In this document: positions 1 to 47,563 of the stretch, one piece after another
How positions within the stretch are numbered: position 1 is the stretch's first letter
How the letters are laid out: each line of letters opens with the position of its first letter
Assembly: GCF_013019105.1 (NCBI RefSeq)
Contig: NZ_BLTE01000023.1
Location: 1-47,563, forward strand
Reading direction: 5' to 3'
DNA length: 47,563 bases
From: Fundidesulfovibrio magnetotacticus
GTDB lineage: Bacteria > Desulfobacterota > Desulfovibrionia > Desulfovibrionales > Desulfovibrionaceae
The notes under the pieces: generated by a model
What the model was told of the DNA's origin: nothing
Databases searched by the model: none
The model's input: only the letters and a program-made list of their open reading frames with translations
Position numbers and translations under genes: made by a program

Positions 1-35
1 CAAAGCCGCCCTGCTCCAGGCTGCGCTTCGCGCAG

Positions 36-75
36 GGCTGCTGAAAAAGCCGCAAAGCCGACTTTATCAGCAGCC
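36..75 (-). terminator. Hairpin directly after pgsA, probable terminator
   Basis: A 9-bp inverted repeat (GGCTGCTGA at 36-44 and TCAGCAGCC at 67-75) starts one base past the pgsA stop codon. The loop carries further AAAG/CTTT pairing. Read on the minus strand it is a long stem-loop at the end of the pcm-mrp-pgsA transcript. There is no clean T run, so termination is inferred from position and stem strength. Bases 1-35 hold another GC-rich hairpin and no gene. Confidence 0.5.
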
Positions 76-630
76 TCAGGTCCTGGCCGGAGGCCAGGAC
101 CTGAAAAACGTATACATGTAATTGGCCCCGGACCCGATGGTCAGGCCCAGCGCCACATAGAACAACATGAGCCCCAGCGGCTGCGGGTCGAGTCCCCACG
201 TCGGGTAGTGCAGGATGAGCGGGCACAGGGCGAACGTCTGGATGATGGTCTTGAGCTTCCCGAAGCGGTCCGCCGCGATCACCACGCCCGCGTCCGAGGC
301 CACGGCGCGCAGGCCCGTCACGGCCATTTCGCGCCCGATGATGGCCGCGGCGGCCCAGGCCTCCACCCAGTCCAGGCGCACAAGCATGATGAGCACCGAG
401 CAGATGAGCAGCTTGTCCGCCAGCGGATCCAGGAACTTGCCCAGGTTGGTCACCAGGCCCATGCGCCGCGCGATGATCCCGTCCACCACGTCGGTCACGG
501 AGGCCAGGATGAACACCACCGTGGCGGCCACGCACATGCCCTCGCCGGGGAAATAGAGCATCGCCACCAGCACGGGCGCCACGGCGATGCGCGCCAGGCT
601 CAGGATGTTGGGCAGGTTCAGGCCTTCCAT
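76..630 (-). CDS. pgsA: CDP-diacylglycerol--glycerol-3-phosphate 3-phosphatidyltransferase
   Basis: This 184-residue integral membrane enzyme makes phosphatidylglycerol phosphate from CDP-diacylglycerol and glycerol-3-phosphate, the committed step to phosphatidylglycerol. The CDP-alcohol phosphotransferase signature DG-x2-AR-x8-G-x3-D-x3-D is visible at about residues 49-72 (DGIIARR, then GKFLDPLADK). Several hydrophobic helices follow, and the length is normal for PgsA. The start MEGLNLPNILSLARI is typical of the family. It is the last gene of a leftward group, 32 bp after the Mrp-type gene. A related CDP-alcohol transferase is possible, but length and N-terminus favour PgsA. Confidence 0.93.
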   Translation of the reverse strand: MEGLNLPNILSLARIAVAPVLVAMLYFPGEGMCVAATVVFILASVTDVVDGIIARRMGLVTNLGKFLDPLADKLLICSVLIMLVRLDWVEAWAAAAIIGREMAVTGLRAVASDAGVVIAADRFGKLKTIIQTFALCPLILHYPTWGLDPQPLGLMLFYVALGLTIGSGANYMYTFFRSWPPART

Positions 631-662
631 GGCGTCCTCCTTCCGCGCCGCTTCGGGGCGCG

Positions 663-1598
663 TCAGTTCCTCAGAGTGGCGTGGGCCTCGATGCTGGACT
701 TGGCCGCGCGGTCGATGTTGGCGGCCAGGGACTTCAGGGCCTCCTTCACCGGCGAGGGTTCATCCATGAGCACCACCGGCCTGCCCACGTCGCCGGCGAC
801 CACCGTCACAGGGTCCAGGGGCACGGCGCCCAGGAACTCGATGCCGTATTTCTTCGCCAGCTCCTCGCCGCCGCCCTTCTTGAAAAGGGCGATCTCCTTG
901 GTGCAGTGCGGACAGATGAGCCCGCTCATGTTCTCCACCATGCCCAGGATGTTGGCCTTGGCGTACTGCAGGAAGTTGATGGCCTTGCGCACGTCGGCCA
1001 GGGAGACTTCCTGGGGCGTGGTGACCACCACGCACAGGGCGTCGGGGATGGTGCGCAGCACGGTCATGTGTTCGTCGCCGGTGCCCGGGGGCGAGTCGAT
1101 GACCAGGTAGTCCAGGTCGCCCCACTGCACGTCGGAGATGAACTGGCGGATGGCCGAGGTCTTCATGGGGCCGCGCCAGAGCACGGCCTGGTCCGGATCC
1201 TTCAGCAGCGATTCCATGGACACCACGAAGAGGTTCTCGCCGTAGGCCTTGGGCGAAACCTCGCCCATGGCGCTGGCTTCCAGGTTGCCCGAGAGGCCCA
1301 GCATGCGCGGCACGCTGGGGCCGTGCAGGTCCACGTCCAGGATGCCCACCTTGTTGCCCATGGCGGCCAGGGCGGCGGCCAGGTTCACGGCCACGGAGCT
1401 CTTGCCCACTCCGCCCTTGCCGCTCATGACGAAGAGCTTGTAGGTGATGCGCGAAAGCGCCGTGCTGATGCGCGCGTTCTGGCGCGCGGTCTTCTCATCG
1501 GCGCAGCCCGAGGGGCTGCCCTTGGAGGAGCAGGCCGAAGCCTTGGAGCAGCTGCCGCAGGCGCTCTGGCTCTCCTCCCCCTTCTTCTTGATCTTCAT
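663..1598 (-). CDS. Mrp/NBP35-family P-loop Fe-S cluster carrier
   Basis: This 311-residue ParA-like ATPase of the Mrp/ApbC/NBP35 family binds and transfers [4Fe-4S] clusters in the cytoplasm. The deviant Walker A motif SGKGGVGKSS lies near residues 58-67. The Walker B-like segment VIDSPPGTGDEH follows, and the cluster-bridging CPHC pair sits about 85 residues from the C-terminus. The N-terminal 50 residues add four cysteines (C14, C17, C23, C32), including the CX2CX5C spacing of the NBP35 N-terminal cluster motif; many bacterial Mrp proteins lack this. It lies between pcm and pgsA with short gaps, so it is probably co-transcribed. ATG start with AAGGAT upstream. Confidence 0.9.
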   Translation of the reverse strand: MKIKKKGEESQSACGSCSKASACSSKGSPSGCADEKTARQNARISTALSRITYKLFVMSGKGGVGKSSVAVNLAAALAAMGNKVGILDVDLHGPSVPRMLGLSGNLEASAMGEVSPKAYGENLFVVSMESLLKDPDQAVLWRGPMKTSAIRQFISDVQWGDLDYLVIDSPPGTGDEHMTVLRTIPDALCVVVTTPQEVSLADVRKAINFLQYAKANILGMVENMSGLICPHCTKEIALFKKGGGEELAKKYGIEFLGAVPLDPVTVVAGDVGRPVVLMDEPSPVKEALKSLAANIDRAAKSSIEAHATLRN

Positions 1599-1622
1599 AT
1601 CCTTGCCATCCTTTCCGGCGCT

Positions 1623-2267
1623 CTACCAGCCGTGCTTCCCCACCAGGTCCACGAACGTCACCTGGCCCAGGGTCTTGCGGCCGATCCTGCCGTCTTGTTT
1701 CTTCACCATCACCAGCGTCTGGCTGCGCCGTTCCGCGCCCACGGGCATCACCAGAAGCCCCGGGTCGGCCAACTGCTCCAGGTAGGACTGGGGCACCTTG
1801 GGGCCACCGGCCGTGACAAGGATGCGCTCGAAGGGCGCGTGTTCCGGCCAGCCCATGGTCCCGTCGTCAAGCTTGAGGTGCACGCTCCCCAACCCCATGG
1901 CCGCCAGGCGGTTTCCCGCCAACTTGTGGAGTTCCGGCACGCGCTCGACGCTGTACACCTGCGCGCCCATCTCGGCCAGCACGGCCGTCTGGTAGCCCGA
2001 GCCCGTGCCGATCTCCAGCACCTTCATGCCCGGGCCCACGTCCAGCAGTTCCGTCATCCAGGCCACCACGTAGGGCTGGGAGATGGTCTGGCCGTATCCG
2101 ATGGGCAGCGGATGGTCCTCGTAGGCCTGGGGCTTGAGGGCCTCTTCCACGAAAAGGTGGCGCGGCGTCTTGCGCACGGCCGCCAGCACCGCCGGGGAGC
2201 TTACCCCACGGGCGATGATCTGTTCGCGCACCATGCGCTCGCGGCTTCGTCTCGGGTCGATGTCCAC
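1623..2267 (-). CDS. pcm: Protein-L-isoaspartate O-methyltransferase
   Basis: This 214-residue SAM-dependent methyltransferase methylates isoaspartyl residues to start repair of damaged proteins in the cytoplasm. The family landmarks are the substrate segment [15 protein letters not shown] near residue 52, the SAM-binding motif [16 protein letters not shown] near residue 82, and [12 protein letters not shown] further on. The length matches bacterial Pcm. The start is GTG with GGAG five bases upstream. It is the first gene of the leftward pcm-mrp-pgsA group and diverges from the CBS gene across 134 bp. Confidence 0.94.
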
Positions 2268-2401
2268 GGCTTCTCCACTGCGACGGCAAGGGGCATTACC
2301 CCACTTTGCGCCGGGACGCCAGACGCCCGGGCCGTCTTTACAGCCTCCGCCCCCGCTGCTAATGCTCTAATCGGGCAAAGACCCGAACCAGGAGAACCTC
2401 C

Positions 2402-2833
2402 ATGCTCACCGTGCAAGACCTCATGACAACCCAGGTGTTCACACTGCTCGAATCCGACACGCTCTACACCGCCCGGCAGATCATGGAGATGGCCCGCGTG
2501 CGGCACGTGCCCATCGTGGACGCCCAGGACCGCTTCATCGGGCTCATCACCCACCGCGACATGCTGGCCCTGGCCGTCTCCAAGCTTTCGGAGATCGACC
2601 AGTCCACCCAGGACGAACTCGACGCAGGCATCCCCCTCAAGGAGACCATGCGCCAGGACGTGGCCACCGTCGCGCCGGACACCCGCCTGCGCGACGCCGC
2701 CCAGATGCTCCTGGAGCACAAATACGGCTGTCTGCCCGTGGTGGACGACGGCAAGCTGGTGGGCATCATCACCGAGGCGGATTTTCTGCGCCTGACCATC
2801 AGCCTCATGGACGCCCTGGACGAACGTGGCTGA
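2402..2833 (+). CDS. Two-CBS-domain protein
   Basis: This 143-residue cytoplasmic protein consists of two CBS domains (about residues 7-60 and 78-135). The repeats are recognisable by MTTQVFTLLESDT...RHVPIVDAQDRFIGLITHRD and MRQDVATVAPDT...YGCLPVVDDGKLVGIITEAD. CBS pairs usually bind adenine nucleotides and act as energy sensors; with no effector domain the partner cannot be read from the sequence. AGGAG lies eight bases before the ATG. It is a single gene. The 95 bp after it hold a GC-rich imperfect hairpin (2899-2924) toward the convergent M24 peptidase gene. Confidence 0.9.
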   Translation: MLTVQDLMTTQVFTLLESDTLYTARQIMEMARVRHVPIVDAQDRFIGLITHRDMLALAVSKLSEIDQSTQDELDAGIPLKETMRQDVATVAPDTRLRDAAQMLLEHKYGCLPVVDDGKLVGIITEADFLRLTISLMDALDERG

Positions 2834-2928
2834 CGCCTCCGGGTAGACGCCCGGACGCTCCGGACGGACTCGGAAAGCCCGGACGACGAGGATCGACGCG
2901 GCCGGGTCGGCGCCCGGTCGCGACGGCC

Positions 2929-4152
2929 CTACTCCACGGCGATCATCCCGAAGGCGTCGCCCGTGATGCAGGTCGAGCCCGTGGCCGTCACCTCGAAGGT
3001 GTTCTCCACGCCCACCATGCCCACGCCCGGCACGCCCATCTTGGGCTCCACGGCCATCACCATGCCCTCCTCGAAGGGCTCGTCGAAGCCCTTGGCGAAT
3101 ACCGGCCAGGCGTCCACCACCAGGCCGATGCCGTGGCCCAGGAAGGGCACCTTGTTGCCGCCAAGGCCCATGAACCCCTCGGCGAAGCCCGCGCGTTCCG
3201 CCCAGGCCCGGCAGTGCTCCCATATCTGCGAGGGGATCGCCCCGGGCTTGAGGTTTTCGGCCGTCCAGGCCTGCACGTCCATGCAGAAGGAATGGGCGCT
3301 CTTCACCGCGTCGGGGATTGAGGCCTCGGGACCGCCCCAGTAGACCTGGGTCTTGTCCGTGACGTAGCCCTCCAGGGCGAAGCCGCAGTCCACCGAGAGG
3401 GGCTCTCCCTTCTTCCAGACCTTGCCCGCGTAGCCCATGAAGGGCACGGCCGGATGCTCGCCGCGAAGCCCCAGCGGCCCGTTGAACACGCTGGGGTAGT
3501 TGCCCGAATCGCCCGCCGACACATGCCCCAGGAAGATTTCCTCCCCGGGCGCGTCCATGCGCACCATGCCCGAGTGCCCCAGCTCGAAGAAGGCCTCCCA
3601 CACCTGGTGGGACACCTCGCGCTCGCTCATGCCCGGACGCAGGCGGCCCGGCAGCAGCTCCGTCATGGCCCGGTTGTGGCGCTCTCCGCACAGGCGCATC
3701 TTGGCGAGCTCCCACGGACTCTTCACGGCCTGGGCCTTTGCCAGAGCCATGTCCCCCGCCACGAAGCGCACGTCCTTCACCCGGGAGGTGAAGAGCGTCG
3801 CAAGGTTCCAGGGCAGCGCGGCCATCTCGGCCGCAGCTACGGGCGAAAGGGGCGATCCGGCCTCGGCGCACAGCCCGGCCACGTCGCCGTAGGAGCGGAA
3901 GGGGACCACCGTCATCAGAGGCGATTCCAGCCGCGCGCGCTCGATGCCCTTGCGCACCATGAGCACCGGCTCGCCCTCCATGGGCAGCCACAGCAGGCCG
4001 TTGCCAAAGGTTCCCGTCAGATAGTAGATGGCCAGCCGGGAAAAGACCACCAGACCGCCCGCCTCGGGGGCTAGCCGCGCCAGGTGCGCCCTGCACGCCG
4101 CGTGACGCCGGGCCATTTCACCCGCCGGAAGGATTTCCAAGGCTTCGAACAT
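2929..4152 (-). CDS. M24-family metallopeptidase (Xaa-Pro aminopeptidase-like)
   Basis: This roughly 407-residue cytoplasmic protein has a creatinase-type N-terminal domain and a pita-bread M24 catalytic domain. The dinuclear metal ligands are visible: two Asp in SVDCGFALEGYVTDKT, His in FLGHGIGL, Glu in VEPKMG and Glu in GVENTFEV. The family removes N-terminal residues before proline or splits related amide bonds; the substrate here is unknown. An in-frame TTG at 4158 would extend it, but GGAG sits eight bases before the ATG at 4152, so that start is chosen. A start at GEMARRH, about 11 codons later, is also possible. The ATG overlaps the start codon of the divergent transporter gene. Confidence 0.86.
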   Translation of the reverse strand: MFEALEILPAGEMARRHAACRAHLARLAPEAGGLVVFSRLAIYYLTGTFGNGLLWLPMEGEPVLMVRKGIERARLESPLMTVVPFRSYGDVAGLCAEAGSPLSPVAAAEMAALPWNLATLFTSRVKDVRFVAGDMALAKAQAVKSPWELAKMRLCGERHNRAMTELLPGRLRPGMSEREVSHQVWEAFFELGHSGMVRMDAPGEEIFLGHVSAGDSGNYPSVFNGPLGLRGEHPAVPFMGYAGKVWKKGEPLSVDCGFALEGYVTDKTQVYWGGPEASIPDAVKSAHSFCMDVQAWTAENLKPGAIPSQIWEHCRAWAERAGFAEGFMGLGGNKVPFLGHGIGLVVDAWPVFAKGFDEPFEEGMVMAVEPKMGVPGVGMVGVENTFEVTATGSTCITGDAFGMIAVE

Positions 4153-5026
4153 GTCCAAGACTCCGTTTCATGCCGCCGCGCTCGCGGCGCTTCTGGCGGC
4201 CATGCTGCTCTGGGGCGGTTCCTTCGTGGCCATGAAGGCCGCCGTCCAACACCTCGATCCATGGCTGATCGTCCTGGGCAGGATGCTCCTGGCCACCCTG
4301 GCTTTCGCCCCGCTTGCGCGGCGCATGCCTCCGCGGCCCCTGGTGCGCGCGCACCTGCCGGGGCTTCTACTCATGGCCCTGGCCGAACCCTGCTTCTATT
4401 TCGTCTTCGAGGCCAAGGCGCTCACCCTTACCCAGGCATCCCAGGCCGGGGTCATCACGGCCATGCTGCCGGTGATGGTGGTCTGCGCGGCTGGGCTCTT
4501 TCTGGGCGAACGCACTTCGGCGCGGGGCTGGGCGGGCCTGGCCCTGGGCGTGGCCGGGGCAGGCATGCTCTCCGCCTTCGCGCCCGAAGATGCATACTCG
4601 CCCGACCCCCTGCTGGGCAACCTCCTGGAGATGGCCGCCATGGGCTGCGCCACGGTGTACACCCTCATGGTCAAGCGCCTGGCCCCGCATTTCTCCCCGG
4701 CCTTCCTCACGGCCTTCCAGGCCGCCACGGGCACGGTTTTCTTCCTCCCCGCGCTCTGGTTCTCCCCCTGGCCCGCCACGTTCACCTGGCAGGGGCTGGC
4801 CGCCATGGGCTACCTGGGCCTCTTCGTGAGCGTGGCCGCCTACGGCTGCTACAACTTCGCCCTCTCGCGCCTCCCGGCCTCCCGTGCCGCGGCGGCCGTG
4901 AACCTCATCCCCGCCTTCACCCTGGTCATGGGCTGGCTCCTCCTGGGCGAAACCATCCAGGGCTGGCAGTGGGCCGGCATCGCCCTGATCCTGGCGGGAA
5001 CGCGTCTCACCGGACATACCCCTTGA
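4151..5026 (+). CDS. EamA-family DMT transporter (metabolite exporter-like)
   Basis: This 291-residue protein has about ten transmembrane helices in two EamA repeats, typical of drug/metabolite transporters. The first helix carries the family signature AMLLWGGSFVAMKAA, and the second repeat has VNLIPAFTLVMGWLLLGE. Substrates in this family range from amino acids to nucleotides; none can be assigned here. The ATG at 4151-4153 overlaps the ATG of the divergent M24 gene, so each ribosome-binding region lies inside the other gene's coding sequence. AAGG is nine bases upstream. Two adjacent hairpins follow the stop codon. Confidence 0.88.
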   Translation: MSKTPFHAAALAALLAAMLLWGGSFVAMKAAVQHLDPWLIVLGRMLLATLAFAPLARRMPPRPLVRAHLPGLLLMALAEPCFYFVFEAKALTLTQASQAGVITAMLPVMVVCAAGLFLGERTSARGWAGLALGVAGAGMLSAFAPEDAYSPDPLLGNLLEMAAMGCATVYTLMVKRLAPHFSPAFLTAFQAATGTVFFLPALWFSPWPATFTWQGLAAMGYLGLFVSVAAYGCYNFALSRLPASRAAAAVNLIPAFTLVMGWLLLGETIQGWQWAGIALILAGTRLTGHTP

Positions 5027-5033
5027 GGCCGCC

Positions 5034-5079
5034 GGGGTTTGGCGTTAGAAACCCCGATGCCGGGCCGTCGCCCGGCATC
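5034..5079 (+). other. Two back-to-back hairpins between the EamA and CoA-binding genes
   Basis: GGGGTTT (5034-5040) pairs with AAACCCC (5049-5055). Immediately next, GATGCCGGG (5056-5064) pairs with CCCGGCATC (5071-5079). Both stems are perfect and contiguous. There is no T run, so this is either a weak terminator for the transporter gene or a structured 5' leader for the operon starting at 5103. Confidence 0.5.
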
Positions 5080-5102
5080 AAGGATATCAAAAGGCGGCTC
5101 AG

Positions 5103-5522
5103 ATGCTGTTGAACGAAGCCGATATGCGTGAGGCCCTCGCCGGTTGCCGGTCCGTGGCCGTTGTCGGGGCCAAGGACAAACCGGGCAGCCCCGTGGACCG
5201 CGTGGGACGCTACCTGCTCGAAAAGGGCTTCACGGTCTACCCCGTGCACCCCGTGCGCAAGACCGTCTGGGGCCTCCAGGCCTTCCCCACCCTGGCCGAC
5301 GTGCCCGGTCCCGTGGACATCGTCAACCTTTTCCGCGCCGCCGAGCACTGCCCCGCCCACGCCCGGGAAACCCTGGCCCTGCCCACGCTCCCCAGAATCT
5401 TCTGGATGCAGCTGGGCATCTTCAGCTTCGAGGCCCGCTCCATCCTGGCCAAAAGCCCCGTGATGGTCATCGAGGACAGCTGCCTCATGGTGGACCACCG
5501 CCGTATCTTCCCCGACGCCTGA
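5103..5522 (+). CDS. CoA-binding domain protein (YccU-like)
   Basis: This 139-residue cytoplasmic protein is a single Rossmann-type CoA-binding domain. The nucleotide-binding start SVAVVGAKDKPGSP (about residues 17-30) and later VYPVHP and DIVNLFR segments match the YccU/CoA_binding_2 family. Members bind CoA, but no reaction is established for most. It begins a tight rightward group: one base separates it from the YkgJ-like gene, which overlaps the J-domain gene. Start chosen at the ATG with AAGG nine bases upstream. Confidence 0.86.
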   Translation: MLLNEADMREALAGCRSVAVVGAKDKPGSPVDRVGRYLLEKGFTVYPVHPVRKTVWGLQAFPTLADVPGPVDIVNLFRAAEHCPAHARETLALPTLPRIFWMQLGIFSFEARSILAKSPVMVIEDSCLMVDHRRIFPDA

Positions 5523-5523
5523 C

Positions 5524-5979
5524 ATGGAAGCGAACAACCTGGCCTTCGACTGCCGCCGCTGCGGCCACTGCTGCAAGGGCGCCGGGGGCATCGTGCTCAC
5601 CGGCAAGGACCAGCAACGCCTGGCCCTCCACCTGGACCTCCCCCTCGACCGCTTCCTGGCCGACCACACCGTGCGCAAAGGGGAGCGAGTCCTCCTGGAC
5701 GTGCGCGACGACGGCTTCTGCATCTTCTTCCAGGACGGCTGCGGCGTGCACCCCTCCCGCCCCGACATCTGTCGCGCCTGGCCCTTCTTCCGGGGCAACC
5801 TCCTGGACGAATCGAGCTGGGAACTCTGCCTGGAATACTGCGCGGGCATCAACCCCTCGCTCCCCCACGAGGAATTCGTGCGCCAGGGCCTGGCAACCCT
5901 GCGCGAACAAGGCGTGGGCGGCTGCGGCGACCCCGACGCGCCCAGCGCCCTGCGCCTGGACGGGATCGCCAAACCGTGA
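5524..5979 (+). CDS. YkgJ-family cysteine-cluster protein
   Basis: This 151-residue protein opens with CRRCGHCC (C10, C13, C16, C17). Further cysteines follow in FCIFF, GCGVHP, RPDICRAWP and CLEYC, the pattern of the YkgJ/CxxCxxCC family thought to chelate zinc or an Fe-S cluster. The biochemical role is unknown; the RPxxCRxxP segment is a conserved family feature. It follows the CoA-binding gene by one base, and its TGA overlaps the GTG start of the next gene (GTGA), so translation is likely coupled. Confidence 0.86.
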   Translation: MEANNLAFDCRRCGHCCKGAGGIVLTGKDQQRLALHLDLPLDRFLADHTVRKGERVLLDVRDDGFCIFFQDGCGVHPSRPDICRAWPFFRGNLLDESSWELCLEYCAGINPSLPHEEFVRQGLATLREQGVGGCGDPDAPSALRLDGIAKP

Positions 5980-6755
5980 ACGTCGCCGAGGCCCACAAGA
6001 TCCTCGGCCTCGCTCCCGACGCCGGGCCGGAGGAGCTCAAGAAGAGCTACCGCCAGCTGGCCTTCCGCTACCACCCGGACCTCCACCCCGGCGATCCCCT
6101 CGCCAAGCGCAAATTCCAGCACCTCAACGAGGCCTACCTCCTGCTCAAGCAGGTGATGGCCGAAGGCCCGCCCAAGGCCGCACGGCGTCCCGACCGCGAC
6201 AAGGAACCGCCCAAGGCCGACCCCAACGCCAAGCGCAAGGCCAAGGCCGCCTACTCCAAACAGGCCTACACCAAGGCCGACGACCCCGGCGATACAAAAA
6301 CCAACTACTACTTCCGCCGCGAAGACGTGCTCACCGACCTGCTCAAGGACTCCTTCGCCCGACAGGTCTTCGAGGACATCTACCGCGAGCTCCACAAGCC
6401 GGGAGCAGCCCCGGGCCAGACCCAGGCCCAGGACAGCGCCAGCCGAACCCTGGACATCCGCGCCGGAAAATCCCGCCTGCGCATGGACCTCTCCGGAGGT
6501 CTCATGAACGGGCTCAAAGGCATGCTCCTCAAGCAGCTCGACGACGAACAGACCGTCCAGGTGCCGCCCACCTCCATCCTCCCCGGCGCGAAGCTTCGCG
6601 TGGGCGTCTCCCAAGGCCTCTCCGGCGAAAGCCGCACCGTGGAGTTCACACTGCCCAAGGACTACACCCTCGGCCAACCCATCCGCCTCAAGGGCCTCGG
6701 CCGACGCCTCGGCCCCTGGAAGGGCGACCTCTACCTGCGCCTCACCCTGGGCTGA
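5976..6755 (+). CDS. J-domain co-chaperone with a DnaJ C-terminal-type beta domain
   Basis: A 259-residue protein. Residues 1-60 form a J domain with the essential HPD (AFRYHPDLHPGD), which stimulates the ATPase of DnaK-type Hsp70. A long charged linker rich in Lys, Ala and Pro follows. The last 110 residues resemble one DnaJ C-terminal substrate-binding barrel (VEFTLPKDYTLGQPIRLKG and KGDLYLRLTLG). There is no zinc finger and no Gly/Phe region, so it is a specialised CbpA-like co-chaperone rather than DnaJ itself. GTG start overlapping the upstream stop codon. Its client is unknown; the neighbouring Cys-cluster protein is a candidate only by position. Confidence 0.85.
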   Translation: MNVAEAHKILGLAPDAGPEELKKSYRQLAFRYHPDLHPGDPLAKRKFQHLNEAYLLLKQVMAEGPPKAARRPDRDKEPPKADPNAKRKAKAAYSKQAYTKADDPGDTKTNYYFRREDVLTDLLKDSFARQVFEDIYRELHKPGAAPGQTQAQDSASRTLDIRAGKSRLRMDLSGGLMNGLKGMLLKQLDDEQTVQVPPTSILPGAKLRVGVSQGLSGESRTVEFTLPKDYTLGQPIRLKGLGRRLGPWKGDLYLRLTLG

Positions 6756-6768
6756 AACCGGATTACGC

Positions 6769-7212
6769 GTGCACAAGCTCTACGTCCTCCTGCTGGCCCT
6801 CTCCATCCTCCTGGCGCTCCTGCTCTTCGCCTTCCTCAAACCCCTGCGAGCCGCCCAAATGGCCGGTGGCCCCTGCGACTACGACCAATTCCCCGGCACG
6901 GCCCACATCCTGGAAGCCGTACCCGTACCCGCCGAAAAGGGCGCACCCTCGCACGCCCCCCAACGCTACCGCGTCCTCATCAGCTTCGAGCCCGCCAAAC
7001 GAGTGGACAACCCCCTCTACCAACCCGCCAAAGCCCACGAATTCACCCTCGCGGGAGGGGGACGCCCCACCAGGCCCTTCCTGGAAAAGTACCGCATCCG
7101 ACCCGGCGCGACCTTCCCCGCACAACTGATGCTCATCCGCAAAGGAACCTGCACGCCCGTCCTGTTCACCCTGGAAGGCGTGGACGCCGCCGACCACGAC
7201 GCCCACCGCTGA
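6769..7212 (+). CDS. Small membrane-anchored protein of unknown function
   Basis: 147 residues starting at GTG. Residues 3-24 are one hydrophobic helix (LYVLLLALSILLALLLFAFL), followed by a hydrophilic domain that is probably periplasmic and contains two cysteines (near positions 36 and 127). I do not recognise the family. It follows the J-domain gene by 13 bp and is probably the last gene of that operon. Codon use matches its neighbours. Only N-terminal anchoring can be supported. Confidence 0.65.
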   Translation: MHKLYVLLLALSILLALLLFAFLKPLRAAQMAGGPCDYDQFPGTAHILEAVPVPAEKGAPSHAPQRYRVLISFEPAKRVDNPLYQPAKAHEFTLAGGGRPTRPFLEKYRIRPGATFPAQLMLIRKGTCTPVLFTLEGVDAADHDAHR

Positions 7213-8007
7213 CAAAGACGCGGCGGCAACACGGTCGCGCAACAGGCCCCCGGCGGCAAGGGCTTCGCCCGGATCAGACGGGGCTTCGCCCCGGACCCCG
7301 GCAGGGCTCCGCCCTGCACCCGTATATGGCCCCGCCCTCGCGACGTCGGATGGTACGGACAGGTAAGAAGCCTCCGGCGGGCAAAGAGGGCTCCGCCCTC
7401 TCTGCACTCACCCGCCGGGGGGAGAGCCTCCCCCCGGACCCCGGCAATTGCTTCGCGTCGGCGGGAGGGGCGGCAGGGCCGGGTGGCGGGGCGGTCGGAG
7501 AATATGCCTCCGGGCAAAGGGCTACGCCCTCCGCACTCCCACTCCGCTTCGCGGGCTTCACCAGCGACGACAGTCTGGCCAGCAAGACCTTTGCGGCTGC
7601 GCCGCCTTTCGCGCGGGAATTCGCGCAAAGCCGCGAATCCCCGCGCGGGGGGCCGTGGCGCTGCGCGCCAGATTTTCGAGCAAGATCCGTTTCTTGGAAT
7701 TTTGAGGATAATTCCTTGTTCATCGTCGCTTGCGACGATGGCAATCCGCCGGGATAAGCGCTGCTTTGAGCGTGTTCCCGGCGGTTGTCTGCTGCTGCCC
7801 GGGCGTTCGGGGTCTGTCCGCCCCCTCTCACACAGGCCTACCCGGTGAAACCCGCGAAGCAACTGCCGGGTCCAGGTGGGGCTCCCCCTGGCGGGTGAGG
7901 TCTGGAGAGGGCAGCGCCCTCTCCAGCGGGTCCAGGGCAGAGCCCTGGCCGCCGGAGGCTTCTTCCTCCGACTGCCCTCCCGCCACCGAGACGACTGTCT
8001 TACCGGA
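7213..8007. repeat. 795-bp non-coding tract of GC-rich palindromic modules
   Basis: No gene is credible here. The tract is a patchwork of short palindromes of the GGGCTTCGCCC / GGGCTCCGCCC type (for example 7285-7295 and 7305-7317) and several copies of GCCTCCGGCGG next to AAAGGGC(T/A)ACGCCCT-like hairpins. A lone terminal module lies at about 7351-7410, and the left copy of the large structured repeat at 7491-7863. Confidence 0.8.
7491..7863 (+). repeat. Left copy of a ~375-bp structured inverted repeat
   Basis: These 373 bp match the reverse complement of 47188-47563 at roughly nine bases in ten. Three strong hairpins are shared: CGCGCGGGAATTCGCG with its partner (about 7610-7650), CATCGTCG-CTTG-CGACGATG (7722-7741), and CCGCCGGGA with TCCCGGCGG (about 7748-7787). 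Most differences between copies fall outside these stems. GCCTCCG at 7506 and an inverted GCCGCCGGAGGC near 7949-7960 act as terminal inverted repeats of a longer, about 480-bp unit that ends near 7974. Confidence 0.85.
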
Positions 8008-8457
8008 TCAAAATTCCCCGTCCAGGAGCAGGTGCGAATAATAACCCAGCACGGCGGCGAGGTAGAAGGGCAGCAGGACTTTCAAGGCGACGCCCATGAG
8101 CATCATGGGCGCGATGAGGATGGGGCTGGGGATGACGAGCCCGGCCCACCAGGTGTGGGTCCATCCCCGATGGGAACCGATGGCGGGGAGGATGGCGCAG
8201 AAGCCCAGGAGCGCGGCATAGCGGTACTGTTCGCGCAGGATGAGCACTGCGTCGGCGGCCAGGGCCACGCCGTAGTAGAGGTGTCGGCCTTTGGAGCTGG
8301 TGTCCACGTCGGGGAAGAGCGCGCCCAGCACGGCCAGGGCGGCCATGAGGGCCATGGTCTTGGGATCGGGTTTGTAGAGGCCGAGCCACCACGCTCCGCC
8401 CAGGGCGGTTGCTGTAGCGGCCAGGGCTCCCGCGATGTGTCCTTTGTAGCCGGGCAT
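8008..8457 (-). CDS. YdjM-like membrane-bound metal-dependent hydrolase
   Basis: This 149-residue membrane protein has about four hydrophobic helices. Conserved polar residues of the YdjM (DUF457-like) family are present: His7 in KGHIAG, the DVD in LFPDVDTSSKGR, HRGWTHT in the middle, and HLLLD at the C-terminus. These are the presumed metal ligands; the substrate is unknown, though E. coli YdjM is SOS-regulated. No convincing ribosome-binding site precedes the ATG. It lies between the hairpin-rich tract and the Suf genes and seems to be a single gene. Confidence 0.82.
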   Translation of the reverse strand: MPGYKGHIAGALAATATALGGAWWLGLYKPDPKTMALMAALAVLGALFPDVDTSSKGRHLYYGVALAADAVLILREQYRYAALLGFCAILPAIGSHRGWTHTWWAGLVIPSPILIAPMMLMGVALKVLLPFYLAAVLGYYSHLLLDGEF

Positions 8458-8571
8458 GTGGGGCGGGGCTAGCAGTTCGCGGCGGGAAGTTCAAGCCTGG
8501 TGGCCGTTTGAGAAAAGGCCGGGCCGGAGCATCGTCCCGGCCCGGCCTTGCGATCGAGGGCGGTCAACGGT

Positions 8572-9729
8572 TTAGAACATGTCCTTTTCGCATTCGGAGA
8601 TGGTCTCGTCGATGACCTTCTTGAGCTTGTCGGGCAGGCCCATGATGTCCACGTTGAGGAATCCGCGCACGATGGTGGAAGTGGCTTCCTCCTCGTCGAG
8701 GCCGCGCGCCATGAGGTATTCGATCTCTTCCTGGGCGATCTTGCCCACGGCGGCCTCGTGGGAGAGTTCCACGCCGTCCACGGTGGCTTCCAGTTCGGGG
8801 ATGGCGTGGATGACGCCGCCGCCGAGGATCAGGCCCTTGCACTCCAGGTGTCCGCGCGCGGGCACGGCGTTGCCGGCGATGTGGCCTCGGGCGATGATGG
8901 TGCCGCCGGTGGTGATGGTGCGCGCGATCATTTCGCCTCGCGTGTCGGGCGCGGCCAGGATGATACGGCTGCCGGTGTCCAGGTGGGAGCCCGTCGGGGC
9001 CACCATCACGGAGTTGAAGCGGGCCACCGCGCCCTCTCCCGCCAGGGTGACGGTGGGGTACATCTGGAGGTCGCGCACGGGCTTCAACAGCACGTAGTTG
9101 TTGAGGAACACACCGCCCTCCTCCACCTTACCGGCGGAGCGCGGGCGCACAACGGTGTTCTCGGCCCAGTTGTGGATCATGGTGAAGGTGAGCTTGGCGT
9201 TCTTCTTCACGAAGAATTCGGAGATGCCCAGGTGCGCCGCGCCCTTGGAGGAATGGGCCACGGAGCATCCGGTGATGATGTGCAACTCCGAGTCTTCCTC
9301 GACAACGATGATGTTGTGCACGGCCTGACCGGTCATGTCGCCCTTGATGAACAGGCAGGACTGCACGGGCTCCGTGATCTTCGCGCCCTTCTCGGTGCGG
9401 ATGAAGTATCCGCCGTGGAGGTCGCTGGCGGCCTTGCGGGTGAAGTCGTCCTTGTCCTTGTCGACAAGGGTCCACATGTATTCCTTGAGGCCGTCGTACT
9501 TGGCCATTGCGGACTTGATGTCCAGGATCTCCACGCCGGGGCGCTTGCTCTTGCAGTGCACCGCTCCGTGGTCCATGTGCATGTAGGTGCCGCTGACGGC
9601 GCTGGCGGCCACGTCCACGCCCGCCATGAGCAGCTGGTGCTTATCGGCCTCGTCGAGGGTGTTGAGGTCGGCGATCTGGCCCGGGGCGGGGGCGGCGAAG
9701 TCGAACTGCGAAAGGTCGATGGGCTTCAT
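8572..9729 (-). CDS. SufB/SufD-family Fe-S cluster scaffold (minimal two-gene type)
   Basis: This 385-residue protein has the right-handed beta-helix core of the SufBD family; typical segments are SCLFIKGDMTGQAVHNIIVVEE, AENTVVRPRSAGKVEEGG and the C-terminal LSHEAAVGKIAQEEIEYLMARGL. It would form the cytoplasmic scaffold on which Fe-S clusters are built with the SufC ATPase. It follows sufC by 13 bp. No sufS, sufU, sufE, sufA or second SufBD gene is nearby, and the order C then B with a short SufB matches the minimal SufBC-like systems of archaea and anaerobic bacteria. Confidence 0.87.
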   Translation of the reverse strand: MKPIDLSQFDFAAPAPGQIADLNTLDEADKHQLLMAGVDVAASAVSGTYMHMDHGAVHCKSKRPGVEILDIKSAMAKYDGLKEYMWTLVDKDKDDFTRKAASDLHGGYFIRTEKGAKITEPVQSCLFIKGDMTGQAVHNIIVVEEDSELHIITGCSVAHSSKGAAHLGISEFFVKKNAKLTFTMIHNWAENTVVRPRSAGKVEEGGVFLNNYVLLKPVRDLQMYPTVTLAGEGAVARFNSVMVAPTGSHLDTGSRIILAAPDTRGEMIARTITTGGTIIARGHIAGNAVPARGHLECKGLILGGGVIHAIPELEATVDGVELSHEAAVGKIAQEEIEYLMARGLDEEEATSTIVRGFLNVDIMGLPDKLKKVIDETISECEKDMF

Positions 9730-9742
9730 GGGAAACTCCGTA

Positions 9743-10501
9743 TCAGGCCAGGCAGCGCAGGCATTCCTGGTAGCCGAAGCGGCTGACGTGGTCGAGGATG
9801 TCGCGGGGGTTGGATTCGCAGCAGAGCTTGCCTTCGTACATCACCTGACCGCGGTCGGCGTTGATGTATTCGAGGATGTAGCCCGTGTGCGTGATGATCA
9901 GGCCGGCCACGTGGCGTCCGCATTTGGCCATGCGCAGGCTGCGTTCGGTGCCCATGGCGCATTCGCCGCCCAACAGTTCGCGCACGGTGTTGCCGATGAG
10001 CTTCATGTTTTCCAGGTCCACGCCGGACTCGGGCTCGTCGAAGAGCACCATGTGGGGCTGCTGGGCCATGAGCTGGAGCAGCTCCGAGCGCTTGATTTCG
10101 CCGCCGGAGAAGCCCGCGTTGACGTCGCGGTCCAGGAAGGTGTCCATGTTCACGCGGTGCGCCAGGGCGTCCACGGCCACGGGCCTGCCCTGGGCGGTCA
10201 TGGAGACCAGGTGGCGCAGCTTGAGGCCGTGGATGGTGGGCGGGCGCTGGAAGGACATGCCGATGCCCAGCTTGGCGCGCTCGTGGATGGGGGCGTGGGT
10301 GATGTCGTGCCCCCGGAACATGATGCGCCCTTCGGTGATGGTATAATTGCCGAAGCCCATGAGGGTCATGAGCAGGGTCGTCTTGCCGGAACCGTTGGGT
10401 CCGAAGAGGATGAAGGTCTCGTTTTCCTTGATTTCCAGGTCGATGCCCTTGAGCACCTCCCGGTCGCCGATCTTCACGTGCAGGTTTTCGATACTGAGCA
10501 T
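9743..10501 (-). CDS. sufC: SufC-type ABC ATPase for Fe-S cluster assembly
   Basis: This 252-residue cytoplasmic ABC ATPase has Walker A GPNGSGKTTLL near residue 37, signature FSGGEIKRSELLQ near 140, and Walker B MVLFDEPESGVD near 163. SGVD after the Walker B Glu and the overall length are typical of SufC. It powers cluster assembly on the SufB-type scaffold encoded 13 bp downstream. The start is the ATG of MLSIENLHVKI, with GAGG five bases upstream; a longer frame begins at 10546 but has no family counterpart. A 20-bp dyad lies 27 bp upstream. Confidence 0.92.
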   Translation of the reverse strand: MLSIENLHVKIGDREVLKGIDLEIKENETFILFGPNGSGKTTLLMTLMGFGNYTITEGRIMFRGHDITHAPIHERAKLGIGMSFQRPPTIHGLKLRHLVSMTAQGRPVAVDALAHRVNMDTFLDRDVNAGFSGGEIKRSELLQLMAQQPHMVLFDEPESGVDLENMKLIGNTVRELLGGECAMGTERSLRMAKCGRHVAGLIITHTGYILEYINADRGQVMYEGKLCCESNPRDILDHVSRFGYQECLRCLA

Positions 10502-10527
10502 GGAAGCCTCGTTGTTGGGGGGGACGC

Positions 10528-10547
10528 CTTGGCCAGCGCGGGCCAAG
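10528..10547. promoter_or_regulatory. Perfect dyad upstream of sufC
   Basis: CTTGGCC (10528-10534) and GGCCAAG (10541-10547) form a perfect 7-bp inverted repeat with a 6-base spacer in the 94-bp gap between rhomboid and sufC. It could be an operator for the Fe-S genes or the terminator stem of the rhomboid transcript; no T run follows. Confidence 0.4.
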
Positions 10548-10595
10548 CGGGATGGATACGCGCGGACGCCCGCGATGTCCAGAACGGCGGCCGGG

Positions 10596-11387
10596 TCACT
10601 CCCGCCGGTAGGCGCGGCTCTCGGGCAGGTAGCAGTAGCGGCAGTCCCGCTTGGACAGAACGCTCACGAGGAACATGCCGAAGGCGAAGCCCCCTGCGTG
10701 GGCCCACCAGGCCACGGATTGGCCGTCCACTCCTGCTCCGGTCTCCGAGAGGCCGGACCAGACCTGGATAATGAACCAGAGCCCCAGAAAGAGCGTGGCC
10801 GGCACTTCGACGATCCACGGGATGAAGATGATGGGAATGAGCACGATGACGCGCGCGTGGGGGAAGAGCCGGAAATAGCCCCCCATCACCCCGGCGATGG
10901 CCCCGGACGCACCCACCACGGGCATGCGCGAGTCCGCGTTGAAGGCCACGTGCAGGGCCAGGGCGGCCAGACCAGAAAGCAGGTAGAACAGGGCGAAGCG
11001 CCGGTGGCCCAGGGCGTCCTCAACGTTGTCCGCGAAGACCCAGAACACCCACATGTTCAGGAGAAAGTGCATCCAGCCGCCGTGCAGGAACATGTAGGTG
11101 ACGGCCGTGGACCATGCCCCGCGGGGATAGCCCATGGCCAGGGCCAGTTCCGGGCTGGTGAAGCGCAGCGGCACGGCCCCGTGCAGGTTGAAGAGCAGGG
11201 CCTGGCCGCGCTCCGTGAGGAAGAGCTCCCCCACGAACACCGCCGCGTTCAGGAAAAAAATCGTCCAGACCACGAGAGGCACGCGGATGCGCGGGATGTT
11301 GTCCTTGAGGGGGATCACGCGCCACGCCCCGGGGCGCGGCGCGAAACCCGCGCGAGAGGATCGGGAGCCGTCATCATCTAGGAACAA
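10596..11387 (-). CDS. Rhomboid-family intramembrane serine protease
   Basis: This 263-residue polytopic membrane protein has the rhomboid catalytic dyad: Ser in GASGAIAG (helix 4, near residue 162) and His in AHAGGFAFG (helix 6, near residue 233). The TM2 HGGWMHFLLNMWVFW motif is also present. It would cleave transmembrane segments within the bilayer; no substrate is evident. About seven helices, with a short Cys-containing tail (CRYC). Its first codons overlap the last 10 bases of the upstream RluA-CoaE gene, so translation is probably coupled. A shorter start near V24 (GTG) cannot be excluded. Confidence 0.9.
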   Translation of the reverse strand: MFLDDDGSRSSRAGFAPRPGAWRVIPLKDNIPRIRVPLVVWTIFFLNAAVFVGELFLTERGQALLFNLHGAVPLRFTSPELALAMGYPRGAWSTAVTYMFLHGGWMHFLLNMWVFWVFADNVEDALGHRRFALFYLLSGLAALALHVAFNADSRMPVVGASGAIAGVMGGYFRLFPHARVIVLIPIIFIPWIVEVPATLFLGLWFIIQVWSGLSETGAGVDGQSVAWWAHAGGFAFGMFLVSVLSKRDCRYCYLPESRAYRRE

Positions 11388-13069
11388 TACCCCTTCACGC
11401 GCATCCAGGCAAGCAGGGAGGCGACGCCGGCCCGGCGCAGGCCCGCAAGATCACGGAGCAGACGGGCGGCGGCCCGGTCCACGGCGGCAAGGTCCGAGGC
11501 GTTCTCCACCACGAAGGCGCAGGCAGCGAGCTTCTTCTCCCGGGGCCACTGCCAGGAGTCCACCTGTGCGGACAGGGCGTCGTCCCAGCCGCGCTTCTTG
11601 CGCAGGCGTTGATGGCGCAGGTCATCCGGGCAGTCCACGCCGACCACGAGGTCCACGGCCCCAGCGCCGGTCCATCCCGCCTCCAGGAGCATGGGGACCT
11701 CGGCGAAGGCCACGCGGACGCGCGTCTGCTCGCGCCAGAAGTCCTCCAGGCCGCCGCGCACCACGGGATAGAGCAGCTCCATCACTTCGCGGCGCAGGCT
11801 CTCGGAGGCGCGCATGGCGGCCAGGAGCGCGGCCTTGTCCACCCCGCCACGGGCCTCGGGCACGAAGCGTTCCCCGAAGCGGGAGCGCAGGAGGTTCGCG
11901 CCGTCGCGGCCCGGCTCGTAGAGCGCGGCCACGTAGCGGTCGGCGCTCCACGCGGGCAGGCCTCGGGCCTCGAAGGCTGAAAGCAGCGCGCTCTTGCCCG
12001 AGCCCGGGAGCCCCACCACGCCCACGCGCTGGCAGCCGCGGCCAAGATGGAGCAGCACGCGCCAGAAATCCCCGGGCGGCGGACAGACGAAATCGAGGCG
12101 TTCCGGAACGCCCTCCTCCGACTCGCTGGAACCAAAGGCCGGATGCGGCAGCCCCAGCTTCCAGGCGTGGAGCATCTGGCGCGAGGCCAGCTTGTGCAGC
12201 AGCGGGTCGGAGCGCTTCAGCTCGGCCTGCTCGCGCGAGGCGTACACGACGTCGCCCAGCAGGGGATGCCCCGCATGGGCCAGGTGCACGCGGATCTGGT
12301 GCGTACGCCCGGTGTCGATCTCCACTTCCAGCAGGCTCGCCCGGCCCGAGGGGGCGCTCCAGGCCACGCGCCAGCGGCTGTGGGCCTCGCGGCCGCCGCG
12401 CTGCACGCACATGCGCGTCTTGTGGGAGGGGTCGCGGCCGATGGGGGCGTCGGAAGAGCCCACGTCCCGGGCGGGCCTGCCGTGCACCAGGGCAAGATAG
12501 GTCTTGGAGACCTCGCGCCCGGCGAAAGCCTCGGAGAGGCGCAGACGCGCGGCCTCGTGGAGCGCCACGGCCAGGAGCCCCGAGGTGTCCTTGTCGATGC
12601 GGTGGACGATGCCCGGGCGCTGCCCTTCGATGCGCGCCAGTTCGGGAAAGTGGTGCAGCAGCCGGTTGACCAGCGTGCCTTCGGGACAGCTGGGGGCGGG
12701 GTGCACGGTGAGGCCCGGGGGCTTGTCCAGCACCAGGAGGTGGGCGTCGCGGTAGAGCACGTGCAGCCCGCCCTGCTCGGGCGCGGGCGTGTCCCGCGCT
12801 TCGGGGATGTCCAAGGTCAGGGCCTCGCCGCCGCCCAGCTTGTGGGAGGGACGCGTGACGCTCTGACCGTCCACGCGGGCCAGCCCCGCCTTGATCCACT
12901 CCTGGATCCTGGAGCGGGCCACGGGGCGGTGGGCCAGGAGCGCGGTCCAGACCTGATCGAGCCTGCCGGGCTCCGGGGCCGCGGCAGATTCGCGGGAGGC
13001 GACGGAAAGCTCGGCCGGATCGGCCGTTTCGAGAACCGGGACGCGTTTCTTGGTGCGGGAAGAGGCCAT
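11378..13069 (-). CDS. Fusion: RluA-family pseudouridine synthase + dephospho-CoA kinase
   Basis: A 563-residue two-enzyme fusion. Residues about 20-80 are an S4-like RNA-binding region. Residues 90-310 are an RluA/RluD-type pseudouridine synthase with the catalytic Asp in HRIDKDTSGLLAVA and the later GRTHQIRVHLAHAGHPLLGD. After a linker, about residues 355-545 are a CoaE-type kinase: P-loop GLPGSGKSALL, then SADRYVAALYEPG and VPMLLEAGW. CoaE phosphorylates dephospho-CoA in the last step of CoA synthesis. The P-loop is shorter than the usual GLTGGIGSGKS. The ATG at 13069 (MASSRTKKRVP) is preferred over a frame opening at 13150 that resembles no family. Both activities are inferred. Confidence 0.88.
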   Translation of the reverse strand: MASSRTKKRVPVLETADPAELSVASRESAAAPEPGRLDQVWTALLAHRPVARSRIQEWIKAGLARVDGQSVTRPSHKLGGGEALTLDIPEARDTPAPEQGGLHVLYRDAHLLVLDKPPGLTVHPAPSCPEGTLVNRLLHHFPELARIEGQRPGIVHRIDKDTSGLLAVALHEAARLRLSEAFAGREVSKTYLALVHGRPARDVGSSDAPIGRDPSHKTRMCVQRGGREAHSRWRVAWSAPSGRASLLEVEIDTGRTHQIRVHLAHAGHPLLGDVVYASREQAELKRSDPLLHKLASRQMLHAWKLGLPHPAFGSSESEEGVPERLDFVCPPPGDFWRVLLHLGRGCQRVGVVGLPGSGKSALLSAFEARGLPAWSADRYVAALYEPGRDGANLLRSRFGERFVPEARGGVDKAALLAAMRASESLRREVMELLYPVVRGGLEDFWREQTRVRVAFAEVPMLLEAGWTGAGAVDLVVGVDCPDDLRHQRLRKKRGWDDALSAQVDSWQWPREKKLAACAFVVENASDLAAVDRAAARLLRDLAGLRRAGVASLLAWMRVKGYCS

Positions 13070-13240
13070 GCGTTGTGGGATGCCCGGAAAGCCGCGCGGG
13101 GTCAACGATTGGAAACACTCAGCCACCGGCGCGGCTGAGGCGCACGGCATGGCGGGATGCCTGGCCCGCGACGGAGACGTCCGTAGCGGCCCGCACCCGG
13201 CGGCGCAAGCCGACAGACTGCGAGGCGAAAGGCGCGGGAC

Positions 13241-13277
13241 AAAAGGAAAGAGCCCGCACGGCCACGCCGGCGGGCTC
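13241..13277 (-). terminator. Rho-independent terminator of rpsT
   Basis: On the minus strand, GAGCCCGC (13277-13270) pairs with GCGGGCTC (13257-13250), followed by TTTCCTTTTG. It lies 24 bp after the rpsT stop codon. Confidence 0.8.
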
Positions 13278-13300
13278 GGGAATGCTTCGTCTGCCGGTGG

Positions 13301-13567
13301 CTAGACCGCGAGCTTGTTCACGGCCAGATTCAGCCGGGAAACCTTGCGGGCGGCGGTCTTCCAGTGGATGATCTGTTTGGAGGCGGCGCCGTCGAGCACG
13401 GCGGTGGCGGCCCGCAGAGCGTCCTGGGCGGCGGCGGTGTCCTTGGACTCCACGGCCTCGCGCACGGCCTTGATGGCGTTCTTCACACGGGTCTTCATGG
13501 CGCGGTTGCGGGCACGGGCGATCAGGCTCTGACGGTGCCTCTTCAGCGCGGACTTATGATTGGCCAA
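13301..13567 (-). CDS. rpsT: 30S ribosomal protein S20
   Basis: This 88-residue basic helical protein binds 16S rRNA in the small subunit. The start [26 protein letters not shown] and the end [11 protein letters not shown] are diagnostic for bS20, and length is normal. It is flanked by a good terminator and a 107-bp gap to glyS, so it probably has its own promoter. GGAGG lies about eight bases before the ATG. Confidence 0.97.
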
Positions 13568-13674
13568 GGGATTTCCCTCCTCGCTTCAATTTCAAAGACG
13601 GATTTAATAGGCCGGAGTGCGACGGGTGTCAAGCATTTCCCGTCGAATTTCCCGGCCGCCGCATACATTTTCCG

Positions 13675-15759
13675 CTAGACCTGCAGGGCCGAGAAGTCGG
13701 CTAGCCTGCCCAGGCGGTCCACCAGGGAGCGCAGGAGGTTGAGCCGAGCGCGCCGCTGGCCCTCGTCCTCGCACATCACCATCACGTTGTCGAAGAAGGC
13801 GTCCACGCTGGGGCGCAGCTCTCCCAGGAGCCCGAAGAGGGCGTCGTAATCGTCGTCTGCCCAGAGGGTCTCGAAGCGGGCCGCCGTGGCCTCCAGGGCC
13901 TCGGCCAGGGCCAGTTCGGCGGGTTCCACAAGCAGGGACTTGTCCACCTGGCCCGTAAGCTCCATGCTGGAGGCCTGCTTGCGGATGATGTTGGCAGCGC
14001 GCTTGAAGGCCAGCACCGCCTGGTCGAAGCCCTGGGACTTGCTGAAGCGCGTCAGGGCCGCCGTGCGGGCCTCCAGGGACCATGGGTCGGTGAAGCCCGC
14101 GCCCAGGGCCGCCTCGGCCACCTGGGGCCGCACGCCGCGTCCCAGAAGCCAGGCCTTCAGGCGCGAACCGAAGAACTCCACGAGCTTTGCACGGGCCTCC
14201 TCCGGGTCGAGCTTCCAGGTCACCCCTTTGTAGTCCGCGAAGGCGGCCCGGGCCAGTTCGCCCAGGTCCAGGCGCAGGCCGTGCTCCACAAGGATGCGGC
14301 ACACGCCGAGCGTCTGGCGGCGCAGGGCGTAAGGGTCCGCCGCGCCGGTGGGGATCATGTCCAGGCCGAAGCATCCGGCCAGGGTGTCCATCTTGTCGGC
14401 AACGGCCAGGAGCGCGCCGCCCAGGTCGGCGGGCACGGGGCTCTCAGGGCCAAGCGGCAGATACTGCCCGGCCACGGCCTTGGCCACGGCCTCCTTCTCC
14501 CCCTTGCGCCGGGCGTAGATGCCGCCCATCACGCCCTGGAGGTCGGCGAACTCGCCCACCATCTCGGAAACCAGGTCGGCCTTGCAGATGCGGCCCGCGC
14601 GGGGCAGGCTGGCGGCCATTTCCGGGGCCAGGTGCGCGGCAAGCCAGGCGCAGAGGGTCTCCACGCGACGGCTCTTGGCCCCCATGGAGCCCAGGGGGGC
14701 CAGGAAGGTCACGTTTTCGAGCTTGGCGAGCCACGCGTCCAGGCTGGCCTGCAGGTCGGTCTCCCAGAAGAAGCGGGCGTCCTCCAGTCGGGCCTTGAGC
14801 ACGCGCTCCCAGCCCTTGCGCACCAGGGCCACGTCGGTGGGCTCGATGCCGGAGGTGGTCAGGAAGTGCGGCAGGAGCTTCCCGGAGGCGTCCTCCACGC
14901 CGAAGCTCTTCTGGTGGCTCTCCATGCTGGTGAGCAGCACCTCGCGGGGCAGCTCCAGGTAGCGCGGGTCGAAGTTGCCCAGGATCACCAGGGGGCGCTC
15001 CACCAGGCCGCAGACCTCTTCCAGCAGGCGCTCGTTGACCACGGGCTTGCCGCCCACGGCCCGGGCGGCCTTCTCGCACTGCTCCAGAATGGAGACGCGC
15101 CGGGCCTTGGCGTCCAGAACCACCCTGCCCTTTTCGCCCAGCGTGGAGAAATAGTCGTCCGCGGAGCCCAGTTCCCAGGGGCCCGGGCCCATCACCCGGT
15201 GTCCGCGCGTTGCGCGCCCGGAGGCCACCCGCGCCACCTCGAAGGGGACCACCTGGTCGTCGAGCAGGGCCACGATCCAGCGGATGGGCCTGCCGAAGGT
15301 GTAGTCGAGGCTGCCCCAGTGCATCTTCTTGGGGAAGTTCAGGGCCTTGAGCGCCGCCGGGCAGATTGCGGGCAACAGGTCCAGGGCCATGGCCCCGCCG
15401 GTGGCCTTGCGCACGGCCAGGTACTGCCCCTTGGGGGTGTCCACGGTGAACACGTCGGAGAAATCCGCCCCCTGGCCTTTGGCGAAGCCTAGGGCCGCGG
15501 CGGTGGGATTGCCCGAGGCGTCGTAGGAGGCGCGCACGGGGGGGCCGGTGACCACCTCCTCCTCGCGGCGCTGCACGGCCTCCAGTTCCGAGACCAGGGC
15601 GGTGAGGCGACGGGGCGTTGCCCAGGTCTCCACCTTTGCAAAGCCGAGCTTGTGCTGTTCCAGGAGTCCGGCCAGGCCCTGGCGCAGCTCGGCGCACAGG
15701 GAGGCCAGGAAGCGCGACGGCATTTCCTCGAAGCCGATTTCCAACAGGAAGGATGGCAT
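13675..15759 (-). CDS. glyS: Glycyl-tRNA synthetase beta subunit
   Basis: This 694-residue subunit of the bacterial heterotetrameric (alpha2-beta2) GlyRS binds tRNA-Gly. The start MPSFLLEIGFEEMPSRFL is characteristic, as are VFTVDTPKGQYLAVRK, LPKKMHW-type (NFPKKMHWG) and MESHQKSFGVED further along. A C-terminal DALR-like anticodon-binding region ends with NLLRSLVDRLGRLADFSAL. It follows glyQ by 12 bp in the usual alpha-beta order, so the pair is one operon. Confidence 0.97.
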   Translation of the reverse strand: MPSFLLEIGFEEMPSRFLASLCAELRQGLAGLLEQHKLGFAKVETWATPRRLTALVSELEAVQRREEEVVTGPPVRASYDASGNPTAAALGFAKGQGADFSDVFTVDTPKGQYLAVRKATGGAMALDLLPAICPAALKALNFPKKMHWGSLDYTFGRPIRWIVALLDDQVVPFEVARVASGRATRGHRVMGPGPWELGSADDYFSTLGEKGRVVLDAKARRVSILEQCEKAARAVGGKPVVNERLLEEVCGLVERPLVILGNFDPRYLELPREVLLTSMESHQKSFGVEDASGKLLPHFLTTSGIEPTDVALVRKGWERVLKARLEDARFFWETDLQASLDAWLAKLENVTFLAPLGSMGAKSRRVETLCAWLAAHLAPEMAASLPRAGRICKADLVSEMVGEFADLQGVMGGIYARRKGEKEAVAKAVAGQYLPLGPESPVPADLGGALLAVADKMDTLAGCFGLDMIPTGAADPYALRRQTLGVCRILVEHGLRLDLGELARAAFADYKGVTWKLDPEEARAKLVEFFGSRLKAWLLGRGVRPQVAEAALGAGFTDPWSLEARTAALTRFSKSQGFDQAVLAFKRAANIIRKQASSMELTGQVDKSLLVEPAELALAEALEATAARFETLWADDDYDALFGLLGELRPSVDAFFDNVMVMCEDEGQRRARLNLLRSLVDRLGRLADFSALQV

Positions 15760-15771
15760 GTCTTGCGTCCT

Positions 15772-16641
15772 TTAGCGTTGCAGGAGGGGGTGGCCCATTT
15801 CGGCGCGCTGGGCGGCGTAGAGCCTCGCCAGGGCGGAGGCCAGGGCGCGCACGCGGGCGATGTAGCCCGTGCGCTCGGTGATGGAGATGGCCCCCCGGGC
15901 CTGGAGCATGTTGAAGGTGTGCGAGCAGCGCAGGCAGTAGTCGTAGGCGGGCCAGGGCAGGCCCAGCTCGCAAAGGCGCTTGCACTCGGCCTCGCAGGAG
16001 TTGAAAAAGCCGAGGAGCATGGCGGCGTCGGCGTGCTCGAAGTTGTATTTCGAGTGTTCCACCTCGCCCTGGTGGTGCACCTGGCCGTAGGTCACGGAGT
16101 CGTTCCAGGCCAGATCGTAGACGGACTCTTTCTCCTGGAGATACATGGAGATGCGCTCCAGGCCGTAGGTGATTTCCACGGACACGGGCGAGAGTTCGAT
16201 GCCGCCCACCTGCTGGAAGTAGGTGAACTGCGTGACCTCCATGCCGTTGAGCCACACCTCCCAGCCCAGGCCCGATGCGCCCAGGGTGGGGGATTCCCAG
16301 TCGTCCTCGACGAAGCGGATGTCGTGGGCCTCGGGGGGCACGCCCAGGGCGCGCAGGCTCTCCAGGTAGAGATCCTGCACGTTGTCGGGCGAGGGCTTCA
16401 GAATCACCTGGAACTGGTAGTAGTGCTGGAGGCGGTTGGGGTTCTCGCCGTAGCGGCCGTCGGTGGGCCTCCGGGAGGGTTCCACGTAGGCCGCGCGCCA
16501 GGGCTCGGGGCCGATGCCGCGGAAGAACGTGGAGGGGTTGAAGGTCCCCGCGCCCACTTCCAGGTCGTAGGGCTGGACGATCAGGCATCCCTGCCTGGCC
16601 CAATAGGACTGCAGGGTGAGGATGACGTCTTGGAAGTTCAT
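15772..16641 (-). CDS. glyQ: Glycyl-tRNA synthetase alpha subunit
   Basis: This 289-residue class II catalytic subunit makes glycyl-adenylate and charges tRNA-Gly with the beta subunit. The start [19 protein letters not shown] and the run [18 protein letters not shown] are near-invariant in GlyQ; motif 2 ([19 protein letters not shown]) and motif 3-like [13 protein letters not shown] follow. Length is normal. It lies between recO and glyS with short gaps. Confidence 0.97.
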
Positions 16642-16665
16642 GAAGGCTCCTCTGGGGTTAAGGCG

Positions 16666-17418
16666 TCAGAAGCGCCTAAACGAGCCGTGGTCCCAGGTCA
16701 AGCCCAGGTGGTATTCCACGAAAAGGTCCACGGACCGGGCAACTTCGCCGCGCGCCCGGGCCGGGAGTGACATGTCCGCCCAGCGCGCAGGGCCATGCTC
16801 CGACAGGTCGCGCAGGGCCTGAAGGGCCTCGCCGCCCAGGATTGCGGCGGCCCCTTTGCCCCAGCGCCGGCACTGCGAACAGTGGAGCCTGCCCTGCTCC
16901 ACAAGGAACAGCGAGGGGGGCGGGGCCTGGTCCAGCAGGACGCCGCAGCGGGCGCAGGCGGTGAAATCAGGCCGGAAGCCCTGGTCGAAGGCCATGCGCG
17001 CGCGGAAGAAGAGCGGCAGGAGTCCGCAGGGGTTGCCCCCGGCTTCCAGCGTGTCCAGGGTCTCCAGCGTCAGATCGTACACGGCCTCGCTGCCCGGGTG
17101 CCCCAGGTGGACGGCCTCCAGAAACTTCAGGCAGTTCACGGCCATGCCCAATCGCTCCTGATCCTGGCGCAAGCGCGGGTGGGCGCGCACGAGCGCCCCT
17201 TCCAGCAGATAGGTGTAGCCCTTGGCCGCATCGGACTTCACCTTGAAGGTCACCACGTTGAGCGGGTCCAGGCAGCCCAGGAAACGCCTGCGGCTCACGG
17301 ACCCCCCGAAGGCGAAGGCATTGAAGACGCCCTTGCGCGGCGAGAACAGCTTGAGCCAGGCGTCCACCTCGCGGAAGCGCCCCACCTTGAGGACCAGGGC
17401 TTTTTCGATGGACTCCAT
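16666..17418 (-). CDS. recO: DNA repair protein RecO
   Basis: This 250-residue protein has an N-terminal OB fold (KALVLKVGRFREVDAWLKLFSPRKG) and a helical C-terminal part. A four-Cys zinc finger is visible (CARCG near residue 154, CSQC near residue 181). RecO anneals SSB-coated single strands and, with RecR, loads RecA in gap repair. It sits 24 bp before glyQ and 30 bp after the RodZ-like gene, within the leftward mfd-to-glyS string. Confidence 0.93.
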   Translation of the reverse strand: MESIEKALVLKVGRFREVDAWLKLFSPRKGVFNAFAFGGSVSRRRFLGCLDPLNVVTFKVKSDAAKGYTYLLEGALVRAHPRLRQDQERLGMAVNCLKFLEAVHLGHPGSEAVYDLTLETLDTLEAGGNPCGLLPLFFRARMAFDQGFRPDFTACARCGVLLDQAPPPSLFLVEQGRLHCSQCRRWGKGAAAILGGEALQALRDLSEHGPARWADMSLPARARGEVARSVDLFVEYHLGLTWDHGSFRRF

Positions 17419-17448
17419 GGCTCGCGGCCGCCCGTCAGCCGCCGGGGG

Positions 17449-18411
17449 CTAGGGGAAGGTGATGGACCGGCCGTCGGCCTTGCCGCCCTCCAGGGGATAG
17501 TCCTTGCCGTTGAACTTGATGCCCACGGCCGGGGCCTGCTGGAAGCGCAGGGTGGCCTTGCCGTCGAAGCGCAGCACGAGGCGCTGTCCCTTCACCAGGG
17601 TGAAGGCGCGCTTCTGACCGTCCTCAAGGGATGCCTCCAGCACGGCGGCCTGCGTGGCGTTGACCTCCAGCGCCTGCTTGCCCTGGCTGGCGAACTGGGC
17701 CTCGGAGGCGAGGGCCTCGGGGCTCACGGCCGTTTCGGCCTGGGCGGGCGGCAGGGGGAAGGGGCGCGCCGGGCCGGAGCCGGTGGCCAGGAGTTCGCGG
17801 GGAACCTGGGCGTCCTGGGCCTGGGGCGCGGGGGGGGCCGACGGCGAGGCGGGGGCGGGCTCGGCCTTGGGTTCGGGCTTCGGGGTCGGCTGCGCCGGGG
17901 CCGGAGCGGCCGACTGTTGCGGGGCCTGGACCTCGGGCTTGGAGGCGAAGAGGCTTGTGAGGCTATCCAGGGAAAAGCTCGCCCCCATGTTGGAGAAGAA
18001 GAAAAACCACACCAACCCGGCGAACACGGCCACCAGGGGCAGGCCCAGCCAGAGGGAGGGCTTGAAGCCGGAAGCTCCGGAGGAGACGTACCCGGACTTG
18101 CGCTCCTTGATGGGCTGGGGGCTCTCGCGGTACTCCGCGCCCGGCCCGCTCTGGAGCTGGTCTTCGTCCACGGCGTAGTGCCTGGAGAGCACCTCGCCCA
18201 TCGCCTCGGGGTCAAGGCCCAGCAACCGGGCGTAGTTTTTCACGAAACCCTTTGCGTAGACCGGATGGGGCAGGTCCTTGGTAAGCCCCGATTCGATCGC
18301 GACAAGGTATTTCTTGCTGATTTTGATTTCGGCGGCCGCCTTTTCCAGGCTCAACTCACGCCTTTCACGCTCCTGACGGAGCAGCGCGCCCATTTCCTCG
18401 AGGGTCATCAC
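17449..18411 (-). CDS. RodZ-like HTH / single-TM / DUF4115 protein
   Basis: 320 residues. The N-terminal HTH (MGALLRQERERRELSLEKAA, with YVIESG-type AIESGLTKDLP) is the Cro/C1-like domain of RodZ. One transmembrane helix (about residues 121-140, WLGLPLVAVFAGLVWFFFF) is followed by a Pro/Ala-rich stretch and a C-terminal DUF4115 beta domain. RodZ links MreB to the membrane in rod-shape control; the cytoplasmic HTH and periplasmic tail here are consistent with that. It is 22 bp after the SurA-like gene. I call it RodZ-like because single-TM HTH proteins may have other roles. AAGGA precedes the ATG by six bases. Confidence 0.85.
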   Translation of the reverse strand: MMTLEEMGALLRQERERRELSLEKAAAEIKISKKYLVAIESGLTKDLPHPVYAKGFVKNYARLLGLDPEAMGEVLSRHYAVDEDQLQSGPGAEYRESPQPIKERKSGYVSSGASGFKPSLWLGLPLVAVFAGLVWFFFFSNMGASFSLDSLTSLFASKPEVQAPQQSAAPAPAQPTPKPEPKAEPAPASPSAPPAPQAQDAQVPRELLATGSGPARPFPLPPAQAETAVSPEALASEAQFASQGKQALEVNATQAAVLEASLEDGQKRAFTLVKGQRLVLRFDGKATLRFQQAPAVGIKFNGKDYPLEGGKADGRSITFP

Positions 18412-18433
18412 GCGTCCTTGATTACTTTCTGGC

Positions 18434-19402
18434 TCACAGGTTGATCTTGATGACCGACTTCGCCCGGAGCTTGTCCATGTAGTCGGTGAACTGCTTCTCT
18501 AGCTTTTCCTTGTAGAGTCGATCCTGGATCTCGTCGCGCACGGACTCGTACGAGGGGCCGCCCGAGGCCTGCGCGGCGGCAGCCGGCGCGTCGGGAGCGG
18601 CCATGGTGAGCAGCACCGGCTTGCCGTCGAGCATCACCGGCTCGCTCACGCCGCCCTGAGGCACGTTCCTGATCGCCTGAGCCAGTTCCGGGGCGAGGTC
18701 CTTCAGGTCCACCTTGCCCAGGTCGCCGCCCTGCTCCGCGCCGGGGCCGATGGAAAACTTGCGCGCGGCATCAGCGAAGGAAATCTGCCCGGAGACGATG
18801 CGCTGGCGCAGGGCCTTGGCCTCCTCCGGCTTGGCGAGCATGATGAGCCCGATGCGCTGCCCCGTCTGGACGCGCAGGCCGGACTTGTTCTGCTCGAAAT
18901 AGGCGCGGATCTCCTCGTCGGTGACCACCACCTTGCGCTGGACCATGTAGCCCAGCAATTGTTTCTTGAGGATGTCGCGCTTGATGGCGTCGGCGAATTG
19001 TTTGCGGGTCATTCCTTCGAGCCGCAGCTGCTGGACGAACTGGGCCTCGGAAAGCCCGCCCTTCTCACGCAGTTCCCTGATGCGCGTCTCCACCTCGGCG
19101 TCGCTGATGTTCACCTTGAGCCGGACCGCCTCCTGCTTGAGCAGGATGTCCTCGATCATGGCCTTGAGCATGCGCTCCTGGAGTTCGCGGAGGATGGGGT
19201 CGGAAGGGTTGAACGGTTTGCGTTCCACCTGGGTGACGTAGTTCTTCACGCGCTCGTTGAGATCGAACAGGGTGATCATCTCGCCGTTGACCTGGGCGAC
19301 GATCTTGTCCACCACCTGCTGCTGCGCGGCAGATGCGGGACTGGCCAGATACAGCGAAAGGACGGCGGCAAGGAATAGGCGGGAAACGACGGGCAAGGGC
19401 AT
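18434..19402 (-). CDS. SurA-like periplasmic chaperone with one parvulin domain
   Basis: 322 residues. A signal peptide (about 1-25, ending ASPASA-AQ) precedes a SurA_N chaperone domain (VVDKIVAQVNGEMITLFDLNERVK) and one PpiC rotamase domain (GQRIGLIMLAKPEEAKALRQRI..., FSIGPGAEQGGDLGKV). It is shorter than E. coli SurA, which has two rotamase domains. The likely job is folding outer-membrane proteins in the periplasm. GGAGG abuts the ATG at 19402 with no gap; the third codon, TTG at 19396, has better spacing and still begins a good signal peptide. It follows a second SurA_N-type gene. Confidence 0.88.
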   Translation of the reverse strand: MPLPVVSRLFLAAVLSLYLASPASAAQQQVVDKIVAQVNGEMITLFDLNERVKNYVTQVERKPFNPSDPILRELQERMLKAMIEDILLKQEAVRLKVNISDAEVETRIRELREKGGLSEAQFVQQLRLEGMTRKQFADAIKRDILKKQLLGYMVQRKVVVTDEEIRAYFEQNKSGLRVQTGQRIGLIMLAKPEEAKALRQRIVSGQISFADAARKFSIGPGAEQGGDLGKVDLKDLAPELAQAIRNVPQGGVSEPVMLDGKPVLLTMAAPDAPAAAAQASGGPSYESVRDEIQDRLYKEKLEKQFTDYMDKLRAKSVIKINL

Positions 19403-19492
19403 CCTCCACGGAGGCAGATTGGCGAATGGGGCCGTGCGGCCTTCGGCTGGGACCTTGTATGCGCTTTTGGGAAGGCTTGCAACGAATCTGCG

Positions 19493-20416
19493 TCAACGTC
19501 CCGCGGACGCCGTAAGGCCGGGATTGATCTGGATCACCGAGGTGTTCAGGGCCTGGGTCAGCCAACGGGTGAACTCCTCGGAGAGTTTGGCCTCGGCAAG
19601 ACGCTTCTCCACAAGTCCGTAGACCTGCACCAGCCCCTCCGCGCGGGCCTCGCCGCGCTCCAGCACCACGAAGGCCTCCCAACCGATGCCGCCCTGGACG
19701 GGCGACCCCGCCTCGCCGGGTTTGAGTCTGGCCAGGGCCTCGCGCCACTTGGCGGGCAAAGCCGTTTCCTCCAGCGCCTGGGACTGCACGTGTACCTCGT
19801 CGAAGACGCCCAGCACCCCGGCCGGGTCCGCTGCGCCGCGCGCCGACTCCAGGGCCGAGCGCAACGCTTCGGGAGTCTTCGATTCCACCCGCACGAACTT
19901 CACCCACGCGGGCTGCACGAACTCCTGGCTGGCGCTCTTATAGTAGGCCTGCACCTCTTCGGGGGCAAGGCTCACGCGCGGCCGGAGCACCCGCTGCGCC
20001 AGGGCGTCCAGGGCCAGGCGGCCGCGCAGGCGCTCGCGCCACGAGGCGAGGTCTATGCCCTCTTCGGTCAGGGCTTCCTCGAAGGCGTTGCCCGGATAGC
20101 CCGATCGCACGGCCGTCTCGGCCGTGACCAACTCCGCCTCGGTGATCTCCAGGCCGCGCCTCGTCAGCTCCTGGTGGGCCAGCTCCTCCACCACCAGCAG
20201 GGCCAGGGCCCGGCCATACTCCGCCGAGAGGCTTTCCAGGGCCTTGCCGGTTTCCAGGGGGGGCGAATAGGGGCTCAGGCCGTGTACGAACTCCACCGTG
20301 CGCACCATGATGGGGCGTCCGTTCACCCGGGCGGCCACGCCCTGGTCCCTGGGCTCGGGCTGACAGGCGGCGGCAAGGAGCAGCGCGGCGGCCAGCAGGA
20401 GGAAACGCATGCTCAC
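19493..20416 (-). CDS. SurA_N/PpiC-like lipoprotein
   Basis: 307 residues with a lipoprotein-type leader (MRFLLLAAALLLAAAC; the lipobox AAAC is weak). A SurA_N-like segment follows (GVAARVNGRPIMVRTVEFVH) with long helices. The C-terminal third resembles a degenerate parvulin domain (PAKWREALARLKPGEAG, then GWEAFVVLERGEA), so isomerase activity is uncertain. It is probably a membrane-tethered chaperone partner of the next gene. GTG start at 20416 overlaps the mfd stop codon; the ATG two codons later is an equally good start. A 90-bp gap separates it from the SurA-like gene. Confidence 0.82.
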   Translation of the reverse strand: MSMRFLLLAAALLLAAACQPEPRDQGVAARVNGRPIMVRTVEFVHGLSPYSPPLETGKALESLSAEYGRALALLVVEELAHQELTRRGLEITEAELVTAETAVRSGYPGNAFEEALTEEGIDLASWRERLRGRLALDALAQRVLRPRVSLAPEEVQAYYKSASQEFVQPAWVKFVRVESKTPEALRSALESARGAADPAGVLGVFDEVHVQSQALEETALPAKWREALARLKPGEAGSPVQGGIGWEAFVVLERGEARAEGLVQVYGLVEKRLAEAKLSEEFTRWLTQALNTSVIQINPGLTASAGR

Positions 20417-23400
20417 GGCAGAAGGCCCGCCAGATCCTGGGCGGCTCGCTCCAGGGCGCGGCGCGTGGGGAGCGCCTGATCGAGGCGCAGTTCCAGCTTC
20501 GCAGGGGGGAAAAGCTTCGCCTCGGCCGGGCGGGCGGCGATCCAGGCAAGGAGGGCCTGGGGGTCCACGGCCTGGGATTTCTCGTCCCAGGTGAGGGCCA
20601 CCTTGGCGGCGTGCACGTCGGCGCGGCGCACGCCCAGGCGGGTGAGCACGCGTTTGAGCCCCAGCACGGCCGCGAAGTTCTCCAGTTCCTCGGGGGCATG
20701 GCCGAAACGGTCGCGCACGCCGGCCATCACCTCGGCCAGCCCGGCCTCGCCCTGGGCGGCCGTGAGGTTCTTGTAGAGCCGCAGGCGCTCGCGGGGATCG
20801 GGCACGTAGGTCTCGGGGATGCGAGCGGGGATGGAAAGGTTGAGCTCCGTCTCCACTTCCTCACGGGCCGGTTCGCCCTTGACCCGGCGGACCTCCTCGT
20901 CAAGCATCTCCAGGAAGAGGTCCAGGCCGATGCGCGCGATCTGGCCCGACTGGGCCTCGCCCAGGATGTTGCCCGCCCCGCGCAGGCGCAAATCCTCCAT
21001 GGCGATCTGAAAGCCCGCGCCCAAGTAGTCCATGTCCAGGATCACCTGGAGTCGCTTGCGGGCCAGCTCGGGCACGTGGTCCAGGGAGGAGACCACGAAA
21101 TAGGCGTAGGCCTGGCGTTCGGAGCGCCCCACGCGCCCGCGCAGCTGGTAGAGCTGGCCCAGGCCGAACATGTGGGCGTTGTCCACCACCAGGGTGTTGG
21201 CCCGGGGGAAGTCCAGGCCGGATTCCACGATGGCCGTGCACACCAGCACGTCGATCTCGCCGTGCCAGAAGCCGTGCATGGCCTCTTCAAGGTCCTTCTC
21301 GGCCATCTGGCCGTGGGCCATGCCGATGCGCGCGCCAGGGGCCAGCTTGCGCACCAGATCGGCTGCCTGGGGCAGGCTCTGCACCCGGTTGTGCACCCAG
21401 AACACCTGCCCTCCCCGCTCCAGCTCACGGGCCAGGATGTTGGCCAGCATGCGTTCGTCGCGGTCCACCAGAGCGGTCTCCACGGGCTTGCGGTCCGCCG
21501 GGGGCGTTTCCATCACGGAGAGGCCGCGCAGCCCCGAGAGCGAGAGCTGCAGCGTGCGCGGGATGGGCGTGGCCGTGAGCGTCAGCGCGTCCACGTTGCG
21601 CTTGAGAAGTTTGAGCTTCTCCTTGTGCTTCACCCCGAAGCGCTGCTCTTCGTCCAGAATGATCAGGCCCAGGCGGGGGAAGCTCACGTCCTTGGAGAGC
21701 ATGCGGTGCGTGCCGATGAGGATGTCCAGCTCGCCCTTGGCCGCGGCCTCGGTGACCATCCTGGCCCGCTTGGGCGGCACGAAGCGCGAGAGCATGCCGA
21801 TCTGCACCGGAAAACCCTCGAGACGTTTGGAGAAGTTCTGGTAATGTTGTTCGGCCAGCACCGTGGTGGGGCACAGAAGCGCCACCTGCTTGCCGTCCAG
21901 CACGGCGCGGAAGGCGGCGCGCATGGCCACCTCGGTCTTGCCGAAGCCCACGTCGCCGCAGACGAGGCGGTCCATGGGCTCGGGGCGCTCCATGTCCTCC
22001 AGCACCTCGGCGATGGCGCGGTCCTGGTCGGGGGTCTCCTCGAAGCCGAAGGTGGCCTCGAATTCCCAGTAGAGCTCGTCCACGGGGCCGTAGGCGTAGC
22101 CCTTGGCCACGCGGCGGTAGGCGTACATCTCCACCAGATCCTGGGCGATGCGCTCGATGGCCTTGCGCGCCTTCTCCCGGCTGGATTTCCAGCGCGTGCC
22201 GCCCAGGCGGTCCAGGGAGGGATCGGCCCCCTCGGGCCCCTTGTAGCGCTGCACCAGGTTCAAGCGGTCCACCGGCAGGTAAAGGCGGTCGTCGCCGTCG
22301 AAGACCAGCAGGAGGTAGTCGTTGGCGGCCTGATCCACCGAGAGCCTCGAGAGGCCTTCGAAGCGGGCCAGGCCGTAGTCGCGGTGCACCAGGAGGTCGC
22401 CCGGGTTCACGTCGTCGAAGGCGGCCAGACCCTTGAAGCCCTTCTCGGGACGGGAGCGCGCCTGACGTTCCGCCCCGGGCTGGAGCACGTCCTCGGGCAG
22501 CACGAGGCAGTTGCACCAGGAGAGCTCCATGCCCCGGCGCAGCGGCGAGACCAGCGCGTGGAGCCCGGGCTTGCCCGGCGCGGGCTGCTCCAGGGAGAGG
22601 GCCACGCCCTCGTGCTCGCAAAGCTTGAGGAACTTGCGCCGCGACTGCCGCGAATGGAACGACAGGAGTACCTGGCGGCGCTCCTCCTCCCAGCGGCGCA
22701 GGCCCGCCACCAGGGTGGACCAGGGCCTGCGGGCCTCGTCGGGACGCCAGAAGAGGTCCTGGAAATTCTCGATCTTGCGCTCGGGCAGGTCCACCCCGTG
22801 CTTTTCGTGGCCGATCACCAGATCCTCGAAGACCAGCTGGGACTTGTCGCGCCAGGTGCGCCGGGCCATGGCCTCGGGCCAGAGCAACTGATGGCGCGGC
22901 CAGGGGAAGCCTTGCTGCTGGGAGGTCTTCTCCAGGGTGGTCACCCAGCCGAACTCCTGCTCCTCCAGGCGGGGGCGCAGATTGGAGGACTGGGCCAGCA
23001 CGTAGACGGCGTTCCCGGGCAGCCACGCCTCCAGGGGCACGGGTTGGTCGTAGAAGAGGCCGGGAAAGATGGTCCCATCGCCCTGGAGGAGCATTTCCTC
23101 CATGCGGGCCTGGGCGGCGCGGCCCAGTTCGCCGGTCTGGGCCAGCCTGGCCCAGTTTTCCCGGGCGCGCGTCACGAAGGGCTCGGCCAGGATGGCAGGG
23201 GCCACGGGCAGGATCACCGCGCGCTGGGCCGGGGCGAGCGAACGCTGGGAGTTGGCGTCGAAGGCGCGCAGGCTCTCCAGGGTGTCTCCGAAAAATTCCA
23301 GGCGCAGGGGGTGTTCGTGCCCGGGAGGGTAGATGTCCAGGAGGTCGCCGCGCAGGGCCATCTCGCCGGGCTGGGAGACCATGCCCACCCGGCGGTAGCC

Positions 23401-23859
23401 CCAGGCCGCGGCCTGTTCCAGCACCATGTCCGGCGCGAGTTCCTCCCCGGCGCGCACCTCCAGCACGGAGTGCTCCAGGGCCTGGCGCGGCGGCCATTTG
23501 GGCAGCAGGTTCTCCACGCTCAGGCAGAGCACCTTGGGCGTGACGGTGTTGGCCGCCGCATGGAGGAAGGCCCAGCGCCTGGCCCAGGAGGCCAGGCCCG
23601 GCGGACCTGGCACGTAGGACGGCAGCGCGGCCCAGGGGCGCTCGTCCAGGGGCTCGCCCCCCGGCGGGAAGTGCAGGGCGAGAAGGGCCGTCAGCTGGGC
23701 CAGGTCGGCCGCTCCGGGGGCCACGAGCACCACGGACCGGCCCTTGTGGACCAGTTCACGGCACAGGGCGACGACGGACCCCGGTCCGCTCTTGTAGATG
23801 CTGACCGTCTGGGACTTGCCGGAAAGAAGGGCGCCGAGAGGACTGTCTGGATGGGCCAT
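20413..23859 (-). CDS. mfd: Transcription-repair coupling factor
   Basis: This 1148-residue Mfd displaces stalled RNA polymerase and recruits UvrA to lesions. The UvrB-like N-terminal half is followed by the RNA-polymerase-interacting domain (NPGDLLVHRDYGLARFEGL). The RecG-like motor comes next, with Walker A CGDVGFGKTEVAM near residue 630, DEEQRFGV near 735 and LTATPIPRTLQLSL. The TRCF C-terminal domain includes LNLSIPARIPETYVPD. Length is normal. Its stop codon overlaps the next gene's start. The antisense strand stays open across most of the gene, a by-product of high GC. Confidence 0.96.
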   Translation of the reverse strand: MAHPDSPLGALLSGKSQTVSIYKSGPGSVVALCRELVHKGRSVVLVAPGAADLAQLTALLALHFPPGGEPLDERPWAALPSYVPGPPGLASWARRWAFLHAAANTVTPKVLCLSVENLLPKWPPRQALEHSVLEVRAGEELAPDMVLEQAAAWGYRRVGMVSQPGEMALRGDLLDIYPPGHEHPLRLEFFGDTLESLRAFDANSQRSLAPAQRAVILPVAPAILAEPFVTRARENWARLAQTGELGRAAQARMEEMLLQGDGTIFPGLFYDQPVPLEAWLPGNAVYVLAQSSNLRPRLEEQEFGWVTTLEKTSQQQGFPWPRHQLLWPEAMARRTWRDKSQLVFEDLVIGHEKHGVDLPERKIENFQDLFWRPDEARRPWSTLVAGLRRWEEERRQVLLSFHSRQSRRKFLKLCEHEGVALSLEQPAPGKPGLHALVSPLRRGMELSWCNCLVLPEDVLQPGAERQARSRPEKGFKGLAAFDDVNPGDLLVHRDYGLARFEGLSRLSVDQAANDYLLLVFDGDDRLYLPVDRLNLVQRYKGPEGADPSLDRLGGTRWKSSREKARKAIERIAQDLVEMYAYRRVAKGYAYGPVDELYWEFEATFGFEETPDQDRAIAEVLEDMERPEPMDRLVCGDVGFGKTEVAMRAAFRAVLDGKQVALLCPTTVLAEQHYQNFSKRLEGFPVQIGMLSRFVPPKRARMVTEAAAKGELDILIGTHRMLSKDVSFPRLGLIILDEEQRFGVKHKEKLKLLKRNVDALTLTATPIPRTLQLSLSGLRGLSVMETPPADRKPVETALVDRDERMLANILARELERGGQVFWVHNRVQSLPQAADLVRKLAPGARIGMAHGQMAEKDLEEAMHGFWHGEIDVLVCTAIVESGLDFPRANTLVVDNAHMFGLGQLYQLRGRVGRSERQAYAYFVVSSLDHVPELARKRLQVILDMDYLGAGFQIAMEDLRLRGAGNILGEAQSGQIARIGLDLFLEMLDEEVRRVKGEPAREEVETELNLSIPARIPETYVPDPRERLRLYKNLTAAQGEAGLAEVMAGVRDRFGHAPEELENFAAVLGLKRVLTRLGVRRADVHAAKVALTWDEKSQAVDPQALLAWIAARPAEAKLFPPAKLELRLDQALPTRRALERAAQDLAGLLP

Positions 23860-23876
23860 GGGCCTTGCGCGCGAAA

Positions 23877-23904
23877 GCCGCCGGACCCGTGAGGGACCGG
23901 CGGC
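23877..23904 (-). terminator. Hairpin between cheW and mfd
   Basis: GCCGCCGG (23877-23884) pairs perfectly with CCGGCGGC (23897-23904) in the 69-bp gap. It may attenuate transcription from cheW into mfd; no T run is seen. Confidence 0.45.
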
Positions 23905-23928
23905 GCAGCATGTTCGGGGTCGAAAGGC

Positions 23929-24405
23929 CTAGACGCCTATGAGGTTTTCGCGTTCCTCGTGGGAGAGGAGCTTGTCCAGGTCGAGCAGGATGAGCAGCCG
24001 GTCCTCCAGCTTGCCCACGCCGCTGATGTATTCGCTTTCCAGGCCGGAGACCACGGGCGGCGGCGGCTCCACCGTGCTGGAGGGAATGCGCAGCACCTCG
24101 GAGACCGAGTCCACCACGAAGCCAACGATCATGTTGTTGATTTCGATCACGATGATGCGCGTGTGCTTGTCGTGCCCCCGCGAGGAGAGTCCGAAGCGCC
24201 TGCGCAGATCGATGATGGGAATCACCTTGCCGCGCAGGTTGATCACCCCTTCCACGAACTCGGGAGCGCGCGGGACCTTGGTGATCTCCATCATGCGGAT
24301 GATTTCCTGGACCTTGAGGATGTCCACGCCGAATTCTTCTTCGCCGATGGAAAACGTCACCAGCTGCATGAGTTCGGCGTCCTGCTTTTTCTGAGCCTCG
24401 TCCAT
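23929..24405 (-). CDS. cheW: CheW-like chemotaxis coupling protein (copy 1)
   Basis: This 158-residue single CheW domain couples chemoreceptors to the CheA kinase. Family segments are LVTFSIGEEEFGVDILKVQEI, the highly conserved RAPEFVEGVINLRGKVIPIIDLR, and VVDSVSEVLRI. It is closely similar to the cheW at 28065, so the two are paralogues. No cheA, cheY or receptor gene is adjacent. A longer frame opens at 24495, but GGAGG seven bases before the ATG at 24405 fixes the start. Confidence 0.93.
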   Translation of the reverse strand: MDEAQKKQDAELMQLVTFSIGEEEFGVDILKVQEIIRMMEITKVPRAPEFVEGVINLRGKVIPIIDLRRRFGLSSRGHDKHTRIIVIEINNMIVGFVVDSVSEVLRIPSSTVEPPPPVVSGLESEYISGVGKLEDRLLILLDLDKLLSHEERENLIGV

Positions 24406-24602
24406 CCTGGTTCCTCCGGGTATGGGCACTGGCGGCACCGCAAAACGCGGATGCCCGCAAGCTCTTCGTGTAGCTCCAAAAACGCCCCCTGGCAACCCCG
24501 GACCAGGACAGCCGCGCGCGGGGCAATGACGAAGCTTGCAAAAAAACGCCGCTCGTTTAAGGATGAAGCGCCGGAAACGTCCGGCGGAGGCATTTTCCGA
24601 CC

Positions 24603-24824
24603 ATGGGACAGCACTACCCCGAGAACGATCCCTACCCGCTCGAGGACCAGGTGAAGAACCTGGCCGACGACGAACTGCTCGACTTCTGGGAAGAAGCGCA
24701 GTTCATCGAGGGCGGCCCTTCCGAAAACGCCTGGAACGCCCTCCCGGCTTCGCTGGACTACGAGCGCATCATCCTCCAGGAACTCATGCTGCGCTCCTGC
24801 ATGCGCGGAGTCGGCCCGCGCTGA
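24603..24824 (+). CDS. Small acidic protein of unknown function
   Basis: 73 residues, acidic and soluble, with the stretch NLADDELLDFWEEAQFIE. I do not recognise a domain. GGAGG lies about twelve bases before the ATG, codon use is like the neighbours, and a strong terminator follows 22 bp after the stop, which supports a real gene. It diverges from cheW copy 1. It may be a lineage-specific protein of the Desulfovibrio group. Confidence 0.7.
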   Translation: MGQHYPENDPYPLEDQVKNLADDELLDFWEEAQFIEGGPSENAWNALPASLDYERIILQELMLRSCMRGVGPR

Positions 24825-24846
24825 CCCGCCCTCCCCTGAAAGCCAG

Positions 24847-24886
24847 GGGCGGCGGAGCCATCCGGCCCCGCCGCCCTTTCATTTCG
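24847..24886 (+). terminator. Terminator after the small acidic protein gene
   Basis: GGGCGGCGG (24847-24855) pairs with CCGCCGCCC (24868-24876), with inner GCC/GGC pairing, followed by TTTCATTTCG. It lies between two convergent genes and may serve both. Confidence 0.75.
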
Positions 24887-24908
24887 TTTCCGACCCGAAG
24901 CTGAAGCC

Positions 24909-26057
<1,149 letters not shown>

Positions 26058-26115
26058 GAAGCGCTCCTGGACGATCTTTGTGAACAAAAGCGCTTAAAGG
26101 CCGTGGGCGGCCCTG

Positions 26116-26526
26116 TCAACCGCCGGGGCGCGACAGCCAGTCGCCGCCGGGCACGGGCTCGGCCAGGGGCGAGCCGTAATGGATGTAGGTCCAGCAGGGG
26201 ATCTGAACCCTTTGGTCCATGCGGACGGGGACGATCTCCCGGCGGTAGCCCTCCGCGCGGCCGGTATGGCCCTCCAGGGCGTCCAGGGCGCGGACCGCGC
26301 GCGCGGAACGGATGAGGAACACGTCGCCCCGGATGCGGTCCCGGGCGGGCTCGCGCAGCACGTAAGGGAACCCCGCCGCGAGCATGGAGAAGCGCTCCAC
26401 GGTGAGCCCGCCGCCCACATGGATCACGCCGGGGCGGCCGTCCAGAAAGACGGCGTGGTTGCGCTGCCCGGGGCGCAGCGTGCCGTAGAAGAAGAAGTGG
26501 CGCACCACAAAAGTAAGCCTATGCAT
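26116..26526 (-). CDS. Gamma-glutamylcyclotransferase-fold (AIG2/GGCT-like) protein
   Basis: About 136 residues with the GGCT entry motif HFFFYGTLRPGQRNH and the catalytic-type Glu in RALDALEGHTG. Members cyclise gamma-glutamyl amines or peptides to 5-oxoproline; the substrate is not predictable. Start choice is uncertain: the ATG at 26526 (MHRLTF) has no clear ribosome-binding site, a GTG at 26508 has AGG nine bases upstream and yields the usual short N-terminus, and a TTG lies at 26544. It diverges from the AT-rich gene, and composition changes sharply at its 5' end. Confidence 0.82.
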   Translation of the reverse strand: MHRLTFVVRHFFFYGTLRPGQRNHAVFLDGRPGVIHVGGGLTVERFSMLAAGFPYVLREPARDRIRGDVFLIRSARAVRALDALEGHTGRAEGYRREIVPVRMDQRVQIPCWTYIHYGSPLAEPVPGGDWLSRPGG

Positions 26527-26609
26527 ATCAATAATCGCATCCAATGCACAATAAAGTTGACGGTTTCAGCAAAAAAAATAGCATCATGAAAACGGCACAG
26601 GAGGGAGCT

Positions 26610-27701
26610 ATGCTGGAACTTTTCAGAAAACTCTACGTAAGTTTTGATAAGTACAGAAAAACATACAAAGACAGATACCTTGCCTACCTCAGTATATATG
26701 TCGGAATTATTGGCATAGGCATCTCACTCATCCTGTTTGCATTCGACACAAAGTCCATAAACGCAATATTTGCCTTTCAAAACGCAGCAATCGTGTGTTG
26801 CTCAATATTTATTATAATATATCTCATTAGAAGACACAATATATTCACAACACAACTACACTCACTTGTAAAGTTTTCAAGATTTATATGCAACGTAAAC
26901 AACAGCATCATCAACAAGAAAAACAGTTTTCGTTTCAAGACAAATCGCGACAACGACGCATTATACAGCAATATGAAAGATATTTTCAAGAAAGTAACAG
27001 ACGATCTGCGCATTGAATTACTGTCATACTACGAATCCATCGGAAAAAACCGAGACAATGACCTGAGCGTAGCCATCAGACTAATTTGCAAAAGAAGCGA
27101 CATTCAACACTTCATCGACAACTGTGACAACGAAAACAACTACCCTATCAAAAACTTCTGCGTCAATCCAAAAGCAGATCTTGTTATCGCAACATGCTGG
27201 AGAGATTGGTATACATTCAAAGAGCTAAACAGATCAAAAATAACAATATACGACATCGACCAAAACACACCATACTGGTCTATCATAAAAACACAGTCAC
27301 CATATTCTTGTATTTACAGATGCAACGACATCGCCGCTACAGACGCATCGTTTTTGTGTCAGAACGAAAACTGGAGGAAACATTACAACGCGACGCTTGT
27401 AGCCCCAATCAAGTACCCACCTTTCTACCTGAAACCGGGAGAGATCCCGCACAGCAACCACCTGGGGTTTATCACGGTCGACAGTAAAAACGCCGGAAAG
27501 TACGACCTCTTCGACGACGAGATCGCTCAAAACCTTCTTAGATTCGTCGCAGGTGAGATGCTAGATACCATCATCGCGTATACGAAACTAAGTCAAACAA
27601 AGACGCCGGTTGATTTTGTGGGTAGCCTAGTCTCGGACATCATCGAAACGCGCGCCAAACAGGAAGGACAAGACTTCGAAGCCCAGGACAACGCCTCATA
27701 G
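26610..27701 (+). CDS. AT-rich two-TM protein with a C-terminal GAF-like domain
   Basis: 363 residues from the ATG at 26610, chosen because AGGAGG lies six bases upstream (the frame opens earlier at 26544). Two hydrophobic helices (about residues 24-44 and 52-75) precede a basic helical linker and a soluble region. The last 130 residues have the pattern of a GAF sensor domain: LVAPIKYPPFYL, LGFITVDSKNAGKYD, FDDEIAQNLLRFVAGEMLDT. The gene is far richer in A/T than its surroundings and uses AGA and ATA codons freely, so it looks recently acquired. It lies beside tRNA-Asp. I recognise no named family; a membrane-bound small-molecule sensor or defence effector is speculation. Confidence 0.75.
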   Translation: MLELFRKLYVSFDKYRKTYKDRYLAYLSIYVGIIGIGISLILFAFDTKSINAIFAFQNAAIVCCSIFIIIYLIRRHNIFTTQLHSLVKFSRFICNVNNSIINKKNSFRFKTNRDNDALYSNMKDIFKKVTDDLRIELLSYYESIGKNRDNDLSVAIRLICKRSDIQHFIDNCDNENNYPIKNFCVNPKADLVIATCWRDWYTFKELNRSKITIYDIDQNTPYWSIIKTQSPYSCIYRCNDIAATDASFLCQNENWRKHYNATLVAPIKYPPFYLKPGEIPHSNHLGFITVDSKNAGKYDLFDDEIAQNLLRFVAGEMLDTIIAYTKLSQTKTPVDFVGSLVSDIIETRAKQEGQDFEAQDNAS

Positions 27702-27721
27702 CAGCGAGCAAATACAAGAAA

Positions 27722-27763
27722 CTAAAGGAAAAGGCCCGAATTTCTTCGGGCCTTTTCCTTTAG
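27722..27763. terminator. Perfect 19-bp bidirectional terminator hairpin
   Basis: The arms 27722-27740 and 27745-27763 are perfectly complementary across a TTTC loop, with A/T-rich outer ends (AAAGGAAAA / TTTTCCTTT). It can end the AT-rich gene on the plus strand and tRNA-Asp on the minus strand, and it abuts the encoded CCA of the tRNA. Confidence 0.88.
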
Positions 27764-27840
<77 letters not shown>

Positions 27841-27876
27841 GCTTGCCGGTGCGGTTTCCCGCACCGGGAAGAGCCT

Positions 27877-27903
27877 TCTATAAGCCCCGGCAAAAAAGGT
27901 CAA
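27877..27903 (-). promoter_or_regulatory. Candidate promoter of tRNA-Asp copy 1
   Basis: On the minus strand, TTGACC (27903-27898) and TATAGA (27882-27877) are 15 bp apart, about 37 bp before the tRNA. The same spacing recurs at tRNA-Val. Confidence 0.5.
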
Positions 27904-28064
27904 GCACTCTTTCGCCCTGACCCGAAAAAAAACGTCTGCCGCGCCGGACGAGACGAGCGCGGAATTTTCGCTGGAAATCGGCGCAAAATTCACGCATTCA
28001 GGAAAAGGACCCGGTATGCTCCCGGGCGTACACAGGCCCTCGACGTCAACCCAGAGGTCACGCA

Positions 28065-28541
28065 ATGGACATCGACAGCCAGAAGAAAGACGGTTCCCTG
28101 CTCCAGTTGGTCACCTTCACCATCTCCAACGAGGAGTTCGGCATCGACATCCTCAAGGTGCAGGAGATCATCCGCACCATGGAGATCACCAAGGTGCCCC
28201 GCGCCCCGGATTTCGTGGAAGGGGTGATCAACCTGCGCGGCAAGGTGATACCCATCATCGACCTGCGCAAGCGCTTTTCCATGGAGTCTCGCAAGCACGA
28301 CAAACAGACCCGTATCGTCGTGGTGGACTTAAACGCCATGATCGTGGGCTTCGTGGTGGACGGAGTCTCCGAGGTGCTGCGCATCCAGTCCAACACGGTG
28401 GAGCCGCCCCCGGCCGTGGTCTCGGGCGTGGACTCCGAGTACATTTCCGGCGTGGGCAAGCTCGACGACCGCCTGCTCATCCTCATCGACCTGGACAAGC
28501 TCCTCACCTTCGAAGAGCAGCAGAGCCTCGCCGGGGGCTGA
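28065..28541 (+). CDS. cheW: CheW-like chemotaxis coupling protein (copy 2)
   Basis: This 158-residue single CheW domain has the same key segments as copy 1 (LVTFTISNEEFGIDILKVQEI, RAPDFVEGVINLRGKVIPIID, VVDGVSEVLRI). The two proteins agree over most of their length and differ mainly at the termini and in a mid loop (SMESRKHDKQ against GLSSRGHDKH). It lies alone between two identical tRNA-Asp genes read in the other direction. The partner CheA and receptors are elsewhere; different array membership for the two copies is inferred. Confidence 0.93.
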   Translation: MDIDSQKKDGSLLQLVTFTISNEEFGIDILKVQEIIRTMEITKVPRAPDFVEGVINLRGKVIPIIDLRKRFSMESRKHDKQTRIVVVDLNAMIVGFVVDGVSEVLRIQSNTVEPPPAVVSGVDSEYISGVGKLDDRLLILIDLDKLLTFEEQQSLAGG

Positions 28542-28554
28542 TCTTGAAACGTCA

Positions 28555-28625
28555 CTAGAAACGCGAAAGGGGCCCGGATCGACGATCCAGGCCCCTTTTC
28601 GTGGTCTTGCGACCTTGGTTTCTAG
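28555..28625. terminator. Nested hairpins between cheW copy 2 and tRNA-Asp copy 2
   Basis: The inner stem CGAAAGGGGCC...GGCCCCTTTTCG (28564-28601) contains GGATC/GATCC and ends in CCCCTTTTC, a terminator for cheW on the plus strand. An outer pair CTAGAAAC (28555-28562) with GTTTCTAG (28618-28625) encloses it and abuts the tRNA CCA end. Confidence 0.75.
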
Positions 28626-28702
<77 letters not shown>

Positions 28703-28857
28703 GCGTGCGTTTCACGCCTGTGCCGCACCGTTGTCTTGCGACGTGTTCGTGGTGTGGCGTTGCTCATCTGCATGAGCACCCAGCCCGGCAACAAAACATC
28801 GTCTATGAGATGCGTTGCGCCTGCAAGGCGACTGACCGGCGTTCGACGGCGACCGAC

Positions 28858-28886
28858 TCTTTAGGCCAATCGTCCGACCCTGTCAA
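28858..28886 (-). promoter_or_regulatory. Strong sigma-70-type promoter upstream of tRNA-Asp copy 2
   Basis: On the minus strand, consensus TTGACA (28886-28881), 17 bp, then TAAAGA (28863-28858). Predicted transcription starts near 28851, about 150 nt before the tRNA. No other gene is seen in that leader. Confidence 0.6.
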
Positions 28887-29328
28887 CATTTCCGTGGACA
28901 TTTCCTCCCAAAATCACCCCCGAAGAACGTTCTGGAATCCGCGAAAACGATCCGACGTCGAATGAATGCGTCGCAACGCAGACCATCGCCGCCGACAAGG
29001 ACGATCAACGCATCGCTTGCGCCATACGTCGCCATCAGGGGTTCCGGAGCATGCTGCGATAAACGTGCTGCGTTCATTCTTCAGTGTGCTTGAAACAGAA
29101 TGAAGACGTTCTCCATTACAAGGAGCCCCATTCGCACTCTCCACAGGGAACGGTCGAGGCTCGCAGCGTCCGCACGAAAGGCGAGCCCCGGACGCCTCCT
29201 TGCCAGCGCGGGAAACGGCTAGGACCGCCCGCCCCGGAAAATCTTGGCGTCCGGGACCCTCAGCGCCAGGCCATCACGGCGTTACGGCGCACGCAACGCC
29301 CGGTCAACCCGGGCGTCACGCGCCGTCG
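28887..29328. other. Intergenic region without a recognised gene
   Basis: About 440 bp. The only clear structure is a strong hairpin at about 29286-29325 (GGCGC..GACGCCCGG paired with CCGGGCGTT..GCGCC), just after the stop of the leftward hydrolase gene and probably its terminator. Short open frames here lack ribosome-binding sites and family features. Confidence 0.55.
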
Positions 29329-31050
29329 TTACTGCCTGGGCCTGGCCCGCTCGTCCAGCCAGTCCAGGATGCGCTCGCTGGACGCCAGGGGTGCGCCCAA
29401 CTGGCAGTGGAACTGCGTGCCCCTGGACGCGTCGAACTCCATGTATGTTTTCTTGGCCTTCACTCCGTTGAAGAACAGCTTGGACTGGGCATTGGAGGCG
29501 GCCACCTGGTCCTCGCTGGAGTTGACCACCAGCATCTCCGTCTCGATCTTGCCCATGGTGTCCGCCTGGTTGAACCGCTTGAGCTTGGAGAACAACGCGC
29601 TCGGGGTTTTGGCCTCGAAGGTCCAGAGCATCTGGCTGATGAACTGGTTCAGCTCCGGGTGCCTGGCCATCTCCTGGGCGACGATCTCGTCCACCCTGGC
29701 CGCCTGGGCCGGAACGTCCACGCCCTTCTGCACTTCGGCCGGGAATTTGGTCATCACGCCCTCGAAGGGGCTCACCACCCCGCCGTCGGCGATGCCCCAC
29801 TGGATGCGCTTCTCGAAGGCCAGGGCGCGCGGCACGAGGTAGCCGCCCATGGAGTAGCCGATGATGGCCATGCGCCTGGGGTCCACGCCCGGCAGGGTCA
29901 TGGCGAAGTCCACCACGGGGGTTACCACCTTCTCCCAGTCGGAGCGGAAGGGCAGGTTCTGCTTGACGATCATCTCGCCCTGCCCTGGGCCTTCGTAGAT
30001 CAGGCAGGCGTAGCCGCGCTTCACGGCATGGGCGGCGAGGATGAAGTAGAGGTCCTCGGCGGTGCCGTCCAGGCCGGTCTGGATGAGCAGCAGCGGGCGC
30101 TTGCGGTTCGTGTTGTCCGGGGTCACCAGGTAGCCCGGCAGGGTGGTTTTCTCGTAGGGGATGCGCACGGGCCTGATGCGCCCTTCGGAGAGTTGGGCCG
30201 CCTTGAGGAACGTGTCGCGTCCGTCCTGCCAGGCCGTCGCGCCGCGCGGGTCGCTGCCGAAGAGGTAGATCGAGCTGGCCCGGAAGTATTCCGTGGCCCG
30301 GAAATACTGCTGCATGGCGCTTACGGCGTGCCCGGCGGCGGCGTCCCGGTCCGCGGCGTCGCGCACCCGGCGGGCCATGGCGTTCCAGGCCTGGTACCAG
30401 CTCTCTTTGTCGTAGTCCTTCACCTGGCTGGTGATGGTGAGCATCTCGCCCAGATCCGCCCCGCCCGCCGCGATGAGCCCCGCCCTCCAGAGGCACTGGA
30501 ACACGAAAGCGCCGTCGTTGAAGAGGAATCTGCCCATGGCCCGGTCGGCCATGTCCCGCAAGGGCTTCTCGGGCTTGCCGCGGTAGTTGTCCCAGCGGGA
30601 GACTTCGCCGCTGATGTACACCTGTCCCTGCAAGGGGAAGTGGGTGTGGACGAAGACCCATTTCTTGTCCAGGCCGGTGTTCTTGGAGAGCGAGTCCGCC
30701 AGGGCGGACATCATGGCGCCCACCTGCTCGTCGGTGAAGAACCCGGGCACGTAGAGGTCCACGAAAAGGGGTTTGTCCTTGGCGGGCTGGCCCATGGCGT
30801 GCACGGCGTCGAAGGTCTGCCAGTAGTAGGTGACGAACTCCTCGCCCAGTCCCGTGGCCTTGGAGACTTCCCGGCTCACGGCGGCCAGCACGGCGGGAAC
30901 GTCGAGGCCGGATTTGGGATAGGTGATGCGCACCATGGGGTCGGCCGGATCGATGCCGCCACTGGCGGCGGCGTCGGCCGCGGGGCAGGACAAGACGGCC
31001 AGCACGACGAACAGCGACGCGAGGACGTGTCTCGGGGTAACGGGCGTCAT
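29329..31050 (-). CDS. Exported alpha/beta hydrolase with N-terminal tautomerase-like domain
   Basis: 573 residues. A signal peptide (about 1-28) leads into residues about 33-150, which read as two beta-alpha-beta units of tautomerase type (MVRITYPKSGLD..., KPLFVDLYVPGFFTDEQVG). A helical cap follows (WYQAWNAMARR, AAGHAVSAMQQYFRATEYFR), then an alpha/beta hydrolase of the FrsA/DHPON-hydrolase type: GTAEDLYF, nucleophile Ser in IIGYSMGGYLV, Asp candidate in VVNSSEDQV, His in GTQFHCQL. The substrate is unknown. GGAGG lies ten bases before the ATG at 31050; the frame extends much further upstream through the next gene, which is not coding. It is the last gene of the three-gene exported cluster. 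Confidence 0.82.
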   Translation of the reverse strand: MTPVTPRHVLASLFVVLAVLSCPAADAAASGGIDPADPMVRITYPKSGLDVPAVLAAVSREVSKATGLGEEFVTYYWQTFDAVHAMGQPAKDKPLFVDLYVPGFFTDEQVGAMMSALADSLSKNTGLDKKWVFVHTHFPLQGQVYISGEVSRWDNYRGKPEKPLRDMADRAMGRFLFNDGAFVFQCLWRAGLIAAGGADLGEMLTITSQVKDYDKESWYQAWNAMARRVRDAADRDAAAGHAVSAMQQYFRATEYFRASSIYLFGSDPRGATAWQDGRDTFLKAAQLSEGRIRPVRIPYEKTTLPGYLVTPDNTNRKRPLLLIQTGLDGTAEDLYFILAAHAVKRGYACLIYEGPGQGEMIVKQNLPFRSDWEKVVTPVVDFAMTLPGVDPRRMAIIGYSMGGYLVPRALAFEKRIQWGIADGGVVSPFEGVMTKFPAEVQKGVDVPAQAARVDEIVAQEMARHPELNQFISQMLWTFEAKTPSALFSKLKRFNQADTMGKIETEMLVVNSSEDQVAASNAQSKLFFNGVKAKKTYMEFDASRGTQFHCQLGAPLASSERILDWLDERARPRQ

Positions 31051-31190
31051 TGGCGGAATACCTCCTGGGAACGGTTTCCCGCGCATGCGGGAGGGCGGAC
31101 GTTTCGGCCCCTGGCGGGACTGGCCCGCGCCGCGTCCGCCGGTCGCCGGAGAGCGGCCGGGGACGCGCGCGGCGCGGGCTCTTTCGGGCC

Positions 31191-32318
31191 TTATTGCACC
31201 GGGATGGTCAGCTGCGGGGGCAGGGAAATGCCCTTCTCCTCCATGAGCGTGAAGGCCAGCATCAGGAAGGAGAACACCCGTTTGGTGGAGAGGTCGTGGT
31301 CGTCCACCCAGAACCAGTGCCCCCGGTAATGGATGGCCGCGAAGGCGTCGAAGGGTTTGGCCATGCCGCTCTTCACGGTCACAGGGTTCATGACGGCCGC
31401 TCCCGGGGCGTCCGCCGCCGCGGGCAGGGCACGCTGGGTGGCGATGTCCTCCACTGGGATGTCCGCGCGGGCGGCCACGGCGGCCATGATCTGCATGAGC
31501 GAGAAGGCCTGGATGGCGATCTGGCGACGGTTCTGGACTTCGGGTTCTCCGGTCACCTCGTATTCGTGGACCGCCGGGTCGAGGTCCAGGATCGTACGCA
31601 GTTCGGAGACGAGCGCGGCCACTTCCTGTGAGGGCTTCCTGCCGCCCAGCACCAGGTAGAGCCGCCCCTCCGCGCCGCCCTGACCGGGCTCCACCCGCAC
31701 GCGCAGGGCGTTCTCCGTCTGCAGGAGGGCGAGTATCTCCACGGCGCGCCGGAAGCCCTCGTGCGCGGACGCGGTTCCGGTGGCCGTGAGCGAGGCGTTG
31801 CGCAGGCCGTTGACGGAACGGATGCCCAAGTTGAACAGGAACTGGGCCGACATGCCCGTGTCCAGCCCAGCCATGACGTTGCGCACCGGCAGGGCGGACA
31901 TCACCCCCCTGCGGAAGGGCGTGCCGGTCATGGGCTTGTAGGTGATGGTGGGGCGGTCGGTGTAGCGGGCGCTCAGGCCGAACTCCAGCCTGCCGAAGTT
32001 GCCCAGCACGGGGTTGTTGTTGGTGGTGATCTGGGTGGGGCCGTCGTAGAAGGAGCGGGAAAAGCCCGCGTTGCCCCCGGACTCCACCGTGTAGCCCGCC
32101 ACGATGTCGCCAACCTCCATGAAGAAGATGGGCTCCGCGTAGCGGATCTTCACGATGTTCATGAGGATCTGGCGCTTCCAGGACTCGGTGAACGAGGCGT
32201 TGTAGTCGGTGCGGTCGGTGAGCATCCGGCCAGGCCCGATGGAGGAGCATCCGGCCAGGACGGACAACGCGGCCAACAGTGCGAACAAGGCTGGATTGCC
32301 GCGTGAAACCATCTTCAT
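31191..32318 (-). CDS. Lipoprotein of unknown function
   Basis: 375 residues with a clear lipoprotein signal (VSRGNPALFALLAALSVLAGC; lipobox LAGC). After the Cys come SFTESWKRQILMNIVKIRYAEP and FFMEVGDIVAGYTVE, an N-terminal pattern I have the impression recurs in uncharacterised proteobacterial lipoproteins, though I cannot name a domain. The C-terminal part (YRGHWFWVDDHDLSTKRVFSFLMLAF) is hydrophobic and may pack on a membrane or partner. GGAGG is eight bases before the ATG at 32318. It lies between the two hydrolase genes, so a shared role at the cell envelope is likely but unproven. Confidence 0.75.
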   Translation of the reverse strand: MKMVSRGNPALFALLAALSVLAGCSSIGPGRMLTDRTDYNASFTESWKRQILMNIVKIRYAEPIFFMEVGDIVAGYTVESGGNAGFSRSFYDGPTQITTNNNPVLGNFGRLEFGLSARYTDRPTITYKPMTGTPFRRGVMSALPVRNVMAGLDTGMSAQFLFNLGIRSVNGLRNASLTATGTASAHEGFRRAVEILALLQTENALRVRVEPGQGGAEGRLYLVLGGRKPSQEVAALVSELRTILDLDPAVHEYEVTGEPEVQNRRQIAIQAFSLMQIMAAVAARADIPVEDIATQRALPAAADAPGAAVMNPVTVKSGMAKPFDAFAAIHYRGHWFWVDDHDLSTKRVFSFLMLAFTLMEEKGISLPPQLTIPVQ

Positions 32319-32393
32319 GAGCACATCCTCCCGGTGTCGGTGGAAAGGGCGGCGCGCCCTCTACCAAGGGTGCGCCGTCCGGTTTGGTCCCAT

Positions 32394-33701
32394 CTACTTC
32401 TTGAACACGCCGTCGAGCCAGTCGAACACCACCTGGCCCACCAGGCTGCGGTTCTCCATGACGCAATGGTTGGAAGCGCCCTCGCTCAGCGGCGTGACCA
32501 CAAAGCTTTTCAGGGGGTTGGGCAGGCCGTCGATGCAGATTTTCTGCTGGCGCTTGGTCTCGTCCCCGCTGTATTCGCCCTCACCCACCACCACCAGGGC
32601 GGGGATGGTCACCTGGGCGGGGTCGAAGCTGAAGCCCGTGTTGGCCTCCACCAGGCCGGGGATGTTGTCGAAGGGCACGCCCCAGCGCCAGGCCACCATC
32701 TTCACGGTGTTGCCGTGGAAGCTCGTGAAGCCGGCCACCTTCTCGGGCGTGGCGGTGACCACCGGGGTCATGCTGGCGAAAAGGGGCCTGGCGTCCACCA
32801 CGCAGGCGTTCATGACCACGGCCTTGATGCGCTTGTCGTGCTGGGCGGCCTGGGGGGCGAAGCCGCCGCCGCCGGAGATGCCGTAGACGGCCAGGCGGGA
32901 GCGGTCCACGTCCTTGCGGGTCATCAGGTAGTCAACGGCCTTCTTCACGGCCAGGTGCATCTCGGGCCGGAAGACCTTGCCCTCCAGGGGCATGATGCCC
33001 TGGCCGGGCAGGTCCAGGGTCATGAAGTTGTAGCCGCGCTCGATGGCCTGGGGCATGATGTAGAAGATCAGGTCTTCGGCGAAGGTCTCGCCGCCGCCCA
33101 GCATGAGCAGGGTCTTGCGGGGCTTGTCGTCCTTGGCGGCCTTGCGGAAGTAGCCCGGCAGCACCGTGCCCTCGAAGGGCAGCTCCACGTATTCCATGGG
33201 AGGATCGATGAGCGCCGCCGCCTGTTTCATGTTCTCGCGGGCCTTGACCGCCGTGGGCTTCAGGCGCGGATCGTCGGCCATCATGGCCAGGGTGCCGAAG
33301 CGGTAGTAGTTGGAGGCGCGCAGGAACTGGTCGCGGGCGCTCACCGTGTGGCCGGCCGCAAGGGATTTCTGTCCCCTGGCCTCGACCAGGCCCGCCATCT
33401 GGATCCACTGTTCCTGCCAGCTGGCGGCGTCGCCGTCCTTGATCTTGGCGGCCACGGCGAAGGCCTCGCCCGTCTCGGCCCCGCCGTTGCCGGTGGAGCC
33501 CAACACGAGCGAGCCGAAGGTGAAGTCCATGTCCGGGTCCTGGAAGTGGTAGCGCACGTAGGGGGCGTGCATGTCGAATTCCTTGGCCGGGGCCTTGGTC
33601 GCATCCGCCGTGGCGACGCCGCGGGTCCGTTCGGCGGTGCAGGAGAGGATAAGGCCCGACAGCAACACGACGCCAGCCAGCCACACGCGAGTTCCGCTCA
33701 T
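32394..33701 (-). CDS. Lipoprotein-type alpha/beta hydrolase
   Basis: 435 residues. A leader with lipobox-like LILSC (Cys near 21) indicates export and lipidation. A helical cap (SWQEQWIQMAGLVE, AAGHTVSARDQFLRASNYYR) matches the cap of the hydrolase at 29329. The catalytic domain follows: VELPFEGTVLPGYFRK, MLGGGETFAEDL, nucleophile Ser in VYGISGGGGFAP, Asp/Glu region VVVGEGEYSGDE, His in EGASNHCVMEN. The nearest known fold is the FrsA/C-C-bond hydrolase group. AAGGA precedes the ATG at 33701; the open frame runs on through tRNA-Val, which is spurious. It is the first gene of the cluster, below an operator-like palindrome. Confidence 0.84.
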   Translation of the reverse strand: MSGTRVWLAGVVLLSGLILSCTAERTRGVATADATKAPAKEFDMHAPYVRYHFQDPDMDFTFGSLVLGSTGNGGAETGEAFAVAAKIKDGDAASWQEQWIQMAGLVEARGQKSLAAGHTVSARDQFLRASNYYRFGTLAMMADDPRLKPTAVKARENMKQAAALIDPPMEYVELPFEGTVLPGYFRKAAKDDKPRKTLLMLGGGETFAEDLIFYIMPQAIERGYNFMTLDLPGQGIMPLEGKVFRPEMHLAVKKAVDYLMTRKDVDRSRLAVYGISGGGGFAPQAAQHDKRIKAVVMNACVVDARPLFASMTPVVTATPEKVAGFTSFHGNTVKMVAWRWGVPFDNIPGLVEANTGFSFDPAQVTIPALVVVGEGEYSGDETKRQQKICIDGLPNPLKSFVVTPLSEGASNHCVMENRSLVGQVVFDWLDGVFKK

Positions 33702-33791
33702 GGTTCGATCCTTCCCGGTTGTGCGTTTCAGGCCGGGGGGGGTGAGAAGGGCCGACAGGCCGCTCGTCCGCCCTCGGGGCATGATCGATTC

Positions 33792-33813
33792 TGCTAGCAT
33801 GTCCACGCTAACA
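33792..33813. promoter_or_regulatory. Operator-like palindrome with overlapping promoter
   Basis: TGCTAGCATG (33792-33801), TC, CACGCTAACA (33804-33813): 8 of 10 positions are symmetric. Read leftward, TTGTTA and CAGAAT 15 bp apart overlap it, a plausible weak promoter about 90 bp before the hydrolase gene at 33701. A dimeric repressor or activator site is inferred. Confidence 0.45.
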
Positions 33814-33986
33814 AAAACCTTACAGGATCGCGCTGGCGAAATTTTCGCCCCGAAAAATTCCGTGCGGGCAGGCGCGGTTGCGTGTCGCAGGGAAAGGCTT
33901 CGTTGCGGCCAGCCTCCCCGCCGCGTCGTGCGGGGACAGGGACCCGTCATGGTCCACGGCCGGGCCGGGAAGGCCGCGCGGCGTGC

Positions 33987-34030
33987 AAAAAAAAAAGCAG
34001 CAATACCCCACTTCGGACGGATATTGCTGC
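33987..34030 (-). terminator. Rho-independent terminator of tRNA-Val
   Basis: On the minus strand, GCAGCAATA (34030-34022) pairs with TATTGCTGC (34005-33997), followed by ten T residues. It starts 13 bp after the tRNA. Confidence 0.92.
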
Positions 34031-34042
34031 ATCGGATGCGCG

Positions 34043-34118
34043 TGGTAGGCGGAACAGGGCTCGAACCTGTGACCCCCGGCTTGTAAGGCCGGTGCTCTTC
34101 CAGCTGAGCTACCCGCCC
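34043..34118 (-). tRNA. tRNA-Val (TAC)
   Basis: A 76-nt cloverleaf: acceptor GGGCGGG with TCCGCCT (G-U at both ends), D-arm GCTCAGCTGGAAGAGC, anticodon stem CCGGC/GCCGG with loop CTTACAA (anticodon TAC), T-arm ACAGG-TTCGAGC-CCTGT, A73 and encoded CCA. A promoter and a perfect terminator flank it. Confidence 0.96.
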
Positions 34119-34120
34119 AC

Positions 34121-34163
34121 TTGGCAAAAAAGTTTTATTATATATCATGGCAGGAAGCGTCAA
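34121..34163. promoter_or_regulatory. Back-to-back promoters for tRNA-Val and the lipase/kinase genes
   Basis: Rightward: TTGGCA (34121-34126), 16 bp, TATCAT (34143-34148). Leftward: TTGACG (34163-34158), 15 bp, TATAAT (34142-34137). The two overlap in a short AT-rich patch, so they may compete. Confidence 0.55.
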
Positions 34164-34285
34164 GCCTCATGCGGGGAGCGTTCCAGGACGCCCCAAGCCG
34201 CCACGCCCCCCTTGCGCCGCGCCACGCCGTGCCGTATCGCCTCTTCAAGAGACAGCCGACCGGCCCGGCGTCCCGGGAGCGCCCC

Positions 34286-35191
34286 ATGTTCGTCACCGCC
34301 TTGTCCATCCTCCTGATCCTGGCGGCCTGCATCGCAGGCCTGACCTACGCCGTCTATTGGCACGAAGCCCGCCGCGAGCCCCATCCCGCCCTTCTGGAGT
34401 CGATGCGCTGCAACGGCGGGCTCCTGCGTTGCGCGGCCATGGGCTTCTTCTCCAGTTTCGCCAGCGTGCTCACCGTGATCCTGGCCAATCCCCTCGCCCT
34501 GGCGCGGGGCCTCTGGCGGCCCGCCCCGGACCCGGGGTGCGCCCGGCCGCCGGTGCTCCTGGTGCACGGACTCTACCACAACGCCTCGGCCTGGTGGCTC
34601 TACCGCCTTCTCTTGCGCCGCCGTGGATACGTCAACGTCTTCGCCTGGGACTACGACACCCTGGGCGGCGACTTCGAAGACCTGGCGCAAAGGCTCAGCG
34701 CTGCGGTGCGCGAGCTTTCCGCGCGATGCGGCGGCGAGCGCGTGGTGCTGGTGGGCCACAGCCTGGGAGGGCTGCTTACGCGCGCCGTGCTGGCGGATCC
34801 GGCAGCCGTGGCGTGCGTGCGCGCGGCCGTGGTGCTTGGCGTGCCCAACCGGGGGAGCGTGCTCGCGGCCCTGGCCGTGGGCTCGCTGGGACGCAGCCTG
34901 CGTCCCGACGGCAGGACAACCCGATGCGCGGACGCCCTGAACGCCCCTCTGGAACTGCCCAAGCTCAACGTCTATTCGCCCCTGGACAACATGGTGGTGC
35001 CCACCAGCTCCCTGGAAATTCCCGAGCCCGGCTGGACCCAGCGCCGCACCGCGCCCATCGGCCACGCCGGGATGCTCTACCACACGCCCACAGCGCGCAT
35101 GGTCCTGGATTTCCTGGAAGCCCACGCCGGGAATTGCGAGAGGAAACGCCCGGGCGCCGCGCGGCTTGAAGAGCGCGACGCCATGGTCTAG
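34286..35191 (+). CDS. Membrane-anchored lipase/esterase-like alpha/beta hydrolase
   Basis: 301 residues from the ATG at 34286 (GGGAG six bases upstream). An N-terminal hydrophobic helix (FVTALSILLILAACIAGLTYAV) anchors it, and a second hydrophobic stretch follows. The hydrolase core has the oxyanion motif LLVHGLYHNASAWW, nucleophile Ser in VLVGHSLGGLL, an Asp candidate in VYSPLDNMVVP and His in PIGHAGMLYH. This is the arrangement of triacylglycerol-lipase/PGAP1-like esterases. It ends 36 bp before the sensor kinase gene, so the two may be co-transcribed; any functional link is unknown. It is unlike the FrsA-type hydrolases at 29-34 kb. Confidence 0.83.
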   Translation: MFVTALSILLILAACIAGLTYAVYWHEARREPHPALLESMRCNGGLLRCAAMGFFSSFASVLTVILANPLALARGLWRPAPDPGCARPPVLLVHGLYHNASAWWLYRLLLRRRGYVNVFAWDYDTLGGDFEDLAQRLSAAVRELSARCGGERVVLVGHSLGGLLTRAVLADPAAVACVRAAVVLGVPNRGSVLAALAVGSLGRSLRPDGRTTRCADALNAPLELPKLNVYSPLDNMVVPTSSLEIPEPGWTQRRTAPIGHAGMLYHTPTARMVLDFLEAHAGNCERKRPGAARLEERDAMV

Positions 35192-35227
35192 AAGGAGTTG
35201 GCCCGGACGCCGTCCGGCCCCACGACC

Positions 35228-38200
35228 ATGCCATCCGCAAGCCCCCAATCCAGGCCATACCCGGCCTTTCGCTGGCCCGCCAGAGTTCTCGCGGTTCTCC
35301 TCACCGTTCTGGCCTGCCTCGGCTGGGCCGGCGTCTCCCTGGCCCAGCCCGACATCAACAAGAAGAAAATCCTCTACCTCAATTCCTACCACAACGGATA
35401 CGCCTGGTCCGACCAGATCCTGCAAGGCCTGCGCGACGCGCTGGACAAGTCCACCCTGCCCTACGACCTGCAGATCGAATACATGGACTCCAAGCGCTTC
35501 TACGGCACGAGCATGAGCGACACCCTGGCCACCCTCTACCGGGAGAAATACCAGGGCGTCACCTTCGATGTGCTCATCGCCTCCGACGACAACGCCTACC
35601 AGTTCCTCCTGGAGCACCAGCCCTCGCTCTTCCCCGAAACCCCCGTGGTGTTCTGCGGCGTCAACGACTACGATCCGGCCACCCTGCGCGGCCACTCCAA
35701 CTTCACCGGCGTGGTGGAGACCACCGACATCAGCGCGAACCTCCAGCTGGCCCACCGCCTGAGCCCGGAGATCACCCGGGTGATCGTGGTGTCGGACATG
35801 TCGCTCACGGGCCAGGCCATCCGCAAGCAGGTGCAGCGCGCCGCCGCCCGCGTGAGCAAGCTCTTCGCCTTCGAATACTGGGAAGTGCACACCCTGCCGG
35901 AACTCCTGGAAAAGACCGACGCCCTCTCCCCTTCGGACATGATCTTCCTCATTCCCATCTACCTGGGTTCGGGCAAGCAGGTGTTCTCGGTGGAAGAGGT
36001 CTGCGAGATCGTCTCGCGGCGCTCGCCCGTGCCCATCTACAGCGCCTGGCAGTTCATGCTGGGCCACGGCATCGTGGGCGGCAAGCTGCACTCGGGCCAG
36101 GGCGAGGGGCAGATCGCGGGAAACATGGCCCTGCGCATCCTCTCGGGGGAATCTCCCGCCAACATACCCGTCGTGGACAAGTTCGACGACCCCTACCTCT
36201 TCGACTACCTGGCCCTCAAACGCTTCAAGATTCCAGAGGACGCCCTGCCCCTGGGCTCCACACTGATCAACGAACCCCTCACCTTCTACACCATCAACAA
36301 GCAGGTGGTGTGGGTTGGCCTGGTGGGCTTTTTCCTGCTGGTGTTCATCCTGGTGCTGCTCATCACGTCCATCGTGCAGAAGCGGTCGGTTGAACTCCAG
36401 ATCAAGAACCAGCTCTCGTTTCTGCACATCCTCATGGACACCATCCCCCTGCCACTCTCCTATAAGGGCGTGGACGGCAGCTTCCTTGGCTGCAACCTGG
36501 CCTTCGAGAAGTGGTTCGGCGTGGCCCGGGGCGACCTGCTCAAGAACCTCCAGCACCCCCTCGCCCGCAGGCATGACGCCGCCGAGCGCCACCTCCTGCG
36601 CGTGCCCGGCGTGCTGAGCTACGAAACCGACATGCAGGACTCCGCGGGGGCAACCCACGGCGTCATCGTGAGCAAGGCCACCTACCTTTCGGCCAAGGGC
36701 GAGGTGGCGGGCGTGGTGGAGGCCATCCAGGACATCACCCTGCGACGCGAGGCGGAAAAGGCCCTGCGCCGCTCCCAGGCCATGCTGCGCACCGTGCTCG
36801 ACAACATCCCCCAGCTTGTCTACTGGAAGGATCGCGACCTCAACTTCATGGGCGTGAACCGCTCCTTCGTGGACTTCTTCGGCCTGGACAACGCCCAGTC
36901 CATCGTGGGCCGCCGCGTGGGGGCCATCATGCCCCTCGAAGCCTCCGATTCCGCCGAGAAGGTCAACCGGCGCGTGCTGGCCTCGGGGCATTCGGTGCAC
37001 CGCCGCGAGTGGACCATCGAACTGCCCGGCCGCGACCCCGTCACCCTGGAGATGACCGTCGTGCCCCTGCACGACGAAACCGGCGAGATCATGGGCATCC
37101 TGGGCACCGCCGAGGACGTGACCGCCAAGCTCTCCCTGGAGCGCCAGCTGCTCCAGTCTCAGAAGATGGAGGCCATCGGCGCGCTGGCCGGGGGCATCGC
37201 CCACGACTTCAACAACATCCTCACCTCCATCATCAACTCCACCGAACTGGCCCTCATGGACCTGGCGGAAGACTCCGAAACCGCCCAGGACATGGAGCGA
37301 TCCCTCAAGGCGGCCCGGCGCGGCTCGCGGCTTGTGCAACAGATCCTGGCCTTCAGCCGCCCCTCCCAGCAGGGCTTCGCCCCCACCGACATGGCCGAGG
37401 TGGTCCACGAGGCCCTGGCCATCTTCGCCGCCACACTGCCGCGCAACATCACCCTCTCCGAGAACATCCAGGTCAACCCCGCCATCGCCTTCGCCGACCC
37501 AACCCAGGTGCACCAGATCGTCATGAACATCTGCGCCAACGCCTTCCAGGCCATGCGCGACACCGGCGGACATCTCGCCCTGGAACTCGTGGAAGCCGAC
37601 CTGGACGAGACGCACGCCGAGATGGTCAACGTCCAGCCCGGCCGCTACCTGCGCCTGGCCGTCTCGGATTCGGGACCGGGCATTCCCCCGGACATCATGG
37701 ACCGCATCTTCGACCCCTTCTTCACCACCAAGGCCAAGGGCGAAGGCACGGGGCTCGGCCTGGCCGTGGTGCACGGCATCGTCAAGTCTCACAGGGGCGG
37801 CCTGCGCGTGGCCAGCCAGCCCGGCAAGGGCACCACGTTCGAGATCTACCTGCCCAAGCAGGGCGATTTCGACGCAAGCTTCCCCCGCGCGCTCATAGCC
37901 GCCAAGGCCGCCGCGCGCCGTGGCGACGAGCGCATCCTTTTCGTGGAGGACGACGCCGACCAGCTCACCGTGATCCCCCGCGTGCTGAGCCTGCTGGGCT
38001 ACGAGGTCACCGCCGTGAGCGGCGCGCAGGAGGCCCTGGACGCCGTGACGGCCCTGCCCGGCGCGTTCGACGTGGTGGTCACCGATTTCGACATGCCCGC
38101 CCTCTCCGGCGTGGAACTGGCCCAGCGCATCGAGGACATCGCCCCCAACCTGCCCGTGATCCTCGTCTCCGGCAGGCGCAGCGCCTTGACGGCCGCCCAG

Positions 38201-38296
38201 CACGCGGGCAACATCCGCACCGTTTTGCTCAAACCCTACAACGGCGAGGAGCTGGCCGGCGCCATCGGCCTGCTCCTGGACGAGAACCAAGCCTGA
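35228..38296 (+). CDS. Hybrid sensor histidine kinase with periplasmic ABC-type substrate-binding domain
   Basis: 1022 residues. Signal/anchor about 14-40; periplasmic ABC_sub_bind-like domain 45-335 ([30 protein letters not shown]); TM helix about 359-383; PAS domains about 396-508 and 516-635; HisKA with His659 in GGIAHDFNN; HATPase with [25 protein letters not shown] and [10 protein letters not shown]-terminal receiver with Asp953 in VVVTDFDMP. It should sense a small extracytoplasmic ligand and pass phosphate to the regulator whose ATG overlaps its TGA. The ATG at 35228 is used because AAGGAG at 35192-35197 abuts a TTG at 35198; a 6-bp hairpin lies between AAGGAG and the ATG. No Hpt domain is present. 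Confidence 0.9.
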
Positions 38297-39696
38297 TGTC
38301 CACCATCCTCGTCATCGACGACGACCCCGAAATCCGGGGCACCTTCCAAAGCCTCTCCCGCCGCATGCGCTTCGATTTCCTGGGAGCGGGAACCCTGGCC
38401 GAAGGCCTGGCCCTCCTGCGCACCAGCCAGGTGGACGTGGTGCTCCTGGACATTCGCCTGCCCGACGGCAACGGCCTGGAAGCACTCCCCGCCGTGCGCC
38501 GGGGCGACAACCCTCCCGAGGTGATCATCCTCACGGGACTGGGCGACCCCGACGGCGCCGAAGTGGCCATCTCCGGCGGCGCCTGGGACTATCTGGTGAA
38601 GCCCGCGCCCATCAAACAGACCATGCTCTCGCTCACCAGGGCGCTCAAGTACCACAAGGAGAAGGAGCAGGCCGGGGCCACCGTGGCCCTGCGCCGCGAA
38701 GGCGTGGTGGGCTCGAGCCCGCGCATGGAGGCCTGCCTGGACCAGGTGGCCCAGGCGTCCCGCCTCACCGGGCCGGTGCTCGTCACGGGCGAGACGGGCA
38801 CGGGCAAGGAACTCATGGCCCGCACCGTGCACGCCAACTCCATGCGCTCCTCCGGCGAGTTCGTGGCGGTGGACTGCGCCTCGCTCACCGAAACGCTTCT
38901 GGAGAGCACGCTGTTCGGCCACCGCAAAGGCTCCTTCACCGGCGCGGACCAGGACCGGCCAGGCCTGGTGAAGCTGGCCGACGGCGGCACCCTTTTCCTG
39001 GACGAGGTGGGCGAAATGCCCATGACCATCCAGAAGGCCTTTCTGCGCGTGCTCCAGGAGAAGCGCTTCCGCCCCGTGGGCGCGAGCGTGGAGATCCAGA
39101 GCGACTTCCGGCTCATCGCCGCCACCAACCGTGACCTGGAGGAAATGGCCGCCAGGGGCGAGTTCCGCCAGGACCTGCTCTTCAGGCTCAAGACCTTCGT
39201 CATCGCCCTGCCGCCCCTGCGTGAGCGGCGCGAGGACATCAAGAGCCTGGCCGCCTCGCACCTCACGGACCTCTGCGAGCGCTACGGCCTGCCCACCAAG
39301 GGCATGGGCACCGATTTCTCGGACATGCTCATGGCCTACTCCTGGCCCGGCAACGTGCGCGAACTCTTCGGCGTGATGGAGCGCTCCCTGGCCTCCGCCG
39401 GGAACGAGCCCACCCTCTACGCCAAGCACCTGCCCGTGGAGGTGCGCCTGCACGTGATGAAGGCCAACATGGAGCGCGTGCGCCCCGCCGAGCCCGCCGC
39501 TCCCCTGCCTGGCCCCGTGGGGCTCTGCGCGGGAATGCTCACAACGCTCAAGGCCTTCAAGGAAGCCAAGGAGCGCGAATACCTGGACGCCCTCCTCTTC
39601 CAGTGCGGGAAGGACCTCCAGGCCATGCTGGACACCTCGGGCCTTTCGCGTTCGCACTTCTACGCGCTTCTCAAGAAGCACAACATGACCCTCTAG
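38296..39696 (+). CDS. Sigma-54-dependent response regulator (NtrC family)
   Basis: 466 residues. Receiver domain with acceptor Asp52 (VVLLDIRLPDGNG); AAA+ domain with Walker A GETGTGKE (165-172), GSFTGA (212-217, a Ser variant of the sigma-54-contacting GAFTGA loop) and GTLFLDEVGEMP; C-terminal Fis-type HTH (LDTSGLSRSHFYALLKKHN). Its ATG overlaps the kinase TGA (TGATG). The next genes rightward carry a near-consensus -24/-12 promoter, so the lactate operon is the probable target. In Desulfovibrio vulgaris a sigma-54 regulator beside the lactate genes (DVU3023) is reported to control them, from memory. Confidence 0.93.
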   Translation: MSTILVIDDDPEIRGTFQSLSRRMRFDFLGAGTLAEGLALLRTSQVDVVLLDIRLPDGNGLEALPAVRRGDNPPEVIILTGLGDPDGAEVAISGGAWDYLVKPAPIKQTMLSLTRALKYHKEKEQAGATVALRREGVVGSSPRMEACLDQVAQASRLTGPVLVTGETGTGKELMARTVHANSMRSSGEFVAVDCASLTETLLESTLFGHRKGSFTGADQDRPGLVKLADGGTLFLDEVGEMPMTIQKAFLRVLQEKRFRPVGASVEIQSDFRLIAATNRDLEEMAARGEFRQDLLFRLKTFVIALPPLRERREDIKSLAASHLTDLCERYGLPTKGMGTDFSDMLMAYSWPGNVRELFGVMERSLASAGNEPTLYAKHLPVEVRLHVMKANMERVRPAEPAAPLPGPVGLCAGMLTTLKAFKEAKEREYLDALLFQCGKDLQAMLDTSGLSRSHFYALLKKHNMTL

Positions 39697-40161
39697 CGGC
39701 CGGATGGCAGATACGCGCGATGGCCTCCAGAAGCCGCCGCCGCGCCGACAGCCTTCCCGAAGCGGTCGGGAAGTACGGGGGGCGAAGCCTCCGCCCGCCG
39801 CGCTCCGTGCCGTCCGTTCGCCCACGTTCCCTGCCGTCCGACCGCCCGCACCGATCCTTCGAGACCTCTCGCCGCCGCGCTGCATGGCGGGATTCCGCAT
39901 GAGAGACGCCCGGCCGACGGGGATTCCTCCCTACCGGCCCGACGTCCGATCCTGCTGGAACGCGCAACGACTCGCGGTTGAACCCGTGCCAAGCAGGCGC
40001 GGCCCAAAGGCCCCAAGGGTCTGATGAACCGCCACGTCCTGCGCTGGAAGCGCTGTCAGGCGGACCGGACGCCTCTGTCCCGATGCGGCATTGCCCCGGA
40101 GAGGACTTAACCGCCTTATTGTCCACATTTTCACAATGCTGTCGTCGCGCACATAACTTAT

Positions 40162-40170
40162 TGATATAAT
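40162..40170 (+). promoter_or_regulatory. Extended -10 sigma-70 promoter candidate
   Basis: TGATATAAT fits the extended -10 form TGn-TATAAT exactly; the -35 region is weak. Transcription from about 40177 would give a ~390-nt leader for the lactate operon. Confidence 0.45.
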
Positions 40171-40479
40171 GCAAACAAACGATTTCAAAAAAGGTCTTTT
40201 GCGCAGGAGAACGGCATCTCTCCGCAAAATGAACCCTGACTCGCAAGGCCAGATCATGAACCTTGACCAGTCAACTTCCCGTCTGAAATCCCGGACGCAG
40301 GCAGACCATCCGGGAAACCGGACTACCGCCGCGGCACGCAACACGCCTACTAACAACAGAGAATATAAAGACTAATTTTCTTCAGACAGAGATTGAGATT
40401 AATTTCCCAAAGACGCCGACTGGAGACGGTAACATCTCCAGCACATTGAAATAAAAGGTAAATCAAAGAAATGCGATCT

Positions 40480-40495
40480 TGGCACGATTGTTGTT
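40480..40495 (+). promoter_or_regulatory. Sigma-54 promoter of the lactate operon
   Basis: TGGCACG (40480-40486), four bases, TTGTT (40491-40495) matches the consensus TGGCACG-N4-TTGCW except T for C in the -12 element. Predicted start near 40506, 63 nt before the dehydrogenase ATG. The adjacent sigma-54 regulator gene supports it. Confidence 0.75.
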
Positions 40496-40512
40496 AAGGA
40501 CGGCTGACCGAA

Positions 40513-40532
40513 CCCTCCTTGACCGGGGAGGG
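40513..40532 (+). other. Leader hairpin masking a Shine-Dalgarno-like sequence
   Basis: CCCTCC (40513-40518) pairs with GGAGGG (40527-40532) inside the predicted 5' untranslated region. A short out-of-frame ORF starts at 40535, just after it. Confidence 0.4.
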
Positions 40533-40568
40533 TGATGCAACCTCAAAACGACCGGGAGAATCACCAGC

Positions 40569-41951
40569 ATGGTCAGCCAGTCCCTCAAACAAGCTTTTGT
40601 CGGCATAGTCGGCGCTGAAAACGTCATGGACGCCGAGGCGGACAAGCACTCCTACTCCTACGATGCCGCCGTGCTCGATCCGGTGCTCCCCGCCCTGGTG
40701 GTGCGCCCCTCCGAAATGGACCAGGTGGGCAGGATCGTGAAACTGTGCAACGACAACGGCCTGCCTCTCACCGTGCGCGGCGCGGGCTCCAACCTCTCCG
40801 GCGGCACCATCCCCTCCAAGGGCGGCATCGTGCTCCTGAGCAACGCCCTGAACAAGATCCTCGAAGTCAACGAGGAAGACATGTACGCCGTGGTCCAGAC
40901 CGGCGCCATCACCGCCAAGTTCGCCGCCGCCGTGGCCGCCAAGGGCCTGTTCTACCCCCCCGACCCGGGCTCCCAGGCCGTCTCCACCCTGGGCGGCAAC
41001 GTGGCCGAGAACGCCGGAGGCCTGCGCGGCCTGAAATACGGCGTCACCAAAGACTACGTGATGGGCGTCAACTTCTTCGACGTGGAAGGCAACTACTGCA
41101 AGTCCGGCTCCAAGACCGTGAAGTGCGTCACCGGCCTGAACATCCCGCAGCTCATGGTGGGCTCCGAGGGCACCCTGGCCGTGATGAGCGAGTTCATCCT
41201 GAAGCTCGTTCCCCCGCCGCAGGCCGCCAAGTCCATGATGGCCATCTTCCCCGACATCATGACCGCCTCGCGCACCGTTTCGGCCATCATCGCCGCCAAG
41301 GTGGTTCCCTGCACGCTGGAGTTCATGGACAACTTCACCATCGGCGCTGTTGAAGGCTTCGCCAAGGTGGGCCTGCCCACGGACGCCGGGTCGCTCCTGC
41401 TCATCGAAGTGGACGGACACCCCGCCCAGGTGGCCGAGGAGGCCGAAAAGGTCGAGGCCATCTGCAAGGCCAACGGCTGCACCCGCATCCAGGTGGCCAA
41501 GGACGCCGTGGAGCGCAACAAGGTGTGGGAAGCCCGCCGCGCGGCCCTCTCCTCGCTCGCCCGCCTGCGCCCCACCACGGTGCTGGAAGACGCCACCGTG
41601 CCCCGCTCCAAGATCCCGGCCATGATGCAGGCCCTGGACAAGATCGCCAAGGAATACAAGCTGACCATCGGCACCTTCGGCCACGCGGGCGACGGCAACC
41701 TGCACCCCACCATCCTCTGCGACCGCCGCGACAAGGAAGAGTTCCACCGCGTGGAAAAGGGCGTGGACGCCATCTTCGAGGCCGCCCTGGGCCTGGACGG
41801 CACCCTCTCCGGAGAGCACGGCATCGGCCTGGCCAAGTCGCGCTGGATGGAAAAGGAAACCAACCGCGCCAGCGTGCTCTTCTCCAAGCGCATCAAGGCC
41901 GCCGTGGACCCCAAGAACGTCCTCAATCCGGGCAAGATTCTGGGGGAGTAG
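40569..41951 (+). CDS. FAD-binding D-lactate dehydrogenase / glycolate oxidase GlcD-type subunit
   Basis: 460 residues: a PCMH-type FAD domain (LVVRPSEMDQVGRIVKLCND, LTVRGAGSNLSGG, then DPGSQAVSTLGGNVAENAGG) and an FAD-oxidase C-terminal domain ending in FGHAGDGNLHPT and LSGEHGIGLAKS. The family oxidises D-2-hydroxy acids; next to an Fe-S partner and a lactate permease, D-lactate to pyruvate is the likely reaction, with electrons going to the partner and the menaquinone or cytochrome pool. GGGAG is nine bases before the ATG. It is the first gene of the operon and ends 4 bp before the Fe-S gene. Glycolate as substrate cannot be excluded. Confidence 0.9.
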   Translation: MVSQSLKQAFVGIVGAENVMDAEADKHSYSYDAAVLDPVLPALVVRPSEMDQVGRIVKLCNDNGLPLTVRGAGSNLSGGTIPSKGGIVLLSNALNKILEVNEEDMYAVVQTGAITAKFAAAVAAKGLFYPPDPGSQAVSTLGGNVAENAGGLRGLKYGVTKDYVMGVNFFDVEGNYCKSGSKTVKCVTGLNIPQLMVGSEGTLAVMSEFILKLVPPPQAAKSMMAIFPDIMTASRTVSAIIAAKVVPCTLEFMDNFTIGAVEGFAKVGLPTDAGSLLLIEVDGHPAQVAEEAEKVEAICKANGCTRIQVAKDAVERNKVWEARRAALSSLARLRPTTVLEDATVPRSKIPAMMQALDKIAKEYKLTIGTFGHAGDGNLHPTILCDRRDKEEFHRVEKGVDAIFEAALGLDGTLSGEHGIGLAKSRWMEKETNRASVLFSKRIKAAVDPKNVLNPGKILGE

Positions 41952-41955
41952 CGAC

Positions 41956-43245
41956 ATGGCCGACCTCAACCACATGCTCAAACTGTTGAACGAGCTCGAC
42001 GACCAGATCGTCGGGTGCATGCGCTGCGGCATGTGCCAAAGCGTGTGCCCGGTGTTCGCCGAAACCGGCCGCGAGGCCGACGTGGCGCGCGGCAAGATCG
42101 CCCTGCTGGAGTTCCTGAGCCACGAGATGATCAAGGACGCCGAGGCCGTGAAAGAGCGCCTGGACAAGTGCCTGCTCTGCGGCTCCTGCGCGGCGGCCTG
42201 CCCCTCCGGCGTGAAGGCCCTGGACATCTTCATCAAGGCCCGGGCCATTATCACGGCCTACCTGGGGCTCTCCCCCGTCAAGAAGGCCATCTTCCGGGGT
42301 ATGATCACCAAGCCCGCCCTGTTCAACAATCTCCTGGCCCTGGGCTCCAAGTTCCAGGGCTTCTTCACGACCCCGGTGAACGACATCATCGGATCGTCAT
42401 GTTCCAAGCTTCTGTCGCCGCTTCTGGGAGACCGTCACCTGCTCTCCCTGGCGGACAAGCCCCTGCGCGGCAACGGCACGATCGACACCGCGCCCGGACT
42501 GAGCGGCTTGAGGGTGGCCTTCTTCTACGGCTGCGTGGTGGACAAGATGTTCACCAGCGTGGGCGAGGCCGTGCTCAAGGTGCTCAGGCACCACGGCGTG
42601 GGCATCTACATGCCCGTCGATCAGGTCTGTTGCGGCGTGCCCTCCCTGGCCTCAGGCGACCTCAAGAGCTACGAGGACCTGGTCCGCATGAACCTCAAGG
42701 TGTTCGGCAAGGGTGATTTCGACTACATCCTCACCCCCTGCGGCACCTGCACTTCGGCCTTCCATCACATCTGGCCGTTGATGAACTCGGGGTTCTCGCA
42801 GTCCGAACGGGAGACCATCGCCATGCTCGCCGACAAAGCCATGGACATCAACGCCTTCATCGCGGACAAGCTGGGCGTTTCCAAGGCGGAACCGGCGGCG
42901 GGGGCCAAAACGGTCACGATCCACGATCCCTGCCATCTCAAGAAGAGCCTTGGTGTGAGCGGGCAGGTGAGGACCGTGCTCGGCGCCAACCCCAACCTGA
43001 AACAGGTGGAAATGGCCGGTTCGGACGTCTGCTGCGGCTGCGGCGGTTCGTTCAACCTGCAGCATTACTCCGTCTCCACCAAGATCGGGAAGAAGAAGCG
43101 CGACAGCATTGTGGCTACCGGGGCCGACGTGGTGGCCGCGGGATGCCCGGCCTGCATGATGCAGATCGCAGACATGATGTCCCAGGCCGGAGACCGCATC
43201 GCGGTCAAGCACCCCGTGGAACTCTACGCTCAGACCCTGGGCTAG
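41956..43245 (+). CDS. Fe-S (CCG-domain) electron-transfer subunit of lactate/glycolate dehydrogenase
   Basis: 429 residues. Two [4Fe-4S] ferredoxin motifs (CMRCGMCQSVCP near residue 22 and CLLCGSCAAACP near 72) are followed by two Cys-rich CCG domains (QVCCGVPSLASGD and SDVCCGCGGSFN), the GlcF/LldE/HdrD pattern. It should take electrons from the flavoprotein encoded just upstream and deliver them to a membrane acceptor. No transmembrane helix is evident. The genes are 4 bp apart, so stoichiometric co-expression is expected. Confidence 0.91.
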   Translation: MADLNHMLKLLNELDDQIVGCMRCGMCQSVCPVFAETGREADVARGKIALLEFLSHEMIKDAEAVKERLDKCLLCGSCAAACPSGVKALDIFIKARAIITAYLGLSPVKKAIFRGMITKPALFNNLLALGSKFQGFFTTPVNDIIGSSCSKLLSPLLGDRHLLSLADKPLRGNGTIDTAPGLSGLRVAFFYGCVVDKMFTSVGEAVLKVLRHHGVGIYMPVDQVCCGVPSLASGDLKSYEDLVRMNLKVFGKGDFDYILTPCGTCTSAFHHIWPLMNSGFSQSERETIAMLADKAMDINAFIADKLGVSKAEPAAGAKTVTIHDPCHLKKSLGVSGQVRTVLGANPNLKQVEMAGSDVCCGCGGSFNLQHYSVSTKIGKKKRDSIVATGADVVAAGCPACMMQIADMMSQAGDRIAVKHPVELYAQTLG

Positions 43246-43275
43246 AATTCAACCAACCCATTGAAGGAGGAACTG

Positions 43276-44910
43276 ATGAGCGCATGGTTGCAGGTCTACA
43301 AACCGCTGGGTGACAGCTATGTCATGTCAGCGCTGGTCGCGGGCATCCCCATCTACATTCTGTTCTACATGCTCGCGGTCAAGCGCGCCAAGGGCCACGT
43401 GGCCGGCGCCGTCGCCAGCTTGGCCGCCCTCGTGCTGGGCATCGTGTTCTGGGGCATCCCCGCCTCCACCGCCATCGGTTCCTACACCTACGGCTTTGTT
43501 TACGGCCTCTTCCCCATCGTGTGGATCGTCGTCACCGCGGTGTGGGTCTACAACATGACCGTTGAATCCGGCGAGTTCGAGATCATCAAGAACTCCCTGG
43601 CGACCATCACCGACGACCGCCGCCTCCAGGCCGTGTTCGTCGGCTTCGCCTTCGGCTCCTTCATCGAGGGCACCGCCGGCTTCGGCACCCCCGTGGCCAT
43701 CACCGCGGCCATGCTCGCCGGCCTGGGCTTCAACCCCCTCTATGCCGCGGGCATCTGTCTGCTGGCCAACACCGCCCCCGTGGCCTTCGGCGCGGTGGGC
43801 ATCCCCATCACGGCCGTGGCCGGCGCCACCAAGCTCGACGAACTGGTCCTTTCCCAGATCGTCGGCCGCCAGCTGCCGTTCCTGTCCGTGATCGTGCCCA
43901 TCTGGCTCTCCGTGACCATGTGCGGTTTCAAGCGCACCATGGAAGTCCTGCCCGCCCTGCTCGTGGCCGGCGTGGCCTTCGCGGGCACCCAGTTCCTGAT
44001 GTCCAACTTCCACGGCCCCACCCTGCCCGACATCCTGTCGGCCATCGTGACCATCATCGCCCTGTGGGCCTTCCTGCGCGTCTGGAAGCCCAAGACCACC
44101 TTCCACTTCGCCGATGAAGCGCCTTCCACCGGCAAGGCCACCAGCAACTACTCCGCTGGCGAAATCCTGCGCGCCTGGATGCCCTACCTGATCCTGGCCG
44201 TGCTGGTGCTCATTCAGGGCTGGCCTTCCATCAAGAAAATCCTGGCCGCCGCCATCAACATCCAGATCGAATGGCCTCTGTACCACAACATGGTGGCCAA
44301 GATGGTCAACAACGTGGCCACCCCCCAGGCCGTGAAGTACGCCTTCCAGCCCCTGGCCGCCGCCGGCACCGCCATCCTGCTCTCGGGCCTGCTCTCCGTG
44401 TTCATCATGCCCGGCTACACCATGGGCAAGGCCATCGCCTGCTTCGGCAAGACCTGCAACCAGCTCCGCTGGCCCATCATCTCCATCGGCAACATCGTCG
44501 GCCTGGCCTTCATCATGAACGCCAACGGCATGTCCACCTCCCTCGGTATGGCTCTGGCCGGCACGGGCGTCATGTTCCCGTTCTTCGCCCCCATCCTCGG
44601 CTGGCTGGGCGTGTTCCTGACCGGTTCGGACACCTCGTCCAACCTGCTCTTCGGCAACCTCCAGAAGACCACCGCTCTGGAAATCGGCGTGCGTCCCGAA
44701 CTGTGCGTGGCCGCCAACACCTCCGGCGGCGTCACCGGCAAGATGATCTCGCCCCAGTCCATCTCCGTGGCCGTAGCCGCCACCGGCCTCCACGGCAAGG
44801 ACGGCGACATCTTCCGCTTCACCCTGTGGCACTCCGTGGCCATGGTGCTCTTCGTCTCCTGCCTGACCATGCTCATGGCTTATCCGCTCAAGTGGATGCT
44901 GCCCGGCTAG
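43276..44910 (+). CDS. lctP: L-lactate permease (LctP family)
   Basis: A 544-residue membrane transporter with about 12-14 helices. Family segments: [52 protein letters not shown] and [10 protein letters not shown]. It takes up lactate, and probably glycolate, with protons. The ATG at 43276 is right after AAGGAGG-AACTG; the frame opens at a TTG 15 bases earlier. It is the last gene of the operon, and a strong terminator follows. In D. vulgaris, as I recall, a lactate permease gene lies next to such dehydrogenase genes but in another order. Confidence 0.94.
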
Positions 44911-44931
44911 GCGCACATCCCGCATCATCCT

Positions 44932-44959
44932 GGGGGGCCGTCCGGCCCCCCTTTTTTTT
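44932..44959 (+). terminator. Terminator of the lactate operon
   Basis: GGGGGGCCG (44932-44940) and CGGCCCCCC (44943-44951) form a perfect stem followed by eight T residues, 22 bp after the permease stop. Confidence 0.93.
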
Positions 44960-44982
44960 CTTGCCCAAGGAGTGCCGTTTCG

Positions 44983-45007
44983 GGTTATTGTAACCAGAAT
45001 TGAATTC
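44983..45007. promoter_or_regulatory. Two adjacent small palindromes before the chemoreceptor gene
   Basis: GGTTA-TTG-TAACC (44983-44995) and GAATT-G-AATTC (44997-45007) are both perfect and lie 25-49 bp before the start codon. They may be operator sites; no factor is assigned. Confidence 0.35.
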
Positions 45008-45031
45008 TTTCCATTCCAGGAGGATCGATCC

Positions 45032-46930
45032 ATGACCTCAGCCAACCCCCGGGCCAATGGATTCCGCCTCTTCTTCCGCCGCCTTTCCATCTCCTGGCGC
45101 TTCGCCCTGCTCATCATTCTCTTCTCGGCCTTCGTGGGTGGCGTGGTCACAGCATTTTACCTGGGCATCAAGCAGGTGCTCGACCACAACGTTCTCGCGG
45201 CCCAGAATATCATGATCGAAGGTGAAAAGCAGAAGCTCGCCATCGCCTCGGACTCCATGGCCCTCTCCATCGGAGAGGCAATCAAATCGCAGGCCGACCC
45301 GGCAAAACGCATCGACCTCATCCGCCAGATGGTCGATCCCATCCGCTTCGAGGCAGACAAGTCCGGCTATTTCTTCGTCTACGAGAACACCACCAACGTG
45401 GCCCTACCCACCCGCAAGGAAACGCAGGGCAAGGACCTCGCCGATTCGAAAGACAAAAACGGCGTCTACTTCGTGCGTGACCTCATGCTCAAGGCCAAGG
45501 CGGGCGGGGGGTTCGTGGAATACGTCTTCCCCAAGCCCGGACAGGGCGACCAGCCCAAACTCGCCTACGCCACCATGATCCCCGGCACCACCATGTGGAT
45601 CGGCACAGGCGTCTACATCGACAACGTGGAACGCCAGAAACAAGTCATCCGCACGGAAAGCGAAGAACGCATCCGCTCGATCCTCACCAGGATCTTCACC
45701 GGCATCGCGATCACCCTGGTGATCATCATCGGCCTGTGCGGGCTGATCATCTCCACCATCACCGGCCCCATCCGCGAGGCCACCGCAGCCGCGGAACGCT
45801 GCGCCAAGGGCGACCTGGACATCAACCTCGACGCCCAGGGCAACGACGAAGCCGCGCACATGCAGGCCGCCCTCAACACCATGGTGGCCACCCTGCGTTC
45901 CAACATCCAGGCCATCGAATCGAAAACCAGGGAAGCCGAGGAGAAGGCCGCCGCCGCGGAGCAGGCCCGGCTCATCGCCGTGGAGGCCGTCGACAAGGCT
46001 GAAAAAGCACGCTGCGACGGCATGGGGCATGCCGCCGCCCTGCTCGAAACCGTCGCCAACCACATCGGCGCCGACACCGAGGAGGTCTCGCGGCAGGCCT
46101 ACGAAATCAAGGACCGCGCCGGACTCCAGAGCGACCGCATCCGTGAAACCGCCACCAACATGGAACAGATGACCGAGGCCGTCGTCGACGTGGCCAAGAA
46201 CGCCGCCTCCGCCTCCTCTGAAGCCGAACAGGCCAAGGCCAAAGCCCTCGAAGGACGCAGCGTGGTGGAGCAATCCATACAGGCCATGCGCCAGGTGGCC
46301 GGACAGGCCCAAGCCCTCAAGGCCAACATGGACGACCTGGGCAAACGCTCCCAGGATGTGGGGCGCATCCTCACCGTCATTTCCGACATCGCCGACCAGA
46401 CCAACCTCCTGGCGCTCAACGCCGCCATCGAGGCCGCACGCGCGGGCGAAGCCGGACGCGGTTTCGCCGTGGTCGCCGACGAGGTGCGCAAACTGGCCGA
46501 AAAAACCATGACCGCAACCAAGGAAGTCACCGAATCCATCACCGCCATCCAGGACTCCGCAAAGGACAGCATCGCCAACACCGACAAGGCCATCACCAGC
46601 ATCGAACAGGCTCGCCAGATGGCCGACACTTCCGGCGCCGTGCTCGGTGAACTTGTCCAGGGCGCACAAAGCTCCGCGGACAAGATCCAAAGCATCGCCA
46701 CGGCAGCCGAAGAACAATCCGCCGCGTCCGAGGAGATCAACCGATCCCTCGACTTCGTGCGCGAACTCACCACCCAGACCACCAACTCCGTGGAAAACGC
46801 CGCTCACGCCATCTCCGGCCTCGTCGACCAGGCAGGAGAACTCGGGCGCATCATCGACCAACTCAAAACCGAAGCCGGCTGCGCACTCGCCGCCGACTCA
46901 CCCAAGCCCGCCCTGCCCCGCCGATCCTGA
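45032..46930 (+). CDS. Methyl-accepting chemotaxis protein with a single-Cache sensor domain
   Basis: 632 residues. TM1 about 18-42; periplasmic domain about 45-205 with sCache_2 features ([36 protein letters not shown]); TM2 about 215-240 then HAMP; coiled coil; and the signalling hairpin tip [19 protein letters not shown]-type (about residues 450-467) with [16 protein letters not shown]. sCache_2 domains often bind small carboxylates, and the gene follows the lactate permease, so lactate or pyruvate taxis is a fair inference. AGGAGG lies nine bases before the ATG at 45032. The operon terminator upstream implies its own promoter. The tail lacks a CheR-docking pentapeptide. Confidence 0.93.
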
Positions 46931-46947
46931 CCCGCCCTCTTCGCGCC

Positions 46948-46983
46948 GTGAGCCATCCGAAGGCAGGCCTTCGGATGGCTCAC
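46948..46983. terminator. Perfect 17-bp palindrome after the chemoreceptor gene
   Basis: GTGAGCCATCCGAAGGC (46948-46964), AG, GCCTTCGGATGGCTCAC (46967-46983). It starts 17 bp after the stop codon and is probably a terminator, though no T run follows. The rest of 46984-47140 shows nothing recognisable. Confidence 0.6.
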
Positions 46984-47187
46984 GGCCATGACAACTCACC
47001 GCGATCGCTCAGTCACCCAACCGGCAGAATACTCCGACCTCCCCGCAGCGCTTCCGCGAGGGCGCAGCACTGCCCCAACCAGACCCGCCTTTGCTTCACG
47101 GTGACGCCCGGTGCGGTTACGGCGGTGGAGGGAGGGGAGGAGGAATAGCCTCCGGCGGCCAAAGGGCTACGCCCTTTGGAATCCCAT

Positions 47188-47563
47188 GTTGCTTCGCGGG
47201 TTTCACCGGGTAGGCCTGTGTGAGAGGGGGCGGCTGGTCTTCAGACGTCCGGACAACAGCAGACACCCGCCGGGAACGCGCTCAAAGCAGCGCTTATCCC
47301 GGCGGACTGCCATCGTCGCAAGCGACGATGAACAAGTAATTATCCTTTAAAATCCGAGAATTGATTCTTGCTCGAAACCCTGGCGCGCAGTACCACGGCC
47401 CCCCGCGCGGGGATTCGCGGCTTTGCGCGAATTCCCGCGCGAAAGGCGGCGCAGCCGCAAAGGTCTTGCTGGCAAGACTGTCGTCGCTGGTGAAGCCCGC
47501 GAAGCGGAGTGGGAGTGCAGAGGGCGTAGCCCTTTGCCCGCCGGAGGCATATTCTCCGACCGC
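47188..47563 (-). repeat. Right, inverted copy of the ~375-bp structured repeat
   Basis: This is the reverse complement of 7491-7863 at about nine in ten bases, running to the window edge. The complete unit here seems to span about 47141-47563: GCCTCCGGCGG at 47148-47158 and its inverted partner CCGCCGGAGGC ending at 47548 are terminal inverted repeats, each continued inward by CAAAGGGCTACGCCCT. The three internal hairpins of the left copy are all kept. There is no open frame with coding features. Confidence 0.85.

What the first reader, a model, noticed from the sequence alone, without database searches (positions are those of the whole stretch)
7491..47563. Hairpin-rich ~375-bp repeats in inverted orientation about 39 kb apart, with MITE-like ends
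The segment 7491-7863 reappears inverted at 47188-47563. By eye about 28 substitutions and one 3-base gap separate them. These cluster in two unpaired stretches, while three long hairpins are kept. One stem tolerates GCGC/GCGT, a G-U-compatible change. The ends carry inverted GCCTCCGGCGG(G/C)CAAAGGGCTACGCCCT modules, the layout of a non-autonomous mobile element or a family of structured RNAs. A homologous pair in this orientation could also allow inversion of the ~39 kb between them, which includes mfd, glyQS and the lactate operon.
Basis: partly seen in the sequence, partly recalled or inferred. Interest (0 to 1): 0.75.

Follow-up and report, generated by a model that had tools for sequence, protein, structure and literature searches.

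The report
Nested palindromic repeats between bacterial genes
The two look-alike stretches belong to a family of folded, palindromic DNA repeats, seen here only in one genus of sulphate-reducing bacteria, which sit behind genes and look much alike on both DNA strands; they resemble known bacterial repeat families but are larger and nested.

Summary
In detail: 7491-7863 recurs inverted at 47188-47563 with 29 substitutions and a 3-base gap. They are not a lone pair. The genome, a Fundidesulfovibrio, has 23 matches to a covariance model of the conserved core; six congeners have 2-7 each; none was found in 192 other genomes of the family. Anatomy is nested: outer GCCTCCGGCGG arms with branch hairpins, an inner GCTTCGCGGG stem, then a core of hairpins. 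Stems are rewritten with both-sided compensation (9 of 12 pairs), loops stay largely fixed, and G-T/A-C departures do not favour one strand. The core is a pseudo-dyad: two inverted halves, each a small hairpin plus a GCTTTG-loop hairpin. Callable copies lie between convergent or tandem genes, none between divergent ones. The core is absent at the site of window copy 1 in 6 of 6 relatives. The ahbC-hemB slot is filled in 7 of 7 genomes, in opposite orientations, with species-specific sequence. Best reading: a REP/BIME-like mosaic repeat acting on both strands at gene ends. No transposase identified; 39-kb inversion not supported.

The parts
7370..7457 (+). outer left module of copy 1: GCCTCCGGCGG arm, branch hairpins, and a first GCTTCGCG arm (7450-7457)
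   Evidence: sequence; the module (7365-7459 as query) matches in 7 of 7 genus genomes and in 5 further genera among 59 genomes
7506..7562 (+). inner left module of copy 1: GCCTCCGGGCAAAGGGCTACGCCCT hairpin and inner stem arm GCTTCGCGGGCTTCACC (7546-7562)
7610..7647 (+). hairpin 1 of the core, loop CAAAGC at 7626-7631 (GCTTTG on the other strand)
   Evidence: compensatory changes in 9 of 12 pairs over 16 distinct rows
7656..7670 (+). small hairpin TGGCGC-TGC-GCGCCA, the partner of hairpin A in the other half of the pseudo-dyad
   Evidence: aligned to hairpin A of the model on the opposite strand in own copies L003, L009, L010
7721..7740 (+). hairpin A of the core (perfect palindrome)
   Evidence: model R1 match 7720-7786, 95.6 bits; pairs counted
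7746..7784 (+). hairpin B of the core, loop GCTTTG at 7763-7768
7842..7860 (-). inner stem, right arm (GCTTCGCGGGTTTCACCGG on the - strand)
7864..7959 (+). outer right module of copy 1 ending in CCGCCGGAGGC
47504..47548 (-). left module of copy 2 (GCCTCCGGCGGGC...); the element is cut by the contig end at 47563
47404..47441 (-). hairpin 1 of copy 2
47265..47331 (-). hairpins A and B of copy 2
   Evidence: model R1 match, 100.7 bits
47191..47209 (+). inner stem, right arm of copy 2
47148..47187 (-). right outer module of copy 2 ending in GCCGCCGGAGGC

Best explanation
These are two copies of a genus-specific family of nested palindromic intergenic repeats, of the REP/BIME kind in how they behave but larger. 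A general hairpin module (GCCTCCGGCGG...) encloses an inner stem (GCTTCGCGGG.../...CCCGCGAAGC), and in the fullest copies that stem encloses a core made of two inverted halves, each a small hairpin and a large hairpin whose loop reads GCTTTG on its own strand, so that either strand of the core looks much the same. Shown: family, anatomy, compensated stems, no preference for one strand, location behind genes, absence of the core from the orthologous site in relatives, flipped orientation in one slot filled in all seven genomes. Inferred: the element works in either orientation at gene 3' ends, most likely as a two-way transcription end or barrier and 3'-end protector for transcripts from both sides; copies are homogenised within a species, and cores flipped, by recombination or conversion through the shared inverted arms; new copies arise by a mobilising activity not identified here.
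For: Copy number and range: 23 core matches in the own genome and 20 in six congeners, none in 192 other family genomes. Pairing: hairpin 1 has 40 both-sided compensatory cells in 9 of 12 pairs against a shuffled mean of 11.9, 0 of 500 shuffles as high, slid controls at most 13; hairpins A and B have 23 such cells in 8 of 21 pairs against 4.7, 0 of 500, slid controls at most 9. Strand symmetry: G-T against A-C departures 17:8 in hairpins A and B, 2:10 in hairpin 1, 19:18 in all; R1 also hits the hairpin-1 region on the strand opposite to its own core in 8 loci, with the model's hairpin-B loop on the loop of hairpin 1; the ahbC-hemB slot holds the element in 7 of 7 genomes, in one orientation in own, G001 and G003 and in the other in G002, G004, G005 and G006. 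Place: of 17 own copies (of 22) with both neighbours called, 10 convergent, 7 tandem, 0 divergent, against 4, 26 and 5 of 35 gene pairs in the window (Fisher p 6e-4 for convergent). Homogenisation: all 19 own rows of a 39-row tree form one group (100/100) although three of them sit in slots shared with relatives. Gain or loss: no core at the site of copy 1 in 6 of 6 relatives.
Against: Both window stretches have no canonical intrinsic terminator and no sigma-70-type promoter by a simple scan, and 0 of 18 own hairpin-1 stems are followed by a T-rich tail, though 9 of 13 in relatives are. Absence of divergent sites is not significant by itself (p 0.16). Gene neighbours rest on a simple codon-usage caller and some are weak or far (L003, L009, L014). 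Some covariation measures are not exceptional: further pair types in hairpin 1 are reached by 99 of 500 shuffles, and on the first 14 rows of hairpins A and B only one pair varies on both sides. Of the copies not truncated there, six gave no hairpin 1 and two only a poor one. No expression data. Perfect palindromes can also be kept by mutation alone, without function.
Confidence: 0.55

Rival explanations
1. A MITE: a non-autonomous transposon moved in trans by a transposase that recognises the GCCTCCGGCGG ends, with no role for the host.
For: Inverted ends, no gene inside, species-specific burst (19 of 22 own copies have no counterpart with matching flanks among the 20 relatives' copies), core absent from the copy 1 site in 6 of 6 relatives.
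Against: No cognate transposase or autonomous copy found: two pairs of arms about 2-2.5 kb apart (C1:340411-342906, C19:38162-40293) enclose genes that do not look like transposases by eye, but only one transposase family was searched. No target duplication could be fixed because modules are nested. Core stems are compensated, and one slot is kept in all seven genomes.
Confidence: 0.2
2. A structured non-coding RNA read from one strand: an sRNA, or a cis-acting RNA in 3' UTRs, with hairpin loops CAAAGC and GCUUUG kissing each other.
For: Strong compensatory pairing; the two loops are perfectly complementary in 22 of 30 copies; stable folding. If each large hairpin is read on the strand where its loop is GCTTTG, G-T departures exceed A-C by 18 to 7, as folding of single strands would give.
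Against: On any one strand of the whole core there is no such excess; flipped orientation in an orthologous slot; no promoter-like site; no Rfam match; no compensatory change between the two loops, and the complementarity also follows from the pseudo-dyad.
Confidence: 0.13
3. The palindromes are mutational by-products: template switching at replication forks keeps perfecting inverted repeats, so pairing is maintained without selection for a folded product.
For: In the ahbC-hemB slot of G002 and G006, whose flanks are 93-97% identical, 4 of 12 hairpin-1 pairs have changed on both sides with pairing kept, fast for paired point mutations; no preference for one strand.
Against: Loops CAAAGC and GCTTTG and hairpin A are conserved across species, which stem perfection does not explain; biased position at gene ends.
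Confidence: 0.12

Closest known systems
REP / BIME elements (GTAG and CGTC families)
   Same: Repeated intergenic palindromes, combined as mosaics, mostly between convergent or same-direction genes; PMC3733652 (passages only) describes this placement and says CGTC repeats have no dedicated transposase.
   Different: REPs are 20-40 bp palindromes by that paper's abstract; this unit is about 375 to 590 bp, nested, with a multi-hairpin core. The RAYT transposase domain Y1_Tnp is absent in 7 of 7 genomes of the genus. The word Desulfovibrio does not occur in the main text of PMC3733652 or PMC12306157.
MITEs
   Same: Short, no gene inside, inverted ends, present at some sites and absent at the orthologous ones.
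   Different: No parent transposon found; core conserved and structured; one slot shared by all seven species.
Rho-independent (bidirectional) terminators
   Same: Position behind genes; in relatives hairpin 1 is often followed by T-rich DNA (9 of 13; called terminator-like in L053).
   Different: Own copies lack the T-tail (0 of 18) and the unit is far larger than a terminator.
Multi-copy structured RNAs held in Rfam
   Same: Several compensated hairpins with largely fixed loops.
   Different: No family reached its gathering score in the element, and no single strand is preferred.

Membership tests
REP / RAYT system | single 20-40 nt palindrome | tested here: not met
   nested unit of about 375-590 bp with several hairpins
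REP / RAYT system | Y1 tyrosine transposase (PF01797) in the genome | tested here: not met
   0 of 7 genus genomes (one of them 66% complete), while 5 of 14 control genomes ring
REP / RAYT system | intergenic, between convergent or same-direction genes | tested here: met
   10 convergent, 7 tandem, 0 divergent of 17 callable own copies (of 22 examined); 4, 12, 0 of 16 callable copies (of 20) in relatives
REP / RAYT system | GTAG or CGTC tag at the foot of the palindrome | not tested
   not looked for systematically
MITE | terminal inverted repeats, short, no gene | tested here: met
   arms 47139-47207 / 47489-47557 and GCCTCCGGCGG/CCGCCGGAGGC ends
MITE | target site duplication | tested here: inconclusive
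   none seen by eye at the window site; outer boundary not definable because modules are nested; other copies not examined for it
MITE | presence/absence at orthologous sites | tested here: met
   core absent at the copy 1 site in 6 of 6 relatives; short empty gap between both orthologous genes in G002 and G005; G001 and G003 hold another palindrome; G004 lacks one neighbour gene, G006 has other genes there
MITE | parent transposon with the same ends | tested here: inconclusive
   two far-apart arm pairs examined, no transposase recognised by eye; no transposase family other than PF01797 was searched
Structured RNA | compensatory base pairs | tested here: met
Structured RNA | G-U tolerated over A-C on one strand of the whole core | tested here: not met
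   19 G-T against 18 A-C cells in all; 18:7 only if each large hairpin is read on its own GCTTTG strand
Structured RNA | transcription as a discrete RNA | not testable with these tools
   no expression data
Intrinsic terminator | GC hairpin followed by a T-tract | tested here: not met
   0 found in both window stretches; met in part in relatives

The most novel reading that the evidence does not exclude
A strand-symmetric hairpin element recognised by its loops: a host factor or a mobilising enzyme reads fixed loop sequences (CAAAGC/GCTTTG, and ATCGTCTTCAAATCG in a sister palindrome family) on whichever strand is exposed, while the stems are free to be rewritten as long as they pair. This would be a hairpin-recognition system without the REP transposase, with cores that are swapped and flipped inside conserved slots.
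Probability: 0.15. Interest if true: 0.75.

Novelty: new variant of a known kind. Interest (0 to 1): 0.45.

Why it matters
How palindromic repeats spread without a recognisable transposase, and whether they act at gene ends, is an open question for REP-like families. This family offers a natural experiment: one slot (ahbC-hemB) filled in seven species with the element in either orientation, stems rewritten with compensation over short divergence, and one species with many more copies than its relatives. It also breaks assemblies: nine contig ends of this genome lie in matches to it.

Tried and rejected
Rejected: a two-copy old duplication (23 core matches in the genome). REP/RAYT or IS200/IS605-type mobilisation by a Y1 transposase of the genome (none in 7 of 7 genomes). 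A known RNA family: in the window only three tRNAs reach a gathering score, and seven weak matches near the element are all far below theirs. Viral carriage: 0 exact matches of the core pattern in the viral collection. Inversion of the 39 kb as an event seen at copy 1 (flanks collinear in 6 of 6 relatives). A kissing loop as established fact: complementarity is perfect in 22 of 30 copies, but no compensatory change was found, and the pseudo-dyad explains it as well.

Literature: five papers hold the word Fundidesulfovibrio (listing only) and no title or abstract start shown there concerns repeats. Only PMC3733652 and PMC12306157 were opened, and only by passages; all others were seen as listings.
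Full report
What was checked. The two stretches named in the finding are real and inverted to each other: 376 aligned columns, 29 substitutions and one 3-base gap, with 11 substitutions at 7664-7716 and 12 at 7785-7822; hairpin 1, hairpin A and the GCTTCGCGGG arms carry none, and hairpin B carries only the G-U-compatible one at 7773. Two more, 7659 and 7660, fall in a small fourth hairpin (7656-7670). The stretch 7501-7980 folds with z-scores of -6.9 and -7.0 on the two strands. The window is a complete contig of a 4.46-Mb genome in 58 contigs, and its right end lies inside copy 2, so copy 2 is truncated. Nine contig ends of the genome lie in matches to this repeat, at the very end or within 5 bases of it (C1, C6, C31, C32, C33 starts; C2, C3, C15, C23 ends), so copy counts are minimum numbers.

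How many and where. BLASTN with copy 1 gives 65 pieces in the own genome. A covariance model (R1) of the best conserved part, hairpins A and B, gives 23 matches in the own genome (21 of at least 90 bits, two of 44-48), and 2, 7, 2, 2, 4 and 3 in G001 to G006, the other six genomes of the genus held, 20 in all. It gives none in the other 52 of 59 relatives and none in the other 192 of 199 genomes drawn from the family. Both searches used the stricter filters and scored at most the best 87 or 26 candidates per genome, so weak matches may be lost. G001 is taken as Fundidesulfovibrio agrisoli SG106, since a contig of that record with the core has the same length, 33,056 bases; the genus name of the window rests on this. 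The outer hairpin module is wider: 7 of 7 genomes of the genus, and 5 other genera of the family, among 59 genomes.

Anatomy. From outside in: arms GCCTCCGGCGG / CCGCCGGAGGC, in several own copies continued by GGAG(G)AATA / TATTCCTCC; short branch hairpins such as AAAGGGCTACGCCCTTT; an inner stem GCTTCGCGGGCTTCACCGG / CCGGTGAAGCCCGCGAAGC; variable pairing inside it; then hairpin 1 (loop CAAAGC), a small hairpin in own copies, an AT-richer linker, hairpin A and hairpin B (loop GCTTTG). The inner stem arm occurs 60 times in the own genome, the reversed control pattern never. Simple copies are just the stem with a 14-15-base loop (C9:4072-4123 and C5:125650-125702); others hold a different long palindrome in place of the core (C16:53309-53462); others hold both, among them L007, L010, L012, L013 and L016. 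Around copy 1 two layers of module are nested (7370-7457 outside 7506-7562). The unit is a mosaic built from hairpins inside hairpins.

Pairing. Hairpin 1 was aligned without gaps over 16 distinct rows: 90.6% of cells pair, 9 of 12 pairs show changes on both sides (1 of 500 shuffles as high) in 40 cells (shuffled mean 11.9, 0 of 500); sliding the partner gives at most 13 cells; the number of pair types is not exceptional (99 of 500). These rows were found by their loop and set in the best-pairing register, which leans towards pairing. Besides two truncated ones, own L021 and L022 and the relatives' L050, L052, L059 and L061 gave no hairpin 1, and L054 and L057 only poor ones. For hairpins A and B over 34 distinct rows, 96.3% of cells pair, 8 of 21 pairs show both-sided changes in 23 cells, shuffles average 4.7 and none of 500 reaches it, slid versions give at most 9 (this alignment was fitted to the model, which leans towards it; on the first 14 rows only one pair varied on both sides). 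The outermost pair of hairpin A fails in 11 of 34 rows.

Strand. If one strand were the working RNA, G-U departures should exceed A-C on it. Counts are 17 G-T and 8 A-C for hairpins A and B (8 of the 17 in the outermost pair of A), 2 and 10 for hairpin 1, 19 and 18 together; 25 further cells are other mismatches. R1 also matches the hairpin-1 region on the strand opposite to its own core in 8 loci, at E 1e-4 to 8e-3; in these stretches the loop of hairpin 1 stands where the model has its hairpin-B loop, and the model's hairpin A falls on hairpin A itself in L051, L058, L072 and L074, on the small hairpin in L003, L009 and L010, and on another small hairpin in L060 (alignments printed for L051 and L060, the rest read from the sequences). 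So the core is a pseudo-dyad of two inverted halves. Read on the strand where its loop is GCTTTG, hairpin B has 8 G-T to 5 A-C and hairpin 1 has 10 to 2, 18 to 7 together: suggestive of single-strand folding of each half, though cells are not independent. Loops CAAAGC and GCTTTG are exact complements in 22 of 30 copies that have both (14 of 17 own); no compensating pair of loop changes was seen, and own copy L006 has changed both loops without restoring pairing.

Neighbours. With a simple codon-usage caller, 17 of 22 own copies have a called gene on both sides: 10 between convergent genes, 7 between tandem genes, none between divergent ones. In relatives, 16 of 20 are callable: 4 convergent, 12 tandem, none divergent. 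Gene pairs of the window by the same method are 4 convergent, 26 tandem, 5 divergent of 35; this baseline is small, includes the copy 1 site itself and misses some genes. Convergent sites are enriched in the own genome (p 6e-4); the lack of divergent sites alone is not significant (p 0.16). Some neighbours are weakly scored (L003, L014) or far (L009). PMC3733652 reports the same kind of placement for REP repeats (passages).

Evolution. Window copy 1 lies between a gene for a small protein without a family match and a convergent YdjM-family gene. Its flanks are found on one strand, 0.07 to 5.4 kb apart, in 6 of 6 relatives, and no core is there in any. In G002 and G005 both neighbour genes are present with only a short gap; in G001 and G003 both are present with a different palindrome between them; G004 lacks the small gene and has a short gap; G006 has other genes there. 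Comparing flanks of the 22 own copies with those of the 20 relatives' copies, three own copies have counterparts: between ahbC and hemB (families confirmed) in all seven genomes; next to a methionyl-tRNA synthetase gene in own and G002, with one flank matched in G006; next to a hemC-like gene in own and G002 (the last two gene names read by eye). At ahbC-hemB the element has one orientation in own, G001 and G003 and the opposite in G002, G004, G005 and G006; at the hemC-like slot own and G002 differ too. Yet in a tree of 39 copies all 19 own rows form one group with support 100/100, the three shared-slot copies included. So slots are shared while their contents are species-specific: either conversion between copies or repeated insertion at the same places. 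In the ahbC-hemB slot of G002 and G006, whose flanks are 93-97% identical, four of twelve hairpin-1 pairs have changed on both sides with pairing kept, and one more differs on one side and is unpaired in G006. That is fast, and fits replacement of whole arms by conversion or template switching as well as selection.

Mobility. The Y1 transposase domain of the REP and IS200/IS605 systems is absent from the seven genomes, with 5 of 14 control genomes positive. Two pairs of inner arms about 2-2.5 kb apart enclose genes that do not look like transposases by eye. Other transposase families were not searched. Rfam has no match in the element.

Function. By a simple scan the two window stretches have no promoter-like or T-tailed terminator-like site. 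In relatives 9 of 13 hairpin-1 stems are followed by at least 4 T in 10 bases, in the own genome 0 of 18. A two-way transcription end, or a barrier and 3'-end protector, is my best reading from place and strand symmetry; it is inference. Verdict: a large, nested variant of REP/BIME-like intergenic repeats, genus-specific in its core as far as searched, with strand-symmetric, compensated hairpins; ordinary in kind, unusual in build and in its slot behaviour.

Noticed in passing
G000 C1:342820-342834, C4:24953-24967 and others; loci L007, L010, L012, L032, L038, L133, L152: A second family of long hairpins with a nearly fixed apex ATCGTCTTCAAATCG (up to one mismatch) and very different arms that by eye still pair: 16 in the own genome, 55 in G002, 22 in G006, 4 in G005, 2 in G004, 0 in G001 and G003; the reversed control pattern gave 1 in all seven. 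Several sit inside the inner stem of the element studied here.
   Followed up: partly
L012 (G000:C4:23508-26789): The two flanks of this copy lie 613 kb apart (G005) or on different contigs in the other relatives, so this copy may sit at a synteny breakpoint, unlike window copy 1.
   Followed up: no
window 23929-24495 (-) and 28065-28541 (+): Two CheW-domain genes in opposite orientation, forming long inverted repeats (235 nt at 80%, 194 nt at 82%).
   Followed up: no
window 27764-27840 and 28626-28702: Two tRNA-Asp (gtc) genes 862 bases apart within a 104-nt direct repeat at 91% identity.
   Followed up: no
G001:C1:213600-215300 and G003:C1:90500-91900 (L106, L105): At the site orthologous to window copy 1 these two species carry a GCCTCCGGCGG module plus a long palindrome with apex GACATTCTTCAAATATGTC, similar to the ATCGTCTTCAAATCG apex family.
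   Followed up: partly
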